Positions 1 through 64,000 of a DNA stretch of 64,000 nt are shown in pieces. Origin of the DNA: Diprion similis (lineage: Eukaryota; Arthropoda; Insecta; Hymenoptera; Diprionidae). A model generated the notes under the pieces. The model was not told where the DNA came from. It did no database searches and worked only from the letters and a program-made list of their open reading frames with translations. Made by a program: the position numbers and the translations under genes. The stretch covers positions 4,884,501-4,948,500 of the forward strand of contig NC_060107.1 of the NCBI RefSeq assembly GCF_021155765.1, given 5' to 3'. Position 1 is the stretch's first letter; every line of letters starts with the position of its first letter.

Positions 1-3000
1 CCTGCCACGTCTGCCCAGCGAAATACTCGCAGATATGCTTTCACTGCATCAAAAATAATTCAACGTTCTCACTTCGTCCATATAACTCTGCAGAAGTTCC
101 AGCCTCTCACCGAAGACGAGGGTGTAGGGTATTCGCTATGAGTAGTCTGATCCGCTTAAGACGGCTTAAAAGTCGAGTTTCGTCGGTGCGCGCTATTCGG
201 AATTCCGATCTGATGTCTGCGGTGCCGATCGTGAAATGGTCCGATTGGGTGGAACAATCTGCGCGTGCCAATCGTTTCGCACTTTCTTCCATCGCGAGAT
301 TCGCCAGCATCATCTGACGCCAATAGCGGACCGTAATTACTGGAATTGACCAAATGGTTCAAGCTTTTGGTGGAACTCGAAAAGTTCAAGCTCAGTTTCC
401 GGTTGATTATAACATTCCGGTGTCTGCAAAGCGGGGGATGGAATTAAGTGAAGTTGCACACGACATGCAGCTGTCGCCGTCATCAACGGTTCTGGAGAAC
501 GTGGTGCGACAATCTGGGACACGTTTAGTGCATCGCGCGTCGCCAACCACCCGGCAATTCCGCTCTTACGACAGGCGACCGCAAGCTCCTTCCAGACTTA
601 ACACGAGCTGAGTGTTAATGCGAGTTTAATTAGGCTTAATTGCAGTTAATTAAACACAAACGTGGCGTATTACAGGCCCGGTTGCGTTTGTCACTTGTTG
701 TGTGCAACGGTTTATGCTAATTTTAATCACTCTCCGTCCCTCATCTCACCCCTCTCCAAAGTTTTATTCCAATTTACGATAATTGTCTTACACCGTTGGA
801 AACTTCGACCGCGGAGGAAACTTTTAACAATTCTTATAGCCACTCCGGGCTCTCAACTCATCTCTCTCTTTCATTACGTTCACTTTGAACATCTTCAATG
901 CGCAAGATCTCAATCTCTCGAAACGGTTTTAACCCTTCAAACTCAGAGGCTTGGAAAACAATATTTCTCACTACTAGCTACTCGCGTGTCGGTCTCACGT
1001 TTCAAGCTTAGCTTTTCGTGTTTACTTTTCATACAAGTTTGCATCTCCTGTGACAAAACTTCCCCGCGACTGAAACATGACTGACAATGAGTCGAATTGG
1101 TGAACGGATCCTGTTATTGTAACTCAAATTGTGATCGAATTCACGAACAGGGTGGCAGGAAATCGATCGAGTGACTCAAAAAAAGGATCCCAAGGATAAT
1201 CAACCCAGCACTTGTCAGTGCTGGAAAATGGCGAATACTTCTTTCCTCGCGGAAGTGCTACACTAAATTCTGCACGCAGTTACGCGGGTAGAGTTATACC
1301 GCGAGTTGAGATGAGCGAGGGAATTAACCCGGAGTTCTCGGGTGTACTCGGCATTCAGTAAGTGTCATTAGAATGCGACGAGGAGGTTTGCAATCAGCCG
1401 GGCGGCGGTCCGGGCGGCCCGTCGAGAATTAGAAGGACCCTCGGCAACTCGGTGCGACCCGAAGACCGGTTCAATTGGCACCCAAGACACGTCGGTGTTT
1501 AACGAGATTACGACGTTTACTGGTAGGATGCAAGCGAGCTGATCAGGCTGCAGCACAAAATTAGGGCGTCCCGAATTACCGGGACTGCATATCGGGCTTG
1601 GATTCGACGTCGGTTTTTCTTCTTCTTTGCAAAACGATTCCGCGTGCGCGATATTTTTTGCAATCAAGTTGTAACTCGGCTCTAGATCCGGCCGGTGAAC
1701 CGAACCCCGTTCCATATAAGGGCGCGTCGAGCCGCGGGTTGAACGTGTTTTACGGAGCTTTTCCTTCCTCCAATCGAGCCACCGGAGCTTTGCTTGCAAT
1801 TTATCAAGCACCACCACCTACCTAGAGCATTTTCCCTTTTTTCGCCCGCCCTCTTTCACCCCCTTCTCCCTCCTTCGTTTTTACCGTCGTCCTGTTTTTC
1901 GCGGGCCTCTCATTCACCCCCGTCACCCCTTACCAACCTACGCAGGGTCCGGTATGGTCCGCGCGACGTGACACTTCCGTCGGGGCTATAATCCCGCTGA
2001 CAAATGATGCCACCCTGCAACGCCCCCCCGCGACGATCTCCTCCGGAGGAATGACTACGCAGGGAACCCGGGACAAGCTTCAAAATTGGCAAGGCTAGCG
2101 TAAAAACAGGATATTAGAGTGCCACGAGGGCTGTACACTGTGCACGCGGTCTGCGTAAAAAAGATACAATTTAGCAGGGAGAAAATTTCCCGAGATAAAA
2201 GGACCTGGGTATAACAATAATAATAACAATAATAATAATAATAACAACAGCAGCAACAACAGTCTAGAGACAAACAGAAACGTACAACCTCTCGAGAAGG
2301 GTGAGAAGTCCATCGCGCGCTCGTCCGCCCTTCGCGTAGGTATAATTTATTCCATTGCGAAAATATGCTGAAGACTCTTTCCCGTCGTGCCAGCGTCACT
2401 ATTATACTTGGGGCGACGAGGATGTTCCGGTAATGTCAAACAGTAATAGCCGCTCTAATGAAGCCATCAATTACACATCTTTATTCCTTCGTCGCAAAGA
2501 TTTCACCCCTCCTGCAAAGACGAATGAATTTTTCACGTGCCCTCGCGAATTAGTATCGGAATGCCCTAATGGAAACTGCCTTTGGAATATCAGACGATGA
2601 CAGTCCGATTAGGGAGCGCTTCGAGCTCCAAGTCTGATTTATTTTTGCAAACGAGTCTGGAATAGCTAGACCGACTTTGCTGAAAATTTAATTAGTCGTT
2701 AGCCAAAGTAGCCTAAACGATTCATTTATTCTCGAAACAGTATTTCAAGAATTCTAAGAGCTTGTTTTCTTGATCACTAAAGTTCGGAAAGTCCTGACCG
2801 CGCCTTAACGCGAAGGTGGACTCCTTGCCTTCTGACTACATCAACGGCATGGCCATTAGCATCCTCCATGGACATGATCGATCACTAACAGCGCCTGCCG
2901 AATGCGAGAGTCGTTATGAAACCCCGAAGGTGCGTACTTCCGGTGAGATTTTCGCCGCGTCTTCGAAGGGCGGGAGCAGAGGGCTCTCTGATGAGGTTCC

Positions 3001-3520
3001 AGAGGATTTTCAGGGATTTTCTGGATTCTTCTCCCACTCCCTCCAGCCACGAGCTCTGCAGGACTGCGATACATGCCGAATGTATTTCGGGGTGCTGCTC
3101 TGGTCGCGCTTCCGAAAGACTTTCCGCGGCTCTTCAGTCACCCCCTTAATGGAAGTTAGCCGGAGCTTTCATCTCGGGATGATAATTACGAGGGTAAAAG
3201 GGTGTAATGTAATAACAGCGTGAGGCGAGGTGATGGAAGAAATTTTTAGCCTGCAATTGCCTTTTCAAAAAATCACACCACGTTCCTCGGCAAGCTTGCA
3301 GCTTCCCCGACTCTTTACAATATTTTCTCACAAAGTCGTAAAAGATGATAATATAGTTAAATTTGTGAGGAGAGATTGCCTTCCGCTGTGGAGGCCACGG
3401 GTGTGATGAAGAAGCCGAGGGACGAACAATAAAGACCTCCTTTTTTCAACCACCTTATCTGCAAGCTTCTCGTATAATAGATGTTATACTCTGATACTTT
3501 AGAGGCTGTGGCTACAAGCT
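1..3520. other. Non-coding stretch, no supported gene
   Basis: No reading frame here has a recognisable domain, a consistent splice structure or a paralogue elsewhere in the window. The longest frames (for example about 140 codons on plus at 662-1084 and 149 on minus at 1368-1817) have biased or random-looking composition. The sequence is CpG-containing and of mixed composition, as expected for an intergenic region or the inside of a long intron. A short trinucleotide repeat lies at 2211-2262. Confidence 0.5.
2211..2262. repeat. AAT/AAC/CAG trinucleotide microsatellite
   Basis: An imperfect run of AAT and AAC triplets ends in a few CAG/CAA triplets. It produces artificial leucine and tyrosine runs in overlapping reading frames. 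Confidence 0.85.
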
Positions 3521-3679
3521 ATATAAACGGATATTTCTAGCTTTTACCCACAGCAGCACCTATTTGCTTTGAAATTTTCGAAGCCAAGGTCCGTTTCGAC
3601 CCCGCCAAGCACGGAGGGAACCTGCGAACGGATGAAAAAATGCGGGATGTGAAACTATCCGCCAACATCGGCCGTCAAC

Positions 3680-3814
3680 CATCGACACGGAGTTTACATC
3701 GCCCGTATAATTCCCGATAAACCCACTTTACTCCCCCAGGCTAGTGCACCCAGTATCGGTAGCAGCGTAAAATATACTAGCCGTAAACTCCTGCGCGTCG
3801 ATATGACTGCCGGG
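3680..3814. repeat. Palindromic duplicated element, copy 1
   Basis: This stretch begins with ATCGACACGGAGTTTAC and ends with GTAAACTCCTGCGCGTCGAT, which are imperfect reverse complements, so the element can fold into a stem with a loop of about 100 nt. A second copy lies about 2.1 kb downstream at 5781-5920. The two share long exact blocks in the stems and in the loop (for example the segment containing CCCGTATAATTCCCGATAAA and the segment GTATCGGTAGCAGCG), while their flanks differ. It could be a small inverted-repeat transposon or a duplicated regulatory element. No coding content is seen. Confidence 0.7.
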
Positions 3815-4013
3815 CACCAACACCTTCTCACTACGATTCTACTGACGTGGCATTAACACCCGGGTATCTAACAATAAGCAGAATGAGACGTATGAGACGT
3901 AAAAAATCTGCCAACTACAAAAACCACATCACAACAGAAATACAAAACAACTTAGGGATTTCCAGTATCTGTGGTGAAATCAAGAAAGATCAAGTAGGTA
4001 CATGTATACGTTA

Positions 4014-4509
4014 GAGTGTCGCAAAAAAACCGACTGTTTTTTTTTTTTTTTTCTTTGAGTCTCGTGTGACAAAATGTTAGTTTTTGATGTTTTAAGAGCC
4101 CACTCCAAAGGACAGCGAAAAAAATAAATTTTAAGAGGTTGCTCCAAATTGTTTTAAATGTCAAAAATCGTCAGAAAATTAAATTAAAAAAATTATATTT
4201 TCAGTATTTTGTTTGATTTTTAATTCATGTCGTGGTGTATTGTTATCGATTCTTTCTTACTAAATAAAAGAAAAAATATATTTTTTTTTTTTCGTCTATA
4301 AAATTATACAGTAACGAGAAAAAAAAATTAAAAAAAAAAAAAATCGATTTTTGACGATTTCTGACGTTTCAAAAAAATGTGGAGCGACCTCTTGAAATTT
4401 TTTTTTTTTTGAACTGTCCTTTGGAGTGGGCTCTTAAAATATCAAAAACTAACATTTTGTCACACGAGACTCAAAAAAAAAAAAAAAAGTCGGTTTTTTT
4501 GCGACACCC
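4014..4509. mobile_element. MITE-like palindromic element, Tc1/mariner type
   Basis: The two ends are long inverted repeats of about 165 bp. The left end reads GAGTGTCGCAAAAAAACCGA and the right end, reverse complemented, reads GGGTGTCGCAAAAAAACCGA. A TA dinucleotide flanks each side (4012-4013 and 4510-4511), as expected for the target-site duplication of Tc1/mariner/IS630-type transposons. The arms include homopolymer T/A runs and the shared segment TTTGTCACACGAGACTC. The middle is AT-rich and holds no transposase, so this is a non-autonomous element. The arms differ by scattered substitutions and small indels, indicating some age. Confidence 0.8.
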
Positions 4510-5780
4510 TAGTATACATAAGTCGTGAAGTCGGACTTCGGTGTTTAGTGTATTGATATCGAAACGTCATTTCAAAAGCTACGCGTCATATACTTGGCTG
4601 GCATATTCGATTTCTATTATTCAGTGAGATGATTATATTATACTTGTTCGTATCGTGTGTGATCCTCTGTAATAATGTCGTCTTTTAGTCTATTATCACT
4701 AAATAAATGAACTGTATTGTCTTTTTTTTTTTTTTTTCTGCCAACACAATCAATTTCGCATGGAAACTACTGATTGATAACAGTTATTTAATATTATCAA
4801 CTAATAGAATTTGGAACGTTTAATTTTTGCCACTTGCAGCTCAGGTTCGTATTTTAAGAATTCAGGACTTGATGGGATCGAGTGAATTGACCAGTTGGCT
4901 TCGAGAAGATTATCGTCCTTTCAGGCATCAGGCGGCTAGTATAGGTAAATTCATTGGTATTTGATAAATGCATTACCCTGTATGGTTAACTAGTTATGAA
5001 TATAAATTTTTTATTGTATCATCGTATAGTCTATTTTGGATTGCATAGATGCATTTCATTAGTTTCATTTTTTTCCTTGTATCAATTGCCGTTGATTGCA
5101 CTCCGAATTGCAAATTGTTATTGATCTTGCCGTTATGATTTGGAATGTTTACGGGTCTCTCGTCGGGTAAGGTAGCCCTTTACCATAAAAAAATATGATT
5201 TCGAGTAGGCCTGCAAATTTTCAACTAAAAAACTAAAATATTAGAAAAAAGAAAGTCTAGAAACTCGTAATAAGCTTGTAATTTCTACTAGAAGCTGTTT
5301 TTTTTTTTTTCTTTGGAAAACATCAATTTTCGTTTCTTGGTTATTCCCTCTCACTGGTTCAGGTTCATAATTATTTCCCGTTGAAAAAAGAAGAAAAGAA
5401 AGAAAAAATTGTTTTTTCATCATCTGCGATAACTAATGTCTGCGCTAAGTTACGTTACGAATAAACGTTCTTGTTCTTTTGTTCAATCTAAATTGCGCGT
5501 CAAATCAATTAATGACCTTCTAACCATCACTCAATACCGTAACGGTGTTCTATCTAAATATTAACTTGAGTAACAAACTTTATTCTGTAAGAAAAAAAAG
5601 TAATTTCTCTAACTTTCAAGTGGGGAAAATTCGAAGTTAATCCAAGGCAAATCGTGTTCAGGAATTTGTCTCAGAACTTAGCATTAAATTGTGTTGCGAG
5701 TTGCTTTTTCCTCAGATAATTAATCAATGTTTTAATTCAATTCGTACGCAGGGAAACTAACCGTAACCATCAACCGCCAT

Positions 5781-5920
5781 CCATCGACACGGAGTTTACA
5801 TCGCCCGTATAATTCCCGATAAACTCAACTTACTCCTTCGCACTGGTGCACCCGGTATCGGTAGCAGCGTTGAATGCACTTTGTACCCGTAAACTCCTGC
5901 GCGTCGATATGACTGCCGGG
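5781..5920. repeat. Palindromic duplicated element, copy 2
   Basis: Second copy of the element at 3680-3814, with the same stem arms (ATCGACACGGAGTTTAC and its imperfect reverse complement) and conserved loop blocks. It differs mainly by short indels near the right arm. A TATTTATA sequence follows just downstream at about 5931, with a TCAG-type initiator-like sequence about 27 bases further on, so a position next to a promoter is possible but unproven. Confidence 0.7.
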
Positions 5921-5929
5921 GTATTTATA

Positions 5930-8900
5930 CGTATAATAGCGGATAAGCCCTGGGAATGCTCAGCAGTTCGCTAGCTCTTCGAATTTCGGAAAATCGTGTT
6001 CAAATCCGGTAAAAAAAAACGTCACAACGACTATTTTTCATTTCTTCTTATCGATCATACGTAATATCCTTCTATATCCTTCGCGCCAGATGTATGAATA
6101 TTGCGAAATTAAAAAGGTGATATAGATTTTCAATCTAATTGTTGATTTTTTTGTTACAATAATGTACCAATTACAAAAAAAATTTGTACCAATTTTTGTC
6201 CAAATCTATCGAGAAATATCAGTCTTATTAAAATTTTTTTATATATGATCCATTGCCAGTCAACCGATTAATTAATCAGAGATGAGATAAGGAGAATCCC
6301 GTAAGGTAATCGGTAAGTGGCGAATTATGGTGATTTCGCAAAGCTACAAATGCAGCAAGGCAGGTACGGCGGGAGGCAGTGACGAATTTTGGTAAAACAG
6401 CGTACCCGTTCCCTTCGGTGATTAGCATGAAGCATTAGAAATGTAAGAGGCAATCTTGGGAGCCATTTTTCAACATAATCTGCTCACCGTGCGTTTCATA
6501 CCGTTTACATTCAAAAAGGCTGCAGCGATGGCGTCGGAAATTTATTTCCCCTTTCATTCTTCCCATTTTAACCAAGAACGATCGCATCTACTCGACAAGA
6601 ATTCCCCACAGCTTTCGCAGTCTCCAATTATACAAAGCAAATGACGTACAAATTAGCCATTAGAAAGTTGCAAAATAATGAATAAGCAATTCGCTGACTC
6701 AGGAGGCACGTGGTAAATCGGTCTTAGATTTTAGTCAAACATTGCGCAACGCAATTCACACACCGGGGTGATGATTGCATCTGTAAATTCGCAATCTTAT
6801 TCCAAATAAAATTCAAGGAGGGAAACGTGATTAGCAAAATATATTTATGATTGTTTTTCACAATTGATTATTATTGCTATTCTCGACTATTTTACGCGTA
6901 ACGATTTCTAAATACCTATCAGTCCGACTTGCTGCACGACTGTCGTCGCACGCCGAGCAAAGTTTCCTTATCAATTTGAGACGGGAGTCTCAAACTTCCC
7001 ACAGGACACTTTATTATTCCTGTTCTGTGAAACGACACAATACGCGTAGCTGGAAGAATGGCACGTTAACGAAAACCCGCATGTACAACTCGTTGAATTG
7101 CGACTATTCAATTCAGTTTTCGTGGAAATAACGTGCATTCGACTAGAATTCACCCTAATCCATATTCTCACGAGTTCACTTTTGTTTTTAGACAAGAAAA
7201 ATTGGCGCTCCGAACGTAACTAGAAGGTCTGGAACGTCTGGATAAAGTTCCTCCTCCTCGTGTTTCCAGATTCGAAAACCGTAAGACGACTTGGAAGAGG
7301 GTGTCTTGGCGTTGGAAACAAAGTAGAATTCAAATAAAATTATTCAATTATACTGTCCTTAAGGTAATCGAGTTCAGCATTTTCATCGAACAAAGAAAGT
7401 TCCTGGATGCGTCGTTTCGCGTTTACGTTGAACGAAGCTTGGACAACTAGCCGCTATAGAACAACCACAACCCACCATAGTTACCAGGGTAAATCCATGC
7501 CGCCAGTATCTGCAGATTTCACTCTTAGATCGACGACAACGAACACTCTAAATTGGCGAACAATGCGCCATCTGTGATTTACTTCGCGTGAATCTATTCT
7601 TCAGACTTCACAGTTTCCGACGACTGCAGGGATGCTTTAATTTCATTAGGGTGTGTCGAGACCGAAGAACCAGCGGGAGACATTGTCTCGTGTAAATCGC
7701 ATTGTTCGGTGGATGTACGAAATTACTCGAGTCGATAATCAGCTTAGGAATGCGACGCCTACGGATGCTCGACGTCCCTCTTTCTGCATACGTAACTCCC
7801 TTTGCTTGTGGATTTTTGGTAGCGAATTCAGAACGCGTTCGTGACCGGGGTGCAAATATAAGCCAAGCGATCATTCTCATTCGTCATCTCAGACGTCAAT
7901 GCTTTTCTGTACCTGTTCGCCGTTTTTTCTTTCCGAAAAACTAACAGATTAGCGATACTGAAAAAAATTGGTAACGGTTCATTAGGGTTGCATAATATCA
8001 TGATTCATCCCTTAACGTGCAGAGCCCTTTACTCAATCTATATACTGTTACAAAGGGTAAATTCATTCGTTTTACCCCCTTTTCAAATGATCGAGAAGTC
8101 ATCGCGGATAAAAGACAAGCAAGACTTTTTATGTCACAAAATGAATAAGGTTAAAAACAGTCCTGTTTCAGACTTTAAACCGAAAACACGTATCGCTAGA
8201 TAAAATCCTTTTTGTCAGCTTAATTTTTGTGTGTAATTGAGTCCGTTCCTTTTGCTTACGAGCCCATATTTATTCCATGACTTCCACGAAAGTTACAATA
8301 CGTTCTTCCTCCTGCTCAAGGGTTGTTTAAGGGATCGCCGTTGAGGCGGGGTTAATTGGGTAAACGGCCGGAGGGATGACCGTCGTGTAAATACAAAGAC
8401 TGTGGGATCTTGACATCCGTTAAAACGCCCCCAAACAGTCGTCGGCTGTCCTAGAACCAAAAAAACTACTTTCGATCCGAGGTGAAAGTTACCTTCTGAT
8501 TCGAGTTTTCGGTATTGAAAATTTGGATTTACAATTCGTGCGAATATCACAGAGGCTTTGAAGTGGCGTAACTGTGATACACGATGTCGAACATGCATGG
8601 AACTGTGAATTTATCCACAGATGCTCTCGACTTCGCTGGTTATAGGCCTATAGCTCCATAATTACCCCATAGTACCTGCGTTTACAGTGGTTCCCAGGAC
8701 TGGCTTGTAGGCTCAACGGACCGAAACACTGTGTCAACAAGGTTGCATTAATTAACTTTGCCTATGACTAATTATATAAGTGGCCCTACAGTGTATCCCC
8801 GTAAATTATTCACCCTTATTTTCAAAGATTTACGCGTCCGGATAACGTGAGATTGCAGAGTTCCAGCGCAATTCCGTTCCTCTTTTTTATCATACAGTTT

Positions 8901-11900
8901 TCTCTTTTTTTCTGCTTATTTTTGTTTTCCTCTTTTTTTATCAACGGAACATTTCTCGCCCAACGAACCGCGTCGAAACTTCCGAAAACGTTCCTGAAAT
9001 ATTTTCCAGTCCACTCTCAGATGCCTGAATACAAGAAGAAGAAAAAAAGGATGGGCGGGTGGGGGGTGGGGGGAATAATCCACGGTTGTTATTCTTGCTT
9101 CACGCGTCATCAAATCGGACGCGAAAAGTTTGGCAACTTTTCTCGTTCAAAGGACGTGGCTCGACGTACAATCGGTCACAAAAGAACCGATAGAACGTGC
9201 AACGGTATAAAGGATAGAAATAAATTATTTCAGAATTCAGAAAATTATTGTTATCGATTGTTGTTTATTTACCTTCCTGCAGAATTGTTGAACGTATAAA
9301 TCAAGTCGATTGGCCCGTTTGCAAGAAATCGTTTTCTAAGGTGTTAAATATTTAAAAATCTCGCACGGTGTAAACGGAAGAGAAAAACACTTGATAAAAA
9401 ATAAGTGTGATTAATCAACCCCTGGCAGGCAAACCGTATCCAACGAACGATCAGGTCGCGTGTTCACAGAACAATTTCTCCACACATACCCTTCTCCTAC
9501 TATAAATTTCCTTCAATTAATAATTCTAGTGCACAAATATAACGCGTGGGCGCCCATTAACACGAGAATTCGGGGTAATAATTAAACGAAATTTGCATAA
9601 CCCGTGCCTATATAATATTGATTGATAAATTCCGAACGATAATTTATATACGGAGCCGAATATGCGATAGCTTTGATGATATTGCTCGCAGGTTGGAAAT
9701 TCGTGCACATATTACACGTGAGGCAAATAGTTACAGGTTGTAATGAGAGTGAAAATGTTTGAGCGATATTCGTAGACGAAGTTTAATAATTTTTGCAAAA
9801 ATAACATCAATATTCCATGCGGTAGTATTAATGCAACGGTAGGTTTACTTATTAGTTAATTTAAAAAAAGAACAAAAAAAAGAAATGAAAATGTTCGGCT
9901 GGAACCGAGTTAGCGATACCTAATCATTTTTCCGATTAAATAACTCGGCCGTTAAAAATTCAAGCGTGAACAATTTTACAAAACACTTGACTCTCTCACT
10001 CGTGATTTAATTATATATCCTACGTAGCCTCCTGCATATATAAGCGATAAAATTTTTAGCATAGCAACAGAAAAGGAAAAAGTATAATGAAAGGAAAAAG
10101 AAAAAGAACCGTTCTACGGTTCAACGTATGTATGTATGTATGTATGTATGTACGTGGTTGGGCCGCGTCGGATGGTGCTGTACATTAAAATTCACATTTT
10201 CTACCGGGAAAAGCCCGCAGTGGCTCATCAACATTCTCTCCGCGTAGTTTCGGCCTGGCGAAACACTTGCACCCCCTGCTACACAAGCAGGGGTCGCGGT
10301 TCTCATGCACCACTGACGCTAGTTGGCTGGACGTTTGAATAGGATGTAGAGTCGAAACTACCTTCGCTCGTAACTAAACCAACTGCAATGCAACTCCCAA
10401 CTTCTCGAACGTTTGAAAAACAAGACAATTACCCAGCCGTCAACCCCCTTTTTACCCCGGAAACAACCGCACGCAACGCCAAGCACAGAATATACTGAAG
10501 AAATAAAATGAGAAACATGAGACTTTGATTGTGTTTTTTTGTTTTTCTTTTTACTTTATTCTTTCGGATTTTCTTTTTGGAAAGACAGTTTTTCACCCAT
10601 TACGAGATCTCCTGAGATTTTTGAAAGATCGGAGGCTAGCTATATACCGCATTCCTTCCCGAATCGTTCGGTCTCGTTTATATTCGTGCCTTCCGTTTCA
10701 TTCGGCGTGTACATCCAGTTTGGATATTTTGAAAAATATAAAAAGAGATTGCATAGCTGATTTATGTAAATACGAAAGTATTCGAGTAAACGAGTCGGGT
10801 GCGTCTTATAAGCTCCCTCGGATATATCTGCAGGGGTGCTTTGCGAGCGAGGGTAGCTCCTGAATTCGGCCTCGAGATCCCCGCCTTCGCGTACCTCCGG
10901 GTAAATATTTTCCCACGTTGTCACTCACCTTAGGATTCCACGGAGTTCATCGTATTTTGCCGCGCGTTGCTGCAAGTTTAACTTGGAAAATTGGAGCCGG
11001 AAAAGGAGTAGGCTTGAGGAAAAGGGCGACTTCCGAACCTCTCGACTTCCATCCGCGAGTTATGACGGGTACAAACAACCAACCCCCCACCCCCACTTTG
11101 CTTCCCTCAATTCCTTCGTCAAACCCGTTCACTATCGCCTATACAAATACAGGATAACCTAGGGACAAGCAGCTGCTGCTAATTTCATGAATTCACTTGC
11201 ACAGGTGCATGGATTATAAATTAGGGTTAGAATTTTTTATGCTGTTCGATATTTTGGAGTATATTATGCAATTTTTTTATAACAGGTGAAAGCGGGGTGA
11301 TAATTAAAACGGTATAAAAATTCAAGATCTCTGAGACATGTATACTGCTTTAATTATGATTCTAATTTTGTCTCAGTCCGTGAGTCTTGAAGCACAGAAT
11401 GTTTACTTTTTTGGACACAAAGGAATAGAAGGAATTTAGTTTTTGGTTTATAGCGTATACCGGACTGGTAATATCGAAAAAGGTGTTGTACTTTGTGTCA
11501 GTTCCTAATGTGAAGTGATGAATAAAAATACGGAGACAAAGGTTTGATTCGAAAAAGTGATAAAATTTATCAACGTGTTTTTTCTCAACAATAAAGCCTA
11601 AATACCTAAGAATGTAAGATTTTTAACTCCTAAAGTGAAGCGTTTCGCGTCTTGCCTTTATTTTGGCCATTAAAAACGCTCGATAAAATTCTGAAAAAAA
11701 TTCGGGAAATTTTTTTGATGTTTCTAGTCGAAAATCCAATAGTCGAAAAGTTTTTTTCGTTTACAAAACATAAATATAACGAGAAATCAGGCGAGCACGA
11801 AGGACCCCAGTCTCACTTTGAAAGTTGAACACAGGAAACAGATCTAAATTTTCACCCTAATAAGCATAATAAATATTTTTTATAAATACTTTCCCGAATT

Positions 11901-13795
11901 TCCATTCTCCGGGATGAATGATATCGAGTGAGGATTGTCGGAGTCGTCCGTGGCCTGTATTGATATTTTGGAAGCAGGTACGCGGGGCTGTAAGAAGGGT
12001 CGATGCACTTGACTCAAGAGCTAGTTTGGCGAGGGTGGTTTGAGGGCTGGGGTCGTCGCCGGTAGTATTGCCGACGGTGCTCCGGGCGTTCCTGGTGTGA
12101 GTAACTAGAGCGTTACCGTGCCTTACAATTCCTCGAAAAGCGGTTCTCACCACGAGAGGTGCTCCTGCACGCCGAAGAACAATATTGATCATTCGTCGAT
12201 CTCCCGAGGAGGGTTTTGCCTCGCGTTGAAGCGTCCTCGAATTGGATTTATAAAAATCACCTTGCGCGTGGAAGGATATCATGGACGCGCTTTTGCAGCT
12301 AAACGTCGTCTGCTCACGTCACGTCGTTTTACAGTGTCGATAATTGCACGGCGACGCGTATATCGGATATCGAAAGAGCTGGTTCTGGACATCCCATCCG
12401 TGAATGGGATCATGAAGAAAACTGTTTTCTTATTCCTCGACGCAGTCAAGTGCAGTCCGGATTTCATCTCGGAGCTTTCCAAACACCTGCAGTAGCAGCA
12501 GCAACGTCCAGTCGGGTGCCGATCGACGGAAGCACTTCAGTCCCTGTTTTATGCCGAGGAAAACAAGACGTGGGAATCCGGTTATAGCGTTCAGGGTTGG
12601 ATATATGCATCTCCAAAGCTGCAAGGTACTAGATATAAGTACGTGACGAGAGTCAAGCCGATGCGATGCGCCGATAGCTGACTAGATGGGGCCCCAGAGG
12701 AGGGGGAGGCGGATTTGAAAACCGAAAAGAACTGCATCGCGACGAGAGAATGCAGCCAACTGCGAGCGACGATTCTATCTGCGCTGACAAGATACTGCCA
12801 AGTTTCATCCGGTAAAAAGTTTTGAATATTCAATACGACTGGCAGGTAGTGCAGTGCAGTTATACGCGTTATACTCGCTTATTTTCTTTCCCCGGTACCC
12901 ACTCTTCTTCTTCTTCCTCTTCTTAATCTTTTTTCTCCTATCTACGACACGGGTGCATATCAAGCACTGCCTAGTCTGCAGAGTCTCGGTATAGGTAGGT
13001 ACCTACCTTACACTGTAGGGACTCCCCCAGCTCATCTCTCGTGAGACTGGAATGGGCGGATGAAGAAAACTCCGACGCCTCCGTTTCGTGCAGCTCGAAG
13101 AGGAAGAGCCTCGGTTCGGGATATTTCCGATAACGCCTGAGTACCGTGGTATGATGTTTGTACTGGAAATTGCCAGATGTTTGACGATATTCCGATTTCC
13201 AAGTGCGAAAACTTTCCGACACGACAGACCAAAGCCCGAAGAGCTTGAGTTCCGGGAATATCGAAGACGGCAGGTATAATTGCCTCCGTTAAATCGTCGT
13301 CTCAAGTGTCGATGAATCGAGAGACAGACGGATAATTCGGCGCCCTTGTTAATTGATTTTCCGAAAGGTCACAGGCGCCGAATGGTCGAAACCAACGAGA
13401 GAAAATCGCCGGCGGTTTCTCCTCTACATCGGAGACGTAATGCACGAAATTATCATCCAATTAGCGGAATAACCTTCACTCCAATGAGACATCAACACTC
13501 TCGAAGATGGGGCCATCAACTATCAGCCGCAATAGTTTTCGCCACCGTCGTTTCTGCGGTAACCCAAAACCTTCGCCTTTTTCCCAAATTAATTCCCTTC
13601 CAGGCCGTATAAGATACAACCTTTTAACGCCGATGGGTATACGACACTTCGGGTGTCGGTCGCTCCCAGGCCAACCATTCGCAGTTTCGCTTTCTACCCA
13701 GAAAACACCATTACCACGATTCGCGGAACAAGTCCCAGCGACGAATTTGATGCCACGCTCCAGTGAATAAATAAACTCTAGCTTCGTACTTACGG
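5930..13795. other. Non-coding stretch
   Basis: No gene can be supported. Reading frames up to 150 codons occur (8847-9299 plus; 11857-12282 minus falls mostly here) but contain homopolymer-derived residues or no recognisable motif. A (GTAT)n microsatellite is at 10126-10152 and a CTT-rich tract near 12903-12925. The region could be intergenic or part of a large intron. Confidence 0.45.
10126..10152. repeat. (GTAT)n microsatellite
   Basis: Six to seven tandem copies of the tetranucleotide GTAT. Confidence 0.85.
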
Positions 13796-13985
13796 TAATG
13801 TTCGTTAATTAGTTCTTTTTCGGAATCAAAATTAGACCAAGTTTCTTTTTCTAAGAAAATTTTATGTGCCAATTAATAGCGAACGTTCTCCATAGAGACA
13901 TATAATTTCTATAGAATGAAATCTGGTTTTCTAGTTTTGATTCCAAAAAAATTGTGAACTACTGGGAAATCATTAATGAACATTA
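13796..13985. mobile_element. Short inverted-repeat element (MITE-like)
   Basis: The left end (TAATGTTCGTTAATTAG) and the reverse complement of the right end (TAATGTTCATTAATGATT) are clearly related. A second pair of matching blocks lies inside: GGAATCAAAATTAGACCAAG and, inverted, GGAATCAAAACTAGAAAACC. The total is about 190 bp with no coding potential. This is the structure of a small non-autonomous DNA transposon. The family cannot be assigned because target-site duplications are unclear. Confidence 0.55.
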
Positions 13986-16900
13986 TTATACGTATGTATA
14001 TAATATATATATATACACAGAAATATTCATAATCGATTCTACACGAATTATGCGATAATGAATCCCATTATGTCACGTCAGCGACATCGCCAGTAATTGT
14101 CGGAATAATTCATATAGAATTGAGCTCTTTCGTTTTGTTTCAGACGGACAACAAGATAGCCGGAAAGTTATGGCATTGATGAATATGACTGTACCTACCT
14201 TCAGACAATTCCAACTCGAAGTCCACATCGCTGTCGAAGAAATTCATGAAACTCAGTTTTAGTCGCCCGCAACACTGGTAGTAAGTACAAATTTGATAAA
14301 ATTGATCAAATAAATGGCATTCTTTTTCCGGTTGGGATGTTAGTCGGTGTTAATAGCAATCGGCGTATCGGCATGGAGTTTGAGTGCGTGGATTGGGAGA
14401 AAAGGACATGCAGGCTGGGTGGAGCCTCGATGGATCCCATAAAATGTAATGGACTATCTGGAAGTGGCGGTTCCTTAAGCAAATCGAATCGCCTCGAATC
14501 GAATTCAGCGAATGCATCGACACGGCGTGACCTGGAAGGTTGAATGGTCCGGATTGGGGAATGGATGGATTCTCGTTTTTGCGTTTCTCACCTCCCTCAT
14601 TTCTCTCCGTTCCCCTCCGCGTCCCTCAATAACGCAACCACCAGAGATAGCGGCCATTCTCAGCCCGGCTTCGATCCTTTGAAAGGATTGCCCGGTTATC
14701 TGCTCTACAATGGTTCGGGTTCATGCATAAATACGGTATAACAATAAACGGAGGTGAGGATAGCTCGTGGGACACTGACTGTATCATACGCGAGGCTTTC
14801 CTTCTTCGGTCCATGGCTCTCTGACAAACGCACAAACGCCACACTGTACAGCCTCAGCTCTTTTCGACAGGAGGATCAGAAACCAATACGAGATTCGTTT
14901 CTATGAATGATGTATTGTACCGACTCCTTCCCCCTCCGTCGCCTCGCCTCGCCACGGTTTTCTCCACCGAATTTGATCTATGGTTCGCGGTTGAAGGGTG
15001 CCTCGACGCGCCTTCGATTTTGAATAACCATTTTTCTTCAGGGGCGTCGGTGAGGGTTTGCATTCTTCGCCTCATTTTCGCCAAGAGATTGCGATTTTCT
15101 TTCTCTCCGTTTCAATCTCGTCCTTCGCGCCTTGTTGAAACGATTCAAATCGCTGGTCTGTCCGATGATGATACATGGCTTCGTACTTCGATGTGAATCG
15201 TTCCTCGCGCGCACGTGGCGTTAAAATATATACCTAAGTACCTAACTGAAAAAATCTTTTCACAGTTTGTAATCACCCGGCGTAAAATCCTACCCGCGAA
15301 TTGATGTCGGAGAGGAGAAAGAAACGTGGCGTGAAAAAAACATTTCGTCGGCTTAATTTTCAGGCTTTCGTCGTGGCTGTAATGCACGGGGGATGAGGAG
15401 GATAGCTTCTGGTACCACCCGGCTTGTAGGTATAAGGAAAGCGTTAATTAAGTATAAACTTGGCGACAACTCGAGAAGGTGGGGGCCGTGGAAGAAAGAG
15501 AGGGGAGGGGGAGTAGAATTATGGTTGACGTACTCGGAATTTATACCGCAAACGAGACAAACTCGCGGCGACGGCTCGACGTGAATTTCTTGGTAAAACG
15601 TTGAACCAATTATCCGACTCCGTTCTCGGTTTAGTGATTCAAACGGTTTCTACAAGGACATAGGAATTTATACCGCTGAAGGAACCCGCAGCTTATTGTT
15701 AATTTGACACCGTGAATCCTGTCCCTGCCGTTAATACACCGCAGCCAAAGAGAATTCTCCTGAAATTTGGATCAGGAATATATCAGCCTCGCACGATTTT
15801 AAGCAGCTTTATCAACGTCTGGCTTCTGCGAAATGGGCCGTTAATTAAGCCGCGGGATCTCGGAGGCTCATTCTCTTCACATGAGCGCGAAAATTGACAA
15901 TTTTGGGACGCGGGTGAGCAGGACTTTCGCGATTCTTAGCCCCTGCAAAAACCTTATGATCTAATATATGGGAGGGTTGAGGATGCAAGTGGTGTAAATC
16001 AGTTTAACATAATTTTTCAGGACAAAGAAATTTGCATTTGAGATTACTGGCAATTTTGGTGTCACTTGCAGGAAGAATTACATTTTTTTCTTTTTCTCAA
16101 AAAATTAAGTTTCGATGGAGTTAAATTCATAAAAAATTTCCGGTGTTTCAGATTTAAAAATTATCTTATTTTCGCACTTACGGAACTTTGAGCGCGTCGA
16201 AGCATTCGAAACTTTGATGTATCGTCAAAGTTTTAATTCCTTACTTCAAGTTTCGCTACAAAAAAAATTCGGGATTTGACATTTCTGCAACTTTTCAAAT
16301 TCGGAATTTCAACCCCACCTCAAAAGAAGAAAATGAGAATAATTAATTGGAAGAAAAATCGGTGAAAGACTGCGATCTACGCGTCGTTTCTTCTTGGAAG
16401 TCAGAGAGCCGCGTGATGCTGGGACCGCCAGAAGACCACCTTCGTCGAGAGTGCGTTACAGGGTATCTGTAGACTCGAAATTATTTATTTACGAAAAACA
16501 GGGAGCACGAAAGGCGGAAAGTGAGTCCGGGCATTAGCGTGATTGCGCACCGTGCAGAGCGCCCTCCAGTTCTTCTCTGCAGCCAGTATCAACCCCATAA
16601 ACTATGCATCGTCCACCACCGGCTGCACTTTTCGTTCACCTTGTCGCTATTTTTGCCTTGACTCTTGCCTTTTAAGACTCGGAATACACGCCAACGCGTG
16701 ACGTTTTCTGCACACCGTGTACAGTAAATTTCCGAGCGTGTGGTCGCGCCATGAAAAGCGAAGGGGGAAAATTCTCGGCTACCCGGAATGTAGATTAAAG
16801 CTTTCCGGCTCTTACAGGTGGTGCGGTCCTCCCGCCATGCCATCGCTCCGCGGGTTTCGTATTAACGATGTCTGAAGTAGCGAAAGGGCTCCAGGAGCGC

Positions 16901-18180
16901 CTCTCATGTAAAGTAATTAACTGCCAGCATCCGTCGACAAATACCCACCCCCCATAACCCCAGCCACTCGCCTTGGCCCAACCCAATCTCGCACCCCCAG
17001 CCCTTTTCGCTCGACCAACCGTGTCTTCTTTTTCCTCGTATGGAAATACAATATGTATGAATCTATTTTATAGAGCAGATGGCTCTACTTTTCGTCTCGA
17101 TAAAGTACGCAATATTGTTGAATAAATTTTGAGCCTTGGAGATGAAGAAAAATTTTTAACAGTGGCTTCTTTTTTTAACAAAACGTGATAATCACTAGTC
17201 CGTAAATTACTGTGATTGTGACGGTATGAAAGAGAATGAGATGCAGAATGGCTAAATCGTCGTTTGCATCACCGGTGAAAAATTGAAGCCCTCTGAGATA
17301 CATTTGTGCACATCGTGACTTGAATCGGAATTTTCGCCCCCTGATTTTGAAAAATTGGGGGAACGAAGGCCTCGGCTTTTCCCGATGAAACGCAATTTCC
17401 TTGAAACATTTGCCGAGGCGGTTTGCGCATCAATGACGGTAATAAATAATGATTATTTCTCAGGTTTTCGAAAGTCGACGTCGAATTAAAAGTGATGCGA
17501 GTAATAAATCGACTAACGTCATAGCCCTCGAAGAGCTGCAGCCATTTTCGAAAGAAGGGAGAGGAGGAGGGAGGGAGATGGGCTTAATTGAAGATGAATT
17601 GCTACAGCTTGACTTTTCGATGCGAAAGCCGAGCTCGTCCCCTCTTTGGTTTTACGCACACGGAAGGATGGCGAGTAGATAGGTTGGTTAGAAGTACGTG
17701 TTGTCTCAGCCAGTAATTTCCCCCGTGGCAGGAACAGGACACAGTCACCCTCGGTACTTCCGCTTCGCGGAAAATGGCGTTGGCACAACCACCTCTCACC
17801 CCTTGGCGTTCGCAGGCTGGCTAGCGGAAGTGGAAGAAAAATTGATCGCGAATATCGAAAAAGCCGAGCGGATAAATCGCGAGTACATGACAGTAATTGA
17901 ATTTTTTCTAATATCAAGCTAGACAACAATTTATGAGCTTCTTAATTACTGTTTGGAATTAGAAGATGATTTTGTCGTCAGATTTTTAGCGATACTCGTA
18001 AAGGTGAAAGAAAATTTACCCAAGATGAAACGAATAAACCTGAAGATCGATTCAGTTTTACTGTACAGTGGTTTGCACCTGTTGGATGGTCGGCAATAGA
18101 AAAGATGGATTCCAGTCAACCGAAAGATGAGAATAGCATTAATCGAAAAAATTATATGTCTCCGTGAAAATTTATATAAT
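13986..18180. other. Non-coding stretch
   Basis: No gene is supported. Short open frames in both directions lack domains, paralogues in the window and convincing splice structure. Confidence 0.4.
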
Positions 18181-18189
18181 TCACATGAA

Positions 18190-18595
18190 TGTAATAAGTA
18201 CATGAAATGCGAGCAACTGTGTCATGTAATCACGATACTGTTACTATAAAAAATGCAAAATACATGCAATATATGCAAATTTATCAGTTTTTTTTATTAT
18301 CCATCAAAGTAGCTCTCCATTACTTACAACCTATCCCCTATAACGTAATATGCATTCTATGACGTAGAATGTATAAATAAGTGAAGTGTTGACCGGGGTT
18401 AAAGTATCTTCTTGATGTCTTCTGATTATCTGTAAAATCAAATCTCGTAATTACAATGGAAGTATAAATGATCCAATTACGGGATTGGCACTATAAATCG
18501 TAAATAAAAAAAAAAAAATGACACTAAAATGTTGTTGAATTTGAGAAGATCCGAATATGATTTCTGATTATCAAATTCTAAGACAGATTTTCTTT
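18190..18595. repeat. Segmental duplication near psiA', left copy
   Basis: About 400 bp matching 19362-19545 and then 20180-20400 in the same orientation. Shared blocks include ACTATAAAAAATGCAAAATAC-like, CTCTCCATTAC and GTGTTGACC followed by an A-rich run and ACACTAAAATG. The left copy is continuous, whereas the right copy is split by about 0.6 kb of unrelated sequence. It forms the 3' side of a duplicated unit whose 5' side is the first coding exon of gene A and of psiA'. Confidence 0.75.
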
Positions 18596-18741
18596 TAAAT
18601 CTGGGAAAATTCTCCTAATCGTTCGCCGCTGTCTTGATCAATTCTTGCGCTACCATGGAAGTGCGCGTCGTGGGCGATGGTTCGCCACCTGTCGGTGCCG
18701 CTAATCACTAATTGTAAGATCGGCTCCGCGTGCCGGTCTTG

Positions 18742-18987
18742 CTATGTCGCTTCATCAGGTAAAAGTGTCTTTTGATCTTCTGCAGGATCTGTAACAGTTT
18801 CGCTCACCTCTGTTACTCTCGAAGTCTCTACCCTTTTGTTGTACGCCATTGCGTTGCCGTTGGACCTTGATGGATCCATGGCTGACATCTCATCGTGAGT
18901 GTGTTTAGGCTTCTGCTCTGCTGCTGACGAGGTAGCAACAGGTGTACACAACAATTAACAACCGATGAAACTGTTTTGAATATTTGG
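18742..18987 (-). pseudogene. psiA': gene A first coding exon without exon 2
   Basis: This is a duplicate of the first coding exon of gene A. The start codon is at 18879 and 24 codons (MDPSRSNGNAMAYNKRVE and six more) run to a GTGAGC splice donor after 18808. Exon length, start context and donor position equal those of gene A. Upstream it keeps the acceptor at 18988-18989 and the AGCAACAGGTG block at 18934-18944. Similarity to gene A continues a few tens of bases into the intron and then stops. No proline-rich or cysteine-rich second exon follows before the duplicated flank at 18190-18595. An internal deletion of exon 2 is the simplest reading. A distant alternative 3' exon cannot be excluded. 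Confidence 0.65.
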
Positions 18988-19361
18988 CTAATTGTAAGTA
19001 GCGAAGTCGTGACAGTAGAAGTTGAAGTATTGTCTCGTAGCTTCGTTGCATTCTCGTTTCGTTCGCTATTCAGCTCTCACTCGAATCTAGCTGATCACAT
19101 GGGGATTATCTACTCTCGAAAATCATATCTGTGTATAATCAATGTTTTACATCGATTTTTTAAAGCTTCAGTCGTTGTACTGATCTCTCGCGATACGGTT
19201 AGTATTACTTTCTCAAAGGAAGTATATCATATTATTGTGCTAATAATCATCAGCTATCTTTGATTACCGTTCCGCTCACTCACTCTAGTCATTTATTGCT
19301 GATTCGTGGCTCCCACGTCGAGCTCCTATTCTCAACTATCTCTCTTAACACATATAAAGGT

Positions 19362-20400
19362 AGCATGTACATAAAATCCAAGCAATCATGTCATGTATCA
19401 AGATACTATTACTATAAAGAATGCAAAATACAGAATTACAAACTTATCAGGTTTTGATTATTCATGGAAGTAACTCTCCATTACCTACAATCTGCCTCTT
19501 ATAATATAGTATATATTCTACGATGTAGAGTGTATAAGTAAGTCAAATATTTATGCCTAGGTATATGGGTTTGGAACATTTCTGCAATGCGACTGAGTTT
19601 CAGCCCATTATCACAATTAACTTATTGATTTCATATCTTCATCATATATTATACGTAGATTCATTAACAAACGCTCAAGCTAATACAATAATAATATTTA
19701 TAGTGCTAATATATGCATCGAGTATATATGTATAATATATGTATAATATATCTTGACATTTTAGTGTAGCTATATTTGTCGTGTTGACAATGAAGCAATT
19801 CAGGCCATGTCATATCAGCAGCTGCAGAATAATGAGCCGCTCGAATGACGTTTCTAATTTTGAACGCGATACAAGAGTATCTATACGACGAATTCTATTC
19901 AGCCTCCACTGAATTTTAAATCATTCCATGGATTTGTCATAATGTAGGTACAGAAAATCACATATTCGCCTACGTTTGCCGAAAAAAGATAAATTTGAGC
20001 AACTTTTCTGCCAATTACTTTCAAAGCCACACAATTCCGTCGGGGATACTATCAACTTTATGTTTCCGGAGAATTGACACTGAATACTCAATTTTGCCAT
20101 TAAAGGCATTTTAACGGCAATTTAACAGCGCAACACTTCCGCTGATCAGCTTTTACGAAGTTCATCAAGTGTTCTTCGAAGTGTTGACCAAAACTAAATT
20201 ATCTTCTTAATAACTTGTGGTTAACTGTGAAATCAAATCTAGTCATTTCAATGAAAATATGAATGATCCAGTTACGGAACGGCACTATACATCATCTGAG
20301 AATAAAAAAAAAAAAAAAAATGGCACTAAAATGTGAGTGAATTCCGGAAGATCCGAAAATTATTTCTTATTATCAAATCCTAACACAGACTTTCATCCGC
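19362..20400. repeat. Segmental duplication, right copy split by an insertion
   Basis: 19362-19545 and 20180-20400 match the continuous left copy at 18190-18595. The intervening roughly 635 bp (about 19546-20179) has no counterpart there, so it was either inserted here or lost from the left copy. The insert is AT-rich, with a TATA-rich tract near 19715-19750, and has no transposase or clear terminal repeats. Confidence 0.65.
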
Positions 20401-21262
20401 TTTATATTTTACGATAAATTTTCATACGTAAAAGTGCTATATATTTGATTCTGATTAAGCCTCACAATTCAAATGTCCGGTGGTTGATGAAAACTTTTTG
20501 CAAAATTTTTACAAATCCAATAATATTGCACTTTAAATCATGAGGAATGGTTATTGTGCTAGTATTATGGGTTAAATTATGCAGATGAAAAAACGAGGAG
20601 CAATATTTGGTAACGTGGATGTTGTACCTACATCTAAAATCTATTGTAACGCGCATGTTAGTCAGAGACGGTTTCTCACAATAAAAAACGCGCATAGGAA
20701 GACTGCGAAGTATGCTAACTTGTTCGTGACAGATTTGCATCACGTGATAAACCTTTTCCATATCCTCGCTGCTGTAATAAATTAGAAACAAACATTAAAT
20801 AACCCGCGCTTTTGACCATACTGTTATACCATATAAGTGACCGTTAATCCTACGCGCCCAAACGCATCTACAGTCTCACGTGTTTGGTATCGAAAAAGTT
20901 AGAATCGAAGCGGAACTGAAGTTTGATTTTCATCGTCACACTCCACAAGCAATCGGCAATAAATGGTTATTACAAAAATAGTTATAGACCGAATTGCTTG
21001 AAACTAATTTGCAGGCAGTAAAAGCTGTCAATATATCGTTAGATGACAGAAAGAAATCGGTCATTCCTTTCGTCCATTAAGATGCTAATGCTAATACGTT
21101 GATGAACAAGCGCGGTAGATTATGATTACCGAAAAATAACTAAACGATCGGCGTTTGCGAATAGAGTAAAAAATCTCCAGTGCATTCATAAGTGATTTAG
21201 CTGGTATACCTAATTACATTCAACGATACTTAACCAAAGCGATACGACTAGTAGGACTACTA

Positions 21263-22142
21263 CTAGGACGGGATGCAGAGTTTGATGCACTCGCACAAGC
21301 AGTAGCAACTGGTCAAACAACAGAGCAAATTAGAGCAGTCGTCATCGTTTCTACTTGTGTCAGCGTTCTTTTGTACTACGTAAATAGTCTGCGGCGGAGG
21401 AACCTGGTTCTGCAGGTACTGATTCTGCACCGGATAGTGCTGGCCACCCACACCTGACTGCTTCGGATAGATCATCCCCTGGTTCACCTGGGACTCGTAC
21501 TCCACAGGCTGGTATCCCGACATCGCGGACTTCGGTTGCGTCGTCAGAGGGTTCACGAAGCCGATTTGTATCCCAGTCGTGTCGATGGGTGCTGGCATCG
21601 GCATCGCGGCACTGGGATACGGTGCTTGGTTGGCGGGTCCAGACGTGAATGTTGGCTGACTGGTGATCCCGGGTCCCGTTGGATAGGGGGGACTGACCAC
21701 GGGTTGGGGGGCGGCTCCCACGGGTGCTGTTGGGTACGGAGCGTTCGAGGCTACTCCGTCGGTAGGGTAGGGTGCTGGACCTGAGGGATACGGAGGCGAA
21801 CCATTGACGCCGGAAAAGAAGTCGGAGTGGTTTTTCAAGGCCTGGGAATCCTGAGCCACGACTGAGCTGTAAGGCGGCGGTTGCATGCTTGGTACTCCTG
21901 GATTGTACGGATCGGATGAAAGTAGGGGAGCCGAAGGATTTGCCTGGTTATCGTGGTTCGTCGGAGCGCCAACGTGTTTCTGCTGCAAGCGGTGGAGGAT
22001 AATGCGTGTTTGTAACGTTAGGTGATAGTGTCTTTTAAGATTTGGCCTGAGCTGTGACAGTTTCGCTTACCTCTGTAGTCCTCAAAGCCTCTGCCTCTTT
22101 GCTGGACGCCATAGTGGTACCGTTAAACCTTGGCGGATCCAT
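21263..22142 (-). CDS. Gene A: PSAP/PPPY proline-rich protein with cysteine tail
   Basis: Function unknown. Two coding exons are seen. The first runs from ATG at 22142 to 22071 (24 codons, donor GTAAGC). The second runs from 21982 to the stop at 21263, after acceptor TTGCAG and an 88-nt phase-0 intron. The predicted protein has 263 residues. A PSAP motif lies at residues 40-43 and PPPY at 59-62. The middle has repeated PYPT/PYPS units and no membrane helix. The last 27 residues contain eight cysteines (DDDCSNLLCCLTSCYCLCEC region), suitable for palmitoylation or metal binding. PPxY and PSAP bind WW-domain proteins and Tsg101 in known proteins; that they do so here is inference. The exon carrying the start begins at an acceptor at about 22249, so an upstream 5' untranslated exon is expected. 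The acceptor is a tandem NAGNAG site, so one glutamine may be variable. Confidence 0.75.
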
Positions 22143-22190
22143 GGTTGAATGCTGGATGTATGCAGGTATATTCTCTGCTAGTGACGAGGG

Positions 22191-22201
22191 TGCAACAGGT
22201 G
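22191..22201 (-). promoter_or_regulatory. Conserved 11-base block in 5' leader
   Basis: TGCAACAGGTG on plus (CACCTGTTGCA on minus) occurs 22-55 bases upstream of the start codons of A (here), psiA' (18934-18944, one change), B (26616-26626) and C (30989-30999). It lies inside the exon that carries the start. It contains an E-box-like CACCTG. It may be a leader element or shared ancestry only. Confidence 0.45.
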
Positions 22202-22259
22202 GTCAGGAAAATTGACAACCGATGAAGTTGCTTAGCTACGAGTTGTTAACTGAAAATAT

Positions 22260-25160
22260 ATGTAAGTCAAAAAATGTAAAGATGAGTGGAATGGATGGTT
22301 AGGATGAACGGGTTCGATTGAATAAAATCAAAGTGACGAAAGCTACGTGAAAAGTACGTCAAAGTACGACCGACCGGCGCAAACGTACGAACGATATCGT
22401 ATCTTGTAAATACTCCCAGAATACTAGATAAGCATGCGCGTTATTCGAGCTGGTACAGATAAAAGCCAAAAGATTGTGTGTCGGTGCCAACGTGTTTATG
22501 CATACTGAGCATATCTACACAACTGCTATTGTTTTCTATCACAAAGTCGAATAAGAAGTGAAAAAAGAGGACAGAGGGAGACGGATCAAGCTTGATGATA
22601 ATGCCAAGATTTAATTGATGAAACGAAAAACAGTAAAAATTAATCAACGGCAAATTTCACGTTCTCTTCACCCTCATGTCACATGTTATCAATCGGCTAC
22701 AGTTACACCTCGATTAGAATATATTCCAGATCAGTTTTCCACAAACTGCGAAGCACCAGTATTATCACATAAATTTTGTGAAAAATCCTAAAAAAAAATC
22801 GAACCCCAATTTCCGACGAAAAATAACGGACACACTAGCTCCGCGGTCGGAGAATTGCGTATCAACGCATATAGACCATGCACCAGGACATGCGCATGCG
22901 CCGATTAGTTATGCTGTTGAAACCACAGACTTCTGGCGCCTAAAAAGAGACGCCATTGGCAGGGCTGGCTTTACTGCCTATCTCTCTGCTCTCTTCTTCC
23001 CAACACAAACATCATCTGCCGAGTAGATCGCAGTAGGTCAACTTCCCATTTCGAAAATTGGGATCTTTTCCAAATTTCTGAGTACATCTGACACGCTGGA
23101 TAGGCTTAAAAAATTCACCACGTACCTATTTCGTTCGGCTCGCTTTGTCCTTAAGGTCCTTTTCCGCTGATGTCCTGAGCCCAACATGCACTGAACGACC
23201 AATTTCACCAGCGACAAACACAGCCGACGCTTCTTCCTACGCTGAACGCGCACTGCACGCTTACTATAGATGCTTTTCTAGACCGGCTGTACGGCCGAAT
23301 AAAGAGGAGGGGAAACGTGACGCTCGCTTCGACGAAGGCAGTGCCGAATTCATCGAGGGCACCGAGGGCACCGAGGGTGGGAATGGGCTAATTTTCTATG
23401 ACTAATTTCATGGCAGTGTTTATCAACATTTTTGAAATCGCGACCCCTTTACAAGTAGAGAAAATCTGGCGACCCCCCAAGACTATAATGAAAGTATGTC
23501 AGTGATTTCAAAGGATTTTTAAAATCGAAGGACTCCTTGATATAAGACTTCGTCCGCGCTTTTCATTTTTACCTGGCTCACCTGGAACCCCATGGGTATT
23601 GCGACTCACAGGTTGAAGAAGACTGCACTAAGGAATGCGTCACCCACTGTATTACGGCCCTGCGCTTTTACCTTGGGGCATCCTGCAATCCGAGAGGAAT
23701 ATACTTTTCCGAGACTTGATCGTCCAGCGTTTGATTCTGGAAAAGTATCCACGGTCATTGTTAGACACAATGCCTCAGGCTTTAATGGCGCTGTCACATT
23801 TTCCATGCGCAGTATCACAAAATATTAATGACATTGATATTCTAACCGAATTGATGCTGGTGAACAGTATTTTTGATGCATTTTAAACACTTAAATCCTT
23901 AACCAATACTGAAAATCTTTCTACTTACTGTTAGAAATAGTTCACATCGTGTTTGTAGCTCTCGGCTATTTTGTCTATGCAACAATGTTGTATACCGGTT
24001 TGTCCAATAGTTGTCACTCAGCTTCTCGGTAAACAGCCTAAAAATATTTATCCTCCGATAAACGACTCTCGGGCAATCGCGAGGCTGGTTTTATATTTGT
24101 AATGGAATAAAAATAAACCTCTTCAAGTAGAACTATGAGTTTATTTTGGGATGAATCGCTTTCGAATTTTCGAACGCATTTGGATAAATAAAGTTCCTCT
24201 CAATTTTCAAATCTTGCTCAGTAATTAGGAACAGGAAAACCTGCAAAATATTCAACGCACGACGCTTATCAAGATAAGCTTTACATATATTTCTTATTAA
24301 CTAATCTGATCTTACATTTATAATTATTAATTAATCTAAACTGTGAAATTTGTTATACGTTCAATAGCTGACCAATCATTCTGTGTTCTATTTATGAAAT
24401 TATTTTTACTTTGAGATCGGTTTATATGTTCTAAGAAATTCGTTACAAAATAGTTTTCTTAACAATATTTTTTAGTCCCTTCGTTATTAATCTTAATCTG
24501 TTTTTAAAACAATAAATCCGGGAAAATGAGATCACCGCAAATTGTATTTCCATATTTTGTTGTATCAACGTAACGAAATCTTATAGTAATTCTTACTATT
24601 TCTTCTAGTACTCACTCACTAATTATGTCAGATGAAACAATGTGACAATATGAATCAGTGAGCTGATTAAAAATATCCGATTCCAGTAAATAATCGTCAC
24701 CATATTTTATACGGAAGAAGAAAAGTCACCTTTGGGAGGGACAAAAAAAACTCTAACAAGTGTACAATTCTTGGAAATTTTGGTTAACTTTTAAGTAAAA
24801 ATTAATGAATGCAATAAAAAAAGTACACATATGGTTATCTAATTGGGATATAATTTCACGCTGAAAAAACTTATTTCGAAAGAACCCATGTATTAACCAT
24901 AAGTTTCTTTAATTTAACTTTTCGCCAGCCAATATAATAATAATACTCACTATTCGCCGATTGTTATTTCGACCGCAGCATCTTTTCTCCGTGTGAACGT
25001 AGTTGGCCTGTCAAGTGAGAAGAAGCGTGAAAAGCCTGCTGAGTGCTTGCAAGGTGATTTTCAGACAATTTTGGGATACATGATATATAGGCCAAGGGCC
25101 AGAGGGTCGCCGGTACTCATGCCTGTCTCTTTTACCCCTAGAACTCACCCTCTGCACGTT
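22260..25160. other. Intergenic stretch upstream of A and downstream of B
   Basis: No gene is supported. It contains a probable hAT-type transposon end at about 23430-23625 and a long AT-rich stretch at 23900-24900. A promoter and 5' untranslated exon for gene A are expected in the part next to 22249, but no clear TATA/initiator pair could be chosen. Confidence 0.4.
23430..23625. mobile_element. Probable hAT-type transposon remnant
   Basis: The right end read on minus, CAGTCTTCTTCAACCTGTGA followed by GTCGCAATACCCATGGGG, resembles the terminal repeats of hAT elements of the Charlie type (CAGTG, then TTC, CAACCTGTGGGTCGCGACC). Near the left side the plus strand has AATCGCGACCCC and GGCGACCCCCC. 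No transposase remains. The assignment rests on a remembered consensus, so it is tentative. Confidence 0.35.
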
Positions 25161-25174
25161 TTCTCCTGCGAAAG

Positions 25175-25270
25175 CCATGATATTGCCAACATGACGTAAG
25201 CATGTAAAGTCACCCCGTATACACGCTATCGCAGCTTAATCAATGAAAAAGCTTTTGCGCAGCTAATACC
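25175..25270. repeat. Dispersed repeat, copy 1
   Basis: About 95 bp, including TTGATATTGCCAA-type and the exact block TTAATCAATGAAAAAGCTTT, recur in the same orientation at 32222-32316. The two copies bracket genes B and C. Nature unknown. Confidence 0.7.
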
Positions 25271-25868
25271 TTTTTCTCTCAGTGATGCCTTTCCGTGAAA
25301 ACATTCAACCCCGACGACGATGCAGCGAGGAACTCGCGAATATTTTCGCCCACAATTGCCAATTCATCCCAAGGTACGACATTCAACACACTCTGCGTGA
25401 TTTAAGCATCCAGAATATCCTAAATACCGATAACCACGTACAGGGTCGTTGAGTTTTCAGATTTACCACTACTGATCCATACTTGTTATTGTGATACAAA
25501 GTCGTACAAGTATTATTTTTGTACCATGGAATATACAGTATTAGATAAAAAAAAATACAGCTATGTTCAAGTTGAACGTAAATAATTTAATATATTTACA
25601 AAGGTTAAAGATATCTTTTTATTTTCACATAGCTGCCTGATTATTGATTAAAAATCATTATTAATTTGCACTATTTCTCAGTCACAGCAAAGCGAAATAT
25701 TTTCCGTCAACAGTTTTACTCGTGCATGGTGATCACTTCACATCTTCTGCCGCGGAAGTTCAATGAAAAGAAAAACCTCCCCGAACACGATCATAGTTTT
25801 GGTTGAAATAAAAAGTACTTTGTCGGAACAATATTCATTTCACATGGTATGTCAGTATCTATAATATG

Positions 25869-26594
25869 CTACAAAATGGTGCAATCGTCACAACCCCCAC
25901 AATCGACATCCCCTTCGCAACAACCATCTCCGCAACAACCGTCACCGCAACAATCGTCACCGCAACAACCATCTCCACCAGAATCACTTTCCCAAGAGTT
26001 TCCATGATGTACGTAGTGATGGCAAGAGAGATCAGGCACTACGATCGGTAAAAAATCGAGTTCTGTCATTTTTCTGAGCTGTTCTCTCTTCTTGGCTGCT
26101 TCGTCGTCGGTAGATACGATAATGACCGATTGCGGATTAGGCGGTTGCGGTTCTCCCGCTGCCAGGACTGACTCCTTGAATCCAATCGCCGATGGTTCCG
26201 GCTGCACTGTTATGGAAGCTGTGGGATCGGGTTGCGGCTGCGATATCTCCACCAATGGGATTCCCAGCGCAGGATGATTTTCAAGTAAGGAAGACGGTCT
26301 GGTCTGACTTCTCTCCGCGATTTTATCTTGAGCCATAACAGAGCTGTAAGAAGGCGGATCCATGCCGTGGTCATCCACTGGGTTCAACAACTGCAGCGAA
26401 GGAGCAGAAGGACCTGACGATGCGTTTCCGAGGTCTGAAGGATCCCCGCGTTCCTCCCTGGAGAGTAAGAATGACTGGAATCAACCAATCATCGATCACG
26501 CATTTCATTCGGAATTCAAAGTTTCGGATAGTTTTTTACTCACCATCTCTTTCGAGGATGTCTCCGTGCCTGCGGTCGACTTTGGATGATCCAT
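25869..26594 (-). CDS. Gene B: PSAP/PPSY protein with Gly-Asp-Cys tail
   Basis: Function unknown; a paralogue of gene A. The first coding exon runs from ATG at 26594 to 26544 (17 codons, donor GTGAGT). The second is best placed at 26453-25869, giving a phase-0 intron of 90 nt and 211 residues. The acceptor chosen (GGGAG) is weaker than the nearby CTCTCCAG, but only it keeps frame. PSAP is at residues 32-35 and PPSY at 50-53 followed by SSVMAQD, matching gene A (PPPYSSVVAQD). The middle is Pro/Glu rich. The tail repeats GDGCC about four times and ends in CDDC, giving a dense cysteine cluster with acidic residues and no membrane helix. This may bind metal or be lipid modified. The exon with the start begins near 26676 after TTTCAG. 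A TTTATT (AATAAA on minus) lies about 250 bases past the stop. Confidence 0.7.
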
Positions 26595-26699
26595 AGCTAG
26601 CAATGTCGTTGCTCGTGCAACAGGTGAAAATCACGATCGACGACTGCAGGTGAACTTAGTTACCTCCACCTATCAGCTGAAATGGAAAAAACATACGGT

Positions 26700-28520
26700 T
26701 TTTCTTATTGTCTGTGTAAAATTTGGGTTATTGTACAAAACTCTCCAATATTCATGAATTACGTTACTAAACTGTGCCAAACTTAGTTTACCCCATGTAT
26801 AATAATAACATTGTAAATCTATGGACAAAATGAAAAAAGGCGCACAGTTCGGTAAAAAAAAAAAAACGGACGAATTAATTTTTAAGTCAACAAGGAATTC
26901 GAAAATTCGTTCAGCGAGCATCCGTCGAGCGTATAAGAACCCGAGAGCCATATCCTTGCGGATTCGATCCCACCGTGTTATTAGAGTATTTTTTTAGTGA
27001 ATCCTAAAATCAGTGATATAAGATTGATATTTCAGGTAATCACTCAGAGTTCCACTGAATTCTTCTTTTTCCACTGCGGTTTTACCAAAATTAAACTCGG
27101 AAAATCCATTCTAGTATCACCAATCTATCACCAACAAGTTTTATTTTTCAATAAAATATTTCCGCATTATTTAACTTAATTTCAGTAGATTTTGAATGAA
27201 TTTGGAATTCACTATAATTTTAGTGGAGTAAGAAATCATTTCGATTTCAATATTATGCTTGTGGTGGAGTCAAAAATTTATATTTCAGTGATTTTTCGGT
27301 AGGCCTTGAGTATGCTTCTTATACAAATACAGTGTAAGAAATACTTAACTACACCGTAAGAACAAATAATTGTAATTTCGGTTCAATTTCAGTGGAATGG
27401 AATCCGCCAGGGTTATAAGCAAAGCATGACATTACACGTCTTGCCCAAAGTCACTTCAAATTGACTGAAACTTGGGCAGATCTTCTACAAATATCACTTG
27501 TTCTTATAATATAACATTCAAAAAAGTAAAGAGATGAAATGAACAAACATAGTGCGTTGGCGATTGTTCTTGCATAGCTCATTTTTGAAGGGGAATGTAT
27601 ATGCTCTAAGAGCTGAAGAGTAACTAGGGTGAGACAAGAGAGCGAATGCGCAAAGCCATGGGGACGATGGAGAAGACGGAATTTGTCAGGTTGCCAGATT
27701 GCTTCGCAGCGTTGCCAAGTATCTCGCTATAGACTGTGCCTCGTAACTCGTGCCACAATCGTGATCGCACTTTACGAAAGCATGGTCAGGAGCAGGTGTG
27801 AAACACACGATTTAAACAATCACGCGAAATTGATGAACATTGATTAATTTTTTTTTATAAATTAGTATTGCCTCAAAAAATATATAGAAGACTTCAGCTG
27901 TCATCCATCGGAGCTCACCATCAGACAAAACATTTCTTTCTTCTATATATGAACTGGAATTCGAAGTAATGTCATTGTTAAATATATTTACTGCGATAAA
28001 AATTATAAGAAAATGGCAAAAAACTATGCTTTTGTGTTTAAGCACTTCTAAAAAATGCAATTTTCAATCTTTTTAGAGCAAGTTTCATTCACGTAGAAGA
28101 AAGACATATCCTTATAGTAAATTTAAAACACAATCTGATGGTGACTTCCAGGGTGTGGCAACTGATATCTTCTACATTTTCTAAGGAAATACTTAAAAAA
28201 AATCACGATATTTATTTTAATATCTGCACAAAATGTTCTCAAAGTTTCAACAAATTGTGTATATCCTTTTCTTGCCAAAAATTTCGTAAAAATCACTAAA
28301 TAAACGTAGTCATATCGCACTTCGGGTTCTTTAAATGTACTTGACGATTGCATGGCTCATTGTTGCTCATGTCTCAACGTAATTCTCAAATTATTTAACG
28401 TAGGAAATAAAAAATAACAATTACCGTCATGTTGATAATGGGAGTATTAACCCAGGTGAATACTTCGTTTATTTACCCAGGCTATTAGTAGCTTGTATCA
28501 GACGAGCATTACTACCATTA
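26700..28520. other. Intergenic stretch between B and C
   Basis: AT-rich sequence with no supported gene. Short frames carry homopolymer-derived residues. A 5' untranslated exon and promoter for B would be expected near 26.7-27 kb, but no unique candidate stands out. Confidence 0.4.
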
Positions 28521-28531
28521 GGTTGAGTCCA

Positions 28532-29590
28532 TTCGCACTGAGGATGGAAAGTATCAAGTAGAACCGCAACTGCTGCAGCAGATGAACATGCTTCAGTGTA
28601 AGTATGTGAACCCTGACCTCATTATGTACGAATGGATTACATGTTTGTGGTATTGGGAAGACTTGGCTACACAAACATCCGACAATGTCGATACGACAAT
28701 CACTGTCAACAAGTATTCTTACTATTGAAATTTACGAGCTGGCTGAAGTGTATTGACCGGCACTACGTATTGTTGTTTGGCAGTCTGAAGATAAAGTAAC
28801 GTTGGTTACAACACTGTACACGTTATCTCAATCCGTCATCTCTGGGGAGAAAAAAGTGTATCGCGGTTTTGAGAGTTCTTGCATCACAAACAAACACATT
28901 AAAAGCCTGGCAGCTTCGTGGGTGCATTAATATATCTTCTCAACAACAGCTGATGTTTTTTCCACGTACAAACTAGTCCGCACCAACGTTCACCGAGGAA
29001 CACAAAACTGCAACTGCAGCCTAACAGTGTCTCTCCCGTTTCGTACTACTACCAGCAGCTGATGACTGCAGTCGACAAGAATTGAGGAGGGGGATTGAGA
29101 ATGTGGTTTATGGGTGGCCAATGGTGAAGTGCATGTTGTAAAGCTTTCCATCTCTCTCATGAATTATTTGGATGAGAACCCATGCACCGTAGAAAAGTAT
29201 ATGCAGCCGAATAGCAGAACGAACATCGGATGTGACAACTCATGGATGCATTAACAAACACACACTAGCAATTTCATGGAAAGTACGTGACGTGGACGAA
29301 ACTACACTGCAACCTGGAATCCATTGACTTTTGATGGCGTCGTGTGTCCGCCTCAACGGGTCCAAGGCTGAGTTAAGCTACCTACGTTACCTTCGTTTCT
29401 TCGGATTCGAATGACGATGAGTCAGTCATCAAGGGAGGATACCACCTTCTCCGGGCCCTTCGATTATGAACAATTGGTCATGGGGGTCCCACCTAAGTCG
29501 TCATTCGGCTTTACGTACCTGTTTGTGAACGTTCAAAATGGTCCCAGCAGATTTAAACACATATTCAACCGTTGTTGTAGTTGAATTCTG
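28532..29590 (+). pseudogene. Possible decayed coding sequence, unidentified
   Basis: Several open stretches on plus have ordinary protein-like composition, interrupted by stops and frame changes. The first follows an acceptor-like TACCATTAG at about 28523-28531 and stays open for about 65 codons (including MYEWITCLWYWEDLATQ) to a stop at about 28728. Another open segment follows in a different frame (VTLVTTLYTLSQSVISGEKK near 28800-28860). A third lies at about 29380-29585 (including GPFDYEQLVMGVPP). None is low-complexity, unlike most frames in this window. I do not recognise the family. An ancient pseudogene or transposon open frame is possible, as is chance. Confidence 0.3.
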
Positions 29591-30316
29591 ATCGTTCTTC
29601 TTATGCAAGTCACGGTTATCATTAGCGCGATGAAACACAATGAAAGGTGTTTGAACCCAATGATGAAATTCTTTTGCTCTCTACTTTTTATATCTTACGG
29701 AAAGGAGATCCAACTTCGTTAAAGGGTGACTTTTCGTCAGAGCCAAGAAGTCTTCATATAGCTACGAAATTGTGCAATCCCTTGCGCAAAAAAATTTTTC
29801 CTGTTCTCAGTTTCGAGATTAATTTCTAGTACTTTATTAATTTATTATTATTCTAGTACACGACAAGTATTTTTCAATTTAAGTTCGACAGAATTTCAAT
29901 TATAACAGCAAAGATTACAAGATTTTTGTCATTGTCACGAATAAGTGGGGCCTATGAGTAGATATAAATTTACACCATTTAAAAATGCCCGATATGGTCT
30001 GCCGGAAGGTGTCCGTTTAACCGTAGCCTCACTTCTTGGCAATTCTGCATCGCACATTTTAGTTGCCTCTGATTAATATTACATAAACGTTGGACTTTAT
30101 CTTAGTATTCCTCTTTCCTTTGTATCTTTCTTTTGTATCCGTGTCACTTCTTATCATTTGTGACAAGTTCATTATCTAAAAGGACTATGTGTGACTTGCG
30201 ATAAGAAGCAAAATTGAATGACTTACTCGTTATAGTATAATTGATACCACAACAAATCACGAAGCAATACCCAACCTTCAAAAGTTGGTCCATCATGGTC
30301 GCGAATCTTCGTGAGG

Positions 30317-30664
30317 CTAGTCGTCGCAGCAATCTCGCGAGCAACAGTCTATCTGTGAACAGCACTTGTAGAAAAGACAATAGCAGAGGATTTCACATAA
30401 GAACTGTAAACAACAACCCCGACAGCTTTCAACGTCGTTTCTTCGGCTGGAGTTCTCAGGCGTATAGAAAGCTGCACGGATCCCTGTGTTGGGATTTGAA
30501 ACTAACTGACCAATCTCGTTCTGATGACGATTATTGGCTGCCTTATTTTCAGTGAGCTTAATCAATTCTTGACGTAAATCTCGATGATCGTGCTTTGTAT
30601 TCAGAACAGTTTGCGGGCCAACTGCTTCAGTAAAACTTAACCTTCTTACATGATTCGGTTGCAT
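30317..30664 (-). CDS. Gene C: small cysteine-tail protein
   Basis: Function unknown. A single exon of 115 codons from ATG at 30664 (A at -3) to the stop at 30317. The first 80 residues are polar and charged with no PPxY or PSAP motif. The last 35 are cysteine rich (CCLQFLCEILCYCLFYKCC, then further CC pairs) and end in Asp-Asp, resembling the tail of gene A in spacing and gene B in its paired cysteines. The cysteine segment is also hydrophobic (LCEILCYCLFY), so it may insert into or attach to a membrane. About 300 bases upstream is a relic of the family's first coding exon (ATG at 30967, MNPSKPIARTIEL) with the shared leader block. It has no usable splice donor and reads into a stop, so gene C appears to have moved its start to the second exon. 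Confidence 0.5.
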   Translation of the reverse strand: MQPNHVRRLSFTEAVGPQTVLNTKHDHRDLRQELIKLTENKAANNRHQNEIGQLVSNPNTGIRAAFYTPENSSRRNDVESCRGCCLQFLCEILCYCLFYKCCSQIDCCSRDCCDD

Positions 30665-30901
30665 GGTAATGGTCCGATGGTAGAAGAGCTAAAAACTGAT
30701 TTTTTCAGATACTGATGTGCCTTTGTTCCAAATCAATCAACGAGCTGCGAGAGGGTGGACCCAAAACTCTTTCTACTGGTTCCGACGCACTTATCTGCAA
30801 ATGTGAAGTAAAAAAAACTGACAATTCATAAGTAAGATCTGCAGGATCATGGAGTGAGGAAAGCTGGAAGCATGCGATACTTGATCACAAGCTGAAGGTC
30901 C

Positions 30902-31044
30902 TTAAAAGAGATTCGAATTCGAATTGACAAGTTCAATTGTTCTAGCTATTGGCTTTGAAGGATTCATAGCTTGCAGCGTGGCTATCGATGCAACAGGTGG
31001 AACGAACAATCAACGGCTGGAAAACTTGATCAGCTACACGTTAA
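30902..31044 (-). pseudogene. Relic of family first coding exon upstream of gene C
   Basis: The segment starts at an acceptor (TTTTTTTAG ending at 31045) and carries the conserved leader block at 30989-30999. It has an ATG at 30967 in the same position relative to that block as in gene B. The frame encodes 21 residues and stops at 30902. No GTRAG-type donor follows, unlike A, B and psiA'. It may now act as an upstream open reading frame in the gene C leader. Confidence 0.5.
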
Positions 31045-32221
31045 CTAAAAAAATCAAACACTGGTACCGTAACTGCGCGTGTCGGGTGAGAATAAACCCG
31101 ATATCAGGACCGTTAAGACAGTATAAGATACCGATGATAAGTCCAGTGATTCACCAATATATTGGAATTGAATCGCGTTGATAAAACATTATTATTAGAG
31201 TAATAACATTCAAGAGAATAGAGTAAATTTGGTAATACTAGATCGGATAAAGTGAGTGTAACAATCTCGACGGTTCATTCTTATTGCTGTTGGAACTGTC
31301 GAAATATCGGTGAAAGGATCACTTATATTTCGAAATTGGACTCTTTGTTTACGATTCTATCTGTTATCTGTCGATTAGCTATCATTATCAGATTAGATAA
31401 TGTCTAGCAGAATCTTAGACTGTTTCCAACTACTGTAAACTCGATACACGGCAGTAATTATTGCTGAAAACTACTTGGCAGCCATGCTGACGTTGAATAT
31501 TGTGGAACGTGACGCAAATAGAGTTGAATATTTTTATCGACTTAGCAGAAACCCAGACCTACCTCAACTCAGCGACCCTAACACTATGACGTATCATTTC
31601 CACGAGACGCTAAACGGTCTCCTTGAGTATTAATACAACATCAGCCACTCCCGCACGCGACGAGTGCTCATTCATGACTGGTTAATGAAACACGTTCACC
31701 GGTTATAGCCGTTATCGAACATTGGATAAATTACGCGTTGCGGACGATAACGTAACCACAGCAAGGAAGCATTTATTTATTGCGAGGATTTATCTAGGAA
31801 AATCTTAATTCAATTTGTTCGTAGATATGAAAGTCGGATCTGTATGATCCTATGAGGAAATCGAACCGGTAGAATAAATTCCAGTGTGCCGTTGAAAATT
31901 GCAATTAACGGTAATTCGATCATGTATAATAAATACTTCTAGAACTATTTTACCAAATCACTGAAAACGGGATTAGAAGCAGCATAATATTTTGTCAGTT
32001 CTTCCGATGGTGAAATTACACGACGATCGATTTTTCCAAACTCTTGTATCACGCAATTGAACCCTGATCCTTTTCTCCAACGGCAAATAACGATTAGAAC
32101 AATAACGCGCAGATTCTTTGTCGACCATTATAACTTTCCTGCGATCTGATGATTCAGCGACGCCGCCGCTCAGCGAACGTCTCATTGTGCTCCTCAGCCT
32201 CCCATTATTACCTCCAGGGGA

Positions 32222-32316
32222 GTCTTGATATTGCCAAAATGACGTAGCATGTTAAAGGTTCGCGGGTATATGCGATATCGCGGGTTAATCAATGAAAAAG
32301 CTTTTGCGCAGAAAAT
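32222..32316. repeat. Dispersed repeat, copy 2
   Basis: Matches 25175-25270 in the same orientation. It shares GATATTGCCAA, ATGACGTA and the exact TTAATCAATGAAAAAGCTTT followed by TGCGCAG. Confidence 0.7.
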
Positions 32317-35072
32317 GTGCGCCTTACAGTTATTTCGTCTTATACGTCGTTCCGCCAAACCTTGATGAATTCATGACTCGAATCTCATACGTTATAGTCT
32401 ATAGCACAACGGAAGTGACGAGGAATTGGCTGATTGCAATTAATGGAGATCTCGCAGAGTATTTTGCGACAGATTCTCAGGGGTTGTGAATATCGGTATA
32501 GTAAATAAGCATGAAAGGTAGTACTTCTCAGTATGAATCCAAAAACTCGATCTAAGGGTAATTCGATAACGCTGAATAGAAATGTGATAATATTTTAGTA
32601 ATAAACCCCCGAAATCATAAAAATAAAAGGGTTAAACCGTGCAATTCGAAACCTATAATAACTTCATCAAACGATACCAATAGAAATATACAATCCTTTC
32701 TACGTTTTTTATTTTTTTCTCACCAACAATTTTAGTTCGACAAATTTCTCAATTTGTTTTATAATAATCTCGAGGATCGACTGCAAAATTATTATCACCA
32801 CTCGATTCACCGTCATCGAATTACCCTTAGATCAAGTTTCCGATTGCATATCCAAAAAGTACCACATTTCAATTTTTTTTCTGCACATCGATCGTTGCAC
32901 TCTGCACCTCGAAGCATTTCCTCCGTATTTACCGGGCATCGCACACTTTCTTCTTCCTTCCTTCCCTTCCACGTTCTCCTTATTTCGGGGCCTGTCTCAC
33001 TCCCTGCTCGTTTCGAGGCTCCTATCTCTTAAACTCGGTCTCAGAGCAGGCGCAGCCATACTTTACGCGAAGTGCGGCAGTAAAAATGTGTTACTACCGA
33101 CCGCAGTGGAATTGCCTGGAACGAGAGGTGGCGGTGCATCGAATGAAATCCCGCGAATAGAGCCGTTTCAAATCCTCAACTATCCTTCGCTCCTTCGTCC
33201 TCCCTTTTCTCGGCTTCCTCGTATTCCCTGCGCTGCCTTTTCCGTTTTTATTTATTTTTTCTTCTCCCTCGTTCTTTTTTTTTTTTTTATTTTTTTCTTT
33301 TTTCTTTGTAACCTGGATGCCGTCTGGTTTCCACCGCTCGTTACACCGAACAGTAACTACCCAGCAACCCTCCGTAAATCGTTGAAAATGTGGCGATTGT
33401 TTCGTTCCTCGAAACTCGATCCCAGACCAAATATCCCCGATTGCTTTTTCCGCAAATGAAAGCATCTAACTTGACAAGATTTTCTTTTGCACACTTCGAG
33501 AAAACCTAAATATATGCACGCCATTCGTCATCTCGATCAATTAAAATTGCTCCCGATTCAATCTCTTTTCTTCAATTTTTTATCCGCAATTTTCTTTGAC
33601 AAAAAAAGCCTCCGACTCTGTTGCACTCGGTAGCTCGGCTCGGGATTGGCCAAAAGATGCGGCCAATGGAGAACGGAGAAAAGATAGTAACCATGGCTGT
33701 CACTACTGCTTTATGGGGGAGTTTAATTTTAACTTACCTACTTTGTGACGCGTTAAAAAATTGCACCGGCAAAAGACAGCACGAAACAATCAATTTCTGG
33801 TTTATTTTCAGCACTTTTCCCGACTTTTTCCGTATTTTTATTTTTTTCCTTACCCTTAACTTCTTATTACCCCATTTTATTCAATCTAGGCCTCAATCTA
33901 TTGTTATATACCGACGTATATTATATACTATAGCGAAGTTTCTCCTTAAGTAAAATGATATCTAGGTTCAGAGAAACATCTTATCTTGTACAAACATTAT
34001 TTTCCGCATCGAACGGAAGTTCTTCTTCTCGTGTTTTCAGATCCGCTTCATCTTCCGCAACTCGATTCCCGTTATTTTTACCCTCTACGCGATATAATCT
34101 GCTTACGTTTCGTTCAATTCGACCACTAAAGCACCGATAGATACCATTTTATTTCTATGTTAGGAAATTCGTATCTTTTATCGAAGACGAGGGAGAGCCA
34201 ACTCGTTCGAACAGCTGCGCATATATGCACGAAATATTGTAATTACGAGCCTTACCGATCAATATATTTCATCTCTTTCTAGGACCTACGTCTGACCTGC
34301 GTCAGAGGGCTTCAAATTTGATTGACAATATTTGCGACGCGATATCTTATGTTCAACGCCTTGAAGGGATTCAAGTGATATTAGATTTTGAGTCGTTCGC
34401 CAAGCACTCGTCAAAGCGAGTATCTTACTAATTTGAATTAATTTCCTTCGCCTCGAAGAGAGGAAGGAGGCATCCTTAATGGAAAGTAGCTCTCAATTTT
34501 AGGACGATATTAATTGGCTGGCGTTCAAAGACGTGAAAATGTTGGTGTATATTTACACAATACATACACGTATATGTATGAATAAGCATTTCCCGCCTAA
34601 TTCATTCCAGAATAATAAGATGTAAATTTTTAAATATATATGTATGTATCAAAATCAACACGGAATAAAATTTCATTTGATTTATTCAAATTGGATACCG
34701 CGTGCACGTAAAATATTCAGCCGACTCGACGGAGTCACGTGCGATTTGACGTTGCACGTTTACATAAATAGCTTTCGCCGATTTTCGTCACCGTATTTCA
34801 TCGTCCCTGGCGGTCACACGGTTCGCAATTCTTTACGAACTGTCATTGCTGTAAATAGAGCAGCTTGTGAATGTCAGAGGCGTTGACGAGTTCATCGCGT
34901 ATGTAACGAGCGAAATTTAAAATTGTTCGTACAAATTTTCTCATTATTACCGTTGAAATTCCCCCCCGCAAAGAGATATTGAAAAAATTAAATAAAAACA
35001 GAGAAACGAATCAGCGAAAAAGTATTTTTCCTGCGGTGGTTGAAAAAGATACGGAGGGGAAGTTTAAGAAGT

Positions 35073-35076
<4 letters not shown>

Positions 35077-35104
<28 letters not shown>
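35077..35104. repeat. (AT)n microsatellite
   Basis: About 14 uninterrupted AT dinucleotides. Confidence 0.9.
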
Positions 35105-36211
35105 CTTGTGGAGACACAATTTAACTTGTGGCCGATCAAGATCGAGCCAGAGATAATCTAATCTACAATCGACCCTCCGTCTCGGCGAGTTACATTGATT
35201 TTTTACGACGTCATATAAACAGGAAAATGAGCACCGTCGGGTAAAACGAAGTCTTTAGTAAATCTACTAAATTGACCTCTGCGTCTTTTTCTGTTTATCT
35301 TTTCTTTCCTTATGTCGCAGAACTACACAGCAGTTTGAGCAGTTGATTTTCTCTCTTGTACCTTTTCGCAAACACCAAAAATAACATCAACATCACATCA
35401 CTTTTTAAAAACAAATTAACCGAATTTTGTTACCGGTATTTCATCAAACGAATTAAATATCTGTAAAATTTTGGACTTACCACGATTTTCCGGAAGCCAC
35501 AAAAAAAGCCTTTATTCTCCGTTCTCGAGATCAAGACGAAGGGGAGATAAAAAGCTTGCGGAGCGATCGAGGATTAAACAGGAGACGGAAACCGCCCGGT
35601 AAATGGATCACAAAACTGGGACGGAGGAAGAGAACGAACATCGAAGCTGAATTGGAATTAGTATTTTAGTGCGGGGCCAGGAGCCGAAGTACCGACGAAA
35701 CGGTCGGTGAAGGAGAAAACATTTGTTCGTATTTATTCAGTGTTTCGGATTCAAGCACGTTTATCTCGTTGAATATTGCTCCGCTATAATACATACATCG
35801 CATCTCGCTATCACTCGCATCATGCACGGTAAACACGTTACAATTTCACCGCATTTTATACGCGCGAATAAATCTGTTCGCAGAATTTCGAATCCGTATG
35901 AACTGATACGTATTCACAATTTAACCCCCAACCCCCGGAATTTAATGACAGCATGATTAGACACCTGTCGTTGTGTGCGGTATGATATCGTCATCATTGA
36001 TTGCAGGGAAAATCACTTAAAAGTGATCACTATTCATAATTTCTTTTAAATTTCCAGAAAATTAGTTTCCAGCTTTGATTACGTTACCGAATTATTCAGT
36101 CGAAATATTGTTTCAAAATTTATTTCATGCTTTTACACGTACTTTGACTATTGTATTTATACTTTTTATTGTCACCGTCATTAACGTGTAGCAAGCGTGT
36201 GTACTGTGTAA

Positions 36212-36213
<2 letters not shown>

Positions 36214-36248
<35 letters not shown>
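36214..36248. repeat. (AT)n microsatellite
   Basis: About 17 AT dinucleotides; further imperfect GTATAT repeats follow at about 36360-36410. Confidence 0.9.
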
Positions 36249-36250
<2 letters not shown>

Positions 36251-37160
36251 CGTAGAAAATATATCAAGACCTGCTTATCATACGTAGCTATCTAAGTACA
36301 CGTGTGTATAGTTACATCCTTGTATTGTTTTCTCTAAAAATAGATATGTGCATATTGTAGGCATATATGTATATGTATATATGTGTATATAACGATATGT
36401 ATAATATATAGGAAGCATGAGTGGCATTAATTTATTTCAATATAAATGTCGAAAGTATTTAAAGTGTAAAATTATCGATAAAAAAACTCGTGTAAACATG
36501 TTTGTAATAAAATTCTGAATGAAGATTAAAAAACTTGCTGTCTCAAAATATAAAATAAGTATAACAAAAACAGTCTTTAATCAGTCATGCCGCATCTCAA
36601 TTTACATTCAATGCGAACAACTGGTTTGAATAACTATTTGTACAACAGAGCTGTTAACATGCAGAAATTTAAAAACCAACCATCAAAACTCGTATATTCA
36701 GTAGGTATCATATAACTTCACGACCGATTCCAGCCTGACTCTATTTTGCCCAACATACATACCAAGGTTTGAATTATCGGTCTACGCTGTGTCTAAACAT
36801 GTTTCGTTATCGAAACCACGTATACCCGATAATGTAGGTACACCGTCCAAACTTGGCCAGCAAGCTACTTGGCCTGAGTAGTTGTAAGCGATACTTGAAC
36901 TATTCGATCTAACCATCACAGTATGCAGGACTTCGCGAATCACCGAGGCAACAGCGTAACCATGAAGCCATCAAGAGCTTCCGTTACGATTCCTGAGATC
37001 GATTAATAGACTTTCTATTCTATTCAACTATGACACAGATTTTCGCGAGGAACTACGCGAGGAAGATGTTAATCGGTGTATATCGGTGACCAGCACGTTA
37101 TTTTCTTAACACAAAGCACGCATAATCACTCCTTAAAATTACGAATCTGAAATCCGATGA

Positions 37161-38071
37161 CTAAGGTGTAAGCCTCTTCACATGCCTTTGGAGATGTTTG
37201 TTTCTGGTATTCCGTTTGAAGAGAGAGTGACCGAATCTGTGATCCGCGTCGTAAACGGTTGGTCGACTTTCCGAGTTTTTGAACTGAGGCAATTGCTTGA
37301 CGAACCCGATCGTAGCCCTGTTTAAAGCCTCGAAGTCGTAGTCACGAGGTGGCAGTGCTGAATTAGCCAAAGAACGTTGGTATCGGTTCTGATCGAGACC
37401 GTCGACCTTGCGGAAATCCTCTTGGAATTTCCAGCGCATTTCATCGTGCACCCACTCCTCCTGCAGTTGTTTTTGTTTTTTCCACTTTTGACCCAACCTC
37501 ACACCGATAACGATCCCTAACAAGATCGCTCCCATCGCTACGAAAATCTTCAAGTATAACCGAAATCCTGGTGAAATTCAAATATTATCATATCAGAATC
37601 AGGTCGAACTATTTCTATCATCTAGAAAAGTCACTGATGCCACTAATCCCAAAACGGTACCACAGCAATTATCCACAAGTATTCAAAAAGAACAGTACTA
37701 ACTCTAGAGGTAAAACAAAAACAATTACTTGGGCTCCTTGAATTGTCTGTTTGGGGAAAAATCCTTGGGACGATTGCACGGGCGGGTTGAGGTACGTTCA
37801 CCATGGGGTCGTGAATCGTAGAGCCGTAAGGGGTGCTGTTGAACACAAATTGTGACATCGGTTGTCCATTCTCTATGGGCACCTGGTTAACGGGGTTGTA
37901 GTACGGTGTGGTGTCCTGCTGAACCGGCGCCATTGTGGGATAGGGTGGAGGTTGCCTGGATTCCACCGGTACCGGGGTGTAAGTCCCCTGGGACTGCGGG
38001 GCCTTGAGACTGGAGTACGGGGGTGGCCGGAATTCAGATTGCGGCGCACTCGCTCCCGGTTTGCCCATCAT
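37161..38071 (-). CDS. Gene D: double PPPY protein with membrane helix, long tail
   Basis: Function unknown. A 5' untranslated exon ends at 38147. The next exon starts at 38082 and carries tandem ATGs at 38071/38068, coding to 37729. The last exon is 37567-37161. The coding intron (161 nt) is phase 1, donor GTAATT and acceptor CACCAG. The protein has 249 residues. PPPY occurs at residues 16-19 and again at 41-44. The proline-rich half runs to about residue 114, followed by one hydrophobic helix (about 119-137, KIFVAMGAILLGIVIGV) and a charged tail of about 110 residues ending in basic residues. There is no signal peptide, so an N-terminus-in, single-pass orientation is likely, which would put the PPxY motifs in the cytosol. 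The tail is far longer than in paralogues E, G and I and is unlike anything I recognise. The first half is about as similar to gene E as expected from a recent tandem duplication. Confidence 0.75.
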
Positions 38072-38146
38072 GGGGTAGGCCTCTGAAAAAAGTCAGATGA
38101 GTGTGATGTTTTGCAAGTGCTTGATGTGAAAATGAACACTGGTCAC

Positions 38147-38270
38147 CTAGACTGATTTTTTTTCCGACTGTACTGCGATTCCGATCCGCGAAACGGTGCG
38201 ACTTGTCTCTTCCGACGACCGCGATCAACTGCGCGCTATTTTGCACCGGCTAAATGGGATTCGCGAGAGA
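38147..38270 (-). other. Gene D 5' untranslated exon (left end firm, right end not)
   Basis: The donor CTAG|GTGACC at 38147/38146 aligns with the donor of the matching exon of gene E at 41749. A 64-nt intron separates it from the start-codon exon (acceptor TTTTTTCAG). The frame is open to a stop with no ATG, and the gene E copy has a stop, so the exon is non-coding. Its 5' end could not be fixed. Confidence 0.55.
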
Positions 38271-38586
38271 AAAATAGAACCCATTCGGCACTGCGTGCTT
38301 CGACTTGACGCGCGTTGTTCTGGAGCGAATCTTTCCTGTCTTTTTCTGCATGACCTTGTGAATTATTAAACGAGTCGATATGACTCTATCGAATCTATGT
38401 TTTTAAGCGGAGTTTTTTCTTTTTTTACGGCTGTGGTTGTTCAGATAATTTATCGGGCCTTCAGATCTCGGCGTTGTGGGTTACGGGTCAAGTGAATGAT
38501 GAATCGACAATGCAATGAAAAATAGAGAAGAATAACAATTGTCTGACAGATAGCACTTAAAAAATGCTAAAAAAAAATCGATACAA

Positions 38587-39340
38587 TCACACGAATCTCA
38601 TTACGCAAATTGCAAATGAAGGCATGATTATGACGATCAGAGATAAAAGAGGAGAAGAACCTCTGTTGCCAACTGTTCTCACTGATTTTGCTTGGTTCAT
38701 CAGCGACGGGAAATCCCCAAGCCAGACCTGCGCGTAACGTGGATTAGCCAGTAGTGCAATGATTGGTTTCAAGTTTCTTATTTTTTTTTTTTTTTTTTTG
38801 CGTTTAGTTAGTGGGCTGCTTATCCTAAACTATAAAACGCCGGATAGCACTTATTTCAATCGACAGTCAATTGACGTCAGCAGAATACTTACCGCAAACC
38901 GGTGACTATATAAAATCACACGAAACCACAAGCTTTTGCTACTTCGCTGATGTTCGTATATCTAACTATTTGAATGGATCCGTAAAATCTGCGCAAATCC
39001 CGACAACTCTGTTGACCAAAATGGCTGACTTATCCCACACCGTCGCGTCGTGAACAGAGTAGACGGACTTCAAACGGAGTGAATTATCGATCTATTGATG
39101 ATATGCGAGGTGATTTGGTTCCGTGGAATGCTCTTGAACATGTCGTCCATACAAAGCATTTACTATCGAACATGCTTGCACCTTGCATGCAGAAAATAGA
39201 TCCCGAAACGACTGGGATATGGTTCTTAAATTCTTTCCTAGTTCTGTTTTTTGGAGACCAATTGCCTCGCTTCACTAATAACATTGATTATGGACACCAT
39301 TGGAGACTAGGGGCTCACCTATTCTTGCGATAACGTTCTC
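38587..39340. repeat. Highly conserved part of tandem duplication, copy 1
   Basis: This block matches 42830-43530. Between about 38864 and 39130 there are only two or three differences, while neighbouring parts of the duplication differ at many more positions and have large indels. It contains TATAAAA at 38831, an initiator-like CGACAGTC about 30 bases on, the palindrome TGACGTCA (CRE/ATF site) at 38872-38879, and a second TATATAAAA at about 38910. A 60-codon open frame crosses both copies but begins at TTG with no ATG. Confidence 0.75.
38831..38879 (+). promoter_or_regulatory. Candidate core promoter with CRE-like site
   Basis: TATAAAA at 38831-38837 precedes an initiator-like sequence by about 30 bases and a full TGACGTCA palindrome by about 40. 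The whole arrangement recurs in the duplicate at about 43045-43093. It points away from genes D and E (plus strand). No transcript partner could be identified. It may serve as a divergent promoter or an enhancer for the cluster. Confidence 0.35.
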
Positions 39341-39490
39341 ACCCACTTCATTGACGGTCGGGGTTTCGAGAATTGACTGCTTTGCCCGTACAACATACAC
39401 CACTGAAGGCTTATCACTCGCGAACAGGAAGGATTGTATCAATTCCACCGATGAAATGTGCACGCCGTTCGCTCCATTCACGCCGAGCAC
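39275..39490 (-). pseudogene. Possible serpin C-terminal exon fragment
   Basis: A minus frame reads GVNGANGVHISSVELIQSFL, then FASDKPSVVYVVRAKQSIL. The arrangement resembles the hinge and C-terminal strands of serpins (EVNEEG, a variable reactive loop, then F-x-A-D-x-P-F-x-Y-x-I-R and SILFxGR). Key positions are lost: Ser instead of the signature Phe, and no FxGR after SIL. It lies mostly in the roughly 390 bp of unit 1 that is absent from unit 2, with a plausible donor (GTGAGC) near its 3' end. I cannot exclude chance resemblance. Confidence 0.25.
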
Positions 39491-40429
39491 TCTTCAAACT
39501 ATACTGCTAGAATAATTTGATGTGCTCGAAACCAACTACAACTGATTCTCAGAGTGGGAGTAGCGGACTTGTCGATGTCTCCCAGTGGCCGTCTGACACG
39601 CTTCTGTGCGTGTCACGACTACGCGCGAAATCCGAATTTGCTGGTTAGGCAATAAGCATCGGTGCACTGATTTTTTAACGTCAAGCTCGCTAACTAGGGT
39701 TCGGCTGAATTTGGTAGATCACTTCAAGAATATCTTTCAATTCTCATTCAAATATTAAGAAATACATTCATTTTTCTGATCTGTAAACGACTTTTGTGGA
39801 TGAATTTCACTAAAGAAATCATTCAGTTATGTGACTGTGCATAGGAACCGTTACATTGGATCCTCAACTCTCTAGTTCACCAGCAAAATTATTCTTATTA
39901 TCAATTACGCTACAGATTTCAGTCTTTGCATCTGCAGCTCGTAAGTACAGAACTGCATATTGAATATTGATATGTTATGAGTACGGTATCGATGAAATAG
40001 AATTAGTGCAAAGGAAAAATTACTCCTAGACTTACCAGATTCTCCAGTTTCGTTAGTACATATATTTATCATAGCACAGGTAGATTACACGGGTCAACAA
40101 AAAAATAAAACAACATTTTTTTCCACGCTCAACATGGTTTTTTTTCATTAACCAGTATATTTAACAATTTTTCATACATACTGTCTTGTATATTTAAAAA
40201 TTCCGATGTAACGTAATCTTTTCAATATTGTTATGTTAATACTTTATGCATTTAAGATACAAACCATTTATAATTAAATTTACGTCAAAAAGTTGTGTTG
40301 AATAGTGTAATTGGCCACAAATAAATAGCCTGACTTATTATGAAAACACCCGACGCTTCAGAACTCTAGCAGCAAGTTTAAGATGTTAGATAGAAAACGC
40401 AAATTCGCTGACTTTCAATTTCCTGATAC

Positions 40430-40794
40430 CTCCATCGATCGTTTATTGGCACCAATGGTCAGATTTCAAACGCCAGAATTGTTCTTTAATTCTACAGAGG
40501 CAAAATGCCATCAATTCGGCATGAGGCGTGTTGATTGTATCACTGAACCAGACATGGAACATCATATTTTTCTGACGTTGGTGTTGGAATTCGTATTGGC
40601 ATCCTCATTTGCGGAGAAGTGTTTACGTACCTTGCGTTTACGAGAATTGGTGCAGCGGTAGGTGTTGCCTCCGTTCCATGAAGGTATTGACGGTGCGTGG
40701 CGGGGCAATCCGTCACCTAAACCCTGGTACGTAGGTGGTGGAGTATGTGGCTCCACGCCAGTTGCTGTCTTCGAGACATCCATGACGGCAAGCT
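40430..40794 (-). pseudogene. psiF: broken copy of gene G
   Basis: It begins after a family-type acceptor (ATTCTAG ending at 40795) and keeps an ATG at 40783 and MDVSKTATGVEPHTPPPTYQ, parallel to the start of gene G including a PPxY (PPTY, residues 16-19). An insertion or deletion near CCCCGCCACGC then shifts the frame. The Met-Pro repeat follows in a different frame (ATGAGGATGCCAATACG). At about 40555 the sequence jumps to one homologous to DNA downstream of gene G's last exon, so the rest of exon 2, the intron and the helix exon are deleted. The frame that stays open ends in unrelated residues (73 codons to 40562). It lies only about 108 bp downstream of the end of gene E. Confidence 0.7.
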
Positions 40795-40901
40795 CTAGAA
40801 TATAGAAGACGAGGTTCTTAGACTGGGACTAAAACTTTAATTTACCCGCAACTATAACGAACGTAATTCTCCGAACCTTGACATATTTGGATGGTTTATT
40901 C

Positions 40902-41674
40902 TCACCAGTAGTCGCCCAGTGAAGATGCGTCGAACAGCTTCCTGTGCTGGCTAGACAGTTCTTCGAACTTCCTCTCGAACCGCTGTTGCTCCTCCTGTAT
41001 CTTTAGATACCACCACAGCCAGCCCCCGAACACAATCAAGGTCAAGATCACTACTATCACTGCAAAGATCATCACCACCCGAGATCCTGATCAAATTGAA
41101 AAAATATCATCAGAATCAGGTTGAACCGTTTCTATCATCTCAATAAGCCACTGATACCACTAGCCTCGGAGCGTTAGTACCTACAGTAATTACCCGCAAG
41201 TGTGGCGAATGCCATAATGAATGTTTGTAACCCAGTATAAAAAAACGAGCGAGTTAATACCACTGTTAAAATCTAAAAAAGAACAGTACAAACGCCAGAG
41301 GTAAAACAACAGCAATTACTTATGCGCCTTGAAATGGCGGTTTGGGTCGCCACCACGATCGTCCGACTTGGGCTGATTACACGGGGGGTCGGAAGTGCGT
41401 TCGCCATGGGGTCGTAAGTCGTAGAGGCAAGAGAGGTACTGTTGAACACAGGTTGTGACATCGGTTTTCCGTTCTCCATCGACACCTGGTTAACGCGGTC
41501 ATGGTACGGCGTGGTGTCCTGCTGAACCGGCGCCATTGCGGGATAGGGTGATGGTTGGCTGGATTCCACTGGTACCAGGGTGTAAGTCCCCTGGGACTGT
41601 GAGGCCATGAGACTGGAGTACGGGGGTGGCTGGAGATCTGGTTCCGGCGCGCTCGGTTTTGGTTTGCCCATCAT
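40902..41674 (-). CDS. Gene E: PSAP/PPPY protein with single membrane helix
   Basis: Function unknown; tandem paralogue of gene D. Tandem ATGs begin at 41674 in an exon starting at 41685 (acceptor TTTTTTCAG). Coding runs to 41320, then 41086-40902 after a 233-nt phase-1 intron (donor GTAATT, acceptor GATCAG). The last exon starts at GATCTCGG and has no ATG. The 179-residue product has PSAP at residues 7-10, PPPY at 16-19 and a proline-rich region to about 118. A strong hydrophobic helix follows (about 122-145, VVMIFAVIVVILTLIVF with a GWLWWYL edge), then a 33-residue Glu/Gln/Lys/Arg-rich tail that may be a short helix. The second PPxY of gene D is lost here (PSPY). No signal peptide is present. 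GAATAAA overlaps the region just past the stop, a possible polyadenylation signal. Confidence 0.75.
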
Positions 41675-41748
41675 GGAGTAGGCCTCTGAAAAAAGTCGGA
41701 TGAGTGTGACGTTGTGCAACAGCTTGTTGAAAAAATCAACAATAGTAC

Positions 41749-41870
41749 CTAGACTGATTACTTTTCTACGGCAGTGAGATTCCGATCCACGAAACAGCGC
41801 GTTTTGTCTCCTCCAACGACCGCGATCAACTGCGCGCTATTTCTCACCGGCAAGATGGGATTTACGCGAG
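41749..41870 (-). other. Gene E 5' untranslated exon (right end uncertain)
   Basis: The donor CTAG|GTACTA aligns with gene D's untranslated exon donor. A 63-nt intron follows. The equivalent frame contains a stop, so it is non-coding. Confidence 0.5.
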
Positions 41871-42829
41871 AAAAAAAAAAACTCTTTCGGCACTGCGTAC
41901 TCCGACTTGACGCGCATTATCTTGAAACGAGTTTTTGCTGTCCAATAGCGTATGCGTAGTAACCGCACCGTACGCAGCGAGGCAAAAGATGCGAAGCCAA
42001 TTTATCACCGGTATTTTTTAATCAGCATCTTGAACATGATCTTGTGGATTGTTGAATGAGTCACAGTTATTTATGGGAATGTGAGCAAATGACGCAAGCC
42101 GAAAGACACGCCTGGCTCTTCGTGCATTGACCGCGTCGATCTTTTATCAGCGGTGGTAGTGGTATCACTGTCAGCAACGTATTTTAAGCGACCGAAGAAC
42201 TCCTGATTCTGAAAGATGTTGATTACATGGACACCAACGTATTGCACTTTTCTTCCGGATTGAACTGAACTTGGTCGCAGAACACACTGACTTTCACGGG
42301 CCTTCTGCGCAGCTCTCGAGCCTGACTGCTATTTTAACGTTTTGATACGAGGTCACACACGTACAGGCGGGAGAGTATTAACCCAAAATCGCACGTGACG
42401 AGTCCATACTCGGTTCGCGATAGTTTACCGCGTGTCTACTGGCGCCTGAATAAATTGATACTTTGTGTGCTTGTGAAGCGTGTGGTGGAATTATGAAAGA
42501 AGAAACGATACGCCCCTCAATGTTCTCGGGATTTAGACCATACACCGAATTCTGGTAATCTTAACGTAATCTGACACTGCGTGATTAGGGTTAGGTTAAA
42601 ATCTAACTTGTTCACTTTTCAGCGATCACTTGATACAAAGCGTTGCTCAGCTCATGCATTCAAAGTCGGGGTTTTTTATGTCCGCTGCTGTGGTTGTTAA
42701 GATAATTCATCGAGCCTAAAGATCTTGGCGTTGTGGCTTACAGGTCAAGTGAATGATGAATCGATAATGCGATGAAAAATGGAAAAGAAAAGCTAAAAAT
42801 ATTGATACAATCCCAAGTATCTCAGTACG

Positions 42830-43530
42830 CAAACTGCAAATGAAAGTACGATTACGACGATCGAAGATAAAAGAGGAGAAGAACATCTGTTGCCAACTGT
42901 TTTCAATGATTTTGCTTGGTTCATCAGCGACGGGAAATCCCCAAGCTAGACCTGCGCGTAATGTGGATTAGCCAGTAGTGCAATGATTGGTTTCAAGTTT
43001 CTTATTTTTTTTTTGTTCAGTCAATGGGCCTGCTTATCTTGAACTATAAAACGCCGGATAGCACTTATTTCAATCCACAGTCAATTGACGTCAGCAGAAT
43101 ACTTACCGCAAACCGGTGACTATATAAAATCACACGAAACCACAAGCTTTTGCTACTTCGCTGATGTTCGTATATCTAACTATTTGAATGGATCCGTAAA
43201 ATCTGCGCAAATCCCGACAACTCTTTTGACCAAAATGGCTGACTTATCCCACACCGTCGCGGCGTGAACAGAGTAGACGGACTTCAAACGGAGTGAATTA
43301 TCGATCTATTGATGATATGCGAGGTGATTTGGTTCCGTGGAATGCCCTTGAACATGTCGTCCATACAAAGCATTTACTATCGAACATGCTCGCACCTTGC
43401 ATGCAGAAAATAGATCCCGAAACGACTGGGATTTGGTTCTTAGATTCTTTCCTAGTTCTGTTTCATTAGATACCAATTGCCTTGCTTCACTCATAACATT
43501 GATTATGGATACCATTCGAGACTAGGGGCT
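42830..43530. repeat. Highly conserved part of tandem duplication, copy 2
   Basis: Counterpart of 38587-39340, with TATAAAA near 43045 and TGACGTCA at 43086-43093 preserved. Confidence 0.75.
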
Positions 43531-44144
43531 CACCTATTCTTGCAATAACGTTCTCACTTAATTCATTGGCCATTCAAATATTATGAAATACATTTATTTT
43601 TCTGATCTGTAAACCGCTTTTGTGGGTGAATTTCACGAAAGAAATCATTCAGTTATGTGACTGTGCATAGGAACCGTTACATTGGATCCTCAACTCTCTA
43701 GTTCACCAGCAAAATTATTCTTATTATCAATTAGACTACAGATTTCAGTCTTTGCATTTGCAACTCCTAAGTACAGAACTGCATAATGAATATTGATATG
43801 TTATGCGTATGGTATCGATGAAATAGAATTAGTGCAAAGGAAAAATCACTCCTAGACTTACCAGATTCTCCAGTTTCATTAGTATATATACATATATATA
43901 TTTTTCACATCACAGGTGTATAATTGAAGACAGAAAATTGCTGTTATTAAAATTTTGATTATTTCCATCAATTGTTAATTGGCATCAGTTACCAGGTTCC
44001 AAATGCAAGGATTGTTTTCGACCCGCACAAAGGCGAAATGTGATTGATTCGTATTTTGGCCTGTAAGCGGATGATTTCACCAGACTCGGAGCGCCACGTT
44101 TCTTACGGTATCTCAACGCCCCCACACTTTCCGGCGAAACTAAA

Positions 44145-44823
44145 TTAATAGTAGCTTCTTATGAATGCGGCCTCATACATTGTGATGATGAGTATTGCAA
44201 ATGCAATAACAATGGTGACGAAACATGCTGAAATTATACAATCACTGGATGAATAAATAAATATTGATTCCGTCGACGGATTTTAATGGTACAATTATAC
44301 ACCAAAAATTCCAAACTAACAGAAAACATGCATAAACAATGATGTTATATTTACTTGCTGCACGTAATAGACTTGATTTTTGTGCAACAACATGAGTCAC
44401 TTCGGAGGGTAACGCCGTCTGAACAGTCGTCGCGCCGGTATCTGAACTTTCGTAGTTACTTCCGGTGTATGTGGGATTATTGGTAATATCTCGGCTTGCT
44501 TCTTCCGGTGGATTAACTGAGCCTACCACCCTGGGGTGGGGGCAACCATGGTTGTACTGTGAGATGGGCGGTTGCATCGACATCTGTTTTGGCATTGGCA
44601 TCGGCATTGGCGTTGGCAATGGCTTTGGCATTGGCACCATCATCTGTGAAGACATGTTTGGGTACTCTGAGTCTACGGGGTTGGATGCAGTGGCAGGTCT
44701 CACCTTCGTTGCAAAACCGTATTGACGGTGGGGCGATCCGTTAATTGAATCCTCGTACGAAGGTGGTGGAGCCAAGGGTGGAGCATTTGGCTCCGTGCCA
44801 ACCGTTGTTTTCGGGAAATCCAT
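44145..44823 (-). CDS. Gene G: PPSY, Met-Pro-repeat protein with membrane helix
   Basis: Function unknown. ATG at 44823 lies in an exon starting at 44836 (acceptor ACATTTTAG). Coding runs to 44355, then 44227-44145 after a 127-nt phase-1 intron (donor GTAAAT, acceptor ATTTCAG). The product has 183 residues. PPSY is at residues 20-23. A Met/Pro-rich repeat (about 61-85) comes from a GGCATT/GGCATC hexanucleotide tract at 44591-44640 on plus. The last exon encodes only 26 whole codons, almost all one helix (FVTIVIAFAILIITM) and a short tail RSYY. If read through the intron, the frame gives a different hydrophobic end, so intron retention could also yield an anchored form. The likely orientation is cytosolic N-terminus with tail anchor. 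A perfect donor (GTAAGTAAG) at about 45468 marks a probable 5' untranslated exon upstream. Confidence 0.8.
44591..44640 (-). repeat. Coding hexanucleotide repeat (Met-Pro) in gene G
   Basis: Imperfect tandem GGCATT/GGCATC/GGCAAT units on plus encode alternating Met-Pro (with Leu and Thr variants) on minus. Confidence 0.85.
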
Positions 44824-45468
44824 GTGAGGACAAGTTCTAAAATGTAATAGACGAGGTTTTTGAACCGGCACTAATACTATGATCGAATGGCAACTAAGTT
44901 AAAAGTAATTCTACGAACAACCATCAATTTTGAATTCTCGAGTGGAGAGCATTTGTCGGAATATTCTTTTTTTCATATCACACTTTCAAGCCACCTTCTT
45001 ACTCAGATGATGGAGAGTGTCAGACTTTCAACTACTTCCGAGGCTATCGATAATACTGGGTCACATAGCAAAAATTATTAAATAAAGTCTGGTTCACAGC
45101 ACATCTGTAATCACTCATACCGAAATAAAGTGTGAGTGTTAAAAGCTAACCAATCCATTTCAAACTAGTGAATATCTTAAAATCCGACAATGAATGAAAA
45201 TTCATGTAAAACGATTCAAGAAAAACAGCTGATAGTATGGACAGGTATATGCCGTCTTATCTGACCAGAGGTCTAAATTTCGGTAACGGAATGTAAATAA
45301 TGGTTACTTCGGATACAATCACTTATTGCATGATATAACCCTGGCTCAGTAATAAGTAACTTGATGCTGAAAGACCTCTGAATCTGAATCACAAAATGTG
45401 TCTGAGAATCGGGAATTACAAGCTTAGCAAAAAAAAAATACTGTGGAAAAGGAAATGTGCTTACTTAC

Positions 45469-45600
45469 AATTAGACCAAATGCTGAGACGATCTACTGAT
45501 CGTAGGTTCAGGATCAAGTGAACTTGAATGGACGCCGTCGAAGGACTACACGGAAAAACCAAAAAACAACGAAACTACATCGTGTGTTCATTAGGAATAC
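45469..45600 (-). other. Probable gene G 5' untranslated exon
   Basis: On minus, TCTAATT|GTAAGTAAGC at 45469/45468 is a near-ideal splice donor, and the next acceptor downstream is that of the gene G start exon (44837). No ATG-started frame joins in frame that I could find. The 5' end is not determinable. Confidence 0.35.
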
Positions 45601-47078
45601 CGTCAGAGGGCAGCCACCACGCGTACATCACCATGCATGCCTCCCTTAGAACATACAGACTTGGAGGAAGCTTCGTATACACATTCGTGTAAGTGAAAAA
45701 CGACACGGAGACGGAAGCAGTGTTCCCGGGCATTTATTTAATCTTAAACAAATATCGGAAAAATTCCTTTGACGCACGCATATCAGGCGGCTAACCGAGA
45801 TTATCATTTACATGACTTGGTTCTACGATTAAGGAAAGGATAAGGAGAAACCGCATGAGCGATTTGAAGTAGAAATAATCGAAAAAACTTCCGCAAGCGG
45901 TTGAAGAAAATGAAACACTGTGTGATGTAAAGAAGAGGCATGAAACAAATTATTGTGAATTATGGAATCTACCCAATATCCAGAGGCAAAGGACATTGAA
46001 GATGTGCCAGCCCCCCAATTCTATGAATGAATATTGCATCAACACCTTGTCGGGTATACATCAACTTTTTAATTGAGACTCAAACTTGAACTAAACAGAT
46101 CACGCACTTTTATTGTACAGACCGTGACGCACGAGATCGGAATAAGGAAAATGTTTACTCTTGTAAACGTCGTTGTGAATGATTTCTAAAAAAAAGTAGA
46201 GGAGTGAACGAAGTGCTTGATATGAGATGATGTTCCTCGAATCAAATGGTAACTCACTGTCAGTACGGTTGGTAAATGAACAATGAGAAAAATTTTAATT
46301 TTGCATATATCTCAAAGTCAGCTATTCTGCTGAATATGTACCTACTTAGAGCGCTGCGCGTTGTTCGGCAAAATACTGTACCGATTCGCGAATAAACTCG
46401 AACAGTTATTGCCAGCAACTCGACAGGTGCAGACACACGAGTTTGTTCCCCTTCCGTTATTTTTTCGTACTCTACATCTTATTTCATCACCATTGTTTTT
46501 TGCGAGTGATTCAATCAGCTTAATCTACGTTATTCTTATAGTAACTAGATGAATGGCAGTTTTATTGGCCGACAAAGCATCGCATCAAATTTTTCTCCTG
46601 ATCTATCCCATACCTATACCAAATCCCATATCTGAAAAACTGTTCGAAGAACGATCCAAGAATGGACTAGATTTTCGGCTGTATGCTTTGGTGTCTCGAT
46701 GTAGCCTCAAAATATTGCTCGCAACCAGCTGAGGTACTCAAAATACATTCAAAATACTCGCGAATTTATATTCGTTGAAATGATAACCAGCGTAGAATGG
46801 TCACCCCAACTTTTTACTTGAACCGGCCTCTTGGCTTTGATTATTTCTTGGATTCACTCCTTGAGTGCTTCACAAGTTCAATTTACAACAATACATCGAT
46901 ACTGACGGATACACCGATCTGCGTATAATTTTACCAAGTTAACATTCACTCTCTACGAAACTGTGGCACATTTTTTACCTGGAAGCTCGAAAGACACTGT
47001 TCGCTTCTTATCTTATCTCCCTTGGGTAAGCTGGAGATTTATGGTTCTTGTCCATTACTTTCACACAAATTTGACTGT
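45600..47078. other. Intergenic stretch between psiH and gene G
   Basis: No intact gene. An inverted copy of the psiH 5' region lies at 46502-46604. A search by eye for a helix-encoding exon for psiH between 46.6 and 47.1 kb on minus found none. Confidence 0.4.
46502..46604 (+). repeat. Inverted partial copy of psiH 5' region
   Basis: Reads, in reverse complement, almost the same as 47472-47575: the block GATGAATGGCAGTTTTATTG, then AAAGCATCGCATCAAATTTT. It stops short of the PPxY-coding part. The two arms lie about 0.9 kb apart and could form a cruciform or hairpin transcript. Confidence 0.8.
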
Positions 47079-47118
47079 CACTGTTTGAATGGTTCTTCCT
47101 AGACGTCGCGTGCATATA

Positions 47119-47526
47119 CCTGTAACGGGGTCAAGATGAAGCGAGTTTTTCTATTGTCCATTGTCAATTTCTTTGCAATTGCATCATTTGAGATCTTCGT
47201 CACGAATCCATTGCCGTCGTACTGTAAAGCGTTTGGCTGCATCGACGTCGATGTTAACGTCGACATCGGCATTGGCATTGACATTGACACCGTTCCCCCC
47301 TGAAAGGTCTCCGGATTTTCCGGTGTCTCGGGATGCGGTGTCGTAGGCAGAAGCGGCATTGGAAATCCGTATTGTTGGTGCAACCCTTGGAGAAAAGACT
47401 TTCGTACGATGGAGGTGGAGGAGTCATTGGCTCATTGCCGGCCGGTGTATTTGAGCCTTCCATTTGAGGGAGATCAAGAGAAAAATTTGATGCGATGCTT
47501 TGACGGCCAATAAAACTGCCATTCAT
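47119..47526 (-). pseudogene. psiH: frameshifted PPSY/Met-Pro family member
   Basis: An in-frame ATG at 47463 (and one upstream at 47526) begins MEGSNTPAGNEPMTPPPPSY, the family N-terminus with PPSY. After SYESLFSKG (about 47390) the frame loses the family pattern. The continuation HQQYGF (compare HRQYGF in gene G) and the SMSMPMPMS repeat lie in another frame that stays open to 47099. The acceptor position just before the ATG reads CTCCCTCAA without AG, unlike F, G and I. No helix exon was found downstream, although a CAGGTATAT donor-like site is at 47119. The frameshift, lost acceptor and missing last exon argue for a pseudogene. A sequencing error could explain only the first. Confidence 0.6.
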
Positions 47527-47980
47527 CTAGTTACTATAAAAATAACGTCGGTAAAGCTGATTGAATTACTCGCGAGAAAGTTAGTAAATAGTTAGTTTAG
47601 TTCGTAAATATAAGCAAAAAATAACCGCTAGTGAGCGCAACTGTCCCACTATTCTGGGCCAAAAATAAATAAGTCAATCAAAAGGTGCGAAACATTTTTC
47701 TTCTTCAATCATAGGTAATCATAGAACGCCAATCAGGGAGTTCGTCAAGTTTTTTCCAAACTCTGAAGGAGACTCTGTTCAATAACAGACGACACTTTAA
47801 TTTTTGTTCTTGATTAGTACAGTTCTATAATATTCTCTTGCTTTGTTTAACAAACCATGTGATTTGTTAACTCCTTGTCTTGCGATATTATTTTCATCTA
47901 CTCGTACTTCGTATTTTGTTCTTGCGAACCTATATTTCTTTCAGATTTTCATTGTAAACCGAATATTTTTATTGACTTTC

Positions 47981-48072
47981 TGCTATTATGCTTTAAATCT
48001 AACCGTTTTCACCTAATAAGCATTTTGCTATTGTGCTCTAAGCCTAATAGTTTTCATTGAATAAATACTTTG
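47981..48072. repeat. Two-copy tandem repeat of about 45 bp
   Basis: GCTATTATGCTTTAAATCTA and GCTATTGTGCTCTAAGCCTA start two successive units, each followed by a GTTTTCA and AATAAGCAT/AATAAATAC pattern. Minor and non-coding. Confidence 0.55.
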
Positions 48073-48342
48073 TACAACGTATCACAGATGAGGCTAATAC
48101 GTGACGGTCTGATTTTTATTTAGTTTTTATTTAAACGATTATAAAATGAATAAATTATTTTGCAGATATCTGTGCTTAAGTCAAAAAATTTTATCTGATT
48201 TTTTAGGATCACATTTAACGTGCGAAAAATTCTTCAAGGTTTGAACTTCCGATTGCAAATGGAATCAGAAAAACTGTCAAGCACCTCCCAAATCCGACCA
48301 CCCACTGGCTATAGCTCCAGTAGCCCATACCTGAAGACGGTA

Positions 48343-49009
48343 TTAGTGAAATCTCCTTATCATGGTTGATATGGCAATCAGGATTCCACACAGGACTAAG
48401 CCAATCGCGAAGGCACAGCATACTGGAAGAAAATTTTTCAACGAATAAGTACGAATTTCATGTATACCTTCTTCAGGTGTACGAAACCAATGAGCATATG
48501 ATGAGAATCGGTAATTTACATGCTGGTTTGAAGTCCGAGGTTTTCTGCTCCTCTGGGAAAACATGGATAGTTTGATCCCTCGCGGACGACCCAAAACTGA
48601 CATGTGACACGTGAGTAGCCACTGCACGGTTGTGATCACTCCCGGAGTAATTATGATCGTGGTCAGTGGTCCTGAACGTTTCGGCAATCCCATAGCTGGT
48701 CGATGTGCTTTCCCTGGGTTCGTCGAAGTGCGACTCGTAGATGACTCGTGACGCCGGCATGGGCATCGGCATGGAAGCAGGCATGGGCATTGGCATCGGC
48801 ATCGACATCGGCATCGGCATCGGCATCGGCATCGGCATTGGCATCCGGTGAAATGTCTCTGCGTGATTCGGCGTCACTGGATAGGGTGCAGAAGCTGGAG
48901 GCTGGTGGGTTACGAAACTGCATTGGTGTGACCGTTCGTTCACAACGGTGGAGTACGAGGGTGGTGGAGTGATTGGCTCCTCGCCGGTGTTTCCTTTTGG
49001 TTCGTACAT
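48343..49009 (-). CDS. Gene I: PPSY, long Met-Pro-repeat protein with membrane helix
   Basis: Function unknown. ATG at 49009 in an exon starting at 49022 (acceptor GACTTCCAG). Coding runs to 48520, then 48422-48343 after a 97-nt phase-1 intron (donor GTAAAT, acceptor TTCTTCCAG). The product has 189 residues. PPSY is at residues 16-19 and a PSAP-like ASAP at 39-42. A Met-Pro repeat of about 30 residues (56-86, with MS and AS interruptions) is encoded by a hexanucleotide tract at 48757-48844. The last exon gives 25 residues, nearly all a Cys-containing helix (CCAFAIGLVLCGILIAIS), plus the basic end RRFH. The paired cysteines at the helix start may be palmitoylated. Two AATAAA signals on minus (48131-48126 and 48120-48115) lie about 210-230 nt past the stop. 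A donor-like ATCAG|GTGATA near 49318 suggests a 5' untranslated exon. It is the first gene of the cluster in the direction of transcription. Confidence 0.8.
48757..48844 (-). repeat. Coding hexanucleotide repeat (Met-Pro) in gene I
   Basis: About 14 near-perfect GGCATC/GGCATT units on plus. In frame on minus they encode Met-Pro. The other frames give Asp-Ala and Ser-Ala runs, which are artefacts. Confidence 0.9.
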
Positions 49010-49125
49010 CTGACGACGAGCTCTGGAAGTCGAAAAGAATAGCTTATGGTTATCATGCTCCGCATGCAGTGTTCGATAAAGGAATCGCGAGAGTATCAAA
49101 AACAGGATAGAATATGAAGTAAGTT

Positions 49126-49149
49126 GTAGTAGAGTAGTAGTAGTAGTAG
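49126..49149. repeat. (TAG)n microsatellite
   Basis: About seven TAG/GTA triplets just upstream of gene I. Confidence 0.8.
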
Positions 49150-52100
49150 ACGAATGGCTTAGTGTGCAAAGAGTAACACCGGTTGCCCAAACGCAGGCGC
49201 AACAGTGAAAAAGTATCAGTCAAATCCGAAACAATGTGATCAAAAATCTCTCGAAAATCCGATACGCAGCAAAAGTAGACTAGATGAACAACGACAACGC
49301 ACAAACCTCACTTATCACCTGATGAAGATTCACTAATCGGTCCACTAATTTTTTTTTTTTTCTGTTTTTTACTTCCTCGACTGGGAACGATGGTGTAAAC
49401 GTGAACACACCTTGACTTCTCGAGCAGTCGCGTCCAACGATAACGAAGATTTGAGAAGAACTACGTGACTTCTGAATGCGGCGTCTAAATGCACCAGCAT
49501 GGAAACGCGTTCTAGATAAGCTCAAGGCCGGTCAACAACACACTCCAATCGACGTCTACGGCTTTCGGTGGGATCGGTTCAACTACGAGAGTCATGGCTG
49601 CGACCTGAGTTTGTATTAAACGCATGACATCATCGCCGCCATGGGCGGTACGGGAAACAAGAATTTCATCATGCGTGACGTCACGGCAGACGATTTGTTG
49701 CGAACTAGTTATTCTCCGTTCGTCACTGTTATACTCTCCGTCAATGCTATAAGTTATTTATTATACGGTGACGTTCGCGGTGAGACACTCTTAACACATC
49801 TTTGATCTTGCCGTGTTCTCAATAACCAATTTTAGCAATCCAGATCAACGGTTGATTGGACTAGAATCATTGTCTTTTACATGGTAGTCTGGCAATAATA
49901 TCGATCTACAAGGAGTCCTCTACTTCGAAGTAAAGACCATCAGTTCTACGACTGAAACTTGAGTCCGGTTCGGCGTGTCAGGTAATCACAACAAAGAAAT
50001 GGAACGATAAGAAACAACCATTAACAAACACGTCGACGTGGGTAGACTGACATCGCGACCGCGTTCCATATCTGAGCCTGCGCACTGTGTTTTAGACAGA
50101 ATGGTGGGGCTCATAGAGTTAGAAGAGAAGGTATCATCAAGGTCCGAAAACAGTCGCGCGACTGACTGCGGAAGCCGGCAAGACCCATGATATGCGATAA
50201 GACCGTGCCTCGAGCGTAATAATACGAGTATAAAAACGACAGCATATGTACAATAAGGCTTGCAGCATACCAGAAGTAAGTGGGGCTCAAAATTTGGAAT
50301 GGCTGATATTGCGAATACCCAAATTAGCGATAATCCAGAATGTAGATGGGCTGATTACAAGAAGTGTATAATGTGGTCAATAAAAAGGGGTCAAAAGTTT
50401 GACAGACCAAAAATTATATGGACCCTAACCTTTTTAATTTTTTGGGCCTGAGTGAGGGCCTATGCCAAGCTGAGAGGCTACCGCTTCATTTGGAGCAGAA
50501 ATGAATCGTTATATGTCGAATGGGATACGTCTTCTGAACCCATACACATAAAATTTGAGGCTCATCTTCAATTACTTTCGGATCGTTTCTGACTACGAGA
50601 GACACGGTCTCTTTTAGGCTGGTCACAATCAAGATTTTCCAACACTAACTCTTGCTCGGAAGGGTCAAACCGCGTTTCCGCGCTTCAGAGTCCTTGACGT
50701 TATAATTTCTACCCTCTTATATCCCTTCAAAATTTTCATTCAATCATTCATTCAGTAAATATGAAATTTGTTTTAATTTAGATTATCTCTCTTTCTCTCT
50801 ATTATGGATTCCTGGGACTACCTAACTGCTTTGAGAGATTATGAGAAAGAGATAGTTTGGTTTGATCGTAGCGTCATCGCGTCAGGAAAAACCCGTAAAA
50901 TTCCCTGTTAAAGAACAAAGAAAAGTCAATACGAGCGCCGAGTTCGTCATCGAGTTGTTGAGCGAGAAAAAATTCTGTGCATCAAAATTCGGTTTGTACA
51001 ATTTTTTTGAGTGTAATTGATCCAAAATTGGAACCATCGAGAGGGAAAAATCTATTGCAAATGAAATTGGTTCATACAAACCTTACTTTGTTTTTCAGTG
51101 TAATATTTTTTTTTTTTTGGTACTAAAGCCGATCTTACGTATCTGAATTTCTGACCCGTCATTTCACATTTAGTTTTTATCTTTTTGACCAAACAACAGG
51201 GAAAACAATCTTCACACAAATTCTACAAGGTCGATAAAAATCCCCTTCAAAAGGCGAATAATATCGTATGAAAAAGAAAAACGACAAAAATTCGCGAGAG
51301 AATGTTTGCTCAAAAGTTATCACTAGAAATGGAATTTTGAAAAAACGTGAGTCAGTACGTAAGAGTGGTGAGCTTGTCGGTGGACGAACTTCCTATACAT
51401 ATTCATGAGGCAATAAGCCAACTCCTGATCTTACGGGGAACGTGAAACAACAAGGGAAGAATGAAAAGCAGGGTGAAACAAGGGGCGCGTGGATCCCCTT
51501 CGCCGAAAGAATCCCCGAACCCTTTAGCATCGTTTTCTCGCCACACTCTTAGTTCTTTCCCGTTTATCTGCGCGGCCACGTTTCCTTCGGTATAACATTA
51601 ATCAGCCCCTGTGCAGCGGTGGCCATATTATACGGATTTCCCGCCCTCATACCGACCGAGATTCGGCACCCCTTAAGCATTTCGGCGATAGGTGGAAACT
51701 CCGATTTCCGAGTGTTTAAAAACGCGTCACCGTAACTCGCCTCGCGCCTTTTGATTGGCCTCGTAAAACTCGCGCCACCCTAACTTCGCGGATTTTCCAC
51801 CCTGCACTGCAATCAGCCGAAAGTTTTTCACCTCGTAAATCGCAGCGAGAATTTCTCGGGGATGAATTATGTCGCATTGATGGGTGAGTGTCAAATTCGG
51901 CTGGATGTTCCGCAGAGACGGAATACCAACCGATATAGGTATTTACGGGCTTCGGGTTTTCCCGAGATGTCAAATGGTCCGCGGCGCCATTTCATCCTCG
52001 AGATTACACCCGAAGCGAATACACTCGTCGTGCTTTTATCGCAGCGAAAATGCGATTCAGGCGCGTTTCAGCTGCGCCTACAAATCGAAGATCTATCTCG

Positions 52101-53011
52101 GCGAAATACGCGGCCACAAATTAACGCGCAGATTAGAACAAGCAGCTTTAGGCTGACCGAAAGCCAGTCCTCGAACTTCCCGTTTTTTCACTGCAGGTTC
52201 CAAGTTCACGAAACAAAAAAATATTAGTATCGAATTCGAATTTCGAATTACAAATTCAGATTCGTGGTTCACGATTCAAAAGCCCTTGGATGCCATATTA
52301 CATGAAAATATTACGATTTTTTTTATTTTGAACCACTATAATGGATCCGCCATCATGAATTTTGGAATCCTGACCTTGGATTCGTTATCGGTGACCCAAA
52401 AAACCTCACGATAGCAATTTTCATTTAAATCCGTTCATCCATTCTCAAGATATAATTTCTATTTGACTTTTTGGAATTTTGTTACTTAAATAAATGAAAA
52501 AGTACTTGACCGGCCAGAGTGAAAATCTAATAAATTCTAAGTTTTGAAAATCCACGTCGATTGAGACCAAAATCATTGAAATCCAGTCACTCGTTCTTGA
52601 GATATCGTTCTACAAACAAATTGATCTTACACAGACGTCCATCCGTAAGTGGTCAGAGGTGATTCTCTAGATCTTGAAACGTCGAACGTTGAAACGGCGT
52701 TGAGGAACAGCGGCGAAAGAAGAAGGTGAACAAGACTCCACGATTTCGGCCATGACACGGTTATAGTCGGATAACGCAGCGCGTCTTTCAGATTCTTTGA
52801 GCCGGATTATCTCATCTCGTCATCTGACCGATTGGCTCTGGAAAATATCTGTTTGGTAAGCTCTCGCAGGGGGAAAATGCGCGAGTTGGAGGTAGAAAAT
52901 TCGCGGGAAAAGTGTGTGTGAGGGCGACGACGAGAAGGTGGATAAACCCGTCGTCGTCAGGACTCGCGGAAGGGTTTCTTTCTTGACAAAATCCACGCCT
53001 CCCTTCACCCA

Positions 53012-53030
53012 CCCCCCCCCCCCCCCCCCC
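53012..53030. repeat. Poly-C tract
   Basis: Nineteen consecutive C, preceded by ACCC; a candidate for length errors in assembly. Confidence 0.9.
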
Positions 53031-53638
53031 GCCATTCTCCTCCTCCCCTCGCATCATCTTTTCACCACCGAAATCAGCAATTTCTGCCGGCGACGTGGTT
53101 CAGCAGATAATTTCCGCCGGTCTTATATACCGCAAAACGAATATACACGCACGTTATTTACTCTCTGTGGAGGAAATATGACACGGAAAAAAGGAAAGCT
53201 TCAATGAATTTCCTCCCCACAGTCGTTGCAGAAAAGATACTTTCAAGCCATTCGGATCCTCTCGAGCAGAAGTTTTCTTATTGCAGATAATATTTCGGAA
53301 TGACTTTTTGCGGAATAGAATCTAACAAAGGTAATCCAGACTTGGTCAATAATATTAGCTCCAATCAGTGATTAGTGAAGGATAATTCGAACTTCGCTGA
53401 TCAAAATTGTCCTGAATACGAGAGGATAAAAAAAATTTAGCCACTTGTCGACCAAGGTGAAGAAAGGGTGGAGAAGGTCAGAAGCTGCGATGGCCTGGAC
53501 CACTTCTAAAAGCTTTCAAGTGACAGTTTTAAGTCCACTCGACATATTTATGGGCCCAAGGGTTGGCCTCTGGGGTGGCGATTCGAAATGGCAAGCCCAA
53601 CTTCCGGGCACTTTAGATATACCTGTATACACCCGACG

Positions 53639-53645
<7 letters not shown>

Positions 53646-53671
<26 letters not shown>
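53646..53671. repeat. (AT)n microsatellite
   Basis: About 13 AT dinucleotides. Confidence 0.9.
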
Positions 53672-54938
53672 CTATAGGTACAGTATAACGCACAGAGCAG
53701 AGACTAATGCGAGCGTAAATCAAGCCGCGTCTCAGATTGTCGTATGAAAAATTCACCCAGAAGCCTGGACGCGTTTAAGCCGCTTTCAAAGGCGGCGCAT
53801 GTTTTTCGCGAGCTTTTCGCTCCAGTTCTTGGGGGCCGCGCGACCCCATCATTAGCGTTATAAAACGTTTCACGGGGCTGTTGCGGAATTCTTGAAAGCA
53901 GTAGAATCGACCCACCACCACCACCACCTTGCAGACTTCCGGTCAATCGTATTTGCGCATATCGCAGTACGATTGCAACGAAATTGAACGGACAGGCACG
54001 ACGTTTCTCGTGTCGAAGTTAACGCTCGACAGCGCAATGCCGCGGGACGGAATCGTTAAGGTGACGATAAAACTAGACGGATTGATGGGTGACCGTTAAA
54101 AGAACGTTTATTCGCTCGTCAACCGTTCCCTGCAGCCAACGTCAGCCGAATCGTTAGTCGCTGTGCAGATTTGCACCGCGTCTCCGTCTTTGGCCTGGGG
54201 TTTGAAGATTGGGGAAACAGGACGTTGCCCCTTTTACGGGGGCGGGTTGCACCCCCATCGCGAGTCGGCGAGCGTCTGATGTACGTCAGCAAATTTCTCA
54301 CGTTCTGCCGACTCGTGCGGGCCGTCCTGATCCTAGCCGGGATTTTTTCCCAACTCGCTGTTTCCTCTTGGCAGTATCCTTCCCCTCCCAAGTCGCTCGA
54401 TCACGTCCGATCCAACGCGGGAATTTCTTCATCATCGTCATCACAAATTGCAGGGTTGTTATTCTTTTCTAAGTAAAACAATTGCCATAATCTATAAGTT
54501 CTATAACACAACAAGGTAAAAAAAGACAAAGGCAACACGGATCGCAGAGAATGTAATCGTCCAGCGTCGATTTGTTCCCTGATGCTGTTAAATGACTTGT
54601 TTATGTCCGATAGCCGGTACCGACGTCTAAGAACGTACCTGTCTCTAATATCGTGATATACTATTATTCCTCCTTTATATGTCTGTCATAAATATAAATT
54701 GTCGCCATCGTCGCCGAAGTAACGGTCTCCGGGTGCAAGTTATGATAGAAAAAGCGAAACTGTAACAGATATTATATATACCTTGAGATGTATACGTAGA
54801 AAGAGAAAGAAAATGGTCGAAGGGTCGATTCTCAGGGCCCGCCTGTATGATCGATCTTCTCAAAATACTAGTTTTGTCTCGTAATACAGCGAAGGACAAA
54901 AAAAAACTTCACCATTCCATATCCGTCAGCTGTAACGT

Positions 54939-54996
54939 AATTATTATTATTATTCTTATCTTCATTATTATCATCATCATTTTTATTATTATTACT
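54939..54996. repeat. ATT/ATC trinucleotide microsatellite
   Basis: Imperfect runs of ATT and ATC triplets broken by CTT. Confidence 0.8.
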
Positions 54997-56654
54997 AGGT
55001 AAACACGCAAAGCACAAGGTCGAGGCTGCACTAGGTCTGAATTATGGAACTCGAAAGACGCCCCTAGGCAACTGATAGACTCGCGGTCCTCGCGCCCCCC
55101 TTTCTGGACCAATATATTTGCGACGCAAACACGGCAAGCATCTGTCAGCCTCGGTCTCATCCAATAGGACGCGATGTGAATATCAAACACCCTCCACCCC
55201 TTCGCTTTTACCCTCCGTCCGCCGCCTGTGCGAACCGAATACCGAATATTACATCTGCATTTGATCAATAACCAAAGAGATATTTTTCCGTCTTACGAAT
55301 CGATCAGTGCTACTTGTCGCTCCCACCCGAATATCAAGAGTCCCGAACATAGGTACATACCTACCAAACTCTCTTTTCACTTTTATTTTTGTTATTTTTT
55401 TTTTTTATTTTTTTTTCTTTTCTCCCCCTACTTTCCATCAGACGACGTTTTTTCCCTCCACACGCAGCACTGCGCATTCAAAATTCATTCGCTAGTACGG
55501 TTTTATCTTTGAATATGGTTTTTCATAAAGGTCGAATATCCGTATAAACATCAAACGGTCATAAATTTCAAACCGAACCGCAACGGTTTATTTCTAGTAA
55601 ACGAGTACCGCTTTCATTCGGTTTTAGAAATTTTTCATCTTTTTAGGACACACGAGTCTCTTTACCTCCGTTAGTTGCGGCGGGTGAAGTGAGGGGCGGT
55701 GTTTTAATTAGTTTAGGAATGTCGAGGAGGTGGTAAGGGTGTACGTATATGTATAGGTGGTATAGGGAAAGAAACAGCCTGACATTGACGATGACAAACA
55801 ACAGTTTGGTAGAGGGTTTTGCGCCTGCCTAGCCGCAGGATCGGGTCCTCTTGTACTACGCGGTGAAAGGGTGAAGTGCGCTTCGAATCAGGTACCCTTC
55901 AGTCTGTGTGTCCTAGCGGTGCCACGATGGGAAGAAGGGCTTTTGCCCTGCGGGTCGATTCGCTTCCGCAAGCACCGAAAAGGCCTATCCAACGATCTAC
56001 CTTACCGACCGGACGACAAGCTTGCGAATTTTATCCCAAGAAATTTAAGCGCAGAAACAGTTTTGAGCAATCATGGGAATAATTCGTCGGTGAGAATTGA
56101 TTGTACTGATTAAAAGTTCGAGTGGGTGGTATGGTGTGAGTTTTTGAGTGTTACGAAGTTGTTAGTAATTTTGAAAATTCGCGATTAACGTTGGGGCGAT
56201 TTTTTAGGTACCGAGGTTTGCGGCCGGGAAAGGACTTGAGGGATGTCGGGGACAGACGTTAATTCCCCGTATTTTAAGAGGATAAGGATAAGGATAAGGC
56301 ATGGGAAGCGGGAGAAGGTGAGGAAAAAAAGCCGTTAACCAAACGTCAAGAGTCTTGTCGTGCTGGGAGGCAGGCGGGCACGGCAGACTGAGCGAAGCAG
56401 AAAATTACACGATATCTAAAGCCCGAATTCGGGGTTTTTCCCCTGAAAAAAGTACGACGTCATGAATACGAAATTAGGCCCGATGCCTCGAAGCGACAAC
56501 CGCGCGCCGCACGGATCGGCGAGATCGTCCAACTTGCAGGAATATCTTCCTTGAGCTTCTTATTCCTTCTTCTTGCTCTTCCGCTTCGCACGCTAGCCCT
56601 AGTTATCTCAAAGTTCTCCGACACGGCCGTAGAATTTTATGCGGCACGGACCAC

Positions 56655-56680
56655 CCTCCACCTCCACCTCCACCTCCACC
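56655..56680. repeat. (CCTCCA)n hexanucleotide repeat
   Basis: Four copies of CCTCCA. A different hexamer from the coding repeats in genes G and I, in no supported gene. Confidence 0.8.
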
Positions 56681-59600
56681 CCGCAACCCAATGCCTGAAA
56701 GTTCAACTTTTCGTTACGGAAGTTCCGGTGGCCGTAATCACCAGACGAGAGGAGATCAGAATCTGAATTAAGCTCTTGGTATATTGTCTTCGCCACAACG
56801 GCCACCACTCATCTCACTCCCATTCCCAACCCCCCCTAAGGAAACAACAAACAGCGGATCAATTTTGAATCACGAGTGTAGTCAACTTTGAAACGAACCA
56901 TACAACTTTCACCCTCACTTGGTTGCTGTCCAATTATAGTCAATCGCACTTCATACCCAACTCCGCGGTCTTGGAATCCCACAAGGAGTTCAGATCCTGT
57001 ACTTTTTTCTCAACCCAGAAGCTAGTCCAAAGGTCTAAATCAGACTTGCTGACTTCAACCTCCAACCACCATCGAAACAATAAACAGCATATTTTGACTT
57101 TTGAGTCAATTCACACGACTCACGTGCGTAGCCAACTTTGAAACGACTCTTCCGATTTGTACCTTTCATCTCGTGTTGCCGAACCGCGAATAACGCACTC
57201 AATACCTAAGTCCATTGTCCCAGAATTCATACAACACACCTTTTTCGCACCCACAAACTAGTCCAACCGTTTAATTCATCACCAAACCTCGGGTTATAAA
57301 ACCAAGGTAAGTGGGAAATCTAAACTGTCGAGGGACGAACTGCAGTTGAACCAGTAAATCTTAGCGTACTGCAGATATTGCCAAGGCGAGCAAAAGGACA
57401 TTCGAAGTTGGAACGGTGTTGACGTACGAGCGTAATAGTTCCTACGGACTCGTGGGGTTGATAAATCGACGCTGGTAGCGGGCGCCAAGCTACGATCAGG
57501 TAACTGGAGCCAGAGCCGTTCGAATCGGTTTCAAACGGTCCCTGGTGGCCCGGATGGCCTCAGCTGGTTCGCGATGAATTTTGATGGACCCAGCGAGGAG
57601 TCGAGGTTCAGTCATACACGACACGTATCGACGATCGACAGAACCAACTCTTCGTTTTTCTTTCCTTCCGATTTCTTGAAATACCTGCCGGATCATCCAG
57701 AACTTGTCCTCGTCTAGCCTCTCGAACGTAATTGGCTCTTGTCCAGGGAATCTTGATCCTCGATCCTTGATCCTCGTTAGGGAAATTGACCCTTCGGAGA
57801 GGCTCCGCCATCCTCGAATCGAAGAACAGAGTCCGAGTATTGTAAGAAAAATGTCGTCTGGACTTCCGAGGAGTTCTAAATTTGGTGTCAGTCTGAAAAT
57901 GTTCTAAGTATGTAATCTAATATTATGAATGATGAACATATTATCGCCAGATGGATCGCGTTTTGCCTCGAAATTAACAAGACCCTAACCGTGGACTAAT
58001 TTCTTTTTACTTCAATTAGCCAGCGAGGTTGTTCGCATGATGTGGAATATAATGAAGGTTGCATTCAGCCGCGATACCCGCTGGGTGAATGTATTAAAAC
58101 CGATATTTCATAAGCGGCGAAATGCGGAGGTGAGTGGAGGAGGATACCTACACCTTATACCTACGATACCCGGACCGTAAACCGCGTCGAAGCCGTAAAA
58201 AGTTGGCAGCATCATTCCTCCCCCTTTTTTTATACCCCAACTAATAATATTTACTATTCAAACTTTTCTCATATTAAACCATACCCAACGTTTGCGGGGT
58301 GAGTATAAAAAACTTTAATATACAAAAAACAGCAAGAATTTCGTCCTTTTATCACGCGTTTTAGCTGCATCTCCTCACCGTTAATCCCTCGAAAATACAC
58401 TTTCCCAAAAAAATTTATTTTCAATATTATACGCACCATCGATCGGTTCGTTAAACTTATAAATACACATCTATGCTCGATTCCTGCATGAAAAGAAGGC
58501 GATCAGAGCGGCTTGGTCAGTTGAAACTTGTTAAATCTCTTCCCGGGAAACTAACAATGAATTAATTAGCCAGCCTGAGGTTCCCCCGTGAATAGGACGG
58601 ATCAGATTCATTAGACTAGACACCCGGGATCCGGACGGTTTCGCGCGTGGTCTTGCTTACCACCGACGGATTTCGCCACCCCGACACCTTGGGGCACCAT
58701 GCACGTCGTGAAAACTACATCAATGCTTTCACCCGCTCGGTTTAAACTCCTCAAACTCGAACTCATCGCTGTGCCAACACCTGGTTCTACACTATAACAC
58801 GCCTGCATTATACAACACGACTCACTTGCTTGGTTCCTCCCTTGCACTTCCATCTTTTAATTCACTTTTTTCACTTCCAATTCTCTTATACAACTTTATT
58901 TTTCCACGTAGGTATAGATTAATTGCTATGCAACTTGTGAAACAGGCTTCATTTTTTTCCCCCTTTGAATTAGGAACTCGTCCTCCGGACGATTGGGGAC
59001 GAGAATGTTTTATGGGGATGTCCGGCTGAAGCGTGGATGCGGGAAGTCCAGGGTTTCGGGATTTAGAGGAAATTTTCAGGAGAAACGAGGTTTCCCAGAA
59101 AGACTGACTAATGCGAGGGGACTTCGAGTGACTGGCAGTGAGTGGCAGCTCGCTTAGTCTTTGTCCTCGGACTGCGGCACTGATACCCATCCATCCGAGT
59201 GTATATATCTCTTCTACCTTTTCGTCCTCCACCCACGGTGCCTATTCTTTAAGGACAATCTACCGTGTTCCTCGTTTTTTTTTTTTTTTTTGTGTTGTTT
59301 TTCCTTTTTTTTTTTTTCTTTTCAACCTAGAACGCCCGCGTTTCCCAAGAGAAGCTGAAATTGATGCTTTTGTACTCTTAAATTGCATGGGAAGAATCTT
59401 TTCTCAACAAATGTATACAAGAAGATGGCACTTGGCTGCTCTTAGAGGCAAATCTCTCGCAAAGTTTCGCTCGCTCCGTTGTTTTAATGATGCATCTCAG
59501 AGACAACTACAAAGCTTAACGTATGGAACGTTCAATCCTGGGGACGTTTCGTCTCGTTTAATAAATAATACAGACTTGCGATGGCTTTCACCTGACATAA

Positions 59601-60905
59601 CTGTGTAATTATTTCAATGGGTGTTAGGTGGGGATCTACGGATTTTTTTTTTTTTTTTTTTAATTCTATCACGTAAATTTTTTTGAAATTTTTTTGCCCT
59701 ATTTTTTTAGTACTGCTAGAGTTAAAGTCATTTAATTCATTAAATTAATTATATCTATTAATGGTAGTTTTGATATTTAAATATTCATCTACCCTCGCTA
59801 GTTATTATTTATGATTATTTTAAGCATATTTGAAGCTACGTAAGTACAAGAGAAAAATATGTGACAGAAGTTTTGAAGAAATTAGATAAATACATCATGT
59901 CCTTTTTTTTGGCCAGTCTCTTTTTGAGTTTTGTATTACTTTTAAATTCATTATGTTTTATATATTCATAAAAATTGTTAGAACAATCTGTAAATATGCA
60001 TATCTTGCATAAATATAAATTTTGATATGCTGTAAAAAAAAAAAAAAAAAAAACGTTATTATTTTATCAGGTCCTTGTATACCTAACTTTTTCTTGAAAT
60101 TGATATTATCAGCGTTTCCTGCAGTCAGCGCCGCATATCCTACTTTGCGAAAATAGTAAGACCATCCACTTAGCGCCATGATCGAGCTCCGTCACTGTTT
60201 CGACTTTCATTTCCGCCGTTTGAAGCGGTCTAAACCGTTGAGGTGCGACGATTTCGTCGCATTCGCGGCGTTACCGGAGCCGGAAACGAGTGCGGAACAG
60301 AGGGTTACTTACACAACGAGCAAAGAGAGTAACACGCAGACATTGGCTACGGTAATTTGGCATCGTTGCACCCGTCCGCCCTGCTCACTCGCTGCTGTTC
60401 GCAAGTAGTTACCGTAAAAGTTCACGTCGCCATTAGGGTGTTTTTTGCCAGGACGAAAATAGTCCTCGCGGTAAGAACCGCCGACGAGTTGGGAAGACCT
60501 GGGGGAGGATTGTGAGCTTCCGGAAGTCGCTGTGGAATGAGGAAACAACGATATTCGCGATACGAGTGTAGGTATAACAAGTGTGCAAAAAATTCCGAGC
60601 TCCTCGATCTTTGCATTTTTTATCAATCATGTTATCACGACTCGGTAGTTTGTTGCGGTTCGAGCTTGCGCAGTAGCTAGCATCAAGCTTCCCGTTTCTC
60701 CTCGCAAGTTTATGGAGTGATTTGACTATTTTATTAATACCAGTCAGACCCTTGTCAACTCCGCGACACCGCGCGAAGACGCAAAAAAATTGACAAACTT
60801 TTCCCGGCTCCTAAGTAGGGGCGGCACTCGAGACTCGCTTGATAAATTGTCAGCTTCCAGCAGGACTCGGTCCTCCCACCCCCACGTTTGCCGCAAAACT
60901 GCCAA

Positions 60906-60929
60906 GGGGAGGGGGGGGGGGGGGGGGGG
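60906..60929. repeat. Poly-G tract
   Basis: More than 18 consecutive G after GGGGA; assembly length here is unreliable. Confidence 0.9.
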
Positions 60930-62015
60930 CTCATCGCTAACTCGGAATTTTTAACCCTCCATATATCTATAGGTACACGATTCTCTGCTAACTCTGAGAA
61001 GGCTGTAACGAAACGAGGCGTATTCATAAGTCTAACCGAGTTTACCGCATCTTCTATAATAAAGTCTCAAAATGATCTCGAAATATTTTCAAATTTCCAA
61101 TTTTTGGAAGAAAGGAAGAGATATGGAGGACCGTCTTCGTGTAGGTATAGAAAATGTGAGCAGAATAGATTAAAATTAATATAGGATTGCTTAGAAAAAG
61201 TTTGACATTTGAAACAGAGTAACAATAATTCACTTTATCTATAACCGCCAAGTTCAGATTGAACCCTGATTGTTTATTATCGGAATTTTAGTGACTTTTC
61301 AAACCACGATCCGTGGTTTTTTGGTGGACACTTATTTGTCATCTAAACCCCCGTTATAGGAGATAGTTCTCACCCTCTGTGAACCATTCGAAGAAACTTT
61401 TCCAAAGATCTCGGTTTTTCGATTCTCAATCTCAACCTCGGTCGTTCCGAATTATCGATTTTTTAAAAAAGTCAATCTCTACTGGGCGTAAAAAGAGTTG
61501 TGAGACTCCAGTCGCTGAAAACGCTTCCTCGGAAGCTTTCAGTGCACATTAGATACACCGAGGAGGATATTGCAGCTTGTAAATAACATAGAGGGGGTTG
61601 GGGGTGGGTGGGGGTGGCCAAGAACGAAGCTAGACGAGGGTCGCGTACTCTGAAACGATAAATTCGAATTTACACGACGTACCTCTGCGTTCTATACATA
61701 TATACATATATGTGTAAGAAACGGTGAGTATAAAAGATAAAAAATCTGCAGGCTAAAAACCTGAACGAGAACTGTTTGCTGCTACAGCTTGTGTGCATCA
61801 GCGCTGCAGTAACGACCGCCCGCTATTTCAGCATTTTCTGTGTCTACCTCCTCCTTTTCCAAGCCTCACTCTTTGGCTCTGATAACCTCCGTATACCTAA
61901 GCTGAGCTTTCAGCATAAAGATTGATCTTTATTTCATTATCGGCCAGTCTACGTTGGCTTTTTCACACGTGATGTTGATGGAAATCGTTATTTTTTATTT
62001 GTTGGTTTTTGTTCG

Positions 62016-62039
62016 TTTTTTTTTTTTTTTTTTTTTTTT
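62016..62039. repeat. Poly-T tract
   Basis: Twenty-four T bases in a row. Confidence 0.9.
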
Positions 62040-62262
62040 ATTTTCTATTTTTCTTCTACGTATTTTCAGCTTCACACAGCTTTGATTCGTATTAATAGAT
62101 CTTTGAAAACGATGTAAGATTGGTGGAAATTTATACAGAACTATGAAATTGTAAGATGGAAAATTTCATCTATATTTCAATCAAGTGTTCTCGGAGAGTA
62201 TGAATCGCCATTTGTACAATTATATTGATCCTGTAGTCACCGAATTTCACATCGTGCTCAAC

Positions 62263-62286
62263 TCTTTCTCTCTCTCTCTCTCTCTC
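62263..62286. repeat. (TC)n microsatellite
   Basis: About 12 TC dinucleotides. Confidence 0.9.
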
Positions 62287-63077
62287 GCGTAAAGAGAAGG
62301 CGAGAACTGCACAGTAATATGCAATGAACGTTAATTTTTTTGTATCTGCAATAATAGTCTACAATCTAATAATATTTTGTTTAAACTTCTTATTCATTAC
62401 GGAATCTATTCTTTTTTTCATAATAAATCTGTTACGCCAGAATAGTACGTGTGTATAATTGTGTAAAAAAAATAAGGTTTGAATAATAAAACATTGGAAA
62501 AAATGGTGAAATTGAGCGTATTTTCTCTCCTTTGATTTTCTCATTCTTATTCTCCCTTTCCTGAGATCTAAGAATAAAATAAAAATTCCTTCTCGGTGGG
62601 CAGGTGGCTTTGTCTAAATGGTTACAGAAATTTCGTATATATTCGCCAAGTGGGCGATAAACTCGTACTTACTGTAAGCCGCTGTAGGCTACCTGTGAGA
62701 AAAGTGTCTCGTTTAAAAGTGAAATAAAAAAAGAATAAAAAAGGAGGGCGAAGGTAAGGAAGTAGTAGTGGAAGTGGAATAAAATAAAAATTTTCTCCCC
62801 CCCCCCCTCCCCTCCCCCCTCCCGCATAAGTATTCTCGGGTACCTATATTGTATATACGTATGTATAATATGTATAAAGGGGAGAGGACGAGACATATAC
62901 ATTCCAAAAATGCTTATCCTCTACCGTCTCATAATAACCTCTCAAAATTCATGCGACAAAATTTCCCTGCGAAACGTCTCATCCCCGTGTATTTTCACCC
63001 TCTCCTTTAAACCCTCGGATCTTGCCCGTGTTTTCCAGCATCACACTGCAGCGGGTTCACCGTCAACAGTGATGAAG

Positions 63078-63103
63078 TAAGAAGACGACGACGACGACGA
63101 CGA
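63078..63103. repeat. (GAC)n microsatellite
   Basis: Seven or eight GAC triplets. Confidence 0.85.
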
Positions 63104-63420
63104 CAACCACTAGGTACTGCTGTGAGGAAATTACCACACTGCTTACTTTTGATATTCAAATGTCATCGAGTTTAATATGCGACTCAACATCTCGAGGCAA
63201 TCAAACTTGAGCGAGTGCCGTCTGGTTTTAAGTCGCGTACGAAGAGGGGCAAATTCACTACCACCATTCCCCCTCCTTCGTATTTTAATCCCAACAAGAG
63301 AGAGAAAGAGAGACGGGAACAGCTGGGAATCGATGGAGATTCAATTAAAAATTCTCTCGGACCGAAGAGACTGTAAGATGTGGAAATAAGAGAGGGGATT
63401 TCGTACGAAAGATGTGAAAC

Positions 63421-63450
63421 AAGAAAAAGAAGAAGAAGAAGAAGAAGACA
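63421..63450. repeat. (AAG)n microsatellite
   Basis: About eight AAG triplets. Confidence 0.85.
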
Positions 63451-64000
63451 TGGAGAGAACTGCGTAGCTCTGCCAAATTTCTTGATTTGATTTCTAATTA
63501 AATTTAATTAAATGAATTTTAGTCCCAGGACTCGCCTCAACCGAGCGAGGTTGCATTTAAATGCTAATAGAAAGATTCTTCTGGTACTTCAGAGTGGAAT
63601 TTGTACACCTAACTAACTCCGGCGATCTCTTACATGCTCATAAGCTGAAACTTGACTTTACAGCAAAGTTCTAATTCGAACGTGATATTTCAAGCTCGAT
63701 CGCAGAGTTTTCCTCGAAATTTTCACCGCGTATAATTAATTCAAATGATTCTAAATCTGTTTGAATTCCATGCATGAAACGAGTGAAAAGAAAAAGGATA
63801 CCGACATTTTTTTAACCACGCGGTGTTCCAAAGCTAATCCCCAGGTGAATATAAGGACGAGAATTATTTTCAGTCTCTAATTAGTGCGTGGCTGACAGCG
63901 TCTGACAGCTTAAACAATGCCGTTTATAACTGATTTCCCGCGTTATATCCAGCCAGGTTTTTGTCGCGCCCGGGATTAAGGAAATTAGCGAAAAGCTCCC

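Follow-up and report, generated by a model that had tools for sequence, protein, structure and literature searches.

A tandem cluster of PPxY genes with cysteine-rich or hydrophobic C-termini in Diprion similis

The analysed window (64,000 nucleotides of Diprion similis, contig NC_060107.1, positions 4,884,501 to 4,948,500) contains a genuine gene cluster, extending from 18.7 to 49.0 kb on the minus strand, in which seven genes (A, B, C, D, E, G and I) are readable and three further copies (A', F and H) are remnants. Judging from their sequences, we consider it an evenly balanced proposition that these genes encode membrane-anchored PPxY adaptors for NEDD4-type ubiquitin ligases, forming a tandem family grown from a CYSTM1-like ancestor. 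The cluster, seen here at a single locus in a single genome, looks less like a wholly new kind of protein than like an atypical local expansion of one already known.

Organization of the cluster

All features described below lie on the minus strand. Open-frame two-exon models consistent with splice sites were obtained for A, B, D, E, G and I. In genes A and B, the two exons are separated by a phase 0 intron. Gene A (21263..22142; 263 aa; exons 22142-22071 and 21982-21263) displays PSAP, PPPY, APYP/PPYP repeats, a QTIYVV element and a CYSTM-like Cys-rich C-terminal tail, and gene B (25869..26594; 218 aa; exons 26594-26544 and 26474-25869) displays PSAP, PPSY and CCGDDCC-type cysteine repeats in a tail that is not hydrophobic by inspection. 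In the four others, a phase 1 intron with consistent splice sites systematically precedes the anchor exon (4/4). Gene D (37161..38071; 249 aa; exons 38071-37729 and 37567-37161) carries PPPY twice, and its last exon combines a transmembrane-like stretch with a tail of more than 100 residues, so that D is not a classical tail-anchored protein. Gene E (40902..41674; 179 aa; exons 41674-41320 and 41086-40902) contains PSAP, PPPY and a transmembrane-like stretch. Gene G (44145..44823; 183 aa; exons 44823-44355 and 44227-44145) contains PPSY, MP repeats and a transmembrane-like stretch at its terminus, and gene I (48343..49009; 189 aa; exons 49009-48520 and 48422-48343) PPSY, a long MP repeat and a terminal transmembrane-like stretch with three Cys.

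Seven intact and three broken genes had been predicted on one strand, and this count stands with the reservation that gene C (30317..30664) is not intact like the others. Indeed, C is an open frame of 115 aa without PPxY, with a hydrophobic Cys-rich tail, which begins at a later ATG; the relic of its PPxY exon (30665..30794) reads from an acceptor through GPPSRSSL to a stop. Among the remnants, A' (18742..18879) is a copy of the gene A start exon alone (18879-18808) followed by its donor, beyond which the frame stops at 18742, and a tblastn search with gene A gave no second exon there. F (40562..40783, carrying PPTY) and H (47254..47463, carrying PPSY) are frameshifted copies; the similarity of F to the upstream region of G starts at 40876 (44918 in G).

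The 5' ends are less uniform than the family-type acceptor of the original prediction implied. An acceptor (CAG or TAG) lies 11-13 nt before the ATG in five of the ten copies (D, E, F, G and I), whereas A, B and A' begin instead with a coding exon that is followed by a donor; the 5' end of C resembles the latter, but no donor could be modelled for it, and H shows no AG at the expected place. The region upstream of D (38571..39353) and its counterpart upstream of E (42795-43568) share 94.7% of 772 aligned bases; the former includes a consensus GCG|GTAAGT donor, as judged by eye.

The six frames of the whole window contain 19 PPxY motifs, of which nine belong to eight of the ten family copies (A, B, D twice, E, F, G, H and I) and ten occur elsewhere in short frames. 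As anticipated, all readable genes but C (6/7) keep this N-terminal motif, the former PPxY exon of C reading PPSR before its stop. PSAP is found in A, B and E.

C-terminal anchors

The spliced tails of D, E, G and I each contain a single hydrophobic stretch, with Kyte-Doolittle values of 2.3-3.1 over a 19-residue window in all four cases. The tail of gene A is weaker in this respect (1.86 over 19 residues). Downstream of A, B and C, approximately 1.2 kb in each case, no D-type phase 1 transmembrane exon was detected at a hydropathy of at least 1.9; each gene has a single transmembrane-exon candidate, which is in phase 0 for A and B, where it falls inside the gene's own coding exon, and in phase 2 for C.

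When the donor is read through rather than spliced, D, E, G and I all end in a short tail that is hydrophobic and contains two or more Cys (4/4, versus 15/755 control readings): SNCFCFTSRVSTVLFEYLWIIAVVPFWD before a stop in D (37643..37729), a possible alternative anchor; SNCCCFTSGVCTVLF before a stop in E (41273..41320), a possible alternative Cys anchor with three adjacent Cys; a hydrophobic tail beginning SKYNIIVYACFLLVWNFWCIIVPL and running to a stop in G (44242..44355); and CKLPILIICSLVSYT before a stop in I (48473..48520). The proposed division into Cys-cluster and lone-helix C-termini holds for the gene models but is not a clean one, as the two types overlap within single genes when the read-through tails are considered.

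The related notion of interchangeable anchors is borne out in part: the PPxY exon is common to D and E, which differ over most of the anchor exon, and the retained intron encodes an anchor-like tail. Identity between D and E amounts to 81.9% in the main exon and 64.9% in the first 60 nt of the anchor exon; over the next 120 aligned nt it is 44.2%, against a shuffled mean of 45.9%, and beyond the first 60 nt similarity is no longer detectable. A bolder reading, which we regard as rather improbable, is that single genes make two anchors, splicing giving a transmembrane helix and retention of the last intron a short, hydrophobic, Cys-bearing and possibly palmitoylated tail, an ancestral CYSTM-like tail having been kept in the intron. 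In that event, the same PPxY adaptor could reach two membranes.

Gene A and the CYSTM family

No named family had been recognized for these proteins, and this statement has to be softened: a named relative is likely since the tail of gene A is CYSTM-like, even though the score misses the cut-off. The tail aligns with positions 1-36 of the 37 positions of the Pfam CYSTM profile (PF12734), QTIYVV included, with scores of 14.5 bits for the 267-aa ORF (E 0.041), 18.6 bits for a 61-aa tail query (E 0.0021) and 18.8 bits in a genome-wide scan, never attaining the curated cut-off of 25.2 bits. None of nine exact shuffles of the tail matched CYSTM. E-values of comparable size nevertheless occur in other ways: one shuffle matched ToxB_N at 0.0047, and the E anchor exon matched Strabismus at 0.0069 together with five further families below cut-off.

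CYSTM was compared on the basis of a cytosolic strand and variable linker, then a C-terminal helix with five to six Cys and an acidic residue. In gene A, a putative strand is followed by a linker, a segment rich in Cys and an acidic residue, in the order described for CYSTM (PMC10217909); the tail contains eight Cys with a Glu after the sixth. The run of three to four adjacent Cys that is a CYSTM feature is missing: the cysteines alternate, with at most two adjacent. Gene A is best described, from its sequence, as probably CYSTM-like and not as a filed CYSTM member. At the place of its strand element, E, G and I read TIVV, THVV or TIHV, a resemblance that is weak in shuffle tests (lowest P listed 0.014-0.024, for A-G, A-I, C-G and A-E, values that do not survive correction for the 21 pairs). 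No relative of gene A was retrieved among solved structures at E up to 1.

Alternative explanations

The family may be real, unnamed and unrelated to CYSTM, the resemblance of A reflecting convergence on a Cys-rich, maybe palmitoylated C-terminus. We hold this for possible but doubtful. Every score of gene A lies below the cut-off, its cysteines do not cluster, and no other scanned family frame matches CYSTM; moreover, the genome-wide scan gave four sub-threshold matches, and two of the three besides gene A outscore it (19.9 and 19.6 bits). These three were judged from their translations to be chance frames, though with the adjacent-Cys runs that are missing from A. However, the match of A covers the whole profile with its strand element, was lost in the same-residue shuffles, and stands in an N-terminal PPxY context that agrees with animal CYSTM1. 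Degenerate LITAF, NDFIP or Shisa-like proteins, which have PPxY/PSAP and membrane association in common with the cluster, are a far more remote explanation, and the original prediction was right to set them aside. Pfam contains models for NDFIP and Shisa-like families; neither these nor LITAF were matched by the 13 family frames scanned (E up to 10; each exon searched singly, with A' and the brief first exons of A and B excluded), and the spliced tails have a single hydrophobic stretch and no LITAF domain. All 17 zf-LITAF-like matches in the genome (E up to 0.01) are located on C2, C3 and C4, several LITAF-domain exons sitting together on C4, and as all of them lie outside the window, membership of LITAF is rejected. 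A paper on the LITAF family of a moth also exists, which concerns a family other than that of the PPxY cluster.

The tandem family itself, with the duplication, decay and turnover that had been proposed, was supported. Seven pairs (A-B, A-D, A-E, B-C, D-E, E-I and G-I) scored above 200/200 shuffles, and for the remaining 14 of 21 the shuffles reaching the observed similarity went from 1/200 (B-E and E-G) up to 169/200 (C-D), D-G and C-G being no better than shuffles. Eight protein queries from six genes retrieved convincing copies in this cluster only, matches on C10 (E 0.9, translated) and C2 (E 1.5) being taken for chance, and the anchor exons of D and E matched no similar locus elsewhere at E up to 1. 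It is conceivable, albeit unlikely, that the cluster is mostly decaying, A and perhaps B working while C to I are duplicates drifting without constraint: three of the ten copies are broken, C is truncated, distant members are only weakly similar, and the D/E dN/dS of 0.98 provides no evidence of purifying selection at the protein level. Yet D, E, G and I keep open frames and splice sites, the D/E main-exon indel of 12 nt is in frame, and the 63 changes between D and E include no stop gain where approximately 2 would be expected by drift (3.3% of single changes being stops), although the probability of this by chance is near 0.1. The G/I main-exon dN/dS of 0.46 points the same way, with a dS of 1.49 that is near saturation.

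Ten of the long ORFs of the window outside the cluster had no Pfam match at E up to 0.1, a search that genes with short exons could escape; no Rfam match reached the gathering threshold; seven stretches in viral contigs fitted a pattern, none being confirmed as a relative; and no paper on such a PPxY insect family figured among the top-ranked open PubMed Central papers.

Proposed function and known counterparts

Under the adaptor reading, the products would be small proteins, predicted to face the cytosol and derived, D to I included, from a CYSTM1-like form. PPxY is present in six of the seven readable genes, and strong hydrophobic stretches in D, E, G and I. In the Pro-rich N-terminus, PPxY would bind the WW domains of NEDD4-type ubiquitin ligases, and the PSAP of A, B and E would bind TSG101. 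The C-terminal anchor, presumably inserted in the membrane, would keep the ligase complex there and thereby allow the ubiquitination and sorting of membrane cargo. Change would be fastest in this anchor, which is rich in Cys in A, B and C; in the other four readable genes it consists of a hydrophobic stretch encoded by its own phase 1 exon. The cluster would then constitute a compact natural experiment, in which the membrane anchor is swapped and the docking head kept, and CYSTM-like proteins would extend to a fast-evolving insect array tied to PPxY/ubiquitin-ligase adaptors.

The closest counterpart is the animal CYSTM1 branch of CYSTM (PF12734), with its PPxY/Pro-Tyr-rich N-terminus in common with the cluster. 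Gene A is further alike in its putative TIYVV-type strand, variable linker and terminal Cys-rich hydrophobic segment with an acidic residue; it differs by its sub-threshold score and the absent Cys run, and D, E, G and I differ by a separate exon giving a mostly Cys-poor hydrophobic stretch. LITAF/SIMPLE (PF10601) similarly associates PSAP and PPxY in the N-terminus with membrane association, but the scanned cluster members are devoid of its domain and the loci are separate. NDFIP1/2 are likewise PPxY adaptors of NEDD4 ligases, but they possess three helices, and the cluster has no Pfam match to them. Besides those of plants, the CYSTM-like proteins of yeast are the best studied.

CYSTM proteins are described as best studied in plants (PMC10217909); plant CYSTM genes also form tandem arrays in Arabidopsis, and a COP9 subunit is cited as a binding partner of the cytosolic N-terminus of one plant CYSTM (PMC8049917). 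Human CYSTM1 is said to 'seem to interact' with BAG3 (PMC10030403), a WW-domain protein. The PPxY-bearing herpesvirus membrane proteins UL56, ORF0, UL42 and U24 are reported to bind Itch, of the Nedd4 family (PMC5849660). These viral adaptors, without any claim of sequence relation, work in a like manner, combining cytosolic PPxY motifs with a membrane anchor and a Nedd4-family ligase.

Organization of the cluster

Judged from its sequence, the cluster on the minus strand (window 18.7-49.0 kb) is a genuine gene family of recognizable kind that has expanded locally and is partly in decay, with unusually high turnover of the putative C-terminal anchors. The tandem array of the original prediction was borne out by a six-frame search for PPxY, the N-terminal docking motif, together with the minus-strand reading: nine of the 19 PPxY in the window lie inside eight family copies, and the copies follow each other, in the direction of transcription, as I, H, G, E, F, D, C, B, A and A'. 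Splice-site models join the exons of A, B, D, E, G and I in frame. In A and B, a phase-0 intron follows a short start exon that is coding; in D, E, G and I, the last intron is of phase 1, separates main exon from anchor exon and has a donor of the form (A/T)|GTAAWT. Seven apparently intact and three broken genes had been proposed: six models join, F and H carry frameshifts and A' is a lone start exon, but gene C is reduced to a frame of 115 aa, and the exon that once carried its PPxY now reads PPSR and then a stop. Likewise, the acceptor expected ahead of the start exon is present (CAG/TAG 11-13 nt 5' of the ATG), but only in D, E, F, G and I.

The ten PPxY outside the family copies are in short frames (e.g. 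window 44991, 51641 and 63272, all on the plus strand). Met-Pro runs in G and I (window 44242-44823 and 48473-49009) derive from a CCGATG-type hexamer repeat and differ in length; in the frameshifted H, a repeat of similar kind lies in another frame. An inverted repeat (window 46496-46604 and 47471-47579, 92% complementary) has one arm just 5' of the H ATG (47463).

Relatedness of the copies

When the 21 full-length pairs were each compared with 200 shuffles, seven (A-B, A-D, A-E, B-C, D-E, E-I and G-I) scored above all 200, and B-E, E-G and B-G were matched by one or two. Several pairs were at chance level (e.g. D-G, 125/200 shuffles; C-D, 169/200). Since only some of these pairs exceed their shuffles, what unites the family is its motif order, gene structure, position and chained pairwise similarity, rather than resemblance of every member to every other.

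The genome covered amounts to 269 Mb in 60 contigs, the window being G000:C3:4884501-4948500. Protein searches with eight queries (A, the A tail, B exon 2, C, exon 1 of D, exon 1 of G, and the anchor exons of D and of E; E limit 0.001 in one, otherwise 1 or 10) recovered copies in the window. Beyond it, low-scoring matches came only from G exon 1 (contig C10, E 0.9) and the A tail (contig C2, E 1.5), in a search that covered the six genes A, B, C, D, E and G and that genes with query-splitting introns could escape.

Affiliation to known families

The absence of a named family, as originally predicted, stood in part. LITAF membership is excluded, as had been expected: a genome profile search gave 17 matches, on contigs C2, C3 and C4, and none in the window. 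A separate expansion of LITAF-domain exons forms an array at G000:C4:21557035-21591850. However, the tail of A is CYSTM-like, albeit below threshold.

Among eight family ORFs scanned against Pfam, the one informative match was CYSTM in A (14.5 bits, E 0.041); H gave another weak match (POF1B_HlH, E 0.15). Five further frames (C and the four anchor exons) did not match CYSTM; the E anchor exon gave six sub-cut-off matches (best Strabismus, E 0.0069) and that of D matched LapA_dom (E 0.12). On its own, the A tail reached 18.6 bits (E 0.0021) against CYSTM, which none of nine exact shuffles matched. Two of the nine nevertheless produced three weak matches to other families, including ToxB_N (E 0.0047), so that an E-value near 0.002 alone is not decisive. 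Genome-wide, four CYSTM matches were obtained, all sub-threshold; A ranks third (18.8 bits), two of the other three scoring higher, and these three looked, from their translations, like chance frames with cysteine runs.

CYSTM is described as a strand, a variable linker and a C-terminal helix with five or six Cys followed by an acidic residue, three or four of the Cys being adjacent (PMC10217909). The order of elements in A agrees with that description, whereas the run of adjacent Cys is absent. Because A lacks both defining features tested, this run and a score at the Pfam cut-off (25.2 bits), we call it 'CYSTM-like' and stop short of assigning it to CYSTM.

Turnover of the putative anchors

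Between D and E, the upstream regions (38571-39353 and 42795-43568) are 94.7% identical, the 3' part of the first intron 82.6% and the main coding exon 81.9%. Higher identity upstream than in the coding exon suggests gene conversion or strong upstream constraint. The anchor exon is 64.9% identical over its first 60 nt and, over the next 120 aligned nt, at shuffle level (44.2% versus 45.9%). The F/G upstream similarity (71% over 87 nt) begins just beyond the E stop; thus, the pairs G+E and F+D are probably duplicates of a single unit. After duplication, either the anchor exon of one copy would have been replaced, or the remainder converted. Main-exon dN/dS is 0.98 for D/E (dN 0.210, dS 0.215) and 0.46 for G/I, where dS is near saturation.

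In the spliced models, the tails of D, E, G and I each contain one strongly hydrophobic stretch (2.33, 3.08, 2.31 and 2.71, respectively, over 19 residues). If the donor is ignored and the intron translated, the tails read SNCFCFTSRVSTVLFEYLWIIAVVPFWD (D), SNCCCFTSGVCTVLF (E), SKYNIIVYACFLLVWNFWCIIVPLKSVDGINIYLFIQ (G) and CKLPILIICSLVSYT (I). All four reach a hydropathy of 1.9 or more over 13 residues and contain two or more Cys, as do 15 of 755 controls (2.0%; 14-40-residue readings from NGTAA sites outside the cluster). This is suggestive, not proof, because the thresholds were set after the tails had been seen, D and E arose by duplication, and introns rich in A-T tend to encode hydrophobic residues. 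In the D/E comparison of identity and dN/dS, special constraint on the retained tail is not evident, as its 86.7% identity is accompanied by 78.1% in the remaining intron, and its dN/dS of 0.60 comes from 15 codons, too few for a useful value. Dual anchors through intron retention are a testable possibility.

Proposed function

PPxY motifs are bound by WW domains of NEDD4-type ligases, and PSAP by TSG101. The best-supported mechanism would be a membrane-anchored PPxY adaptor, on which NEDD4-type WW-domain ligases would dock through PPxY, and TSG101 may dock on the PSAP of A, B and E. Herpesvirus PPxY membrane proteins are described as binding Itch (PMC5849660), human CYSTM1 seems, according to PMC10030403, to interact with BAG3, a protein in which a WW domain is reported, and for a plant CYSTM protein, binding of COP9 subunit 5 by the cytosolic part is cited (PMC8049917). 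These parallels are analogies.

Genomic surroundings

Contig C1 starts with TTAGG-type repeats; exact (TTAGG)6 matched 10,134 times on the forward and 6,641 times on the reverse strand, overlapping matches included, and the reversed control had 0. These repeats, like the allergen-repeat genes of the left flank, are in keeping with an insect genome. To the right of the window (stretch L027, approx. window coordinates 107040-112286) are two similar tandem ORF groups, which we take to resemble a glycosidase. Approximately 44 to 30 kb to the left (L018-L020), long open frames of a tandem repeat, with unit KGLYKSIRRREIFGSEMQQKRK..., are perhaps satellite-like. The left flank also contains tandem insect-allergen-repeat (Ins_allergen_rp) genes (L022:2413-3291, 3769-4464 and 7665-8447; 3/3 tested ORFs match), and a very similar ORF pair lies approximately 12 kb further left.
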